A stretch of 42,562 nucleotides of DNA from Solirubrobacterales bacterium (GTDB lineage: Bacteria; Actinomycetota; Thermoleophilia; Solirubrobacterales; Solirubrobacteraceae). Of the stretch, positions 1 through 42,562 are shown one piece after another. The translations under genes were made by a program, and so were the position numbers. Positions within the stretch are counted from its first letter, which is position 1. Every line of letters starts with the position of its first letter. The stretch covers positions 1-42,562 of the forward strand of contig JAFASQ010000517.1 in NCBI GenBank assembly GCA_019244395.1, read 5' to 3'. The notes beneath the pieces were generated by a model. The model made no database searches. It saw only the letters and a program-made list of their open reading frames with translations, and was not told the DNA's origin.

Positions 1-306
1 GCCACGCCGATGGCAGTCCAGAGCGTATGGGCCTCCCTCGGCGTCGAATCGCATGCGAGCCTGGCCGCGACCGCGGCGAGCAGAACCGCCGAGATGCTCC
101 GCGCGATGGACGTCCTGGTGGCCACCGAGCTGGTCGTCGCGGTCCGCGCGCTGGGGGTCGCCGCCCGAATCCCAGGCGGCGCGGGCACCCGGGCGCTGTT
201 CGACGCCGCCGCAAACGCGCTGCCCGGCGGCACCGAGGACCGCGCTTTCGGCCATGACGTCGAGGCCGCCCGCCGGCTGCTTCGGGGATCTTTCTCGACT
301 GCATGA
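1..306 (+). CDS. Aromatic amino-acid ammonia-lyase (HAL/PAL family), C-terminal fragment
   Basis: The reading frame is open from the first base and ends at a TGA-type stop at 304-306, so only the last ~101 residues are in the window. The visible part matches the C-terminal helical region of histidine/phenylalanine/tyrosine ammonia-lyases. A VESHAS stretch (around residues 16-21 of the fragment) sits where HutH has QEDHVS, followed by a long helix (TAEMLRAMDVLVATELVVAVRAL) and a closing EDRAFGHDVEAARRLL that parallels the family's last helix. Members deaminate His, Phe or Tyr with an MIO cofactor; the MIO Ala-Ser-Gly lies upstream of the window, so substrate cannot be judged. The gene ends 32 bases before the next start on the same strand. 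Confidence 0.75.
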   Translation, partial: ATPMAVQSVWASLGVESHASLAATAASRTAEMLRAMDVLVATELVVAVRALGVAARIPGGAGTRALFDAAANALPGGTEDRAFGHDVEAARRLLRGSFSTA

Positions 307-338
307 AAGTTCCGGGCTGATCCCGCCGTTTTGATGGA

Positions 339-1919
339 GTGGCTGCGACCTTTGACGTACGCCCCTCGTCCAGGCGAGGGCCGCTCACCCGAGCGCTGAC
401 CGCCGTAGCGGTCGCGGCTGCGGTCCTGCTCGCAGCCGTTTCCCCGTCGCCAGCGCGAGCGGCAGCCACCGCGCCGCGGCGGGGAGTCGAGGTCATCGTC
501 CAGCTCAAGCCGGGCGTGGACGAGGCGCAGGGGCGAGCGCTTGTGCGGTCGCTCGGGGGTCAGCCGGGCGTGGACCTCCACATCATCAACGGCTTCTCAG
601 CGCGGCTTTCCGCGGCCGCCGCCCGGCGGCTCGCCGCGAGCCCGCTGGTTCACGCGGCGTCGCTGAACGCACCGATCCGGGAGACGACGCTGAGCAACCC
701 AACGCCGTGGACGCTGGAGAGCTCGTTCGACCAGTCGACCGGTGCCTCGAGGCTCTGGTATCGCAGCACCGGCGCGGGCATCGGGGTCGCGGTCGTCGAC
801 ACCGGCATTGCCGGTGACCTGCCGGATTTCCAGACGTCACAGGGGGACTCGACCTCTCGGGTCCTCGCATCCGCGGTCGTTGACCCGAACGCCACGGCGG
901 CCGGCGATACGTACGGTCACGGAACGGCGGTAGCCGGCCTGGTGGCGGGGAACGGGTGGTACCGCGATTCCGATGATCCTCTGTTCGGCCAGTATGCCGG
1001 CACCGCGCCCGACGCGAACCTGATCTCGGTCAAGGTGGCCGACGACTCCGGCCAGGCGACGACGCTCGACGCGATTTACGGGTTGCAGTTCGCCGTCGAC
1101 CACCAGGACGACTACAACATCCGCGTCGTCAATCTGTCGTTCCGGTCGACGTCCGAGGAGTCCTACACCACGGATCCGCTCGACGCCGCGGCTGAGCAGG
1201 CGTGGCTCCACGGGATTACCGTCGTGGCCGCGGCCGGAAACCTGGGGAACGCGCCGGACGCGGTGTCGTACGCGCCAGGCAACGATCCGTACGTGATCAC
1301 AGTGGGGGCGACCGACAACCAGGGGACGGTGTCCAACTCGGACGACGTCCAGGCCAGCTGGTCCAGTCGCGGCACGACGCAGGACGGGTTCTCGAAGCCG
1401 GACGTGCTGGCGCCGGGGGCCCACATCGTCACCACGCTGGCGCCCGGGAGCTCGTTCGCCGGCGCGTGCCCAACGTGCGTCGTCGGCGGCGCCTACTTCC
1501 AGCTCAGCGGGACGTCGCTCGCCGCTCCCATCGTGTCGGGCATCGCCGCGGACCTGCTCGCCGCGCATCCTGGATGGACGCCGGCGATGGTCAAGGGCGC
1601 GATCGTCAACACTGCCGACTCGCTGTCCGACGGGGGTCGCGAGGTGCGGGCCACGGCGGCGTTCTGGGCTGAGGACGATCAGCGCTCCTCCGACCGGGGC
1701 CTGACACCGAATCACCTGATCGATCCCGACACGGGCTCGATCGATTACAACGCAGCGAGCTGGAGCGCCGCCAGCTGGAGCACGGCAGCCGATCCCCTCG
1801 CGGCCAGCTGGAGCGCCGCCAGCTGGAGCTGCGTCGGCTGCTCGTCCACCGGGGCGAGCGACGTGAGCCCGAGTGCGGCGAGCTGGAGCAACATCGGCTG
1901 GAGCACGACCTGGGGGTAG
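339..1919 (+). CDS. Secreted subtilisin-like serine peptidase (S8) with Trp-Ser repeat tail
   Basis: A 526-aa secreted protease. It has a basic N-terminus and hydrophobic signal segment (residues ~16-42, ending near ARA), an I9-like propeptide (~48-112), then the S8 catalytic domain. The triad is visible: Asp154 in VVDTG, His194 in YGHGT and Ser393 in GTSLAAP. The C-terminus (~472-526) is a low-complexity tail of AASWS units ending in WSTTWG. The start is GTG at 339; no in-frame ATG fits, and the SD is weak. The stop (TAG, 1917-1919) lies two bases before the GTG of the GGDEF-EAL gene, so the two are almost surely co-transcribed and translationally coupled. A role in matrix or surface-protein turnover under c-di-GMP control is inference from that coupling. 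Confidence 0.92.
   Translation: MAATFDVRPSSRRGPLTRALTAVAVAAAVLLAAVSPSPARAAATAPRRGVEVIVQLKPGVDEAQGRALVRSLGGQPGVDLHIINGFSARLSAAAARRLAASPLVHAASLNAPIRETTLSNPTPWTLESSFDQSTGASRLWYRSTGAGIGVAVVDTGIAGDLPDFQTSQGDSTSRVLASAVVDPNATAAGDTYGHGTAVAGLVAGNGWYRDSDDPLFGQYAGTAPDANLISVKVADDSGQATTLDAIYGLQFAVDHQDDYNIRVVNLSFRSTSEESYTTDPLDAAAEQAWLHGITVVAAAGNLGNAPDAVSYAPGNDPYVITVGATDNQGTVSNSDDVQASWSSRGTTQDGFSKPDVLAPGAHIVTTLAPGSSFAGACPTCVVGGAYFQLSGTSLAAPIVSGIAADLLAAHPGWTPAMVKGAIVNTADSLSDGGREVRATAAFWAEDDQRSSDRGLTPNHLIDPDTGSIDYNAASWSAASWSTAADPLAASWSAASWSCVGCSSTGASDVSPSAASWSNIGWSTTWG
1752..1916 (+). repeat. AASWS repeat tail of the S8 peptidase
   Basis: This DNA encodes five AASWS pentads plus IGWS and TTWG variants, with a Cys pair (CVGC) between the fourth and fifth pentads. 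The codons are strongly repetitive (gccagctggagc-like units recur). Trp-Ser-rich tails occur on S8 peptidases of several actinobacteria; their function is not established here. Surface anchoring, glycan binding or a sorting signal are possibilities. Confidence 0.85.
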
Positions 1920-1921
1920 GC

Positions 1922-4522
1922 GTGAGCGCGATCGGGAGCAGCACCGACGTAGGCCGAGACCCGAGGGTGCGCTCACTGGTGGCGCACGTTGCGCGGTCGC
2001 GTCCGTACCGGATGTCCTCCGGGCAAGTCGCCATCTGGGCGCTGAGCGGCGTGGTGATCTCGGCCGCTGCGCTGCTGTACATGACCGGTGCCGGCGATGT
2101 GGCGCCGGTGATCTCCTCCGTCCACGTGCCGTTCTGGGTGCTGGTCATCGGCTTCGCCGCCGCCGAACGCCTGGTCGTCCACGTTCACTTCCGGCGCAGC
2201 GCGCACTCGATGTCGCTGGCCGAAATTCCTCTGGTGTTCGCGCTGGTGTTCGCGGGTGGATCGGCCACGATCCTGGCCGGGGCGATCGGCCGGATTCTCG
2301 TTCTCGCCTTTCACCGCAAGCTGCCGCTCATCCGGCTGGCCTTCAACTTCGCCGTCTTCCTGCTGGGAAACTGCGTCGCGGTGATCGTGTTTCATGCGGT
2401 TGCCGGCGCGTCGAGCGATCTGCGCCCGATCGTCTGGGCGGCCGCGATCCTGGCCACCGTGGCCAACTCGCTGATCGCGATGCTGTGCATCAGCCTGGCC
2501 GTCTCGTTGTCCGAGGGCCAGCTCAGCATCCGGCAGGTAGCGCTCTCGTTGCGCACCGACCTCGCCGTCGTCGTGGCGAACACGAGCGTCGGCTTGTGCG
2601 CGGCGACGATCCTCTACAAGGATTGGCAGGCCGCGATCTTGATGGCGGTTCCCGTGGCGGGAATGTTCGTCAGCTTCCAGGCGTACGTGACCGAGCGCCA
2701 GCGCCACGCGCGCGTGGAGTTTCTCTACCGGGCGGCAAGGGCGCTATCCCACGCGCCCGAAATCGGACCGGCGCTCGAGGGGCTGCTGGGGCAGGCACTC
2801 GACGCGTTCCGGGCCGAGGTCGCCGAGATCATCTTCCTCTCCCCCGATGGGAGTGACGCTCTGCGGACCACGGTACGGGCGAACGGCTCCGACGCCGTTC
2901 TGGAGCCAGTTGATCCCGGCATCGCGGCGCGCTTCCGAGTGCTGATCGAAGACCAGGACGGGGGTGCTTGCGCCGCCCGCGACATCGGAGACGGGCGACT
3001 GGTCGAGTACCTGCGGGCGCGGGAGCTCGGCGACGGGATGCTCGCCGTCCTGAAGGGAGAGCGCAGCCTGATCGGCGCGATGACGATTGGCAATCCGTCC
3101 GGCGTGGTCGACCATTTCTGCCCCGAGGACGTCAAGCTGCTGGAGACGCTCGCCAACAACACGAGCGTCGCTTTGGAAAACGATCGTCTCGGACAGACGG
3201 TGTGGCGTCTGAAGGAGTTGCAGCGCGAGCTCCAGCATCAGGCGTCGCACGATCCACTCACCGATCTGGCCAATCGATCGCTGTTCGTCCAGCGCGTCGG
3301 CGATGCCCTGAGCGACGCTCCCGATGGGGTGTCGGTGATCTTCATCGACATCGACGATTTCAAGACCGTCAACGACAGCCTCGGACACGCTGCGGGGGAC
3401 GACCTGCTGATCGTGATCGCGCGCCGGCTCCGCGACTGCGTGCGACCGTCTGACACGGTGGCGCGACTGGGTGGCGACGAGTTCGCGATCATGCTCGACC
3501 GGCCGGACTCACAACGAGAGGCGATCGAGGTGACCGAGCGGATCAACCGTCATCTGGCGGAGCGGTTCTCGATCTGCGGCCAGAACATCTCGGTGCACGC
3601 CAGCGCCGGAATCGCCACCAGCCACGGGAGTCAGGTGTCGCCCGAGGAGCTCATCCGGAACGCTGATCTCGCCATGTACCGGGCCAAGCACGAGAGCAAG
3701 GACCGTTACGAGCTGTTCAAGTCGGACATGGAGCTCCAGGTCAAGAAGCGCCACCGTCTCAAGGTGCGGCTGAAGGACGCGGTCAGGGACGACTCGTTCG
3801 TCGTGCATTACCAGCCGATCGTGGAGCTCGAGACCGGCCGAGTCGCCGCGTGCGAGGCGCTGCTCCGGTGGCCCGATGGTCCGCGCGGGTGCAGCACCCC
3901 GTCGTCGTTCATCCCGCTCGCGGAAGAGATCGGGGCAGTGGTGCCGATCGGACGCTCAGTGCTCGGGCGGGCATGCCGCGATGCGCAGACGTGGGCTTGG
4001 GACGGCACCGTTCCGGCGGCGATCCACGTGAACGTCTCACCGGTCGAGCTGCGCCAGCGGCGGTTCGTGGAGGGAGTCGCGGCGGCACTGGATCAAAGCG
4101 AGCTGGAGCCTCGCCGCCTCGTGCTCGAGATCACCGAGGGGGCCATGCTCCACGACCCCGAGCGCAGCATCGCGACCCTGCAGGAGCTGCGCGCGCTCGG
4201 CGTGCAGCTGGCCCTCGACGACTTCGGCACCGGGTACTCGTCGCTCGGTCACCTGCGCTCGCTGCCAATCGATTGGCTGAAGATCGGGATGCCGTTCATG
4301 GACAGCCTCGAGCACGGCGGGTGGGATCGCGCGTTCATCCGAATGGTGCTCGACCTCGCGGCCAACCTGGAACTCGGTGTCGTGGCCGAAGGCATCGAGT
4401 CCCCGGGACAACTCGCCTCGCTTCGCGAGCTGGGCTGCGAGTTCGGCCAGGGCTTCTACCTCGGTCTACCTACGACGCTCGACCCAGTCGAGCGCGCGGC
4501 GCAATGCACGGTCATGGGTTAG
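1922..4522 (+). CDS. Membrane-bound GGDEF-EAL (diguanylate cyclase/phosphodiesterase) protein
   Basis: An 866-aa c-di-GMP turnover protein. The N-terminal ~260 residues hold about six to eight hydrophobic segments (MASE-like), then a GAF-like domain (~265-425), GGDEF (~440-600) and EAL (~615-860). The cyclase A-site GGDEF is intact (residues 517-521), and RPSD five residues upstream fits the RxxD inhibitory site. The EAL domain keeps EAL (645-647), NVSP, LEITE, DDFGTGYSSL, the Lys of WLKIG, AEGIES and GQGFYLG, so phosphodiesterase chemistry looks possible. The usual LKID reads LKIG, a non-catalytic change. The start is GTG at 1922, two bases after the peptidase stop. The 3' end overlaps the next gene by 19 bases. 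Both activities could be real, or one may be regulatory. Confidence 0.93.
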   Translation: MSAIGSSTDVGRDPRVRSLVAHVARSRPYRMSSGQVAIWALSGVVISAAALLYMTGAGDVAPVISSVHVPFWVLVIGFAAAERLVVHVHFRRSAHSMSLAEIPLVFALVFAGGSATILAGAIGRILVLAFHRKLPLIRLAFNFAVFLLGNCVAVIVFHAVAGASSDLRPIVWAAAILATVANSLIAMLCISLAVSLSEGQLSIRQVALSLRTDLAVVVANTSVGLCAATILYKDWQAAILMAVPVAGMFVSFQAYVTERQRHARVEFLYRAARALSHAPEIGPALEGLLGQALDAFRAEVAEIIFLSPDGSDALRTTVRANGSDAVLEPVDPGIAARFRVLIEDQDGGACAARDIGDGRLVEYLRARELGDGMLAVLKGERSLIGAMTIGNPSGVVDHFCPEDVKLLETLANNTSVALENDRLGQTVWRLKELQRELQHQASHDPLTDLANRSLFVQRVGDALSDAPDGVSVIFIDIDDFKTVNDSLGHAAGDDLLIVIARRLRDCVRPSDTVARLGGDEFAIMLDRPDSQREAIEVTERINRHLAERFSICGQNISVHASAGIATSHGSQVSPEELIRNADLAMYRAKHESKDRYELFKSDMELQVKKRHRLKVRLKDAVRDDSFVVHYQPIVELETGRVAACEALLRWPDGPRGCSTPSSFIPLAEEIGAVVPIGRSVLGRACRDAQTWAWDGTVPAAIHVNVSPVELRQRRFVEGVAAALDQSELEPRRLVLEITEGAMLHDPERSIATLQELRALGVQLALDDFGTGYSSLGHLRSLPIDWLKIGMPFMDSLEHGGWDRAFIRMVLDLAANLELGVVAEGIESPGQLASLRELGCEFGQGFYLGLPTTLDPVERAAQCTVMG

Positions 4523-5046
4523 CGCAGACGGTCCTGCTGGGCCGGGACGGCGCTGGCCTCGCGGCGAGCTTCGCCCTGCTGGCGCTTTCTGGGCTGCTGC
4601 GCCCGTTCGAGCGGAGGGGTCGCGTCAGGCCGCCGCGGCGCGCGCGGCGCCAGGACGCGCCGGCGCGCACGGTCAGGCTCAATGCGATCGAGCTCGGCCT
4701 GCTCTGTGAGCTGAGCCTCGAGCAGGCGCGCGCACACGAAGAGGTGGTCGACGACCCATCCCAGCAGCCCGAGACCCGCCGAACCGCCGCTGCGACCGCG
4801 GTGGACTGGCGCGAACGGGCGCGCATGTTCCAGCTACAAGCGCGCCTGCAGGGCGCGCTACCGACCGTGCCCCGCGGACACTGCAGTCCTGCATACACCG
4901 GCCCGGAGCGCCGCAATCAGACACGCCGGCGCCAGACGCGCCGGACAGGCGCGCGGGCATCGGTAGGTGTCGATCTCGATGATCGGCGCTGCGGGGCCGA
5001 CCGGCGCCAGAGCGATAGACGGCGGCCCGAGCTGGCCCCTCGCTAG
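4504..5046 (+). CDS. Small Arg-rich protein with GPERR/DRR motifs
   Basis: A 180-aa basic protein whose ATG lies 19 bases inside the end of the GGDEF-EAL gene, in another frame, suggesting coupling. It has a short hydrophobic patch (~16-32), a helical middle, and two Arg clusters: YTGPERR (131-137) and DDRRCGADRRQSDRRR (159-174). The xGPERR...DRR...DRR pattern recurs in small bacterial proteins often encoded beside two-component, PilZ or c-di-GMP genes; no biochemical role is known to me. An antisense frame covers part of the region but has no recognisable motif. Being third in the peptidase-GGDEF/EAL operon fits a signalling accessory role; this is inference. Confidence 0.6.
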   Translation: MHGHGLAQTVLLGRDGAGLAASFALLALSGLLRPFERRGRVRPPRRARRQDAPARTVRLNAIELGLLCELSLEQARAHEEVVDDPSQQPETRRTAAATAVDWRERARMFQLQARLQGALPTVPRGHCSPAYTGPERRNQTRRRQTRRTGARASVGVDLDDRRCGADRRQSDRRRPELAPR

Positions 5047-5062
5047 AGGTGGCGCCGCCAGC

Positions 5063-5081
5063 GGCGGCGGGAGTCGCCGCC
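5063..5081 (+). terminator. GC-rich hairpin after the GPERR gene
   Basis: A perfect 7-bp stem (ggcggcg/cgccgcc) with a 5-base loop lies 17 bases after the stop of the small Arg-rich gene and 62 bases before fumC. There is no T-tract, as is common in high-GC actinobacteria. It probably separates the upstream operon from fumC. Confidence 0.4.
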
Positions 5082-5142
5082 TGACGCCGTTCGCGCCGCG
5101 GGCGGTAGCCTGAGGTCAGACCGAGACTTCGAAAGGACTGAC

Positions 5143-6468
5143 ATGGGCGTGCAGGAGCAGGAGCAGCTGTGGGGCGGGGAGACCACGAAGGCGGTGGCGA
5201 ACTTCCCTGTGTCCGGCGAGCGGATCCCGGTCCCCGTGGTTCGCTGGCTCGGACGGATCAAGAGCGCCGCCGCGCACGTCAATGCCGAGCTGGGCTTGCT
5301 GGACGAGGACAAGGCGCATCGAATCGCGGCCGCTGCCGATCGCGTGGCCGACGGCGAGTTCGACGACCAGTTTCCGATCGACGTCTTCCAGACCGGGTCC
5401 GGGACCTCGTCGAATACGAACGCCAACGAGGTCATCGCCACGCTGGCCGGGGAAGGCGTCCATCCCAACGACGACGTCAACATGGGCCAGTCGTCGAACG
5501 ACGTCTTCCCCTCCGCCGTCCATCTCGCCGCGCTGGACGCCGTTAAGACCGAGCTGCTGCCCGTGCTCGAGGAGCTCGAGGCATCGCTGCAGGGAAAGGC
5601 GGACGAGTTCAAGGACATGGTCAAGTCTGGGCGTACGCACTTGATGGACGCGGTGCCGGTGACGCTCGGACAGGAGTTCTCCGGCTACGCCGCGCAAGTG
5701 CGGCTGGGCGCCCGGCGCATCTCGAACGCCCTGCCCCAGGTGGCTCAGATTCCGCTCGGTGGCACCGCCACCGGGACTGGGCTGAACACCCATAAGGAAT
5801 TCGCCGAGCGGGTCCGGGCGCGCCTGGGCGAGGCCACGGGGCTGGACATCCGCCCGCCCGAGGACCCGTTCGAGGCGCAGGGCAATCGAGACGCACTGGT
5901 CGAGCTCTCGGGCGCGCTCAAGGTGCTGGCCGTGTCCCTGACGAAGATCGCTAACGACCTGGCCTGGATGGGATCGGGTCCGCGGACGGGGATCGGCGAG
6001 ATCCTCCTGCCCGAACTCCAGAAGGGCTCGTCGATCATGCCGGGCAAGGTCAACCCGGTGATCGCCGAGGTCGTGCTGCAGGTGGCAGCGCAGGTGATCG
6101 GCAACGACACCACGATCACCGTCGCCGGCTCGCAGGGCAACTTCGAGCTAAACGTCCGCGTGCCGCTCATCGCGCGCGACCTGCTCGACTCGATCAAGCT
6201 GCTCACGAACACCTGCCGGATCCTGGCCGAGAAGTGCGTCGACGGCATCCAGGCCAACCAGGACGGCCTGCGCCGCTCGGCCGAGATGACCCTGTCCGCC
6301 GCCACCGCGCTCAATCCCTACATCGGCTACGACAAGGGCGCCGAGATCGTCAAGCGCGCCTCGGAGTCCGGACGGCCGCTGCGCGAGGTCGCGCTCGAGC
6401 TTGGGGTCGACGAGGAGACCTACGACAGGGCGATGGACCTGCGCAAGATGGCGCAGGGGAACCTGTAG
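5143..6468 (+). CDS. fumC: Class II fumarate hydratase
   Basis: A 441-aa cytosolic fumarase interconverting fumarate and L-malate in the TCA cycle. Family landmarks are present: TGSGTSSNTNANEV (84-97), GQSSNDVFPSA (115-125), GRTHLMDAVPVTLGQE (163-178) with the His of the active site, and the superfamily signature GSSIMPGKVN (295-304) on the mobile catalytic loop. Length is slightly short of the usual ~460 but complete. The ATG at 5143 is preceded by a good SD (gaaagga, ~5131-5137). It is probably monocistronic, with a hairpin upstream and a structured GC-rich element downstream before the convergent sigma-factor gene. Aspartase and argininosuccinate lyase share the superfamily, but the motifs fit fumarase best. 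Confidence 0.95.
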   Translation: MGVQEQEQLWGGETTKAVANFPVSGERIPVPVVRWLGRIKSAAAHVNAELGLLDEDKAHRIAAAADRVADGEFDDQFPIDVFQTGSGTSSNTNANEVIATLAGEGVHPNDDVNMGQSSNDVFPSAVHLAALDAVKTELLPVLEELEASLQGKADEFKDMVKSGRTHLMDAVPVTLGQEFSGYAAQVRLGARRISNALPQVAQIPLGGTATGTGLNTHKEFAERVRARLGEATGLDIRPPEDPFEAQGNRDALVELSGALKVLAVSLTKIANDLAWMGSGPRTGIGEILLPELQKGSSIMPGKVNPVIAEVVLQVAAQVIGNDTTITVAGSQGNFELNVRVPLIARDLLDSIKLLTNTCRILAEKCVDGIQANQDGLRRSAEMTLSAATALNPYIGYDKGAEIVKRASESGRPLREVALELGVDEETYDRAMDLRKMAQGNL

Positions 6469-6475
6469 GGATATA

Positions 6476-6592
6476 GGCCGCGCTGGCGCGCGGCATCCAT
6501 GGGGCCGGTTCCGCCGGGCATCCCTGCCCGGCGGTCCGCCGCCGCAGCCGGATGAGGCTTCCCCGGCCCCACGGATGCCGCCGAAGGCGGCC
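6476..6592 (-). repeat. Structured GC-rich intergenic element, copy A
   Basis: The 140-bp convergent gap between fumC and the sigma factor folds into a nested structure. Arms 6491-6508 and 6563-6580 pair over 18 positions with one mismatch, which is A-C in plus-strand RNA but a G-U pair in minus-strand RNA. An outer ggccgc/gcggcc (6476-6481 with 6587-6592) flanks it, a perfect 10-bp hairpin ccgccgggca/tgcccggcgg sits inside (6511-6520, 6525-6534), and a 6-bp hairpin gccgcc-gaa-ggcggc lies at 6577-6591. The pattern recurs at 38462-38575. It begins 16 bases after the minus-strand sigma-factor stop, so it may be that gene's terminator or 3' UTR. Confidence 0.6.
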
Positions 6593-6608
6593 CATTATCG
6601 GGTCGTAG

Positions 6609-7628
6609 TTACTCGCCCTGGGGCAGGGTGCGGGGGAGGCCGAACGCGCCGAGCAGGCCGGCGCCCCCGAAGCGAGTGACATGGGAGATCCGCTCGCCCT
6701 CGAGCGTCAGCACCAGCAGGCCCACGCCCCGCACGATCCCCGCCTGGGGGTCCGGTACGTAATGGCCGAAGGCGGGCTGGCCGTTGGCGCGGGTGGGGAC
6801 GAGCCGGTGGCGCTGCTGCCAGCGCCCGGCGAAGGCGTGGCCGAGGAAGGCGGCGATCGCCTCGTGGCCCTGGTACTCGAACGGCTCGGGCGGCATGGTG
6901 ACCCAGGCGTCGTCGGTCAAAAGCGTCACGACGTCGTCGACATCGCCCGTCTCGAAGGCGTCGGCGAAGCGTGCCACCAACTCCCGCTCGCGGGCGGAGC
7001 GAGGTAGCGGCGCGCGCTCGCGGCCCGGCGGTGCGAGGTCCTCGAGCGTCGTCCGGGCGCGCTGCAGCGCGCTGTTGACCGACACCTCGGTGGCGTCGAG
7101 CATGCTCGCGACCTCGCTCGCGCGGTAGCCGAGCACGTCGCGCAGGACGAGCGCGGCCCGCTGGCGCGGAGGCAGGCGCTGGAGCCCGGTCACGAAGGCC
7201 AGCCCCACCGCCTCTCGCGACTCGTAGCGAGCGTCGGGTCCGGGAGCCGCGTCCGGAACACCCTCGAGCAGCGCGTCGGGGTAGGGCTCGAGCCACAGCG
7301 GCTCCCCCCAGCGCGTCGGCGCCGGCGGCTCAAAAGGCAGCGGCCGCGCCGCCTCGGGGGCCGGCCGGCGCGCGGAGTCGCGCAGCGCGTTCAGGCAGCG
7401 GTTGGTGGCGATCCGGTACAGCCACGCCCGCAGCGAGGCGCGCTCCTCGAACCCCTCAAGCCCGCGCCAGGCCGCCAACAGGGTCTCCTGAAGGGCGTCC
7501 TCGGCGTCCTGCCTGGAGCCGAGGATTCGGTAGCAGTGAAGCTGGAGCTCGCGCCGGTGCGGGTCGGTCAGGGTGCGGAAGGCCTGCTCGTCGCCGGCGC
7601 GGGCGCGGGTCAGGGTGCTCTCGCTCAT
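6609..7628 (-). CDS. ECF-type RNA polymerase sigma factor with SnoaL-like tail
   Basis: A 339-aa sigma-70 family protein. Region 2 is at ~10-85 (YRILGSRQDAEDALQETLLAAWR, then RAWLYRIATNRCLNALRD) and region 4 at ~145-200 (LPPRQRAALVLRDVLGYRASEVASMLDATEVSVNSALQRAR). The C-terminal ~125 residues form a SnoaL/NTF2-like domain (ELVARFADAFETGDVDDVVTLLTDDAWVTMPP). This layout fits the SigJ/'SigX5' group of ECF factors, which usually lack an anti-sigma partner and are tuned by the C-terminal domain. The ATG is at 7628. It diverges from the MFS exporter across 128 bases, so it may control it. No anti-sigma gene is adjacent. Confidence 0.93.
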   Translation of the reverse strand: MSESTLTRARAGDEQAFRTLTDPHRRELQLHCYRILGSRQDAEDALQETLLAAWRGLEGFEERASLRAWLYRIATNRCLNALRDSARRPAPEAARPLPFEPPAPTRWGEPLWLEPYPDALLEGVPDAAPGPDARYESREAVGLAFVTGLQRLPPRQRAALVLRDVLGYRASEVASMLDATEVSVNSALQRARTTLEDLAPPGRERAPLPRSARERELVARFADAFETGDVDDVVTLLTDDAWVTMPPEPFEYQGHEAIAAFLGHAFAGRWQQRHRLVPTRANGQPAFGHYVPDPQAGIVRGVGLLVLTLEGERISHVTRFGGAGLLGAFGLPRTLPQGE

Positions 7629-7756
7629 GGCCGGATCGTGTCATGCGGCATCTCACGGTCACGACACCGGCACGGGCCCAAATTCATCGGCCAATTTCGT
7701 CCGACGATCGTGTCTCAACCGTCGACCAACGATCGCTCTGAGAAAGGAGCAAGACG

Positions 7757-9166
7757 ATGCGGACACGACCTAGCTGGGTGCTCGCGGTGGCATCGGTGGC
7801 GTCGCTCATGGTGGCGCTCGACGCGCTCGTGGTGACGACCGCGCTCCCGACGATCCGGACGCACCTCGGCGCCTCAATCGAGCAGCTCGAATGGACTGTG
7901 AACGCGTACACGCTGAGCTTCGCGGTCCTGCTGATGACCGGCGCGGCGCTCGGGGACCGGTTCGGGCGCCGGCGGATGTTCGCGGCCGGGCTGGCGATCT
8001 TCGCCGGCGCGTCGGCCGCGTGCGGACTCGCGCCGAACGTCGGCTTGCTGATCGCGGCCCGGGCCGTCCAGGGCGCCGGGGCGGCGCTCGTGATGCCGCT
8101 CGGGCTCACGCTGCTCAGCGCTGCCTACGCGCCCGAGCACCGGGCGCGGGCGCTCGGCATCTTCAGCGGCGTCACGGGACTCGCCGTGCTCGGCGGTCCG
8201 GTCGTCGGCGGGGCGATCACGCAGGGGATCGCGTGGCAGTGGATCTTCTGGATCAACGTCCCGATCGGACTCTTGACGATCCCGGTCCTGTTCCGGCGGG
8301 TCGAGGAGAGCTACGGCCCGCGCAGCGCCCCGGACATCGCCGGCCTGGCGCTCGTCACCGGCGCGGCGCTCGGGATCGTGTGGGGGCTGGTGCGCGGCAA
8401 CTCGGTCGGCTGGGGCAGCGTCGAAGTGATCGCCGCGCTGGTCGTAGGCGGGCTGCTCGTGGTGGCCTTCGCGCTGTGGGAGCGGCGGACGCCGGAGCCG
8501 ATGCTGCCGATGGGGATGTTCGCGTCGCGCCCGTTCTCGTCGGGCAACGCGACGATCTTCTTCCTCAGCGCCGCGCTATACGGCGCGGTGTTCTTCATGG
8601 CGCAGTTCCTCCAGACCGTCCAGCACCACGGCCCGCTCGACGCCGGCGTCCGGCTGCTGCCGTGGACGGCGACGCTGTTCATCGTTGCGCCGATCACGGG
8701 CGCCCGGATCTCGCGCTTCGGCGAGCGTCCATTCGCGCTCGCCGGGCTACTGCTCCAGGCGGCCGGGATGGGGTGGATCGCGCTGATCGCCGGACCCGAT
8801 GTCGCCTACTGGCGACTGGTGGCGCCGCTCGCGATCGCGGGTTGCGGGGTGTCGATGGCGATGCCCGCGATTCAGAGCGCGGTCGTGAGCTCGGTGGCGC
8901 CGGCGAGCATCGGCAAGGCCTCGGGCGCGTTCAACATGATGCGCCAGTTCGGCGGCGTGTTCGGGATCGCCACGCTCGTCGCGGTGTTCACGGGCGCCGG
9001 CAGCTACGGTTCGGCGCACCTGTTCAGCGACGGGTTCACCGCGGCAATCGGCGTCGCGGCTGGGCTGTCGGCGCTCGGAGCGGTGGCGGCCCTGGGCCTG
9101 CCGCGGCCTCAGGTGGCGACGGTCTCGGCGCCCAGCTGCTCGGAGATCGCCACGTCGATCGAGTAG
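7757..9166 (+). CDS. MFS drug-type exporter, DHA2 (EmrB/QacA) family
   Basis: A 469-aa inner-membrane proton antiporter of the 14-TM DHA2 group. Motifs seen are DALVVTTALPTI in TM1 (motif D1-like), GDRFGRRRMF in loop 2-3 (motif A), and a GVTGLAVLGGPVVGG motif C-like stretch near residue 140-155 that is typical of exporters. The start ATG has a strong SD (ggag, 7746-7749, spacing 7). Upstream, the heptamer acgatcg occurs twice (7704-7710, 7729-7735) in the shared region with the sigma-factor gene, a possible regulator site. The last 58 bases overlap the 3' end of the opposing acetolactate-synthase-like gene. Substrate cannot be told from sequence. Confidence 0.93.
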   Translation: MRTRPSWVLAVASVASLMVALDALVVTTALPTIRTHLGASIEQLEWTVNAYTLSFAVLLMTGAALGDRFGRRRMFAAGLAIFAGASAACGLAPNVGLLIAARAVQGAGAALVMPLGLTLLSAAYAPEHRARALGIFSGVTGLAVLGGPVVGGAITQGIAWQWIFWINVPIGLLTIPVLFRRVEESYGPRSAPDIAGLALVTGAALGIVWGLVRGNSVGWGSVEVIAALVVGGLLVVAFALWERRTPEPMLPMGMFASRPFSSGNATIFFLSAALYGAVFFMAQFLQTVQHHGPLDAGVRLLPWTATLFIVAPITGARISRFGERPFALAGLLLQAAGMGWIALIAGPDVAYWRLVAPLAIAGCGVSMAMPAIQSAVVSSVAPASIGKASGAFNMMRQFGGVFGIATLVAVFTGAGSYGSAHLFSDGFTAAIGVAAGLSALGAVAALGLPRPQVATVSAPSCSEIATSIE

Positions 9167-10752
9167 TCAACCGGCACGGCGATCACCGAGGGGACATCCT
9201 TGGCCAGGGCATGCTCGAGCAGCCGCGGGAAGTCGTCCGCGCTCTGGCAGCGCCAGGCCGGCAGCCCGAACGCCTCGGCGAGCTTGACGAAGTCCGGATT
9301 GCCGAAGTCGACGCCGAAATGGCGGCCGAACTTCTTGTCCTGCTTCCAGACGATCGAGCCGTACTGGCCGTTTTCCCAGATCACGTTCACGACGGCGGTG
9401 TGCAGGCGGGCCGCCGTCTCGAGCTCCTGGGCGTTCATGAGAAAACCGCCGTCGCCGCTGACCGCGACCACCTTGCGCTCCGGATAGACCAGCTTGGCGC
9501 CGATCGCCGTGGGCAGCGCGAAGCCCATCCCGGCCAGGCCGTTGGCGATCAGGACCGTACCCGGCTCGTGGGCGGGGAACATCCGGGCGATCCACAGCTT
9601 GTGCAGCCCGACGTCCGAGACCAGGATGTCGTCGCGGTCCAGAGCCTGGCGGAGATCCCACAGCAGCCGCGGGGGTCGTACCGGGAAATGGTCCTCGTCG
9701 CGGGCTTCGTTCAGCGCGCTCAATACAACCTCGTGCAGGCGGCTCGACCCGGCGGTGGTCTGGCTGCGGGTACACGCGGCGGCCAGCCGGGCCAGCACGT
9801 GTGCGATGTCGCCGACCAGCTCGACGTTCGGGGTGAAGTACTGGTCGACTTCGGCGGCCACGCTGTCGATCACGATGATCTGCTTGTCGCGGTTCGGGTT
9901 CCAGTTCTTGGGAGAGTGCTCGACCAGGTCGTACCCGACCGCGATGACCAGGTCGGCGTCGTCGAAGCCGGCCATCTCGTAGTCGTGGGCCTGGAGGCCG
10001 ACCGTGCCAAGCGCCTTCGGATCCTGGTAGTCGATCAACCCCTTCGCCATAAACGACTCGGCCACGGGGATGCCGGTGTTGTGGACGAATGATCTGAGCG
10101 CTCGCGAGGCGTGCCCACGGATCGCGCCGTTGCCGGCGAGGACCAGTGGGTTCTCGGCTGCGTCGATCAGGTCGGCGGCGCGCTGGAGCTCGCGGCTGCC
10201 GGGCTCGGGCTGAACCGGGGCGTGCCGGCGCAGCGGTGCGGCATCGAGCGTCCGAGCCATCACGTCCTCGGGCAGCTCGAGATGAGTCGGGCCCGGCTTC
10301 TCGGCCTCCGCCACCGCGAACGCCTTGCGCACCACCTCGGGGACGATCTCGGGGCTCGACACGCGGGCGTTCCACTTGACGATCGGGCGCAAGATGCCGA
10401 TCAGGTCTATGTACTGATGCGATTCCTTGTGCATGCGCTCGAGGTCGGACTGCCCGGTCAGGGCGACCAGAGGAGCGCGATCCAGAAAGGCGTCGGCCAC
10501 GGCGGTGACCAGGTTGGTCGCCCCTGGACCGAGGGTGCCCAGGCACACGCCGGCTCGGCCGGTAAGCCGGCCGTAAGCGTCGGCCATGTATGCGCCGCCC
10601 TGCTCGTGCCGGACGGGAACGAACGCGATCGAGGAGTCGGACAAGGACTCACTCAGGTCGAGCGTTTCCTCCCCAGGGATGCCAAAGACGTACCGGACCC
10701 CCTCCGCCTCGAGGCACTCGACGAAAACGTCTGAAGCCTTGCGATCGCCCAT
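9109..10752 (-). CDS. TPP-dependent acetolactate synthase-like enzyme (large-subunit type)
   Basis: A 547-aa ThDP enzyme with the three-domain POX/AHAS fold: PYR domain with catalytic Glu50 in RHEQG, a central Rossmann-like domain (~190-330), and PP domain with the GDG...N thiamine-Mg motif (GDG at 433-435, ENGQYG about 27 residues on). It likely condenses two pyruvates to 2-acetolactate. The GDGGF...ELETA region resembles catabolic AlsS more than IlvB, and no small-subunit (ilvN) or ilvC lies nearby, so a catabolic or special-purpose role is favoured. The ATG at 10752 was chosen because the family fold starts at KASDVFVECLEAEG; a longer upstream frame is spurious. Glyoxylate carboligase or another ThDP enzyme is the alternative. 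Confidence 0.9.
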   Translation of the reverse strand: MGDRKASDVFVECLEAEGVRYVFGIPGEETLDLSESLSDSSIAFVPVRHEQGGAYMADAYGRLTGRAGVCLGTLGPGATNLVTAVADAFLDRAPLVALTGQSDLERMHKESHQYIDLIGILRPIVKWNARVSSPEIVPEVVRKAFAVAEAEKPGPTHLELPEDVMARTLDAAPLRRHAPVQPEPGSRELQRAADLIDAAENPLVLAGNGAIRGHASRALRSFVHNTGIPVAESFMAKGLIDYQDPKALGTVGLQAHDYEMAGFDDADLVIAVGYDLVEHSPKNWNPNRDKQIIVIDSVAAEVDQYFTPNVELVGDIAHVLARLAAACTRSQTTAGSSRLHEVVLSALNEARDEDHFPVRPPRLLWDLRQALDRDDILVSDVGLHKLWIARMFPAHEPGTVLIANGLAGMGFALPTAIGAKLVYPERKVVAVSGDGGFLMNAQELETAARLHTAVVNVIWENGQYGSIVWKQDKKFGRHFGVDFGNPDFVKLAEAFGLPAWRCQSADDFPRLLEHALAKDVPSVIAVPVDYSIDVAISEQLGAETVAT

Positions 10753-10811
10753 CTCGCCACCGTATCTAACTCCAGTCAACACGTGGGCCCGCCGCAACGC
10801 GCCGGGCCGAG

Positions 10812-12128
10812 ATGTGTCTTTCCCAGAAGATGCGCGCGCTGGGAGTGGGCGTAACCATGATCGCGGCGCTGGTTCTGGCTGGGCCGGCGTCGGCCGCGCG
10901 CGGTCATCAGGCGCCGCACCGCCCGTCCGCGGCGAGCCTGCGGTCGCGCGCCGGCATCCTCTACATCCGCGGCGGCGGGTACGGCCACGGGATCGGCCTG
11001 AGCCAATACGGCGCCTACGGCTTTGCCCTGCATGGCTGGAGCTATCGCCAGATCCTCGCCCACTACTACACGGGCACGACGATCGGCCAGACCAACCCGG
11101 GCCAGGTCGTGCGGGTCCTGCTGGGGAGCGGGTCGGCGGCGTTCGCCGGCGCCACCGGGGCGGGCGGCAAGACGCTCGACCCGAGCACCACATATGACGT
11201 CAAGCCGCTGGCCAACGGGCGGCTGGCGCTCGTCGACCAATCGACCGGAAAGCGGATCGGGAAGTTCAACGCTCCGCTCACCGCCACCGGCCCCGGGCCT
11301 TTGAGCCTGGCGGGGCTCGGTTCCTACCGCGGTTCGCTCGAGTTCCGGCCCACCGGATCCGGCGGCGTCTACACCGTGGACACAATCGGCCTGGACGACT
11401 ACGTCCGCGGGGTGATCGCGGCCGAGATGCCCTCGAGCTGGGCACCGGAGGCGCTCAAGGCGCAGGCGGTCGCCGCGCGCACGTACGCGATCACCAGCGA
11501 CGTCGCCGGCACCTTCTACACCCTGTATCCGGACACCCGCTCGCAGATGTACGGGGGCGTGTCGGCCGAGACGCCGGCCACCGATGCCGCGGTGGCCGCG
11601 ACCGCCGGACAGATCGTCACCTACCAGGGCGTGCCCGCCATCACCTATTTCTTCTCGAGCTCTGGGGGCCATACCGAGAACGTCGAGGACGCCTGGCCGG
11701 GCGCCGCCGCGTCGCCCTGGCTGCGCGGCGTGGATGACCCCTACGACGGCGCCGGCGGCGATCCGTACCACCGGTGGACCCGGCAGCTTTCGCTGCGCGC
11801 CGCCGCCCGCCGGCTCAGCGGCTTCCTCATGGGCAAGCTGGTCGGCATCCGGGTAGTGCAGCGTGGGGCGTCTCCGCGGATCATGTCGGCCGTGGTGATC
11901 GGCACCGCCGGCACCACCACGGTCAGCGGGGCCCAGCTCCAGCGGGCGTTCGGGCTGCTCAGCACGTGGGCCCGCTTCACCGTTGTCTTGGCCGCGGCGA
12001 GACACGCTCCGCCCACGGGCGGGGTGCACGGGTCGAGCGAGGAGGCGCTGATCACCCAGATCAAGCGGGCCTACGGGCTCGCCCGCGAGAGCACACCGCT
12101 GCGCGGGCCCTCGGACGTCGTGCCGTAG
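10812..12128 (+). CDS. Secreted SpoIID/LytB-domain protein
   Basis: A 438-aa exported protein with a signal peptide (hydrophobic ~9-28, ending ASAAR). The SpoIID core (~95-310) includes YVRGVIAAEMPSSW with the catalytic Glu205 position, LKAQAVAARTYA, and SSSGGHTENVEDAW. SpoIID proteins are lytic transglycosylases acting on stem-peptide-free glycan strands. The HGxGxSQYGA motif, normally near the C-terminus, is here at the N-terminus (GHGIGLSQYGA, 58-68), so the protein appears permuted. Two starts are possible: ATG 10812 or ATG 10830, the latter giving a tidier signal peptide. It diverges from the acetolactate synthase gene (59-base gap). A terminator hairpin follows at 12167. Confidence 0.88.
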   Translation: MCLSQKMRALGVGVTMIAALVLAGPASAARGHQAPHRPSAASLRSRAGILYIRGGGYGHGIGLSQYGAYGFALHGWSYRQILAHYYTGTTIGQTNPGQVVRVLLGSGSAAFAGATGAGGKTLDPSTTYDVKPLANGRLALVDQSTGKRIGKFNAPLTATGPGPLSLAGLGSYRGSLEFRPTGSGGVYTVDTIGLDDYVRGVIAAEMPSSWAPEALKAQAVAARTYAITSDVAGTFYTLYPDTRSQMYGGVSAETPATDAAVAATAGQIVTYQGVPAITYFFSSSGGHTENVEDAWPGAAASPWLRGVDDPYDGAGGDPYHRWTRQLSLRAAARRLSGFLMGKLVGIRVVQRGASPRIMSAVVIGTAGTTTVSGAQLQRAFGLLSTWARFTVVLAAARHAPPTGGVHGSSEEALITQIKRAYGLARESTPLRGPSDVVP

Positions 12129-12166
12129 GCGGCGCGGGAGCCCGTCCGGCGCCCCGTGTGCTTGGT

Positions 12167-12201
12167 GCGCCAGCCCCCGCCCTGACCTGGGGGTCTGGCG
12201 C
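12167..12201 (+). terminator. Strong hairpin after the SpoIID gene
   Basis: gcgccag (12167-12173) pairs with ctggcgc (12195-12201), continued by ccccc (12174-12178) with ggggg (12189-12193) around a single bulged T; the loop is 10 bases. It lies 38 bases after the stop codon. A second small hairpin (cgcca/tggcg, 12228-12241) follows. No T-run is present. The rest of the 188-base gap before the exonuclease gene shows nothing else recognisable. Confidence 0.5.
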
Positions 12202-12316
12202 GTCATGCACACCAGAGGATCCTGAGACGCCAGACGTGGCGCGAGACGTGGGCAGTGGCGTGTGGTGCACATGGCGAGGCGCGACCGCCGTGAGGACCTA
12301 CTAGGCTCGGGCGCCG

Positions 12317-13186
12317 ATGCCCGGTCCGCTGCTCGCCGTCGATGCGCCGTTCGTCCTCTACCGCTCGTTCTTCGCGTTGCCCGACTCGATCCATGGATCC
12401 GTGGGGCGGCCGGTCAATGCCCTGCTCGGCGCCACCAACCTGCTGCTCCGGATCGCCGCGGATCGCCGCCCGAGGGCGATCGTGCTGTGCTTCGGCGCGG
12501 AGGCAGCCGAATACCGGGTCGAGCTGTTTCCGTCCTACCACGCCGACCGCCCACCCGTGCCGGACGCGCTGGCCTGGCAGTTCGAACGCGCGCCCGGGCT
12601 GTTCTCGGCCTTCGGCTGGGAGATCGCATCGGCTGATGACGTGGAAGCCGACGACTTGCTCGGCTCGCTGGCGGCGGTCGAAGCCGACGCCGGCGGCCGG
12701 GCGCTGATCGTGACCGGCGACCGCGACATGTTCCAGTGCGTCGGGGACCACGTCTCGGTGCTCCTCCTGAAATCGGGGATCAGCGGCTTCGAAGAGATGG
12801 ACCGCGCGGCGGTGCGGCGGCGCTACGGCGTCGGGCCGGACCTCGTCCCCGACTTCATCGCGCTGCGCGGAGATCCCTCGGACGGCCTGCCCGGCGCGCC
12901 GGGGATCGGCCCCAAGACGGCCGCAGCGCTCCTCGAGAAGCACGGCTCGCTCGAGGGCGCGATCACCGCCGCCGACGACGAGCGGCCTCGGATTGCTTCA
13001 ACGTTGAAGGGGTCCGCGGACGACCTGCGCGCGTTCCGGGACATCGCCACGCTGCGCACCGCGCCCGTGAAGCGCCCGTCCGATCGCGCCACCGATCTGG
13101 CCGGGGGCGCGCGGGCGGCGCGCGAGCTTGGACTGAACCGTCTGGCCGAGCGGCTCGAGAACGCCGACGGCGTGGCCGACCTGTAG
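12317..13186 (+). CDS. 5'-3' exonuclease (Pol I N-terminal / FEN-like nuclease)
   Basis: A 289-aa stand-alone homologue of the DNA polymerase I 5'-nuclease domain, acting on 5' flaps or RNA primers. Acidic metal-binding clusters are visible: AVDAPFVLYRSFFAL (~7-20), VEADDLLGSLA (~108-118) and TGDRDMFQ (~134-141). The helix-hairpin-helix (H3TH) DNA-binding motif reads GDPSDGLPGAPGIGPKTAAALL (~183-205). The size matches the ~290-aa stand-alone forms found in many actinobacteria alongside full PolA. It is convergent with the antiporter gene across 53 bases that contain a short ccgggg/ccccgg palindrome. Confidence 0.92.
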   Translation: MPGPLLAVDAPFVLYRSFFALPDSIHGSVGRPVNALLGATNLLLRIAADRRPRAIVLCFGAEAAEYRVELFPSYHADRPPVPDALAWQFERAPGLFSAFGWEIASADDVEADDLLGSLAAVEADAGGRALIVTGDRDMFQCVGDHVSVLLLKSGISGFEEMDRAAVRRRYGVGPDLVPDFIALRGDPSDGLPGAPGIGPKTAAALLEKHGSLEGAITAADDERPRIASTLKGSADDLRAFRDIATLRTAPVKRPSDRATDLAGGARAARELGLNRLAERLENADGVADL

Positions 13187-13239
13187 CGAGGCGGCCGCGC
13201 GCTGGCGGACCGGGGTCCCCCGGCGCAGCGGCAAGCGGG

Positions 13240-14820
13240 TCAGTGATCCGCGGTGATCGAGAGGATTCCTTCCTCGTGGTCGAGCTCGCGCTGGAGCCGG
13301 CGAAAACCGGCGTCGGTGATGCGACCGCCGTCTCGCCAGCGCACCAGTTCCTCCCGCTCGGCGTCGAGCAGCGCTCGTCGAAGCCGCCCGAAGGCCTCGA
13401 TCGTCTCTTCGTCGCCCGCGTCGAGGGGCGAGTCGGCCACCCAGTCCAGTCGCTCCTGCGCGCGCCGCCGGCGCTCACGGTAGAGCGCTCCCATCCTCGT
13501 GGCCACTGCATTGTGCGGCTCCTCGTCGCCCACCTCTTCCAGCCGCCGGAGTGCCGCGTCGATCGCCGCGACGCGTGCCGCGGCGCGCATTTGCCGCTCG
13601 TCGCCGGTCGGCGTGCCGAGGCCGAGCGCGCGCAGGAGCGGCGCCAGCGTGAGGCCTTGGCCGACCAGAGTCACGATCACCACGGCATACGCGCACAGCA
13701 ACAGCAGGTCGCGGTCCGGGAACGCCCTCCGGTGCGCCTCGAGCGGCAGCGCGAACGCCGCCGCCAGCGTGATCACGCCTCGCGTGCCCGACCACGAAAG
13801 GGCGATGAGCTCGCGCGTCGAGGCGCCTGCGCCGCGGGGCTCGACGAGACGGCGAGAAAGGAACAGCCACAGCGGCCTGATCACCAGCACGGCTCCGACG
13901 GTCACGCCGAGGGCCGCGGCCACCGTACCGGCCGGGTAGGGGCCGAGCCCATCGATCACCACCTTGAACTGCTCTCCGATGAGCAGGAACACGAAGCCCT
14001 CGAGCAGGAAGTCGGCCAGCGCCCACACGGCTCGGGTCTGCAACCGCGCGGCGCCGGATTCGATCGCCGGCGCCTGATGCGCGAGCAGCAGCCCGGCGAC
14101 CACGACCGCGAGCACGCCCGAGAGATGCACGGCCTCGGCGAGCGCGTAAGCGGCGAACGGCGTGGCGAGCGAGAGCGAGTTCTCAACCAGCGGATCGTCG
14201 AGCCGCCGGCGCGCGGCCATCGCGACGGCGGCCACCAGCAGCCCGGCAACCACGCCGCCCACGGCGGACAGGAAGAAGCGTCCCACCCCATGAAGAAGCG
14301 AGAAACCGCCTCCGACCGTCGCCGCCACCGCCACCTCGTAGACGGTCAGCGCGGTGGCGTCGTTCAAGAGCCCCTCCCCCTCGATCAGAGTCAGCAACGT
14401 CCGCGGCAGGCCCGCCCGCCGGGCGATCGTCAACGCGGCGACCGGGTCCGGAGGCGCCACGGCGGCGCCGAGCGCGACGGCAGCGGCCACGCCCAAACCC
14501 GGCACGACCGCCGACAGCGCCGCCCCCACCCCCAGCGCCGTCACGAGCACGAGCCCGACCGACAGCGACGCGATCCGAGCCAGGTTGGCGCGAATCTCGA
14601 GCACCCCCGCCTTCAGTGCCGCCGAGTACAAGAGCGGCGGGATCACCAGCACCAGCACCACCTCGGGGTTGAGCTCGAGGTTCTCCCCCGGCAGCTCGGA
14701 GTAGACCAGCCCGACGATTACCAGCACCACGGCGAAGGGCACGCTCGTGTTCGCCGTCAGCAGCCGGACGACGAGGATCACGAGCAGACCGCCGAGCGCT
14801 AACCCAACCGACCCGAGCAC
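13240..14820 (-). CDS. Na+(K+)/H+ antiporter, CPA1/NhaP family
   Basis: A 526-aa polytopic membrane protein with about 12 TM segments in residues 1-410 and a ~115-residue charged cytosolic tail rich in Arg/Glu helices. The ion-binding Asn153-Asp154 pair in EGEGLLNDATAL is the CPA1 signature, and WSGTRGVITLAAAFALP (~345-362) is another conserved stretch. Predicted role: electroneutral exchange of Na+ or K+ for H+ at the cytoplasmic membrane, pH and salt homeostasis. It is downstream of the AAA ATPase gene on the same strand (50-base gap), so the two could be one transcript; a functional link is not evident. Confidence 0.92.
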   Translation of the reverse strand: MLGSVGLALGGLLVILVVRLLTANTSVPFAVVLVIVGLVYSELPGENLELNPEVVLVLVIPPLLYSAALKAGVLEIRANLARIASLSVGLVLVTALGVGAALSAVVPGLGVAAAVALGAAVAPPDPVAALTIARRAGLPRTLLTLIEGEGLLNDATALTVYEVAVAATVGGGFSLLHGVGRFFLSAVGGVVAGLLVAAVAMAARRRLDDPLVENSLSLATPFAAYALAEAVHLSGVLAVVVAGLLLAHQAPAIESGAARLQTRAVWALADFLLEGFVFLLIGEQFKVVIDGLGPYPAGTVAAALGVTVGAVLVIRPLWLFLSRRLVEPRGAGASTRELIALSWSGTRGVITLAAAFALPLEAHRRAFPDRDLLLLCAYAVVIVTLVGQGLTLAPLLRALGLGTPTGDERQMRAAARVAAIDAALRRLEEVGDEEPHNAVATRMGALYRERRRRAQERLDWVADSPLDAGDEETIEAFGRLRRALLDAEREELVRWRDGGRITDAGFRRLQRELDHEEGILSITADH

Positions 14821-14870
14821 CGCACTATCCTGCCCGACGCGGACCCCCCGGCGCCCCGCCAGCCAAGGCT

Positions 14871-16358
14871 CTAAGAGAAGAAGCGGCCGCGCCGGTAGCC
14901 GACAAACCCATGCCGGATCTGGGGCGGCAGGGTGCCGAGGCCGCCGCCGGCCGGCAGGGTCTGCGGGTCGGTCCCGACGCCGAGCAGGCTGCGGGTCAGC
15001 TGCTGGCCGGCGTCGAGCAGGTCATCGAGGGCGCGTCCGGTGTGCGCGGCGGTGACCACGGGAACGGAGGCGTTGTCCTGGAGGGCCTCGAGCATCGCGC
15101 GGCGCAGCAGTTCCTTGACGAACGACGCGGTCACGCCGTCGGTGCGCTCGACGATCTCGTGCACGTCCTCGGCGGACAGGCGCAGGGGAATCGAGCGGCC
15201 GTAGAGGGCGAGCAGCCGTTCGCGACCCTCCTCGTCGGGCAGGTCGATCTGAATCGCCACGTCGACGCGGCCCGGACGAGCGGCCAGCGCGGGTTCGAGC
15301 AGGTCGGCGCGATTGGTGGTGAGCAGGAACAGCAGGTCGGCGTCGGGTGCCGCCCCGTCCATCGCGTCGAGGAGGTCGAAAAGCACCGAGCTCGTCGAGC
15401 TGGGGCCGAAGCTGCGGTCCTCGGCGACGAGGTCGACATCTTCGAGCACGATGACCGCGGGCTGCAGATCCCGGGCGAGTTCGGCCACCGAACCGATCGC
15501 GTGGAGCGCCCGCCCGGTGAGGACGAAGCGCGTGTAGGCGGTCATCCGGCCGATCAGGTAGCGAGTCGTGTGCGTCTTGCCGGTACCCGGCGGCCCGTAC
15601 AGCAGCAGACCGCGCTTGAGGTGCTGGCCGGCGCTCAGCAGCGCCTGGCGATGGGCGGCGATGCCCAACGCATGCCGCTCCACCCGCCCGAGCACCGCCT
15701 CGGGCAGCACCACGTCGTCGCGTGCGGTCTGCGGAACCTCCCCGAACTCGAGGGAGACCCCGCCCATCGGGGTCACGCTGACGTCGAGCAAGTGGCCGCG
15801 ATACACGTTGAGCTGGTTCCGGAGTTCCGCCAGCCGAGCATGGACGGCTTGCGCGGCCTCAACGGACAGGCCGGCGATCTCCACGTTGAGCGACGGCGGG
15901 GGTTCGTGCTCGCCGGGCGGGTTCAGCATGATGACGTAGCGTCCGTCGGCGTCACTGACCAGGAGCAGGGCGGTCTGCAGACAGGCCAGGGTCGAACCCG
16001 GCCCGTTCGGAAGGTCGACCAGCGCCGGTGCGGACAGGCGCAGTGGCGGCATCGGGCCGCCGGTTAGGAGCTGCTGGAGGCTGACTCCGCCGAAGTGCGG
16101 CGGGAGGGAGACCCCGTGAATCGCGACCTCCCGTTCGGGCTCGCGCGACCAGGCGTCCAGCGCGGTCTGCAGATTCACCTGTTCAAACGGCGGCAGGGCA
16201 CGGGTGACGACCGACTGGTCCGAGGCTCCCTCACCGAGGTAGTCGCGGAGCAGGGCGACGACGTCGTTGCCCTCCATCTGCTCGGAGTGCACCCACTCGA
16301 GGAAATTGCGAAACGCCGCCGCGAACTCGCGTGCCTCTGAGTCAGATGCGCCCGTCAT
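14871..16358 (-). CDS. AAA+ ATPase, BCS1/FtsH-like core
   Basis: A 495-aa AAA protein. The N-terminal ~210 residues are unassigned (mixed alpha/beta, probably a substrate- or partner-binding region). The AAA module follows: Walker A GPPGTGKT (255-262), Walker B-like VIVLEDVD (302-309), sensor-1 LLTTNR (345-350), and a ARPGRVD arginine-finger stretch (360-366). The ED-V-D form of Walker B resembles BCS1-type ATPases rather than the usual DE. No protease domain or TM segment is present. Substrate is unknown; a chaperone or unfoldase role is the family-level guess. It sits 12 bases downstream of the ychF stop on the same strand, so it may belong to that operon. Confidence 0.85.
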   Translation of the reverse strand: MTGASDSEAREFAAAFRNFLEWVHSEQMEGNDVVALLRDYLGEGASDQSVVTRALPPFEQVNLQTALDAWSREPEREVAIHGVSLPPHFGGVSLQQLLTGGPMPPLRLSAPALVDLPNGPGSTLACLQTALLLVSDADGRYVIMLNPPGEHEPPPSLNVEIAGLSVEAAQAVHARLAELRNQLNVYRGHLLDVSVTPMGGVSLEFGEVPQTARDDVVLPEAVLGRVERHALGIAAHRQALLSAGQHLKRGLLLYGPPGTGKTHTTRYLIGRMTAYTRFVLTGRALHAIGSVAELARDLQPAVIVLEDVDLVAEDRSFGPSSTSSVLFDLLDAMDGAAPDADLLFLLTTNRADLLEPALAARPGRVDVAIQIDLPDEEGRERLLALYGRSIPLRLSAEDVHEIVERTDGVTASFVKELLRRAMLEALQDNASVPVVTAAHTGRALDDLLDAGQQLTRSLLGVGTDPQTLPAGGGLGTLPPQIRHGFVGYRRGRFFS

Positions 16359-16370
16359 ACGTCGGGAACC

Positions 16371-17450
16371 TTACGGTGTGAAGCGCACCGTGATCACGTC
16401 GCCGTCGGCCACCACGTACTCCCGGCCCTCCAGGCGCAGCGTCCCTCGCTCACGGGCGGCGGCGTAGCCGCCGGCGTCGACGAGCTGGTCCCAGGCAATG
16501 ACCTCGGCGCGCACGAACCCCCGCTGGATGTCGGAATGGATCAGGCCGGCCGCGTGCCAGACCGAGAGGCCACGGCGCAGGTGCCAAGATTGCGCCGGCT
16601 TGTCCTCCCCGGCGGTGAAGAAGGCGATCAGGTGAAGCAGCTCGAAAGCGCCTCGGACCACGCGCTCGAGCCCGGACTCGGCTAGGGCGAGCTCGGAGCG
16701 CATCGTCGCGGCCTCGTCGGAGTCGAGCTCGGCCAACTCGGCCTCGAGCCGAGCGGAGATCGCCACCGCCTCGGCCTCGTGCGAGCCGGCGTGCTCGAGG
16801 ATGGCGGGCGGGACCTCGTCACTGCCCTCGTCTACGTTGGCCACGAACAGCACGGGCTTAGCGGTGAGCGGCTGGAGGAGCTGGAGGGCGTCGATCGCGT
16901 CCTGCGGTGGAGGGACCGCGCGCGCCGGGCGGCCAGACTGCAGGGCTTCGACCAGGTCGCCCAGCCACCGCGCCTCGGCGACCGCGTGGCGATCGCCGCT
17001 CTTGGCGGTCCGGGCGACGCGCTCGCGCCGGCGCTCGGCCTGTTCGAGATCGGCGTAGATCAGCTCGGTCTCGATCGTCTCGATGTCGGCGATCGGGTCG
17101 ACGCGGCCCTCGGGGTGGACCACGCTCGGGTCGCCGTGCACACGGACGACGTGGACGATCGCGTCGGTCTCGCGGATGTTGGCCAGGAACTGGTTGCCGA
17201 GGCCCTCCCCGCGATGGGCTCCGGCCACGAGGCCGGCGATGTCATGAAAGGCGATCGTGTCCGGCACGACCCGGGAGGCCTTGACCGTTTTGGCCACCGC
17301 GTCGAGTCGCGCGTCCGCGACGGGCACGACGGCGACGTTCGGCTCGATCGTGGTGAAGGGATAGTTGGCCGCCTCGGCCGCCACGCCGGTCAGGGCGCTG
17401 AACAGCGATGACTTGCCGGCGTTGGGCATGCCGACGATCCCGACCTTCAT
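16371..17450 (-). CDS. ychF: Redox-regulated ATPase YchF (Obg-family)
   Basis: A 359-aa cytosolic P-loop protein of the Obg/YchF family that binds and hydrolyses ATP and contacts the ribosome. It has the G1 motif GMPNAGKSS (7-15), switch region [10 protein letters not shown]3 HDIAGLV, the G4 position NVDE (the relaxed NKxD typical of YchF's ATP preference), and a C-terminal TGS domain ending [10 protein letters not shown]. Length is normal (~360). The ATG at 17450 was chosen over a longer frame because the P-loop strand starts at residue 2, and because the ATGA at 17447-17450 overlaps the PAP2 stop, giving translational coupling. Confidence 0.96.
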
Positions 17451-17941
17451 GGGGACACCCGCGCCACCGCAGTCCCGAGCAGCGCCCCGGCGAGCACGTC
17501 GCTCGGGTAGTGCACGCCGAGGTAGGGCCTCGAGACCGCGAAGGCGCCGGCGGCTGAGTACAACGCCCATGCGGGGGCGAGACCCGCGTAGGCTCGCGCG
17601 GCGGCGAACGAGGTCGTGGCGTGGGCGCTCGGGAACGACAGGGGCGTGACGACCGGAGTGAGCGGCGGCAGGCCGTCGAGCTCGGGCCGGCGCCGGCGGA
17701 CGGCAAACTTGATCGCCTGGTTTGCGCCGTAGGACGCGGCGACGGTGCGCAGGCCACGCAGCCAGGCCCGGCGGCGGTGCTCGCCGCGCGAGAAAGCCGC
17801 GCCGGCGAGCCCGAGCCCGAGCCAGCACAACGCATGCTCGCCGGTTCGCGAGAACGCCGCGGCGAGGCGCTCGAGCCGCGGGTCATGGGCGCGCGTGCGC
17901 GCGAACACAAGCGCTTCCCTGTCGAGGTCGACGAGCGACAC
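17447..17941 (-). CDS. PAP2-family phosphatase
   Basis: A ~164-aa membrane phosphatase of the PAP2/lipid phosphate phosphatase family. The three catalytic motifs are visible: KFAVRRRRP (motif 1), FPSAHATTS (motif 2, PSAH in place of PSGH) and SRPYLGVHYPSDVLAG (motif 3, with the nucleophilic His). Hydrophobic helices lie between them. The family dephosphorylates lipid phosphates such as undecaprenyl-PP or phosphatidate. The start is uncertain; GTG at 17941, just after the DUF2332 stop (17953), gives a product that begins at the first recognisable helix. Its stop TGA overlaps the ychF ATG. Confidence 0.85.
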   Translation of the reverse strand: MSLVDLDREALVFARTRAHDPRLERLAAAFSRTGEHALCWLGLGLAGAAFSRGEHRRRAWLRGLRTVAASYGANQAIKFAVRRRRPELDGLPPLTPVVTPLSFPSAHATTSFAAARAYAGLAPAWALYSAAGAFAVSRPYLGVHYPSDVLAGALLGTAVARVSP

Positions 17942-17952
17942 GCCGCCGGACT

Positions 17953-19050
17953 CTACGTCGCCCAGCGAATCGGGAGGCCGTGGTCGTCGCAGACGGCCAG
18001 CCTGGTCGCGGGCGCGCCGGCCGGGTCGTGGACGGTCAGTTGCATGGCCGCGTGCCGATCGCTGGCGGGCTCCATGCTGAGGCGGGCGATGGGCGAGGAC
18101 CCGGCCGCGTCCGAGAGGGTCCGCTCGATTGCCGCCCATTCATCGGGGTCGACGTACTGGCGCATGACGGAATGCCACACCACGGTGAGCTCGCTTCCGC
18201 GGGCGGCTCGCAGCACGTCGGGCAGCCAGATCGAGCCGCGCTGCGCCGCCACCGGGATCGGGTCGCGAGCCGCGACCGACAGCGCGGCGCGCATGCGCTC
18301 GATGCGGTGCAGCTCGTCGGGCCAGATGTAGGAGAGCAGGGTGAGCTGGTCGTCAGGCCACGAGGGATCGAGGGGGGCAGGATCGCAGCCGGCCCGGGCC
18401 ACGATCTCGAGGCGCGCCGCGGCGTCCTCGACGTCGATCGCCGGCGGCGGCGTCCACGGGTCGACAAAGCGCAGCGGCGAGGCGGGATCGCCCAGCTCGC
18501 GGCCGCCGATCACGTAGGAGTAGCGGTCGGCCAGGAGGTTGAGGCCGGCGCTCGCGCCCACCTCGAGCAGGCGGATGGGGCGCCGGTGGCGGTCGGTCAG
18601 CCACAGGAGCCCCGCGAACAGGACGGCGGAGCGGCCCGGCTCGTTGGTCTGGACGGTGCGGTGCAGCCGCGCCCGGATCTGGTCGAAGTGCTCGTCGATC
18701 ACGACCTCGACGAGCGGCCAGACGCCGTCGACCGGGCGCTCCCCGCCGGCGCTCGGATAGAAGGCCGCCAGCGCCGGTGCCTGGCCGGACAGGACCAGGT
18801 AGTGCAGGGCGGCCATCAGGCGCAGCTGCGGCACCGAGCCCGGTGGCGCCGGCACGCCGTCGAACAGCCGCGCGACGGTGCCGCCGCGGTCGATGTCTCC
18901 GGCCGCATCGCGCATCATCCGCACGTAAAGCGGGGAGCGGCCGGAGCGCGCGAGCGCGCCGGCGTGCCGGCGGAAGCGCTCGGCAAGCTCGAGCTTGCCG
19001 GCCTGCCCGTCGCCGGCGCCGCCGTAGGGAAGCTGCGAGATCTCGTTCAC
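17953..19050 (-). CDS. DUF2332 family protein
   Basis: A 365-aa cytosolic protein that I recognise as a DUF2332 member. A conserved LLEVGASAGLNLLADRY (~155-171) resembles a glycine-rich nucleotide- or SAM-binding loop. VWHSVMRQYVDPDEW (~285-299) and RLSMEP near the end are other family-like blocks. The family has no assigned reaction; a methyltransferase-like fold is a guess from the EVGASAG motif. The GTG at 19050 is the last start that keeps the conserved N-terminal helix (LAERFRRHA). It lies one base from the ATG of the divergent kinase gene. Probably first gene of a DUF2332-PAP2-ychF(-AAA) operon. Confidence 0.8.
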   Translation of the reverse strand: MNEISQLPYGGAGDGQAGKLELAERFRRHAGALARSGRSPLYVRMMRDAAGDIDRGGTVARLFDGVPAPPGSVPQLRLMAALHYLVLSGQAPALAAFYPSAGGERPVDGVWPLVEVVIDEHFDQIRARLHRTVQTNEPGRSAVLFAGLLWLTDRHRRPIRLLEVGASAGLNLLADRYSYVIGGRELGDPASPLRFVDPWTPPPAIDVEDAAARLEIVARAGCDPAPLDPSWPDDQLTLLSYIWPDELHRIERMRAALSVAARDPIPVAAQRGSIWLPDVLRAARGSELTVVWHSVMRQYVDPDEWAAIERTLSDAAGSSPIARLSMEPASDRHAAMQLTVHDPAGAPATRLAVCDDHGLPIRWAT

Positions 19051-19051
19051 G

Positions 19052-19894
19052 ATGATTAGTGTCCCCGACGTGCCCCCTCGGATCACGGTGGTCGGATCGG
19101 CCAATGTCGACCACGTCGCGCGCTGCCCGCGGCTTCCCCGGCCCGGCGAGACGGTGACCGACGCCACGTTCGAGCGCGTGCCCGGCGGAAAGGGCGCCAA
19201 CCAGGCGGTGGCCGCCGCCCGCCTCGGCGCGCACGTCCGCTTCGTGGGGCGAATCGGGCGCGACGATCTGGTCCTCCGCTCGATGGAGCGCGAGGGGATC
19301 GACACGAGCGCGGTGGTGCGCGAGGACGGGGAGACCGGCGTGGCCATGGTCCTGGTCGAGGAAAGCGGCGAGAACCTGATCGTCACCGCGCCGGGAGCCA
19401 ACCGCCGGTTGAGCGCCGACGCGGTCGACGTCGGAGAGGCCGACGCGGTGATGTGCCAGCTCGAGATCCCGCCCGAGGCGGTGCAGGCGGCACGCGCCCA
19501 GGCGCGCTGGTTCTGCCTGAACGCGGCGCCGGCCCGGGGCGTGCCCGACTTCGACCGCGAGCCGGACCTGATCGTGGTCAACCGCTACGAGTACGAGCGG
19601 ATCGAGCCGGGCGGCGCGCTGGTGGCGCTCACCCTGGGGGCGGAGGGCGCGGTGCTGCTTGAGCACGGACACGAGATCGCGCGGGCGCGGCCGCCGAAGG
19701 TCAAACCGGTGGACGGCACGGCGGCCGGCGACGCGTTCTGCGCCGCGCTGGTCGTGTCGCTGCTCGAGGACCGTGAGCGAGATGCGGCGCTCGAGCGGGC
19801 GTGCGCCGCCGGCGCGCTGGCCGCCTCACGCCCGGGGGCGCAGCCGTCGCTGCCCAGGGCGGACGAGGTCGACGCGCTGCTCACGGCTCGATGA
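19052..19894 (+). CDS. PfkB-family (ribokinase-like) carbohydrate kinase
   Basis: A 280-aa kinase. The N-terminal substrate signature GGKGANQAVAAARLG (45-59) and the ATP/anion-hole motif DGTAAGDAF (221-229), with catalytic Asp227, are both intact; SANVDHV at 16-22 is the usual first sugar-binding strand. Ribokinase is the best match by motif. At 280 residues it is slightly shorter than typical (~300), with the lid region shortened. The ATG at 19052 abuts the GTG of the divergent DUF2332 gene; GTG 19070 is a possible alternative start. The 3' end overlaps the opposing crotonase gene by 14 bases. No ribose transporter genes are nearby. Confidence 0.9.
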   Translation: MISVPDVPPRITVVGSANVDHVARCPRLPRPGETVTDATFERVPGGKGANQAVAAARLGAHVRFVGRIGRDDLVLRSMEREGIDTSAVVREDGETGVAMVLVEESGENLIVTAPGANRRLSADAVDVGEADAVMCQLEIPPEAVQAARAQARWFCLNAAPARGVPDFDREPDLIVVNRYEYERIEPGGALVALTLGAEGAVLLEHGHEIARARPPKVKPVDGTAAGDAFCAALVVSLLEDRERDAALERACAAGALAASRPGAQPSLPRADEVDALLTAR

Positions 19895-20774
19895 CGTGGG
19901 CCGGGTCGGGGCGACGGCCGGGTCCGGCCGCGCTGTAGTCGCCGAATGGGGCGTCGCGCTGCGAGGTGGCGGCGCGGACGCCGTCACTGGCGGCGGTAGC
20001 CACGAAGGCGAGGCCGTCGGGGGTGTTGCGCATCAGGCCGTCGAGGATGGGGCCGAGGGTCTGGGTGGCGCGCAACCCCATGTTCTCGTAGGCCTGGTTG
20101 ACGATCAGTTTCATCGCGGCCAGTTGTGAGGTCGGCATCTCGGCCAGCTGGAGCGCCTGCGCCGTGACCGTCGATTCGAGCGCCTCGAAGGGGACGGCGG
20201 CGTTGATCAACTCGATCTCGGCGGCCTCGCGGCCCGACAACGGCGTGCCGGTCAGGGCGTGCTCCTTCGCCCTGGTCAGGCCGAGTCGGTAGATCCACAT
20301 GCCCGACAGGTAGCACCCCCACACGCGCGAGTAGGGCGTCCCGATCTGGGCGTCCTCGGAGGCGATGATCAGGTCGGCGCACAGGGCCATGTCGCTGCCG
20401 CCGCCCACGCACCAGCCATGGACCTGGGCGATCACCGGCTTCGGAGTGCGCCACATGCTCATGAACTTCTGGGTCGGGCCGTAGGGCGACGCGGCGAGCG
20501 CGAAGTCCTTGCCTGGATCCCAGCGGCCCTCCGTGGTCAGCGCCTCGTCCCAATGATGAAAGCCGCCGGCGAAGTCGTAGCCGGCGCAGAACGAGCGGCC
20601 GGCGCCGCGGAGCACGATCACCTTGACGTCAGGGTCGAAGGTCGCTTCGCGCACCGCGGCCTCGAACTCGTCGGGCATCGGCGGCACGATCGTGTTCAGG
20701 CGATCCGGCCGGTTGAGCGTGATCGTGGCGATCGGACCCGGGGCGTCGTAGAGCAGGGTTTCGAAGGAGGTCAA
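19881..20774 (-). CDS. Enoyl-CoA hydratase/isomerase (crotonase) family protein
   Basis: A ~297-aa crotonase-fold enzyme acting on acyl-CoA. The oxyanion-hole stretches are GAGRSFCAGYDFAGG and GWCVGGGSDMALCADLIIASEDAQIG, the latter where catalytic Glu/Asp residues usually fall. The TTG at 20774 is chosen because AAGGAG (20783-20788 on this strand) sits 8 bases upstream and the family fold starts at SFETLLYDAPGPIATITLNRP; no ATG or GTG fits this frame. The exact reaction (hydratase, isomerase, dehalogenase) cannot be told. The start lies 18 bases from the divergent lipoprotein start. Confidence 0.9.
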   Translation of the reverse strand: MTSFETLLYDAPGPIATITLNRPDRLNTIVPPMPDEFEAAVREATFDPDVKVIVLRGAGRSFCAGYDFAGGFHHWDEALTTEGRWDPGKDFALAASPYGPTQKFMSMWRTPKPVIAQVHGWCVGGGSDMALCADLIIASEDAQIGTPYSRVWGCYLSGMWIYRLGLTRAKEHALTGTPLSGREAAEIELINAAVPFEALESTVTAQALQLAEMPTSQLAAMKLIVNQAYENMGLRATQTLGPILDGLMRNTPDGLAFVATAASDGVRAATSQRDAPFGDYSAAGPGRRPDPAHVIEP

Positions 20775-20782
20775 GGTGCATA

Positions 20783-20788
20783 CTCCTT
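20783..20788 (-). promoter_or_regulatory. Shine-Dalgarno site deciding the TTG start of the crotonase gene
   Basis: AAGGAG on the minus strand, 8 bases before TTG at 20772-20774. It falls within the 18-base gap to the divergent lipoprotein start, which itself has no SD at usable spacing. Confidence 0.65.
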
Positions 20789-20792
20789 GTCG

Positions 20793-21815
20793 ATGGTGTT
20801 CAGGCGGGCGTTGGCGACCCTCGTCGCGAGCATTGTGGCCGTCGGCTGCGGGGGCGCGGGCGCGCACATGCCCGTGGTAGCGCACACGCCTGCGGCGGCG
20901 CGCTCGGCGGCATTCGCCCACTGGACCGGGTACGTCCGCGCGAACAGTCCGATCGACGTGGTCGGGCCGCGGAGTGATGGGGTCATGGTGGTGGCGGCGG
21001 GCGGTCGCCTGCGGCTGCTCTCCCCTTCGGGCCGCCTACGGGCGTTCGCCCCCACGTACCACTCGAACCCCGGCCTCGAGGCGTACATCGCGCTGCCGAG
21101 GGCCGGCCACCGCGGCTGTAGTTTCGGCGGCGACACCGTCTTTGCGATCAGCTTCGGATCGCCGCGGGGAGTCGTGGCGATCAGCTCGCAGGGACGCGTG
21201 CGGCCGTTCGCGACGGTCCGCGCGCCGGGATTGATCGACGGGATCGCGTTCGACGAAACGGGGCGCTTCGGCTACCGGTTGCTGGTGGCCACGACCGCGG
21301 GCCCGCAGACAACCGTCGACGCGATTGACTGCCACGGCGCAGTGAGGCGCATCACGGCGAAAGCCCATCGCGTGGAAGGCGGGATCGCCGTGGCCCCGGC
21401 GAGCTTCGGCCGGTTCGCGGGCGACCTGATCATGCCCGACGAGCTCGGCGGTGGCATCTACGCGGTCACACCGCGCGGTGGCAATCTGCTCGTGGCGCAC
21501 TCCGATTTGCCGCACGGCGGGGACACGGGTGTAGAGAGCGAGGAGTTCCTGCCGGCGCGGGGCGGCTACGACGCGGTGCTCGCTGATCGGCTGACGCCGC
21601 GGAATCCACATCCGGGCGACAACGTGCTGCTGGCGCTGACCTCGGCTGAATTGGCGGCTGCCGGCGCGCGCCCGGGTGACCTCCTCGTGGCGAGCGAAGG
21701 CGGAGCCAAGACGGACGCGGTGCACTGCAGCGCGCGCGGGTGTGGCGTGCGCCATGTCGCCGACGGTCCCGCGATCGCTCACGGCGAGGGTCACATCGCG
21801 ATCATGCCGCGGTGA
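20793..21815 (+). CDS. Secreted lipoprotein, beta-propeller-like, unknown function
   Basis: A ~340-aa exported protein with an N-terminal signal and lipobox (LVASIVAVGC, Cys19), so it is probably lipid-anchored outside the membrane. The rest is rich in short beta-strand repeats (GVMVVAAGGRLRLLSPSGRLRAF, GVVAISSQGRVRPFATV, GGGIYAVTPRGGNLLVA) reminiscent of propeller (NHL/SMP-30-like) blades; this is a shape inference, not a family match. Several Cys residues (GHRGCSFGG, DCHGAV, HCSARGCGV) may form disulfides. The start ATG 20793 has no evident SD, so a leaderless transcript is possible. The stop lies inside the first copy of a 25-bp tandem repeat. Confidence 0.75.
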   Translation: MVFRRALATLVASIVAVGCGGAGAHMPVVAHTPAAARSAAFAHWTGYVRANSPIDVVGPRSDGVMVVAAGGRLRLLSPSGRLRAFAPTYHSNPGLEAYIALPRAGHRGCSFGGDTVFAISFGSPRGVVAISSQGRVRPFATVRAPGLIDGIAFDETGRFGYRLLVATTAGPQTTVDAIDCHGAVRRITAKAHRVEGGIAVAPASFGRFAGDLIMPDELGGGIYAVTPRGGNLLVAHSDLPHGGDTGVESEEFLPARGGYDAVLADRLTPRNPHPGDNVLLALTSAELAAAGARPGDLLVASEGGAKTDAVHCSARGCGVRHVADGPAIAHGEGHIAIMPR

Positions 21816-21910
21816 GGCTCGCTACAGCCCGGCGCGGTGAGGCTCGCTACAGCCCGGCGCGGTGAGGCTCGCTACAGCCCCGCGCGGTGAGGCTCGCTAC
21901 AGCCCGGCGA
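21811..21910. repeat. 4 x 25-bp tandem repeat across two convergent stop codons
   Basis: Four consecutive copies of a 25-bp unit start at 21811, 21836, 21861 and 21886. The third copy differs at one base (ccgcgc for cggcgc) and the last ends in a instead of c. The first copy supplies the TGA of the plus-strand lipoprotein (21813-21815). The last supplies the Ala-Gly-Leu-stop of the minus-strand epimerase (TAG, 21897-21899). The repeat is therefore a duplicated stop-stop junction, and copy-number changes would alter neither protein. Confidence 0.95.
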
Positions 21911-22826
21911 GAATCCGCCTCAAGCCGTCCCTCAGCCCGATCTGCGCTTCCCAGCCGAGCTCTCGGCGGGCGCGGGTGACATCGAGACGGCTCCGTCTCA
22001 CCTCGCCCGGTCGCTCGGGAGCGAACTGCGGCTCGGCTAGATGGTCCCCGCGGCCGACATCTCGCAGTGCATCGAGCAGTTCGAGGACGGAGGTCTCGCT
22101 GCCGTTCCCGATGTTGACCGGTCCCGAGAGCGTGGTGTCCGCGGCGAGCAGGTTGGCCCGCACCACGTCGCTCACCTCGACCCAGTCGCGGGTCTGTCGA
22201 CCGTCCCCGAACACCGTGGGCCGTCGGCCCTCGATCAGATGTCCGCAGAAGATGGCCACCACGCCGGCTTCACCGTGAATGTCCTGGCGCGGTCCGTAGA
22301 CATTGCCGTAGCGCAGGGACACGGTCGATAGCCCGTGCAGTCGGGTGTAGAGCGAGCAGTAGCCCTCGCCGGCGAGCTTGCCCTGGCCGTACGGCGCGAG
22401 CGGCTTGATTTCATAGCCTTCGGGTGTCGGAAGGAGATCGGCTTCACCGTAGAGACCGCCTCCGGTGGAGCTGTTGACAACGCGCCGGGCGCCGGCCGTC
22501 CTGGCCGCCTCGAGCACGGCGATCGTCCCCAGCACGTTCACCGTCGCGTCAGCGGCCGGCTGCTCGACCGAGACACGGACGTCGATTTGGGCGGCGAGAT
22601 GGAAGACGACCTCTGGCCTGACCGCGGAAAAGATCTCCTTGAGCTCGTCAGCGTCCCGGATATCCGTGGCGTGCAGCACGGCGCCGGCCTGTAGTGCTTG
22701 ATCGAGGTTTGACCGTTTCCCGCTCGAGAGGTTGTCGATCACGGCCACCCTGTCTCCACGCTCGAGAAGCGCGTCGACGAGGTTGGACCCGATGAACCCG
22801 GCACCTCCGGTCACCACGGTTTCCAT
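21897..22826 (-). CDS. NAD-dependent UDP-sugar 4-epimerase-like enzyme (GalE/Gne type)
   Basis: A 309-aa extended short-chain dehydrogenase. The NAD-binding GGAGFIG (7-13), catalytic Tyr146-x3-Lys150 (YGQGK) and a Ser/Thr site at NSST (118-121) are intact. The closest functional family is UDP-glucose/UDP-GlcNAc 4-epimerase; the ~310-aa size fits the short bacterial GalE forms. Beside GH114, GlmS and PelF, the likely job is making UDP-GalNAc from UDP-GlcNAc for the polymer; this is context inference, and dTDP-glucose 4,6-dehydratase-like activity is the alternative. The ATG at 22826 diverges from the GH114 gene, with 60 bases between starts. The last codons lie in the tandem repeat. Confidence 0.88.
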   Translation of the reverse strand: METVVTGGAGFIGSNLVDALLERGDRVAVIDNLSSGKRSNLDQALQAGAVLHATDIRDADELKEIFSAVRPEVVFHLAAQIDVRVSVEQPAADATVNVLGTIAVLEAARTAGARRVVNSSTGGGLYGEADLLPTPEGYEIKPLAPYGQGKLAGEGYCSLYTRLHGLSTVSLRYGNVYGPRQDIHGEAGVVAIFCGHLIEGRRPTVFGDGRQTRDWVEVSDVVRANLLAADTTLSGPVNIGNGSETSVLELLDALRDVGRGDHLAEPQFAPERPGEVRRSRLDVTRARRELGWEAQIGLRDGLRRILAGL

Positions 22827-22886
22827 GGCAGGGCAGAGTAGCTAGAGTTGAGAGGAGGGCGCGTCGACGATCAAGGAAGACGAACG

Positions 22887-23696
22887 GTGTCAAAGCTAAG
22901 GACTCGCCGGCGAATGGGCCGAAACACACGCGGGCTGGTGATGGTGGTGGTTATCTCTGCCATGTTCGCTGTGCTCACTCCGGCCGCGGCGAGCCGCATC
23001 TGGACGCCCGCGCCGCGCACGACATGGCAATGGCAACTCACGACGCCGGTGAGCCTGTCAGTGCCGGCTCAGATGTTCGACATCGACCTGTTCGACAATT
23101 CCGCCTCAGTCGTCGCTGCGCTACATCGCCGTGGTCGTCACGTGATCTGCTACCTCGACGCCGGTACCTACGAGAACTTTCGGCCCGATGCCGGTCGTTT
23201 TCCGCCGTCGTTGCTGGGCAAGCCGAACGGATGGCCGGGCGAGCGATGGCTTGACATTCGCCGCCTATCGGTGCTGGGGCCAATCATGCGGGCGCGTTTC
23301 TCGGAGTGCCGGCGCAAGGGGTTCGACGGGGTAGAGGCTGACAACGTCGACGCGTACGCAAACGACAGCGGCTTTCCGCTGACGGCGGCCGAGCAGCTCA
23401 CCTACAACCGCTGGCTGGCGCGCATGGCCCACGCGTTCGGGCTTTCGATTGCGCTCAAAAACGACCTCGACCAGGTTCAGTCCCTCGAGCCCTACTTCAA
23501 CTTCGCGCTCGACGAACAGTGCTTCGAGTACTCCGAATGCGAGAAGCTGAGACCGTTCGTCGGTGCGCACAAGGCAGTGTTCGAGGTCGAGTACAACCTC
23601 TCCCCAGGCCAGTTCTGCCGTCGGGCCAACGCTCTCGGCTTCATGGCAATGCGCAAGACGCTGAACCTAGAGGCCAGCCGGCGGGTCTGCTGGTAG
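22887..23696 (+). CDS. Secreted GH114 endo-alpha-1,4-polygalactosaminidase-like glycosidase
   Basis: A 269-aa exported protein. It has a twin-Arg-like basic start, a hydrophobic signal segment (~16-36), then one GH114-type TIM-barrel domain. Family blocks visible: WQWQLT, ICYLDAGTYENFRPD (87-101), GVEADNVDAY (148-157) and FALDEQCFEY (206-215). The acidic residues E150/D152 and E210 are the candidate catalytic and binding residues. GH114 enzymes (fungal Ega3, and the hydrolase domain of bacterial PelA is related) cut alpha-1,4-linked galactosamine chains. The GTG at 22887 is chosen because AAGGAA (22873-22878) lies 8 bases upstream. It is convergent with glmR (16-base gap). Confidence 0.85.
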   Translation: MSKLRTRRRMGRNTRGLVMVVVISAMFAVLTPAAASRIWTPAPRTTWQWQLTTPVSLSVPAQMFDIDLFDNSASVVAALHRRGRHVICYLDAGTYENFRPDAGRFPPSLLGKPNGWPGERWLDIRRLSVLGPIMRARFSECRRKGFDGVEADNVDAYANDSGFPLTAAEQLTYNRWLARMAHAFGLSIALKNDLDQVQSLEPYFNFALDEQCFEYSECEKLRPFVGAHKAVFEVEYNLSPGQFCRRANALGFMAMRKTLNLEASRRVCW

Positions 23697-23712
23697 CGGC
23701 CGGCGCTCGACT

Positions 23713-24624
23713 CTACGAGGCCGCCGATGCGGTTTGACGAGGCCGGGCAAGAATCCCGCGCAGCGCCGTGCGCAACAAAACGGGGTCGTGAATGCCCGGC
23801 TCATCGTCCTGCAACGGGCGCGGAATCGCTTCGACTCCTCGTCGGGCGAGGTGCGTGGGCGCGAATGAGACTTCGGCCTCAGGGTCATAGAGCACCGCGT
23901 CCACGCGGATGCCGTGGCGCCGGAGCGCTGCGAGGTGACCTGAGGCGCTCATGCCCGCGGTCTCGCCGGGCTGCCGCTGCAGGTTGCAGATCCACACCTT
24001 GCGCGCCGCGGTCGCGAGCAGTGCCGAGACAACATCAGGCAGCGCGCACACCGCCAGCACGCTCGTGAACAGCGATCCGGGTCCAAGGAGGACGTAGTCG
24101 CTGGTGGCGATCGACGCGAGTGCTGCATCGCTGACCCTCGGTCGCTCGGGGCTGAAGCGAAGCCGGCGAATGGCGGCCTGTGAGGTCCCGATTGCCGACT
24201 CGCCGAAGATCACTCCACCCCCCGCTTCGGCCATCAGCGACACGTTGTCGACGGTCGCAGGGACCACCTGCGCGCGGATCCCGAGTTCGAGACCGAGACG
24301 GTCGACGGCATGTCCGAGATCGCCGAACACATCTGCCAGCGACCTGATGACGAGGTTGCCGAGCGGATGCCGTCCGGAACGGTTGACCGTGACGGGCCGC
24401 TCGAGGGCGCGGGCGAGTGGGGTTCCATCAGCGGCCAGCGCGACCAGCGCGCGTCGCAGGTCACCCACCGCGGGACCACCCCCGTGTCGTCGCAACTCTC
24501 CCGACGAGCCACCGTCGTCGGCAACCGTGACCACCGCCGTCAGCTCACACGGCTCGTGGCGGAGCGCCGCCAGCACGGCCGCGAGGCCGTGACCGCCCCC
24601 GATGACGGTCACCCGTCCCAGCAT
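23713..24624 (-). CDS. glmR: GlmR/YvcK (CofD-like) regulator of cell-envelope precursor supply
   Basis: A 303-aa protein of the YvcK/CofD-like family. Conserved blocks: GGGHGLAAVL (9-18), TVADDGGSSGELRR (~33-46), GDLRRALVALA, HPLGNLVI and GPGSLFTSVL. In Bacillus subtilis GlmR binds UDP-GlcNAc and stimulates GlmS. Here the gene is the second of a pair, seven bases after the glmS stop, which makes the same pairing physically explicit. Many actinobacteria instead carry yvcK in the uvrC-rapZ-yvcK-whiA locus, so this may be an extra copy dedicated to the polysaccharide locus. The gene is convergent with GH114. Confidence 0.9.
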   Translation of the reverse strand: MLGRVTVIGGGHGLAAVLAALRHEPCELTAVVTVADDGGSSGELRRHGGGPAVGDLRRALVALAADGTPLARALERPVTVNRSGRHPLGNLVIRSLADVFGDLGHAVDRLGLELGIRAQVVPATVDNVSLMAEAGGGVIFGESAIGTSQAAIRRLRFSPERPRVSDAALASIATSDYVLLGPGSLFTSVLAVCALPDVVSALLATAARKVWICNLQRQPGETAGMSASGHLAALRRHGIRVDAVLYDPEAEVSFAPTHLARRGVEAIPRPLQDDEPGIHDPVLLRTALRGILARPRQTASAAS

Positions 24625-24631
24625 CCTCGGC

Positions 24632-26494
24632 CTACTCGACCGTGACCGTCTTGGCGAGGTTACGTGGCTGATCGACGTTCAGCCCTCGGGCGCGGGCCAA
24701 GTGGTAGGCGAACAGCTGCAAGGGGATGATGGCGAGCACGACCTGCAGGAGGGAGTCGGTCGCGGGAACGTAGACCACGTGTTCGGCGTGCTCGCCGATC
24801 TGCTTGCAGCCCTCGCTCGCTATCGCAAGCACGCGCGCGCCGCGGGCCCGGACCTCGGACAGGTTCGAGAGGAGCTTGGGCAGCACGGCCTGCTCCGTGG
24901 CGACGCACACTACCGGCGTTTCGCGGCCGAGCAACGCGATCGGTCCGTGCTTCATCTCACCGGCGGCGTACGCGTCCGTCGGTACGTAGGAGATCTCCTT
25001 GAGCTTCAGGGCACCCTCGAGAGCGACCGGTAGCCCGGACAGTCGACCCAGGTAGAGGAAGAAAGGACTCCAGACAAGCTGCTCCGCGAGCTGCCGCATC
25101 GGGGAATCCGCGGATTGGGTGACGTGCGCTACGCGGTCGGGAAGGAGATCGAGTTCGCGCTGCAGCTCGGCCAGTCGGTCGGCCGGGAGTGCGTCTCGAG
25201 CGCGCGCCAGATCCAGAGCCAGCGCACACAGAAGCACGACCTGAGCAACGAAGGTCTTCGTCGCGGCGACACCGATCTCGAGCCCGGCGCGCGTGAACAG
25301 CACGGCGTCCGCGTCGCGGGTCGCTTGGCTTCCGGGGGCGTTGGTAAGCGCGACCACCGTCGCGCCCTGAGCCCGCGCGAGCCGCATCGCCGCGAGCGTG
25401 TCGGCGGTCTCCCCCGACTGCGTGACGCCGAGGACCAGCGTGCCCGGCTCGATGATGGGTTCGCGGTAGCGGAATTCCGAGGCGACGTCGACCTCGACCG
25501 GAACGCGCGCCCAGCGCTCGATCGCCATGCGTCCGGCCAGCGCCGCGTGGTACGAGGTCCCGCAAGCGACGATGATCATCCGGCGGACGTTGCAGAGCTG
25601 CGCGAGCCCGAGCCGATGATTCTCGCGGGGGGCGAGGGGAGCGCGGGCTTGACGCAGGGTCTCCGCGATCGCCGACGGCTGCTCGTGGATCTCCTTGAGC
25701 ATGAAGGTCTCGAAGCCGTCCTTCTCGCAGCGGTCTTCGTCCCAATCCACCACGGTCTCCTGTGGAACACGCGGGAGGGCGTTGGCGTCGAAGACGGTCA
25801 GGCCGGACGGGCGCATGACGACCATTTCGCCGTCGTGCAGCACCACCACGCGGCGCGTGTGCTCGACGAAGGCCGAGATCGAGGACGCGACGAACAGCTC
25901 GTGATCGCCCATGCCCACGACCAGCGGGCACTCCTGCCGGACGCCGACGAGCGTATGCGGATCGTCATCGCACATCGCGACGAAGGCGAAATGTCCCGAG
26001 AGGACGGCGACCGCGCTGCGGACCGCCGCGGAGATATCTCCGTCGTAGTAGTACGAGATCAGCTGAGCGACGACCTCAGCATCGGTCTCCGAGGTGCAAT
26101 GGATCATCCCGGCGGCGAGCGACTCGCGAACCTCGAGGTAGTTCTCGATGATCCCGTTCAGAACGATGCGGATCCGCCCGCTGCAGTCGGTGTGCGGATG
26201 AGCGTTGCGCTCCGTGACGCCTCCGTGGGTAGCCCATCGAGTGTGGGCGATGCCAGCCGACACGGTCGCCGTGGCGACCGCGGCCGATTCGGAGGTGTCG
26301 TCCGTGCCGGAGTGCGCGTCCAGGGCGCAGGCAAGCGAGTCCAGGTTTCCAATCGCCCGCACGCATTCTGTGCGGCCGTTCTCCCGCCACGCCAGGCCGG
26401 CCGAGTCATAGCCTCGGTATTCCAGGCGCCGCAACCCATCGAATAACACGTCCTGGCTGCGCCGGTATCCCACGTACCCGATGATTCCGCACAC
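24632..26494 (-). CDS. glmS: Glutamine-fructose-6-phosphate aminotransferase (isomerising)
   Basis: A 620-aa enzyme making glucosamine-6-P from fructose-6-P and glutamine, the first step to UDP-GlcNAc. It has an N-terminal class II glutaminase with the nucleophile Cys2 (start reads V/M-CGIIGYVG) and two SIS domains in the C-terminal half (YHAALAGRMAIERWA; GVTQSGETADT; LGRLSGLPVALEGALKLKEISY), ending NLAKTVTVE. The GTG at 26494 is required to place the Cys at position 2 and has an excellent SD (GGAAGGAG). Length is normal. It is first in a glmS-glmR pair and diverges from a LuxR-type regulator. No glmS ribozyme core was seen in the 193-base upstream gap. Confidence 0.96.
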   Translation of the reverse strand: MCGIIGYVGYRRSQDVLFDGLRRLEYRGYDSAGLAWRENGRTECVRAIGNLDSLACALDAHSGTDDTSESAAVATATVSAGIAHTRWATHGGVTERNAHPHTDCSGRIRIVLNGIIENYLEVRESLAAGMIHCTSETDAEVVAQLISYYYDGDISAAVRSAVAVLSGHFAFVAMCDDDPHTLVGVRQECPLVVGMGDHELFVASSISAFVEHTRRVVVLHDGEMVVMRPSGLTVFDANALPRVPQETVVDWDEDRCEKDGFETFMLKEIHEQPSAIAETLRQARAPLAPRENHRLGLAQLCNVRRMIIVACGTSYHAALAGRMAIERWARVPVEVDVASEFRYREPIIEPGTLVLGVTQSGETADTLAAMRLARAQGATVVALTNAPGSQATRDADAVLFTRAGLEIGVAATKTFVAQVVLLCALALDLARARDALPADRLAELQRELDLLPDRVAHVTQSADSPMRQLAEQLVWSPFFLYLGRLSGLPVALEGALKLKEISYVPTDAYAAGEMKHGPIALLGRETPVVCVATEQAVLPKLLSNLSEVRARGARVLAIASEGCKQIGEHAEHVVYVPATDSLLQVVLAIIPLQLFAYHLARARGLNVDQPRNLAKTVTVE

Positions 26495-26500
26495 GGCGGG

Positions 26501-26508
26501 CTCCTTCC
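26501..26508 (-). promoter_or_regulatory. Shine-Dalgarno site fixing the GTG start of glmS
   Basis: GGAAGGAG on the minus strand, 6 bases before the GTG at 26494. It excludes the longer upstream frame and places the glutaminase Cys at residue 2. Confidence 0.8.
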
Positions 26509-26687
26509 TGTTAGCTCGCCAAAGTGCTTCCAATTACATGCCGCGTCCTTGACCTCGGCAAGGCTCGGCCCGGGCCATTCCGCGTTCACGGGATGATCTC
26601 CGCTCACCCGCCCGCTTCGTTGCCGTGCACCTCGGCCGGGCCGTGACGCTAAAGGTCGAGACGGTTTGGGCCGATACAAGCCAGGCA

Positions 26688-27335
26688 ATGACGGTGGAGA
26701 GACCCGAGGTCATCGTGGTTGACGACCACGAGCTGTTTCGGCGTGGACTCGTCGCGGTACTGAAGGAACGAGGGATCCAGGTGATCGGCGAGGCGTCGCT
26801 GGCGCGAGAGGCGATCACGTTGGTCACCGAACGGGATCCGGACGTGATCCTCCTGGACCTGAACATGCCGGGCATGTCGGGAATCGAGGCGATCCATCGC
26901 CTGACCGCGATCGCGCCCCTGAAACCCGTGGTCGTGATCACGGTGATGGCCGACGAGGCGAGCCTGATGGACGCACTGCTCGCCGGGGCATGTGGATACG
27001 TGCTCAAGGATCAGCCGATCGATCAAATCGTTGAGGGCATCCGGGCGGCGGCCAGAGGTGAGTCGCTGATCTCACCGCGGATGGCCAGCCGGCTGGTCCA
27101 CCGGATCCGCGCACCGAATCACGCTGAGTTGCCGGGAAGTGACCCCAAGCTGACGTCGCGCGAACTCGAGGTCCTGCACTTCGTCGCGCGCGGGATCGAC
27201 AACCGGGAGATAGCCAACGCGCTGTTCCTGAGCGAGCACACGGTGAAGAACCATGTGTCGAACATACTGCTCAAGCTTCAGGTCGAGAACCGCATTCAGG
27301 CCGCCGTTCGTGCCGTCCGCGGCCAGCTTGTCTGA
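26688..27335 (+). CDS. NarL/LuxR-type response regulator
   Basis: A 215-aa two-component regulator. The receiver domain (1-~125) has the acidic pocket VDDHE, phosphoacceptor Asp57 in LLDLNMPG, Thr85 in VVITV and Lys107 in YVLKD, all canonical. The C-terminal LuxR helix-turn-helix (~155-210) reads LTSRELEVLHFVARGIDNREIA then LSEHTVKNHVSNILLKL. The ATG at 26688 fits the receiver's first strand. No histidine kinase is in the window, so it is an orphan here. It diverges from glmS-glmR (193-base gap) and converges on the PelF operon, so control of one or both is a fair inference. Confidence 0.93.
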   Translation: MTVERPEVIVVDDHELFRRGLVAVLKERGIQVIGEASLAREAITLVTERDPDVILLDLNMPGMSGIEAIHRLTAIAPLKPVVVITVMADEASLMDALLAGACGYVLKDQPIDQIVEGIRAAARGESLISPRMASRLVHRIRAPNHAELPGSDPKLTSRELEVLHFVARGIDNREIANALFLSEHTVKNHVSNILLKLQVENRIQAAVRAVRGQLV

Positions 27336-27338
27336 CCG

Positions 27339-27617
27339 TCATAAGAACTCCGATTCAGGATCGACGCTCACGCGCAATCCTTTGATGGTCGCGCGGAGCG
27401 ACGCGAGCTCCTCGGTGAGTTCCGCATGGCGTCGCTCGAGATCGGCTCGCTGCAGCGGAACCGCGCCCGGGCGGGCGAGAGCGTCCAGAAGACAGGACAG
27501 CCGGCGCCGCTCGTCATCCAGCACGAGAACACACGCGTGCAGACTGCACAGCGCGTCATAGGTTTGCTGATCCAGCGCTGGCGTCGTGGAACAGGCAAGA
27601 CGGCGATTCGCGTTCAC
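27339..27617 (-). CDS. Small coiled-coil protein, unknown
   Basis: A 92-aa predicted protein, largely helical, with a heptad-rich stretch (RADLERRHAELTEELASLRATIKGLRVSVD, in the C-terminal half; hydrophobic a/d positions visible). I recognise no family. Its ATG overlaps the stop of the 155-aa gene in an ATGA (27614-27617), strong support that it is translated and coupled. It ends three bases from the stop of the convergent LuxR-type gene. Being last in the PelF operon suggests a role tied to polymer synthesis or its assembly; this is inference only. Confidence 0.65.
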   Translation of the reverse strand: MNANRRLACSTTPALDQQTYDALCSLHACVLVLDDERRRLSCLLDALARPGAVPLQRADLERRHAELTEELASLRATIKGLRVSVDPESEFL

Positions 27618-28081
27618 GCTGTGCGTACCAAGCCGTCGGTGTTGGCAGGAGCACCCGTACCGGGCTGCGCGTTGACGAGGGCGACGCTCAGCGGCAGTAC
27701 CTCGCCGCGCGGACGCGGATCTTCGCGGACCCTCGCTTCAAGCGCGGAGATGGCGGCCTCGATCTCGGTAGTTGCCTGTGCGAGTGCTTCCCGGACCACA
27801 TGGCTGTCGCCGAGCATGGCCCAAGCGTCCTCGACGGTCTCAGGGTTGACTGGTTGCTTGGCGATGAGCCGCAAGTATTCGATCACCGTGCCCAGGTCGA
27901 CAGGGCGGTGGCGGTCAGCTTTGAGACGCGCGTTCTCCTCCCGTAAGAGCAGCAGTTCCAGTTTCAGCTCGGCGCAGTCATCAGCCGAACCTTCCACCCA
28001 AGCTGCTTCGGCGTCCCGGAAGCGCCAGTCGACGGCGCGGCGCAGCCGCTCCACTGCCGAGGTCTTCTCCACGATGCTCAT
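27614..28081 (-). CDS. Helical coiled-coil protein, unknown
   Basis: A 155-aa acidic protein with a clear coiled-coil core (DDCAELKLELLLLREENARLKADRHRP, split over residues ~34-60) and a second helical part (VVREALAQATTEIEAAISALEARV). No signal peptide, TM segment or known domain is seen. GGGAAG-like SD bases precede the ATG at 28081 by about 6. It lies 169 bases after the 12-TM gene; that gap shows no clear structure and may hold its own promoter. It couples by ATGA to the 92-aa gene. A cytosolic scaffold or regulator of the PelF synthase is possible but unproven. Confidence 0.7.
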   Translation of the reverse strand: MSIVEKTSAVERLRRAVDWRFRDAEAAWVEGSADDCAELKLELLLLREENARLKADRHRPVDLGTVIEYLRLIAKQPVNPETVEDAWAMLGDSHVVREALAQATTEIEAAISALEARVREDPRPRGEVLPLSVALVNAQPGTGAPANTDGLVRTA

Positions 28082-28250
28082 TCAATCTTCCCGTTCAGCT
28101 GGCTCAACATTTCCGGCGGTTGTGCACGCGTGCTGCAGTCGACGCGGCGCCGATACCGCTGGTTAAGGTTCCCGCTTGCCAGCCGTCAGGTGAATCGGCT
28201 ATTTCGCCGATCCACGTTCATCCCCGTGAACGATGATGCGGCGAAACCGG

Positions 28251-29567
28251 CTACTGGATCCAGAGAGTCGTCGCCAGCACGCGGCCGGACCGCGAGAGCA
28301 GCACGAGCAGGGGCGGTACGGTCAGCACGATCCCAACGATCGCGCCGGCCGCCAGAGCCCCGCCGGCTACGTGCGCGCCCACTATCCGCGGCCACGCAAG
28401 CTCGACGGCCAGCGCTGCTGAGCACGCGATCACGGCGGCTCGGCCCCGTCCGAGTGACTCCAGCAGACCGACCAACAGGCTGACCAGGGCCATGCATCCG
28501 AAGGCGACCAACACGCTCACATCGTCGGTCCCATGCGTCCAACGCCCGATGAGGAGGAGCAAACCCGACAGGAGGACGGTAGCTCCCACAAGGCGCAGGA
28601 TCGCACCGAGGAAAAGCATCATCGCCGGGTCGGTCATGGCTGCGCGTCCGGCGCGATGGAGCGGCACCCCGCTCATCCCCCGCGGTACCGCTTCGTAGAG
28701 GTTCCACAGGTAATAGCCGCCCCAAAAACTGCCGATCACCGACGGCACGAGCGCGATGGCGGGGTGCACGCCGTGTACCCCCCAGCCGAGGCTCGGATCG
28801 CCAATCAGCAGGACGCCGATGCAGCCTCCGAGCAGGCCGGCCACCAAGGCTCTGGATAGGGTGCCGGCGCGCGTGTCGGTCGCCGAGCGGCGCGTGAGGA
28901 CGGCGGCGATGGCGACGCTCAAGGTCACTAGAGTGAGCAGTCCGAGCACGAGGTATGGCCTCCCATCTTGCGCGAGGGCGATGCTCGTCGCCACCAGCAT
29001 GAGCGCATAGAGCAGGCCCCAGCCGCGGCGGGTGACCACCGTCCCGGCGACCCAGATCGCGACGAGCATCGCGGCAACCGGACCCCAGGCTGGCATCAGG
29101 GCCAGCGGCAGCGCACAGGCGAGGGCCGCCACAGCGCTGAAGGCGAGGCCGTCGCGCGCGAGCAAGGCAAGGCCGCTGCGACGGCTCAGGTACCGGCTTC
29201 GTAACGCCCACTGCAGCGCGACCGATGTCGGCAGGGCGACCGCGATCGCTTCGGCCAGCACGCCATCCCCGAGCGCTCGACTGAGCGGAGTTGCCCACGC
29301 GGCGACGGACAGGATCGAGAGAACGAGCGCTATGCCCTCGACGAGGACCCCTTGCTGCTCGTCGTCTTCTGGCGCATCGATGCGGCCCCTGTCGGGTTTC
29401 GGATCTCCGTCCCCCGCGACCAGTTCTCGCGCCGCCAACATGGCGCTCTGGGCGGGTCTTCCCAGCCACGCCTCCAACACGATGGTTGCCTCGATCACGT
29501 CGCGGGCGGCGCGTCCCAGCCGGGCTTGCACGACACCGGCAGCGTGCTCGTCTTTCGGGCTCCTCAT
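28251..29567 (-). CDS. 12-TM membrane protein coupled to PelF (candidate PelG-equivalent exporter)
   Basis: A 438-aa protein: ~75 cytosolic residues at the N-terminus (a helical block VVQARLGRAARDVIEATIVLEAWLG), then about 12 hydrophobic segments between residues ~75 and 430. Its ATG (29567) overlaps the PelF stop in ATGA, so it is made together with the glycosyltransferase. In pel loci PelF is followed by PelG, a 12-TM MOP/Wzx-like protein; topology and position match. I do not recognise PelG sequence motifs in it, and a stretch SFWGGYYLWNLYEAVPRGMSG between TM8 and TM9 is unfamiliar, so it may be a distinct family doing the same job. The function is therefore inferred from context. Confidence 0.8.
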   Translation of the reverse strand: MRSPKDEHAAGVVQARLGRAARDVIEATIVLEAWLGRPAQSAMLAARELVAGDGDPKPDRGRIDAPEDDEQQGVLVEGIALVLSILSVAAWATPLSRALGDGVLAEAIAVALPTSVALQWALRSRYLSRRSGLALLARDGLAFSAVAALACALPLALMPAWGPVAAMLVAIWVAGTVVTRRGWGLLYALMLVATSIALAQDGRPYLVLGLLTLVTLSVAIAAVLTRRSATDTRAGTLSRALVAGLLGGCIGVLLIGDPSLGWGVHGVHPAIALVPSVIGSFWGGYYLWNLYEAVPRGMSGVPLHRAGRAAMTDPAMMLFLGAILRLVGATVLLSGLLLLIGRWTHGTDDVSVLVAFGCMALVSLLVGLLESLGRGRAAVIACSAALAVELAWPRIVGAHVAGGALAAGAIVGIVLTVPPLLVLLSRSGRVLATTLWIQ

Positions 29568-31123
29568 GCCGGCGCTCCGCACGTCAACTGGTCGATCAAC
29601 GTGCCATAAGCTTCGGCGCACCGTTCGAGGGTGTAGCTCTGGTGGAGCCGTTCGTAGCCGCGTCGGCCCAACTGCGCCGCGAGCCCGGGATTGCGCAGCA
29701 AGGTTGTGACCGCGCTGGCGAGCCTGTGCACGTCACCCGGCGCCGTGACGATGCCACAGCCGTGGAGCACGCCTGGTACTCCGCCCACGCTGGTGGCGAC
29801 CGCCGGACGTCCCTGCGCCATGGCCTCGAGCAGCGCCATCGGCATGGCCTCGGAGATGCTCGTCATCAAGACCAGGTCCCCGCTGCGAATCACTCCGTGA
29901 GGATCGGAGGTTCTGCCCATGAAGCGGAATCGCTCTCCTAGTCCGAGACGCAGGCGCATGCGCTCGCAGGCATGGGCATAGAGCTCCTCGCCCGGCGTGG
30001 GCGGCCCCCAGTATTCGAATCGTGCCTGCGGCATCCGGCGCGCGACCTCATCGGCAACCAACAGCATCGTCTGCACATCCTTGAGAGGATCGATCCGGCC
30101 CAGGGCAATGACTCGGGCGGCGTTGGGCGGGGCCAGGGGCTCGCCGACCGGGTGGATGCCGTTCGGGATCACTCGGATCTTCTCGGGGTCGGCCCCGAGG
30201 CCGCGCTCCCACTGCGCGTTGGCTTCGGTCACCGGGGCGATCGCATCCGCCGTCGCATATGCGGCGCGCGTCAATCCCAGCGCGATCCGAGTCGACATAT
30301 GGCGTTCCCCTCGCGAGGCCGACGTGTCCCGCACGGAGGCCAGGTAGGCCTCGCGCACGTACACCCCGTGCTCGGTGAGCAGCATCGGCGTTCCCTCCAG
30401 CGCCTTGTGCACGAGGGCTGGGATGGTCGCCCACCCGGCGGCGGTGACGTGCAGGAGCGAACAACGAGGGGTCGGGACCGCGGCGGTCCGCGCGATCCAG
30501 TAGAGCAGCTGATAGAGCCGGGCCGCCTCGATGGCGTCGTACGCGGGCGCCGGCGCCGAGTCCTCGTCATCCAACTCGAGGATGTCCTGGAGGGCCGACA
30601 GGTATGCCTGCCAGCAGTCGCGAGTACGGAAGGCGCGCCGGACATCGTCCGGGAACCGCCGGCACTGTACGAGCGCCGCGGTCAGAGCATCGAGATCGCC
30701 GTGCCAGGGAAGCAGCCCGCGGAGCAGCTGGGCCGGAATCGACGCGTTGGGGTGCGCGCGGCGACCCGGGACCCCGCGGGGGGCCGGGCCGTGGGACCAG
30801 AGCTCGATCGGTCGCAGGAGGCGTGCGTTCGGCGGTAGCTCGAAGTGCTGCTGCCTGCGCTTTGCCCCGGCGACGATCGGCAGGATCTCCCAGCCGATGT
30901 CCTCCAGTCCGCCGATCACCGCATCGCACCACGAGCTGACCCCGCCGATCGCGTAGGGATAGGTTCCCTCGGTGATCATCAAGACGCGCGTTCGAGCGCC
31001 GGCCGAACTGTGGCTCGGGGAAGGCCGGTGGCTCGCCCCCCTGCCGAGGCGACCGTGACGAGTCGGCCGCGGGCCACGGCGGTCGCGCGGCGTCCGGATT
31101 ACGGTTCGACCTTGGCGGTCCAC
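29564..31123 (-). CDS. pelF: PelF-type GT4 glycosyltransferase (UDP-GalNAc/GlcNAc polymerase)
   Basis: A 519-aa cytosolic GT-B enzyme of family GT4. The PelF hallmark EGTYPYAIGGVSSW (52-65) is exact in kind. LTEHGVYVREAYL (249-261), VIPNGI, GRIDPLKDV (342-350) and the retaining EX7E motif with E425 and E433 in SISEAMPMALLEAM follow in the expected order. PelF uses UDP-GalNAc or UDP-GlcNAc to build the Pel chain. The GTG at 31123 gives a 45-residue basic, Ser/Pro/Arg-rich leader before the fold that may be an artefact; a start nearer residue 45 is possible. It is the first gene of the PelF/12-TM/coiled-coil operon and diverges from an Agd3-like deacetylase gene. Confidence 0.92.
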   Translation of the reverse strand: MDRQGRTVIRTPRDRRGPRPTRHGRLGRGASHRPSPSHSSAGARTRVLMITEGTYPYAIGGVSSWCDAVIGGLEDIGWEILPIVAGAKRRQQHFELPPNARLLRPIELWSHGPAPRGVPGRRAHPNASIPAQLLRGLLPWHGDLDALTAALVQCRRFPDDVRRAFRTRDCWQAYLSALQDILELDDEDSAPAPAYDAIEAARLYQLLYWIARTAAVPTPRCSLLHVTAAGWATIPALVHKALEGTPMLLTEHGVYVREAYLASVRDTSASRGERHMSTRIALGLTRAAYATADAIAPVTEANAQWERGLGADPEKIRVIPNGIHPVGEPLAPPNAARVIALGRIDPLKDVQTMLLVADEVARRMPQARFEYWGPPTPGEELYAHACERMRLRLGLGERFRFMGRTSDPHGVIRSGDLVLMTSISEAMPMALLEAMAQGRPAVATSVGGVPGVLHGCGIVTAPGDVHRLASAVTTLLRNPGLAAQLGRRGYERLHQSYTLERCAEAYGTLIDQLTCGAPA

Positions 31124-31222
31124 TGGTAGAGATTGCTTTCTGTCGGCGCAGGAGTGTCAGCTGGGACGCGACCAGAATTGTCTTGACGCGATATCGACCG
31201 TCATACGGGTGGCAGGCGGGAT

Positions 31223-31250
31223 AGCTGTTCAACCAGCTGAACAACAGCAG
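31223..31250. promoter_or_regulatory. Candidate operator between pelF and the deacetylase gene
   Basis: In the shared upstream region an imperfect palindrome (gttca-N6-tgaac, 31227-31242) overlaps a direct repeat of agctg (31223-31227 and 31235-31239). A ttgacg hexamer lies at 31183-31188 on the plus strand. A regulator such as one of the two LuxR-type proteins in the locus could bind here. This is a pattern only; the rest of the 226-base gap shows nothing recognisable. Confidence 0.25.
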
Positions 31251-31349
31251 CCCGTCAGGGCGCTAGTTCAGCGCGTCCGGCCCTGGAAGCCTTGCGCCGC
31301 GAGACACGTGTTTGGCATGCGTAGGCGCGGCGCCGGGCGCCGAGTGGAA

Positions 31350-33119
31350 ATGAAGATGGGTCTGGTAGGCATGACCGGCGCCGAGCCGTCGTTGCTGGCG
31401 TGGCAAGTCGCGCTCGACCGCGCGGGAACGCCGCACGAGGTGCTTGCCCTCCAAGACCGGGACGGGCGCGCGCGGTTGACCTCCGCCATGAGGCGCGGAG
31501 GGTTCCAAGCCTTGATCATCGCCGGTGCCGAGATCATCGAGACGGCTCTGAGCACCAGCGAGCGAGCCGAGTTGGAGGCGCTCGAACGGGCGCGCGGGAC
31601 CCGCCGGCTGTTGGCCTATGCCTACCCGGGGCCGACGCACGGGCTCCGTCCTGCTTTCTGGGCCGGCCCACTGGACGGGCTCAGGGTTTCGCTCACGCCT
31701 CGCGGCCGCCGCGTCTTTCCCTACTTGCACGGCACGCTGGAGTTCGACGCCGGCAGCTGGGGGTATCTGGCCGCGCCGATCAGCGCCGGAAGCTTCGAGA
31801 CCCTGCTGGCGGCTCCCGACGGCTCGCCCCTGCTAGGGCTCTACCGTCACCGCGACGGTCGCGAGACGATGGTTCAGACCTTCGCCGCGAACGCGAGTCA
31901 GTCGCATGCCTTGCTGTTGCGCTTTGGCCAACTGGCGTGGGTCTCGGGCGGGAGCTATCTCGGGTTTGAGCGCAACTACCTGCCGGTTCACATCGACGAT
32001 GTGCTGCTGGCTAATCACTCGTGGAACGTCGCGACCCACAGGACGGATGATGATCCCCGCGCGACGATTCGGATGACCGCGGCCGACGTTGCGCGGGCCG
32101 CGGGGTGGTCACGCGCCCGTCGCCTTCGCCTCGACATGGTCTGCAACGGAGGCGGGAGCGAGCGCTACCGGGCGGCGGCTGGTCTGACGGCTGATCCGGT
32201 TCTCGACGCCCTTCTGGACGAGCGCAGCACGTTTGGTTGGATCAACCACACGTACTCGCACGGGAACCTCGACAAGGCTTCCCGAACGACGATCGAAGCC
32301 GAGATCGAGCGCAACGTTAGGTGGGCTGAGCGGGCCGGGATCGAACTCGAGCCGGGCGCGCTCGTGACCGGCGAGCACAGCGGCTTGGCCAACCTCGAGG
32401 CGACGCCCCGACGACCCGAGAATCCGGAACTCCCTTCAGCGCTTCGCGCTCAGCGAGTGCGCTATATCGCCTGCGACGCATCGCGACCGTACCCCGTCTG
32501 TGAAGTCGGTCGGGGAGCAGATCTGCTCCCGCCTGGCATGCCGTTCGTAGTCGGTCCGGCGCTCGCCATCCCGCGTCATCCGACTGCCCTTCCCTTCGAC
32601 AGCGCGACCCGGTCCCAGGCGGTGGACAGATGGCGGAGCCATCGCCGCACCGAACCGGCGCCGACTTGGGAGGAGGTGCTGGCCTCCGAGGCGGCACGGA
32701 TCTTCGTCGCGATGCTGGCCAACGACCCGTGTCCCCACTACTTTCACCAGAGCAACCTCGTCTCGAGCCTCGACGGAGAGACGCCGGAGGGAGCGCTCCT
32801 GTACGAACTGCTCGACGCTGTCCTTCAGCGCTACGAGAGTGCGGTCCACGACATGCCGATCGTGCAGCCGAGGTTCGGCGAGGTCGGCGAGCTGCTGCGC
32901 GATCGGACCGCCTGGCGCGCCGCGCGCGCGGCTGGGGCCGTCGTCGCGTACCGCGAGGCTGCGGGAGTGAGGATCGCGAACGATTCGGGCGCTGCGCTGC
33001 GCGTTCCGCTCACCGGCACGGTCGCGGGGGGACGGTACGGCGTGACGCGGTCGGGCTGGATCCTGGCCGAACCGGGGGAAACGCTCGTGGCGCTCGAGAC
33101 TGGCTCCGCCGCCGCGTAG
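31350..33119 (+). CDS. Agd3-like (CE18-type) polysaccharide deacetylase without signal peptide
   Basis: A ~589-aa protein with an N-terminal beta-rich domain (1-~205, CBM87-like position), then a NodB-related deacetylase domain. The metal-site motifs are HIDD (His214-Asp216-Asp217) and NHTYSH (His300, His304), with GEHSGLANL and CPHYFHQSNL further on, and a beta-sandwich tail (RIANDSGAALRVPLTG). This order matches the fungal exopolysaccharide deacetylase Agd3 and the large secreted paralogue at 34589. Unlike that paralogue it has no hydrophobic signal, whichever start is used (ATG 31317, 31350 or 31356; gGGAA before 31356 is the best SD). So it is either cytosolic or exported by another route. 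It is divergent from pelF. Predicted reaction: N-deacetylation of (Gal/Glc)NAc residues. Confidence 0.8.
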   Translation: MKMGLVGMTGAEPSLLAWQVALDRAGTPHEVLALQDRDGRARLTSAMRRGGFQALIIAGAEIIETALSTSERAELEALERARGTRRLLAYAYPGPTHGLRPAFWAGPLDGLRVSLTPRGRRVFPYLHGTLEFDAGSWGYLAAPISAGSFETLLAAPDGSPLLGLYRHRDGRETMVQTFAANASQSHALLLRFGQLAWVSGGSYLGFERNYLPVHIDDVLLANHSWNVATHRTDDDPRATIRMTAADVARAAGWSRARRLRLDMVCNGGGSERYRAAAGLTADPVLDALLDERSTFGWINHTYSHGNLDKASRTTIEAEIERNVRWAERAGIELEPGALVTGEHSGLANLEATPRRPENPELPSALRAQRVRYIACDASRPYPVCEVGRGADLLPPGMPFVVGPALAIPRHPTALPFDSATRSQAVDRWRSHRRTEPAPTWEEVLASEAARIFVAMLANDPCPHYFHQSNLVSSLDGETPEGALLYELLDAVLQRYESAVHDMPIVQPRFGEVGELLRDRTAWRAARAAGAVVAYREAAGVRIANDSGAALRVPLTGTVAGGRYGVTRSGWILAEPGETLVALETGSAAA

Positions 33120-33150
33120 GCCCCGCCGAGCGCACGGGAACCCTCCGCGA

Positions 33151-33855
33151 TCAGCTGGCCTTGAGCAACTGGATCGCGGCGCGGCGGTCGGTAGCCCCGA
33201 GCTTGCGCGTGATGGCTGAGATATGGCGCCGGACGGTTACTTCGGAGATCCGGAATTGCTCGGCGATCTTGGCTGTCGGTTCCTCGCGACGCATCCGCTC
33301 GAGGATCTCGAACTCGCGCGCCGTGAGCTCGACAGGCTGCCCGCCGACCGTAATCTGCAGGCGCCTCTGGCTTCCCCGGGTCTGGAACTCGCGAATCAGC
33401 CGAGCCGTCATCCGTCGCGAGAGCGCGGCTTCGCCGCGGGCGACGGCACGCAGAGCGTGCACGAGTTGCTCGGCTGAGATCGACTTGGCCACATACCCGT
33501 CTGCCCCTGCGCCCAGAGCCGCGAACATCTGCTCTTCGCGCTCGGACTCGCTCAGCATCACGATCTTCGTCGCGGGCAGAGCCTGCCTGATCCGCTCCGC
33601 GGCCAGGATCCCGTTGCCGGGAATGTCCGTCGCGAGCACGCAGATGTCGGGGGAGGTGGCCAGCGCGGCGGCTATCGCCTCCGGCGCGCTGCTCACGTCG
33701 GCGAGAACCTTCAGCCCAGACGAGTCCAGCACGCGGCGCACGCCGATCCGCATGCCGACGTCGTCATCCGCGATGACCACCGATACTGCGGCGTCAGGTC
33801 CGTCCAGAACTTCGAAGCGCCCCGGATCGTGCCCATCCATGGGTACGACATCCAT
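33151..33855 (-). CDS. Atypical LuxR-type response regulator lacking the phosphoacceptor Asp
   Basis: A 234-aa regulator. The receiver domain (~22-145) keeps the acidic triplet IADDD (28-32), Ser102 and Lys124, but the residue at the phosphorylation site is Ala75 (VLATDIPG; the position four before the conserved Pro). A nearby Asp77 could not sit in the usual place. The C-terminal HTH (~176-230) is LuxR-like: LTAREFEILERMRREEPTAKIA then ISEVTVRRHISAITRKL. It is probably a phosphorylation-independent or ligand-controlled regulator. It sits between the two Agd3-like genes, convergent with the first, and is the natural candidate to control them. Confidence 0.9.
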   Translation of the reverse strand: MDVVPMDGHDPGRFEVLDGPDAAVSVVIADDDVGMRIGVRRVLDSSGLKVLADVSSAPEAIAAALATSPDICVLATDIPGNGILAAERIRQALPATKIVMLSESEREEQMFAALGAGADGYVAKSISAEQLVHALRAVARGEAALSRRMTARLIREFQTRGSQRRLQITVGGQPVELTAREFEILERMRREEPTAKIAEQFRISEVTVRRHISAITRKLGATDRRAAIQLLKAS

Positions 33856-33991
33856 GTCGACTGAGAGAGTAGCACGGCGATGCCGGGCTCAGATGCCCGA
33901 AGTGCGCGATTGACGTTCACGCCTTGAACGGACCAAGGCCCCGTCCGCCGGTTGGCGAGCCCGGCCGACGGCCGCACACTCCGGGCATCTC

Positions 33992-34426
33992 ATGGTCAGC
34001 CGGTTCAGCTGCACTCGATGCGCCCTGGGCGCGATCCTCCCATTGACGCTCGCTCTGATGAGCGCGTGCGGGACCAGTGATCATCCTGCCGGGGCAGGAA
34101 CGACCAAGGCGCTCGCGGCGCCGAGCTCTTCGTCCGGTGGCCGCGCTGCAGCCACGCCACGCCCACCGGTGATCCGGGCTGGGCGGACGATCAGGAGGTT
34201 TTCGGGGACCGGGAACGCAGCGATCGGCACGCTGTCTCAGAAGAACGCCATCGTCCTTCAATGGAGCACATCCGCGCCGCGCTTCCAGCTGTTCACCGCA
34301 CAGGGCTTCCTGATCTTGGACAGCCATGCTCGCGCGGGCCGGCTCAGGCTCGCCGCGGGCGACTACTCAAGGCTGCGGGTGGCCAGCCCAGCTCGCTGGA
34401 CATTGCTGCTTCGCGCTTCGGCGTGA
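33992..34426 (+). CDS. Small putative lipoprotein
   Basis: A 144-aa exported protein with a signal and lipobox (LALMSAC, Cys26), a Ser/Ala/Pro-rich linker (~27-60), then a compact ~80-residue beta domain (FSGTGNAAIGTLSQKNAIVLQW, then LILDSHARAGRLRLAAGDYSRLRV) ending ARWTLLLRASA. The pattern resembles small actinobacterial lipoproteins that carry a single beta-sandwich; I know no function. It is the gene just upstream of the structured leader and the large secreted deacetylase, in the same direction, so the two may share a promoter region. Confidence 0.7.
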   Translation: MVSRFSCTRCALGAILPLTLALMSACGTSDHPAGAGTTKALAAPSSSSGGRAAATPRPPVIRAGRTIRRFSGTGNAAIGTLSQKNAIVLQWSTSAPRFQLFTAQGFLILDSHARAGRLRLAAGDYSRLRVASPARWTLLLRASA

Positions 34427-34445
34427 CGGGGACGGTCGGCGTTCA

Positions 34446-34551
34446 TGGGTGAACGGAGAACGGGCGAACAAACCCATCCCCGGCGCGAGCCGGGGCCATC
34501 AGAGTCCGGTGCAGGTTCGCACGCCGACACGAGGCGTGTTCGTTTCACCCA
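34446..34551 (+). ncRNA. Structured 5' leader of the secreted deacetylase gene, possible riboswitch
   Basis: Between the lipoprotein and the deacetylase the RNA can form a closing stem (TGGGTGAA 34446-34453 with TTCACCCA 34544-34551), a second stem (CGAACA 34465-34470 with TGTTCG 34537-34542), an internal 7-bp hairpin capped by a GCGA tetraloop (34478-34495), and a hairpin cacgcc/ggcgtg (34520-34538) that competes with the second stem. The same TGGGT can instead pair with ACCCA at 34472-34476, so two exclusive folds exist. I match it to no known class by eye; GEMM-type (c-di-GMP) signature bases are not evident. It ends 37 bases before the GTG start. Confidence 0.4.
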
Positions 34552-34578
34552 CTGACTAGGTCGAGGGCATCAACGCAT

Positions 34579-34583
34579 GGAGG
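34579..34583 (+). promoter_or_regulatory. Shine-Dalgarno site fixing the GTG start at 34589
   Basis: GGAGG with a 5-base spacer before GTG 34589. The ATG at 34577 overlaps this site and has no SD of its own, so the GTG is preferred. Confidence 0.8.
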
Positions 34584-34588
34584 TTCCT

Positions 34589-37500
34589 GTGTCAACTTCA
34601 TTTCCGGTCCTGAGCAGGATCGCCGCACGGTTCTGTGGCGCCTCCAGGCGAGGGTCACTCCTCGGCTCGCTGATCGTCCTCGTCGTGGGCGCGTTCGTCT
34701 CGACGCCCGTGGCCTCGGCGGCTTCATCGCCGCGCATCGACCTGAAAGTCCTGCTGCTGGGGACGTCGACCACACAGGCCGACTTTCAGGGTTGGCAGGC
34801 GGCGCTGCAGCGCGAGGGAGTGCGGTTCGACACGCTGGTCGGGCCGACTCACACGCCGATCACCGCATCGACGCTGTCGACGACGTTGCCGGACGGGACG
34901 CCCGAGGCGAAATACGACGCGGTCATCGAGTCCGTGGGCGGCCTGACCGATTGCTCGACGACGTGCGTCTCAGATCTTTCCGCCTCGGAGGTTACGGCGC
35001 TCGAGCAGTACGAACACCGGTTCAACATCCGCCAGATCACCGGCGATGTCTATCCCGGTACGACGTACGGGATGAACGTGCCCTCGTTCTCGGGTGCGCT
35101 CGATGGCACGTCCGGAACCCTCACCTCGGATGGCCAGCAGGTGTTCCCGTACCTGAAGCCGACAGCCCCGATCACCATGGACACCGGCACCTATGGATAC
35201 GAGGCCACGCCGGTCAGCACGACGAACTTCGACACGCTGGTCAGCGGGCCGAATGGTTCGGCCCTGGTCGGCGTGTACACGCACACCGACGGCGTTCAGG
35301 AGATGGTGGAGACCTTCGCCCAGAACCAGTACCAGCTGCAGTCGGAGCTGCTGCGCCACGGGGCCCTCGCCTGGGCGACCCGCGGGGTGTACTTCGGAGC
35401 TCAGCGCAACTACCTCGACGCGCACGTCGACGACAACTTCCTCTCCGATGACTCATGGAGTACGACGGCACACAGCACCGACTTCAACCCGGCGAACGCG
35501 CTGCGCGAGGTGCCGGCCGACGTGAACCAGGCCGCCCAGTGGTCGGCGGCGAACCACTTCCGGATCGACATGCTGTTCAACGGTGCCGGCAGCGTGGCCG
35601 TGGCCAACGGCAGCAGCCTGGTCGGCGCGGGCGACAGCGGCAGCGGGACCACGGGCAGCAGCGGCGGCTCGAGTGGCTCGGGCAGCTGCAGCACCGCGAA
35701 CCCGTGCCCGGATCCGCTCCTGCAGGAATTCCAGTCCTCCGATCCCGCGACCGGGAAGCCCTACACCGGTGACTTCGGCTGGATCAACCACACCTGGGAC
35801 CACCCGAACATCGACGAGGGCTGCGCCACGCAGAACTACATCGAGGCCGAGCTGAACCAGAACACCCTCTGGGGCTCGAAGGCTGCCTCGGCGGGGAACC
35901 CGATCGCAGGCGGGCTAGGCCTAACCTCCAGTACAGATCCTGCGGCCGCGCTCGGAACCGAGAACCCGAACGTGCTCGTCACCGGCGAGCACTCCGGCTT
36001 GGCCAACCTGATCCCGGGCAACCCCGGACAGGTCGATCCACCGTCGCTGTCATCGGCGACGCCGGGCGCCGGAGGCACGCTGACGGCAGGCACGTACGAG
36101 TATGCGATCAGCGACCAGTTCAACACGGCGGCACCTGGCGCCACGGGCGTTGCCGCCACCGGCGAGTCCGCGGCATCTGTATCCGCGCCGCTCACGGTCG
36201 GCGCGACCGGCTCGGTGAGCCTGAGCTGGACAGCGGTGTGCCATGCGGCGGATTACAAGATCTACCGCGCTCCGGTGACCGGGACGACGGTAGGAGCATG
36301 GACGCTGATCGACACGGTGCCGGCAACCCCGGCCACCGATTTCACCAATCCGGCCTCCACCACCGACACCGCAAACGGCGGACCGATCGAGAAGTCGTAT
36401 ACCGACACCGGCAAGACCGGCTCGCCGGCCACCCCGCCGAGCACCAGCAGCGCCAACGAGAGCGCCTACGAACAGAATCCGGTTCTTGACGCCGCGTTCA
36501 CGAGCACGCTTGACGGTGGAATCAAGTACTTCGGCGCGGATGCGTCAAAGCCGTACCCGAACCCGGCCAATAGCTCGTTCACCACGGGCTCGGCGCCGGC
36601 CAGCCAGTACACGGCCGGTTCGACGTTCAGCGATGCCGGGGCGACGGCAATCCCGCGCTACCCGACCAACATCTACTACAACGTGTCGACCAACGCCCAG
36701 GAGGTCGACGAGTACCAGACGTTGTACGACCTGCCGACGTGCAAGGCGATCACCGGCGTTACCACGTGCAACCCCGCCGGCACGCCGTTCACGATCGACC
36801 AGATCGTCAAGAGCGTCGACCAGGGCATGTTCCAGCACATGATGGGCAACGACCCCCGTCCGCACTACTTCCATCAGACCAACCTGATGGCTCAGCACAC
36901 GGGCGCGGTCACCGGTCAGGGTGACGGGTTGTTCTACGAGACGATGAATCCCCTGCTGGCCGAGTACAACCAGTACTTCGCCGCCAGCGCGCCGATCGAG
37001 CAGCCGACGATGGCCGACATCGGGACGCTGCTCAGCGAACAGGCAACGTGGGGCGCCAATACCACGGTGAGCGGTTACATCCAGGGCAACCAGGTGACGA
37101 TCACCAACTCGGGCTCGGCCGTCGAGGCTCCGCTGAGCGGGATCACGACCGTTGGGTCGCTCTACGGTGGCACGCAATCCGGCTGGACGAGCCTGCCGGC
37201 CGGCACGAGCACGTATACCGCCACGATCACCTGGCCCGCGGACGTTCTGACGGTTTCGCTGTCACCGGGTTCAATCGCCGCCAATGGCACGTCGACGAGC
37301 ACCGCAACCGCGACATTGACCGCTGACGGCAAGCCCGTGGCGGGTGACCCGGTCGCGTTCACCTCGAACGACGCCGCGGTGAAGTTCGGCACGGCGACGG
37401 ATACCGGCAACGGCACCTACACCGTGACGATCACGGGTTCCACGACGGTGCATCCTGTCACGATCACCGCGACGGACGCCGCGGTGGCGCCCGTGGCCAC

Positions 37501-38308
37501 CGGCCAGGCGACGCTGAACCAGACCGCCGGTCAGGTCTCGAGTGTCGCGGTCTCGGTCTCGCCGGCGTCGGTCCTCGCCGACGGAAGCTCGACCGCCACG
37601 GCGACCGCTCGACTGGTCGATGCCCAGGGTCATCCGGTGCCCGGCGAGCACGTCGTGATCTCCTCATCCGACAGCGGCGAGAAGATCGCTCCGGTGTCCG
37701 ACCACGGCGACGGCACGTACACCGCGACCATCACCAGCTCGAGGACCGCTCACGTGGTCACGATCACCGCGGCCGACGGGTCGATCTCGCCGGCGCCGTC
37801 GGGTACGGCGACTCTGACCCAGACCCCGGTACCAACCACCCCGGCGCCGCCGGCAAACCCGGCGCCGCCGTCAAACCCGGCACCGCCAGCTGCCCCGGTG
37901 GCACCGTCGAACCCGGGTTCGCCGTCGATCTCCGGCCTGCCGACACGGGCTCAGCTCAAGGGCCTGCTGCTAGGCCTCCTGGTCCCGTCGGGCAAGAACG
38001 GGAAGATCCCGGCTCTGCTCAAGCATGGCGGCTACGCGCGTTCGGTCAGGATGCCGATGGCAACGCACGTGACGGTGAACTGGCGACTGCCGGCGGCCAA
38101 GGGCAAAAAGGGCATGCTGATCGCGAAGGTGAATGTCACGATTGCCGGCGGGCGCGTGGTGACGATCAAGATCGCGCTGACCAAGCAGGGACGGCGGCTG
38201 CTGGCGCAGAGCAAGCGTCTGCGGGTGGCCGCCGACGGGACGCTCAGCATCGGGGGAGTCCAGGTGACCGCCGCGAGGTCGTTCGTGGCTAGCACAACGG
38301 GTCCGTAA
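34589..38308 (+). CDS. Large secreted Agd3-like deacetylase with Ig-like repeats and surface domain
   Basis: A 1239-aa exported protein. Signal peptide to ~residue 41 (ends ASAA); N-terminal beta-rich domain (~46-270); deacetylase core with HVDD (279-282) and NHTWDH (His401, His405), GEHSGLANL (~463-471) and RPHYFHQTNL (~755-764). Two insertions split the core: a Gly/Ser linker (~343-373) and an fn3-like segment (~481-620). Then two invasin/Big-type Ig domains (~886-980, ~984-1075; each DG-STSTATA...DGTYT), a Pro-rich linker (~1077-1115) and a basic C-terminal domain (SGKNGKIPALLKHGGYA...) of a kind common on Thermoleophilia surface proteins. It probably deacetylates the polymer outside the cell while held to the surface. 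Paralogue of the signal-less gene at 31350. Confidence 0.87.
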   Translation: MSTSFPVLSRIAARFCGASRRGSLLGSLIVLVVGAFVSTPVASAASSPRIDLKVLLLGTSTTQADFQGWQAALQREGVRFDTLVGPTHTPITASTLSTTLPDGTPEAKYDAVIESVGGLTDCSTTCVSDLSASEVTALEQYEHRFNIRQITGDVYPGTTYGMNVPSFSGALDGTSGTLTSDGQQVFPYLKPTAPITMDTGTYGYEATPVSTTNFDTLVSGPNGSALVGVYTHTDGVQEMVETFAQNQYQLQSELLRHGALAWATRGVYFGAQRNYLDAHVDDNFLSDDSWSTTAHSTDFNPANALREVPADVNQAAQWSAANHFRIDMLFNGAGSVAVANGSSLVGAGDSGSGTTGSSGGSSGSGSCSTANPCPDPLLQEFQSSDPATGKPYTGDFGWINHTWDHPNIDEGCATQNYIEAELNQNTLWGSKAASAGNPIAGGLGLTSSTDPAAALGTENPNVLVTGEHSGLANLIPGNPGQVDPPSLSSATPGAGGTLTAGTYEYAISDQFNTAAPGATGVAATGESAASVSAPLTVGATGSVSLSWTAVCHAADYKIYRAPVTGTTVGAWTLIDTVPATPATDFTNPASTTDTANGGPIEKSYTDTGKTGSPATPPSTSSANESAYEQNPVLDAAFTSTLDGGIKYFGADASKPYPNPANSSFTTGSAPASQYTAGSTFSDAGATAIPRYPTNIYYNVSTNAQEVDEYQTLYDLPTCKAITGVTTCNPAGTPFTIDQIVKSVDQGMFQHMMGNDPRPHYFHQTNLMAQHTGAVTGQGDGLFYETMNPLLAEYNQYFAASAPIEQPTMADIGTLLSEQATWGANTTVSGYIQGNQVTITNSGSAVEAPLSGITTVGSLYGGTQSGWTSLPAGTSTYTATITWPADVLTVSLSPGSIAANGTSTSTATATLTADGKPVAGDPVAFTSNDAAVKFGTATDTGNGTYTVTITGSTTVHPVTITATDAAVAPVATGQATLNQTAGQVSSVAVSVSPASVLADGSSTATATARLVDAQGHPVPGEHVVISSSDSGEKIAPVSDHGDGTYTATITSSRTAHVVTITAADGSISPAPSGTATLTQTPVPTTPAPPANPAPPSNPAPPAAPVAPSNPGSPSISGLPTRAQLKGLLLGLLVPSGKNGKIPALLKHGGYARSVRMPMATHVTVNWRLPAAKGKKGMLIAKVNVTIAGGRVVTIKIALTKQGRRLLAQSKRLRVAADGTLSIGGVQVTAARSFVASTTGP

Positions 38309-38320
38309 TCGGGACTTGAT

Positions 38321-38345
38321 CGAGGGTCGCGCCTGGCGACCCTCG
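38321..38345 (+). terminator. Hairpin after the secreted deacetylase gene
   Basis: A perfect 9-bp stem (cgagggtcg/cgaccctcg) with a 7-base loop, 12 bases after the stop codon. No T-run follows. It is distinct from the larger element that begins at 38462. Confidence 0.6.
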
Positions 38346-38461
38346 GTCAACGGGGGCACGGCGTTCCGCCTGGTCACCTGGACGGTGTTCGTCACCGGCC
38401 GGCCCAGGCGGACGCCGTCGGACCCCGCGCTCGGCGTCGGCGATCGTGCCGCGATAGGGCC

Positions 38462-38575
38462 CCGCCGGGCATGGACGCCCGGCGGAATGGCGTCGCGGCT
38501 GCGGCGCGCTCGGCGTCCGTGCCTCGCCTGTCGCGCCGGCCGCGACATCGTCCGGAGGACGCCGCCGGAGGCGGC
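38462..38575 (-). repeat. Structured GC-rich intergenic element, copy B
   Basis: A second copy of the pattern at 6476-6592. It has a 9-bp hairpin ccgccgggc/gcccggcgg (38462-38470, 38477-38485), a long stem gtcgcggc+cggcgcg with cgcgccg+gccgcgac (38492-38508 with 38532-38546, 2-base bulge), and a terminal hairpin gccgcc-gga-ggcggc (38561-38575), followed by attaccgggcg (copy A: attatcgggtcg). Read on the minus strand it starts within 10 bases of the stop of the 75-aa gene. The remaining part of the 273-base gap (38346-38461) shows no clear feature. Confidence 0.55.
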
Positions 38576-38581
38576 CCCTAA

Positions 38582-38809
38582 TTACCGGGCGCTGCCGAAC
38601 CCCACCCGGTGGTCTTCGTGGTCCACCAAAACGTAGAGAACGCGCTTGAGGTTGAGCGCGATCGTGCCATCTTCGGCGGTCAGGTCCCACCAGCCATCGG
38701 TACCGAGCGCCGCGCGCAGTTCGCTGAGCTGGCCCGGGTGGACTCGCGCGCTGAGCACCTGGCCGCCGTCGAACCCGATCGAGATCTTCTGGGGCTTCTC
38801 GTCTGGCAT
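38582..38809 (-). CDS. Small conserved protein (DUF3107-like)
   Basis: A 75-aa protein: ISIGFDGGQVLSARVHPGQLSELRAALG then DGTIALNLKRVLYVLVDHED. The pattern of two strands, a helix and a C-terminal strand resembles the short DUF3107-type proteins of actinobacteria, which have no established function. The ATG at 38809 is one base from the stop of the methylmalonyl-CoA epimerase gene, so it is the last gene of that operon. The 3' end runs directly into structured element B. Confidence 0.7.
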   Translation of the reverse strand: MPDEKPQKISIGFDGGQVLSARVHPGQLSELRAALGTDGWWDLTAEDGTIALNLKRVLYVLVDHEDHRVGFGSAR

Positions 38810-38810
38810 A

Positions 38811-39209
38811 TCAGGGTTGAACGATTTCGGTGAGGACGCCGCCGGTCGAGGAGGGGTGAATGAAGGCTACCTGGGAGCCGCGGATGCCGGTGCGCGGGCG
38901 CTCGTCGATCAGTCGCAGGCCGGCGGCGTTCAGCGTGCTGAGGGCCCGGACGATGTCGGGCACGCGGTAGGCCACGTGGTGCAGGCCGGAGCCCCGGCGG
39001 GCCAGGAACTTGCCGACGGTGGTGTCCGGGCCGAGGGGCTGGAGGAGTTCGATGTGGGAGCCGCCGATATCGAGCAGCGCCGCGTCGACGCCCTGCGCCT
39101 CGACCGTCTCGCGGTGGATCAGGGGCATCTGGAGCGTGTCGCGGTAGAGCGACAAGGCCGCGTCGATGTCCTCGACGGCCACTCCGATGTGGTCGATCGT
39201 CGAGAGCAT
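38811..39209 (-). CDS. Methylmalonyl-CoA epimerase-like VOC protein
   Basis: A 132-aa vicinal-oxygen-chelate fold protein. DHIGVAVEDIDAALSLY (6-22), the metal His in SHIELLQPLG (~52-61) and HHVAYRVPDI (~78-87), and Glu in GGVLTEIVQP at the end give the His/Gln/His/Glu metal set expected of methylmalonyl-CoA epimerases (R/S-methylmalonyl-CoA interconversion in propionate metabolism). Length is right for the family (~135-150). ATG 39209 fits; the gene follows the phosphoribosyltransferase gene by 17 bases on the same strand. No mutase genes are in the window. Confidence 0.88.
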   Translation of the reverse strand: MLSTIDHIGVAVEDIDAALSLYRDTLQMPLIHRETVEAQGVDAALLDIGGSHIELLQPLGPDTTVGKFLARRGSGLHHVAYRVPDIVRALSTLNAAGLRLIDERPRTGIRGSQVAFIHPSSTGGVLTEIVQP

Positions 39210-39226
39210 TTCCGGCCGGGGCAGGT

Positions 39227-40318
39227 TCACTCGACCTTCTCCAGCCGGTGGTTCGGTGAATATCGCCGTCCGGTTTTTCCGCAGGGGCGTCCATCCACGC
39301 ACACCACGTCGGCGGTGAAGTCGTTGTCGCCACGGATCAGCGACGAGCCGACGCCGTAGGCGTCGACCGGTATGCCCTTGGCCTCGAACTCGCGGATCCG
39401 CTCGACCGTGAAGCCGCCGCTGGCCACGATGTGGACGTCTCTGTGGCCGGCCTCGTCGAGCGCGCGGCGGACCTTCTCGACCAGGCGCGGATTGACCCCC
39501 GTCGGCTTGAAGCCGCCCATCTCGTGCCACAGCGAGCGGTCGACGAGGTCCTCGCTGGTGTCCAGGCGCACGCCCCACAACTTGGGCCCGAGCGCGTCGG
39601 CCACCTCCAGCGCGGTCCTCACCGAGTCGTTCTCGAAGTCGACCAGCACGGTGATGTTCATGTCCGGGTGGTAGCGGTCGGCGAAGATCTTTGCCGCCCT
39701 GACCGTGTCGCCACCGTAGGCGGCGATCAGCCCGTGCGGGACGGTGCCCATCCCCCGCCCGCCCCACCAGGAGGCCTGGGCATCGGTCGAGACGCCGATC
39801 GCGCCGGCCACGTGGGCGCTCCAGCCGTCGCCGGTCTGGACCAGCCAGTGATCGTGCCGGGCGGGGAAGTAGAAGATCTGCTTGCCTCCGGCCGCCTCGA
39901 CCACCTGGAGGACGTTTCGCATGATTAGCGAGCGGCGCGCGAGGGTGCCGAGGTACACGGTCTCGAGGTGGGCGAACAGGCTGTAGTCGCCCTCGATGGT
40001 CATGACGGTCTCGCGGGGAGCGATCTGGTCGCCTTCGCGTAACGCGTGCACCTCGAGGTCGTTCCAGCCGTTGACCCAGGTGCTGCCTTCTTCGTGGCCC
40101 GAGCAGAGCTTCAGCACCGCGATCGCCTCGTCGATGCCCCCGAGCACCGACTCCCTCTTCTGGAACACCTGCATCGTGACCCGGGGGTGGTGTTGCTCAG
40201 CCTCGAGCGTGGCCTTCGTGTAGACGAAGTACGCGTCTGAGTAGTAGCCCTGCCTGATCCGGTCGATCGGTAGCCGAAAGATGGCCGGATCGAGGCGCGC
40301 TTGGGTCTGCGTCGCCAT
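39227..40318 (-). CDS. Nicotinate/quinolinate phosphoribosyltransferase family protein
   Basis: A 363-aa type II phosphoribosyltransferase of NAD biosynthesis. It has an N-terminal alpha/beta part with YYSDAYFVYTKATLEAE and ETVYLGTLARRSLIMRNV, then a barrel with HDHWLVQTGDGWSAHVAGAIGVSTDAQAS (as separate family-like blocks), VLVDFEND, WGVRLDTSED, VHIVASGGF and DAYGVGSS. The ASGGF and GVGSS loops bind the phosphates of the ribosyl group. It transfers phosphoribose from PRPP to nicotinate (PncB-like); the shorter length (~360 vs ~400-490) fits the compact nicotinate form. First gene of a three-gene operon. It diverges from the tannase gene across 127 bases. Confidence 0.88.
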   Translation of the reverse strand: MATQTQARLDPAIFRLPIDRIRQGYYSDAYFVYTKATLEAEQHHPRVTMQVFQKRESVLGGIDEAIAVLKLCSGHEEGSTWVNGWNDLEVHALREGDQIAPRETVMTIEGDYSLFAHLETVYLGTLARRSLIMRNVLQVVEAAGGKQIFYFPARHDHWLVQTGDGWSAHVAGAIGVSTDAQASWWGGRGMGTVPHGLIAAYGGDTVRAAKIFADRYHPDMNITVLVDFENDSVRTALEVADALGPKLWGVRLDTSEDLVDRSLWHEMGGFKPTGVNPRLVEKVRRALDEAGHRDVHIVASGGFTVERIREFEAKGIPVDAYGVGSSLIRGDNDFTADVVCVDGRPCGKTGRRYSPNHRLEKVE

Positions 40319-40445
40319 GGGCGAAGTCTATTCGCGCTCCTGTTCTTGACCGTCGGCGCACGTTTGGGTTGCCAGCATGTGCCCGCGGCGCAACCATTCC
40401 AGGCACCCAGTCAGCCTGAGCTGGCCTAGACGAGGGAGGGACAAG

Positions 40446-42221
40446 ATGTTGAAGCGAATCCATGCTCGCCGCACGTGGGGCGTGTCGGTCCTGGGCGTCT
40501 CGGCGGCCGTATTGGTCGTGGTCCTGGCGTCTGCGAGCGGCGGCGCCGCGGGCGCGACGCAGTCTCGATTGGTCGAGGTGTCCGCCAAGCTCGCCCCGAC
40601 CAGCCCGACGATCCCGGCCAAGCAGACGTGCGCCTCGGTCGCCAGCCTGGCTTCGCTGGCTGGGCTGCCGCGGTATCCCACAGCGGTCGCGTCGGCGACC
40701 GTGGTCCCGGCTTCGCCGGGGACCGCGACCACGCCGGCAAATCCCGAGTACTGCGACGTGAAAGGCATGATCGCGCCGCAGACCCACTTCGACCTCCAAC
40801 TGCCGACCAAGACATGGCAGGGGCGTTACCTGCAGAACGGCTGCGGCGGCTATTGCGGGACCGTCTCGGCCCAGACGTTCCCGTCGTGCGACGCCCAGCT
40901 CGGCGGCGACTTTGCCATGGCCACCGACGACGAAGGCCACGTCAGCTCCGGCGGCCTCGGCGGCAGCGGGCTGTTCGCCTTCAACGACCAGAAGCTGCGA
41001 CTGGAGTACGGATACCAGTCGGAGCAGGCGCTCTACGTGGTGTCGCGCTACATCGTCAACTACTTCTACGGACAGCCGCCCAACCGCTCGTACTACAACG
41101 GCTGCTCCGACGGTGGCCGCGAGGCGATGGAGATGGCCGAGCGCTATCCGGACGAGTTCGACGGGATCATCGCGGGTGCGCCGGAGATCATCGCGGGCCC
41201 GCTCAACGCCGAGCACCAGACGTGGGACGTGCGGGTCAACACCGACGCCCAGGGGAACGCGATCCTCACCGACGACAAGCTGCCCGCGCTCCACGCCGCG
41301 GTGATCAAGGCCTGCGCCGGCGATGACGGGGTCCCGGGAGACGGGATCATCACGGATCCGCAGAACTGCAGGTTTGATCCGGCCAGCATTCAGTGTCCGT
41401 CCGGGGTTGACAACACCTTGTGCCTGACGCCGGCGCAGGTGCAGGTCGTGCGCGAGTTCTATGCGGGCCCCTCCGATCCGCGCGGACGACTGCTCTACCC
41501 GGGTGGGCTACCGTACGGGTCCGAGCTGGGATGGTCGGTGTTCGAGCTGCCTCCGAGTTCGAATGGCGGAAAGGTGCCGACCACGTTGTCACTTGACTAC
41601 TTCGGGCTGTCGTTGCCCTACCTCCGCTACCAGCTCCTGCCGGTTGGGCAGCTGGGGCCGGATCCGTTCCAGTGGCGGTTCGACGACGCTGGATTCCGCT
41701 CGATGTTCCCCGTGGCCAACATCTGGGACGCGATGTCGACGGATCTGCGCGCGTTCCGGGCGCACGGCGGAAAGCTGATCATGTGGCAGGGATGGTCTGA
41801 TAACGGCATCCCGCCATCCGGCACCGTCGACTATTACGACGTGCTGTCGCAGCGAATGGGCGGGCTGAGCTCGACGCGGCAGTTCGCCCGGCTGTTCATG
41901 GTGCCCTCGGTGTATCACTGCGGCGGGAGCTACGCCGGCGCGACCGTCCCGGACATGATCTTTCCGATGGTGCAGTGGGTCGAGGGCGGGAGCGCGCCCA
42001 GCCAGCTCACGGTTCAGTACGGCGCCACCACGACCCGGCCCGTGTATCCCTACCCGTTGATCCCGCGCTACAACGGGAGCGGCGATCCGAACGCTGCTTC
42101 GAGCTTCCATCCGGTGGCGTCTCCCGGGGCGCACTACACCGACTGGATCGGCAACTATCTGTTCTACGAGCCGGTCGGTGGCGACGTCCGCGCGGACCAA
42201 GGCTACGCCCGGCGCGGGTGA
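40446..42221 (+). CDS. Secreted tannase/feruloyl esterase family protein
   Basis: A ~591-aa exported serine esterase. Signal segment ~12-36 after a basic start. The tannase-fold landmarks are complete: nucleophile in GCSDGG (Cys220-Ser221), Asp452 in GWSDNG, and HC at 491-492 (His491 next to Cys492), the Cys pair being the disulfide that links the catalytic Ser and His in this family. A long lid region lies between ~260 and 440. It should hydrolyse aromatic esters (gallate, ferulate or similar), consistent with growth on plant material. The ATG at 40446 has a strong SD (gggaggga upstream). It ends at a 10-bp hairpin. Confidence 0.93.
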   Translation: MLKRIHARRTWGVSVLGVSAAVLVVVLASASGGAAGATQSRLVEVSAKLAPTSPTIPAKQTCASVASLASLAGLPRYPTAVASATVVPASPGTATTPANPEYCDVKGMIAPQTHFDLQLPTKTWQGRYLQNGCGGYCGTVSAQTFPSCDAQLGGDFAMATDDEGHVSSGGLGGSGLFAFNDQKLRLEYGYQSEQALYVVSRYIVNYFYGQPPNRSYYNGCSDGGREAMEMAERYPDEFDGIIAGAPEIIAGPLNAEHQTWDVRVNTDAQGNAILTDDKLPALHAAVIKACAGDDGVPGDGIITDPQNCRFDPASIQCPSGVDNTLCLTPAQVQVVREFYAGPSDPRGRLLYPGGLPYGSELGWSVFELPPSSNGGKVPTTLSLDYFGLSLPYLRYQLLPVGQLGPDPFQWRFDDAGFRSMFPVANIWDAMSTDLRAFRAHGGKLIMWQGWSDNGIPPSGTVDYYDVLSQRMGGLSSTRQFARLFMVPSVYHCGGSYAGATVPDMIFPMVQWVEGGSAPSQLTVQYGATTTRPVYPYPLIPRYNGSGDPNAASSFHPVASPGAHYTDWIGNYLFYEPVGGDVRADQGYARRG

Positions 42222-42226
42222 CGGTG

Positions 42227-42273
42227 GCGCTTGGGATAAAACTGGGTCCATCCTGAAGTTTCTTCCCAAGCGC
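42227..42273. terminator. Bidirectional-type hairpin between tannase and M20 peptidase genes
   Basis: A perfect 10-bp inverted repeat (gcgcttggga 42227-42236, tcccaagcgc 42264-42273) with a 27-base AT-richer loop. It starts 6 bases after the tannase stop and lies 31 bases from the convergent gene's stop. Confidence 0.55.
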
Positions 42274-42304
42274 GCGGCGGGGGGCGGCGCGCCGACGGGT
42301 GCGT

Positions 42305-42562
42305 TCAGCCCAGCAGTTCGCGCGCCAGATCGCGGTAGCAGGCGGTGGCGAAGCCGAGGTCGCGCACGTCGATCCGCTCGTCCGCGCTGTGGACGAGGGG
42401 CGAGGCCTCGAGGAGCCCCTGGTGGCGCTGGGGGAAGAAACCGTAGGCGACGCAATCGGGGAAGGCGTCGCGGAACCAGCGCGAGTCCGAGAAGCCGGGG
42501 AGAATGACCGGCACGGTCTCCGCCCCCGGGTCCTGCGCCCGGACCCATCCGTCGATCGCCGT
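42305..42562 (-). CDS. M20-type metallopeptidase, C-terminal fragment
   Basis: The reading frame is open to the window edge and ends with the stop at 42305, giving ~85 residues of the C-terminus. PVILPGFSDSRWFR and VHSADERIDVRDLGFATACYRDLARELLG match the end of M20 peptidases (dipeptidase/carboxypeptidase/deacetylase superfamily), where the His of HSADE is a metal ligand. Substrate cannot be determined. Convergent with the tannase gene. Confidence 0.8.
   Translation of the reverse strand, partial: TAIDGWVRAQDPGAETVPVILPGFSDSRWFRDAFPDCVAYGFFPQRHQGLLEASPLVHSADERIDVRDLGFATACYRDLARELLG

What the first reader, a model, noticed from the sequence alone, without database searches (positions are those of the whole stretch)
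21897..38308. Bacterial locus resembling the fungal galactosaminogalactan cluster, built around PelF
Within 16.4 kb lie a PelF-type GT4, a 12-TM protein coupled to it, two Agd3-like deacetylases, a GH114 galactosaminidase-like enzyme, a UDP-sugar 4-epimerase, glmS and glmR, and two LuxR-type regulators. Aspergillus makes galactosaminogalactan with a GT4 (Gtb3/Gt4c), Agd3 deacetylase, GH114 Ega3 and epimerase Uge3; bacterial Pel uses PelF with PelG and a PelA that joins hydrolase and deacetylase. This locus has PelF but no PelA, B, C, D or E in the window, and separate Agd3-type deacetylases as in fungi. It may be an undescribed hybrid system making a partly deacetylated alpha-1,4-GalNAc-type polymer in an actinobacterium.
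Basis: partly seen in the sequence, partly recalled or inferred. Interest (0 to 1): 0.9.

Follow-up and report, generated by a model that had tools for sequence, protein, structure and literature searches.

The report
Bacterial cousin of fungal biofilm cluster
An actinobacterium carries a set of genes that looks made for a sticky, partly deacetylated galactosamine-type surface polymer, built like the fungal biofilm polymer galactosaminogalactan and the bacterial polymer Pel, with its own kind of membrane exporter and an odd extra deacetylase that seems to stay inside the cell.

Summary
In detail: PelF-type GT4, a 12-helix membrane protein, two Agd3-like (CE18) deacetylases, Ega3-like GH114, SDR epimerase, glmS, yvcK/glmR and two LuxR-type response regulators lie at 21897-38308. 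The linkage is real: in 249 class genomes CE18 (11) and curated PelF (13) share 10 genomes, and all 7 clear carriers of the membrane protein have both. But the kind is published: Bamford 2020 described bacterial Agd3 operons with cytoplasmic GT, multi-spanning membrane protein and GH114, in Actinobacteria too. Additions here: (1) the membrane protein is modelled as a MOP exporter, hence a diverged PelG counterpart; a PelF tree splits by partner. (2) The short CE18 keeps six catalytic residues but has no signal peptide, alone with its two orthologues among 95 CE18 proteins apart from two explained cases; dN/dS 0.21-0.28. (3) Two uncharacterised small genes and an extra glmS go with the locus. 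Best reading: a Pel/GAG-like exopolysaccharide system without detectable PelD. Polymer chemistry is inferred. New variant of a known kind.

The parts
21897..22826 (-). SDR-family nucleotide-sugar epimerase (Uge3 counterpart by role; substrate not fixed; not a constant part of related loci)
   Evidence: PF01370 2.9e-58; TIGR01179 galE 161.9 bits, below cut-off 262; GGAGFIG and YGQGK (YxxxK) read in the sequence
22848..23696 (+). GH114 endo-alpha-1,4-galactosaminidase-like enzyme (Ega3-like), probably secreted
   Evidence: PF03537 2.1e-80; phmmer 170.5 bits to Ega3 6oj1; hydrophobic N-terminal stretch read by eye
23713..24624 (-). YvcK/GlmR-type regulator (UDP-GlcNAc binding inferred from the family)
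   Evidence: TIGR01826 224.6 bits, cut-off 196
24632..26533 (-). glmS, second full-length copy in this genome (other copy G000:C465)
   Evidence: TIGR01135 723 bits; copies counted
26625..27335 (+). LuxR-type response regulator 1
   Evidence: PF00072 6.1e-26, PF00196 1.4e-19
27339..27617 (-). small conserved protein (92 aa as called), no known family
   Evidence: conserved in G023 and G008 and G009; dN/dS 0.33 to G023; no Pfam match
27614..28081 (-). small conserved coiled-coil-like protein (155 aa), no known family
   Evidence: profile hits in all 9 A3-exporter genomes scanned, 39-60 bits in the five outside the genus; dN/dS 0.295 to G023; no Pfam match over cut-off
28251..29567 (-). 12-helix membrane protein modelled as MOP-fold exporter with a helical N-terminal domain; PelG counterpart; start overlaps the pelF stop
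   Evidence: AF2 pLDDT 79, pTM 0.75; Foldseek: 31 of the top 32 hits are named MOP members; ATGA overlap read
29564..31123 (-). PelF-type GT4 glycosyltransferase (longest frame; true start uncertain, conserved part from about residue 46)
   Evidence: NF038011 146.6 bits, PF11997 4e-37; tree
31226..31243 (.). perfect inverted repeat TGTTCA-N6-TGAACA, putative operator between pelF and the short CE18 gene
   Evidence: same place in G009 and G023; in the window 1 exact site and 4 at up to 2 mismatches against 0.27 expected
31350..33119 (+). short CE18 deacetylase with CBM87-like region, 589 aa from the likely start, no signal peptide (open frame from 31209)
   Evidence: Agd3_CE 48.8 bits; six catalytic residues kept; no hydrophobic segment upstream
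33151..33855 (-). LuxR-type response regulator 2
   Evidence: PF00072 8.8e-19, PF00196 2e-13
34577..38308 (+). long CE18 deacetylase with signal-like segment: CBM87, CE18 with a large insertion, two invasin/Big_1-type Ig stretches
   Evidence: PF25116 1.9e-8, PF25115 1e-9, PF02369 2.5e-16, PF09134 6.7e-23; hydrophobic segment

Best explanation
This is a biosynthesis and modification locus for a cationic exopolysaccharide of the Pel/galactosaminogalactan type in a Solirubrobacterales actinobacterium. Proposed working: an extra GlmS, probably tuned by YvcK/GlmR, raises UDP-GlcNAc; the SDR epimerase (or another one in the genome) supplies UDP-GalNAc; PelF polymerises it on the cytosolic face; the coupled MOP-fold protein, the local PelG counterpart, passes the chain through the membrane; the secreted CBM87-CE18-Ig protein partly deacetylates it at the surface so that it becomes cationic and sticks; secreted GH114 trims deacetylated stretches. 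Control is by two LuxR-type response regulators and an inverted-repeat operator, not by PelD. A second CE18 without signal peptide stays in the cytosol, where it may act on nascent chain or precursor (step unknown). Shown by sequence: families, catalytic residues, co-occurrence, synteny. Shown by model only: MOP fold. Inferred: sugar, linkage, direction of flow, secretion, regulation.
For: Families. Co-occurrence in 249 class genomes: CE18 in 11, PelF over cut-off in 13, both in 10; membrane protein clearly in 7 (an eighth, partial hit at 7e-4 in G183 left out), all 7 with both. Of the best 80 of 522 CE18 stretches, 58 have near-full flanks: 56 of these have PelF, 55 a multi-helix frame next to PelF, 55 GH114. 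MOP fold for the window protein and for the Streptomyces-type protein. Sequence bridge: the partner in G215 scores 31.5 bits with Pfam PelG (cut-off 29) and 37.9 bits with the Streptomyces-type profile. PelF tree: rows labelled PelG and rows with the new partners separate at 100/100. Equivalents of Agd3 D377, D378, H510, H514, R613, H668 all present. GH114 close to Ega3. Two or more full-length glmS in 6 of 7 locus-carrying genomes, one in 4 of 4 locus-free genus mates. PelD over cut-off in 0 of 249.
Against: No chemistry, no expression data. PelG's Pfam model hits none of the 12 + 25 members of the exporter families; hhalign against a small PelG set gives at most 7%. For the window model Foldseek finds no match at E 1e-3 or better (best 1.6e-3), with query TM-scores 0.33-0.51 and rmsd 7-20 A in the top 32. 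The 37.9-bit bridge match carries a composition bias term of 67 bits. The epimerase is below the GalE cut-off and no epimerase was found near pelF in 4 of the 9 A3-type genomes (G042, G160, G231, G256). yvcK and the 92-aa gene were seen only in the genus. G008 lacks GH114 and a second CE18. The locus is patchy: 4 of 28 genus genomes. PelD gives 3 weak hits in 249 (none over cut-off, none in a PelF-over-cut-off genome) and no control genome rang, so that search had no positive control. Hypergeometric values ignore relatedness.
Confidence: 0.72

Rival explanations
1. A diverged Pel locus: the product is ordinary Pel and the CE18/GH114 pair merely replaces PelA.
For: PelF passes the curated PelF model; Gram-negative loci such as L024 combine CE18 and GH114 with TPR, weakly PelD-like and PelF genes; two PelF-PelG loci of the phylum have a CE18 gene next to PelG (L139, L148).
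Against: No PelG or PelD by Pfam in this genome; PelF falls outside the PelG-labelled clade at 100/100; extra glmS/yvcK.
Confidence: 0.3
2. The enzymes serve to attack polymers of others (fungal GAG, Pel of neighbours) rather than to make one.
For: GH114 is common in the class without PelF (66 of 249 genomes with GH114, 13 with PelF over cut-off); the long CE18 and GH114 carry signal-like N-termini.
Against: PelF and a MOP-type exporter, joined by a 4-base overlap in 43 of 66 loci as scripted, are synthesis genes; 10 of 11 CE18 genomes have PelF over cut-off.
Confidence: 0.07
3. A related machine with another sugar (for example alpha-1,4-GlcNAc/GlcN or a mixed chain); the GalNAc assignment is wrong.
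For: The epimerase is only generically SDR and is not constant: none near pelF in G042, G160, G231, G256; glmS/yvcK point only to hexosamine.
Against: The characterised relatives Agd3 and Ega3 act on GalNAc/GalN chains (PMC7229062, passages and section 13).
Confidence: 0.2
4. The short CE18 is exported in some other way, or is on the way to loss, and has no cytosolic role.
For: It begins just where the mature chain of the others begins and sits on a long branch (0.89).
Against: All six catalytic residues kept; dN/dS 0.21-0.28; conserved in 3 genomes; no hydrophobic stretch seen in the upstream frames displayed.
Confidence: 0.4

Closest known systems
Bacterial Agd3 (CE18) operons, Bamford et al. 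2020 (PMC7229062; section 13 read whole, other passages)
   Same: CE18 + cytoplasmic GT + multi-spanning membrane protein + GH114, in Actinobacteria among others
   Different: Here the GT is tied to PelF and the membrane protein to the MOP fold; two CE18 paralogues, one without signal peptide; glmS/yvcK, two small genes and response regulators in the locus. The section read names none of these; its figure and supplements were not open to me
Fungal GAG cluster (uge3, sph3, gtb3, ega3, agd3), Lee et al. 2016 (PMC4817252, passages)
   Same: Agd3-type deacetylase, Ega3-type GH114, an epimerase, a GT
   Different: Separate PelF and membrane protein in place of the membrane GT Gtb3; no Sph3-type hydrolase among the window frames scanned with Pfam; bacterial regulators
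Pel (pelABCDEFG; Gram-positive pelDEADAFG, PMC7112168 and PMC13254593, passages)
   Same: PelF plus a MOP-fold membrane partner (PelG's MOP membership as stated in PMC13254593)
   Different: Partner not recognised by the PelG model and with an extra N-terminal helical domain; no PelD detected; CE18 and GH114 in place of PelA or PelADA
MOP superfamily flippases (MurJ, WzxE, MATE)
   Same: 12-helix fold of the exporter model
   Different: No sequence match to any PDB chain; coupled to a polymerising GT4

Membership tests
Bacterial Agd3/CE18 exopolysaccharide loci (Bamford 2020) | CE18 deacetylase with motifs CM1-4 | tested here: met
   equivalents of D377/D378, H510/H514, R613 and H668 in both paralogues (A1 columns D263 D264 H347 H351 R456 H513 invariant in 6 of 6)
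Bacterial Agd3/CE18 exopolysaccharide loci (Bamford 2020) | CBM87 N-terminal domain | tested here: met
   long CE18: PF25116 34.8 bits, cut-off 27.6; the short one has no Pfam CBM87 hit but aligns to that part of Agd3
Bacterial Agd3/CE18 exopolysaccharide loci (Bamford 2020) | cytoplasmic GT, multi-spanning membrane protein and GH114 alongside | tested here: met
Pel system | PelF glycosyltransferase | tested here: met
   NF038011 146.6 bits, cut-off 100
Pel system | PelG by curated model | tested here: not met
   PF16933: 0 matches in the own genome and in the 12 A3 members; fold similar only
Pel system | PelD c-di-GMP receptor | tested here: not met
   PF16963: no match in G000; 3 of 249 at E 1e-3, 0 over cut-off; no control genome rang
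Pel system | PelA/PelADA (CE21/GH166 or CE26) | not tested
   no match noticed among the window frames scanned; not searched genome-wide
Fungal GAG cluster | Ega3-type GH114 | tested here: met
   170.5 bits to 6oj1
Fungal GAG cluster | UDP-GalNAc-forming epimerase (Uge3) | tested here: inconclusive
   SDR family only; galE model below cut-off; absent near pelF in 4 of 9 A3-type genomes
Fungal GAG cluster | Gtb3 homology | not testable with these tools
   no fungal sequence collection on hand
MOP superfamily | 12-helix MOP fold | tested here: met
   12 long helices; Foldseek: 31 of the top 32 are named MOP members, the other (5c6n) is listed only as 'protein A', probability 0.97-1.00; second family: top 34 all MOP
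MOP superfamily | sequence homology to a known MOP family | tested here: inconclusive
   indirect chain PelG model - G215 partner - A4 - A3; no direct hit

The most novel reading that the evidence does not exclude
The short CE18 is a cytosolic polymer deacetylase: in this genus part of the GalNAc chain, or its activated precursor, is deacetylated before export, so that a partly cationic chain passes through the MOP exporter and the secreted CE18 only finishes the job. Every deacetylase of this kind that I know of (Agd3, PelA, PelADA, PgaB, IcaB; partly from the passages read, partly recalled) acts outside the cytosol.
Probability: 0.2. Interest if true: 0.75.

Novelty: new variant of a known kind. 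Interest (0 to 1): 0.5.

Why it matters
Bamford 2020 left the membrane protein of the bacterial Agd3 operons unidentified in the section read. If it is a MOP exporter paired with its own PelF clade, then the GAG-like bacterial systems and Pel share one synthesis-export principle (GT4 + MOP partner), with interchangeable modifying enzymes. This gives a simple test for the origin of the fungal cluster: whether the membrane part of Gtb3 is a MOP bundle fused to a PelF-type GT4. It also points to cultured actinobacteria (Conexibacter, Streptomyces) in which polymer and export can be studied, and to a deacetylase that appears to work on the wrong side of the membrane.

Tried and rejected
Frame 27426-28166(+): rejected as a gene, no family, and the conserved frames lie on the other strand. 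Identifying the membrane protein by family: no match; the fold search decided for MOP. Direct PelG homology by hhalign: not shown. In that call the row for L123 was a wrong frame in both PelG sets, and the L116 row of the larger set carried an untrimmed N-terminus; single-sequence controls (an MFS and an Na/H antiporter of the window) gave at most 0.5%. The A3-A4 comparison gave 52%, 89% and 73% with three versions of the alignments. PelF at E 1e-3 is useless as a marker, since 249 of 249 genomes and 14 of 14 controls match through the general GT4 part, so I used the curated cut-off. Agd3_CE at E 1e-3 missed the G171 gene (16.4 bits), so the CE18 count of 11 is low by at least one. The first script for signal peptides was faulty because the profile covers the signal; replaced, which uses a hydropathy rule, not a dedicated predictor. 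dN/dS of the membrane gene against G009 used a wrong frame and is discarded. Promoter scan: 0 sites, mean 1.0 in shuffles, uninformative. Whether the 47 codons before 31350 are translated: codon-position counts undecided; in the frame itself neither start gives a signal. Comparison of the site in locus-free genomes: not done.
Full report
WHAT IS THERE. The window is the whole contig C157 of a 580-contig genome. Corrections: the membrane gene starts, on my reading, at 29567, overlapping the PelF stop by four bases; the short CE18 most likely starts at ATG 31350; two further small genes lie on the minus strand at 27614-28081 and 27339-27617, conserved in G023 and G008 and in G009, with dN/dS 0.30 and 0.33 against G023. 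Neither matches a Pfam family over cut-off.

IS IT A UNIT? Yes. Agd3_CE is found in 5 of 61 relatives, 4 of them among the 28 genomes of the genus. The window's proteins recur in G023 (81-88% identity for the locus proteins, 77% for the short CE18) and G009, and in part in G008 and in G042 of another family. Over the same 249 genomes of the class: Agd3_CE in 11, PelF over its curated cut-off in 13, both in 10; the membrane protein clearly in 7 (an eighth, partial hit at 7e-4 left out), every one of the 7 with both; GH114 in 66, among them 9 of the 11. Hypergeometric values are 1.5e-14 (PelF with CE18) and 3e-11 (membrane protein with CE18), without correction for relatedness. In the named collection a CE18 profile scan gave 522 stretches coding for a relative, of which the best 80 were held; 44 of the 80 are titled Streptomyces, and four (L014, L015, L029, L031) are the same loci as in G023, G009, G160 and G042. 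Of the 80, 68 have PelF, 59 GH114 and 53 an epimerase, at the score limits; 62 of the 68 have a frame with at least five hydrophobic segments next to PelF (a mechanical test). Of the 58 with flanks nearly complete, 56 have PelF, 55 such a membrane frame and 55 GH114.

THE MEMBRANE PROTEIN. Two sequence families occupy the place after pelF: A3 (window, Conexibacter and others) and A4 (Streptomyces and others). AlphaFold2 models of one member each show 12 long helices after a helical N-terminal domain (pLDDT 79 and 86). Foldseek against the PDB: for the window model 31 of the top 32 hits are named MOP transporters (MurJ, MATE, WzxE) and the other is listed only as 'protein A' (best E 1.6e-3, none at 1e-3 or better, query TM 0.33-0.51, rmsd 7-20 A); for the Streptomyces-type model the top 34 are all MOP (best E 2.2e-4). 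Profile comparison A3-A4 gives 73% (E 3e-5). The Pfam PelG model hits no member, but the PelF partner in G215 hits it at 31.5 bits (cut-off 29) and also matches A4 along nearly its whole length, N-terminal domain included, at 37.9 bits with a bias term of 67. I conclude, at moderate confidence, that the protein is a PelG counterpart of the MOP superfamily. In the class, 7 of the 13 PelF genomes have the A3 type beside PelF, 5 the A4 type (40-186 bits), and G210 an unclear relative. A PelF tree of 41 rows separates rows labelled PelG from the rest at 100/100, with the 12 A3 rows one clade at 100/100. Two of the five PelG rows (L024, L027) were labelled from Pel-like neighbours or position, since their loci end before PelG would appear; L140 dropped out for low score; one long branch (L147) is flagged by the program.

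THE ENZYMES. Against Agd3 (6nwz, +122 numbering) the short CE18 keeps the equivalents of D377, D378, H510, H514, R613 and H668; M666 is Tyr, as in all six proteins aligned. A profile of the six finds Agd3 at 6e-26. GH114 aligns to Ega3 with 170.5 bits. The long CE18 has a signal-like segment, CBM87, a CE18 domain with a large insertion, and two invasin-type Ig stretches.

THE ODD DEACETYLASE. Of 95 distinct CE18 proteins, 89 have a clear hydrophobic segment before the first CBM87 strand and one a weaker one (Kyte-Doolittle rule). Five do not: L027 (frame as called begins inside the domain), L133 (long N-terminal part with a hydrophobic segment far upstream, seen), and the short CE18 of the window, G009 and G023. 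These three have Met just where the mature chain of the others begins. No signal-like stretch was seen in the upstream frames displayed (for G023 the last 87 bases before the start were not displayed in the other two frames). dN/dS is 0.21-0.28, and the three form one clade on a long branch. These are also the only genus genomes in which two CE18 matches were found; G008 has one, the long type. An exact inverted repeat TGTTCA-N6-TGAACA stands before the gene in all three and in no other fetched stretch (7 of 148 loci, all covering these three places).

PRECURSOR SUPPLY AND CONTROL. Two or more full-length glmS genes occur in 6 of 7 locus-carrying genomes examined (G042 has one) and one in 4 of 4 locus-free genus mates; in G160 and G231 one copy also lies about 3-5 kb from pelF. 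YvcK/GlmR lies next to the locus glmS in all four genus genomes with the locus and was not seen in the A3-type loci outside the genus. [quoted passage not shown] The epimerase is not constant: none near pelF in G042, G160, G231 and G256. PelD is not detected: no match in G000, 3 weak hits in 249, 0 over cut-off, without a positive control. Two LuxR-type response regulators lie in the locus; I saw no histidine kinase gene in the window (frames scanned only).

WHAT IS KNOWN. Bamford 2020 (section 13 read whole; other passages) found Agd3 homologues in 45 bacterial species, 30 of the 35 in the tree in or near carbohydrate operons, and says that all operons identified had a cytoplasmic GT and a multi-spanning membrane protein, GH114 being highly consistent. 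Lee 2016 (passages) had named a bacterial origin of the fungal cluster as one possibility. I found no paper that names the membrane protein as MOP, ties it to a separate PelF clade, or reports a CE18 without signal, in the searches, whose listings I read, with passages of six papers; most subscription papers and all supplements were out of reach.

VERDICT. Real, coherent, and a new variant of a known kind. Shown: families, residues, linkage, co-occurrence. Modelled: MOP fold. Inferred: polymer chemistry, direction of flow, regulation, and any role of the cytosolic deacetylase.

Noticed in passing
L139:7447-12270, L148:7321-12174: Two other genomes of the phylum (G314, G286) have PelF-PelG followed directly by a CE18 gene (Agd3_CE 85.8 bits in L139): a PelG-type locus with an Agd3-type deacetylase.
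   Followed up: partly
L024:9782-21525: Proteobacterial MAG locus with CE18, GH114, TPR proteins, a weak PelD-like protein (E 0.006) and PelF in one row: CE18 and GH114 seem to replace PelA.
   Followed up: partly
L138:6173-8865; also L134 and L136: Two PelF-type GT4 genes in tandem before the exporter gene in G271, and apparently in G210 and G215.
   Followed up: partly
window 28215-28232: A second perfect inverted repeat, CGTTCA-N6-TGAACG, just downstream of the exporter gene.
   Followed up: no
window 34577-38308: The long CE18 carries an insertion of about 150 residues between motifs CM2 and CM3 that reads like an FN3-type domain (impression; no profile hit).
   Followed up: no
G000:C215:21758-22684: A second YvcK-family gene in the window's genome (295 bits) and in G023 (302 bits), while four locus-free genus mates have none over the cut-off.
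   Followed up: no
window 7757-12943: Overlapping frames: TPP enzyme 9109-11193(-) against the end of an MFS gene and a SpoIID-like gene 10812-12128(+); the gene starts there are probably over-extended.
   Followed up: no
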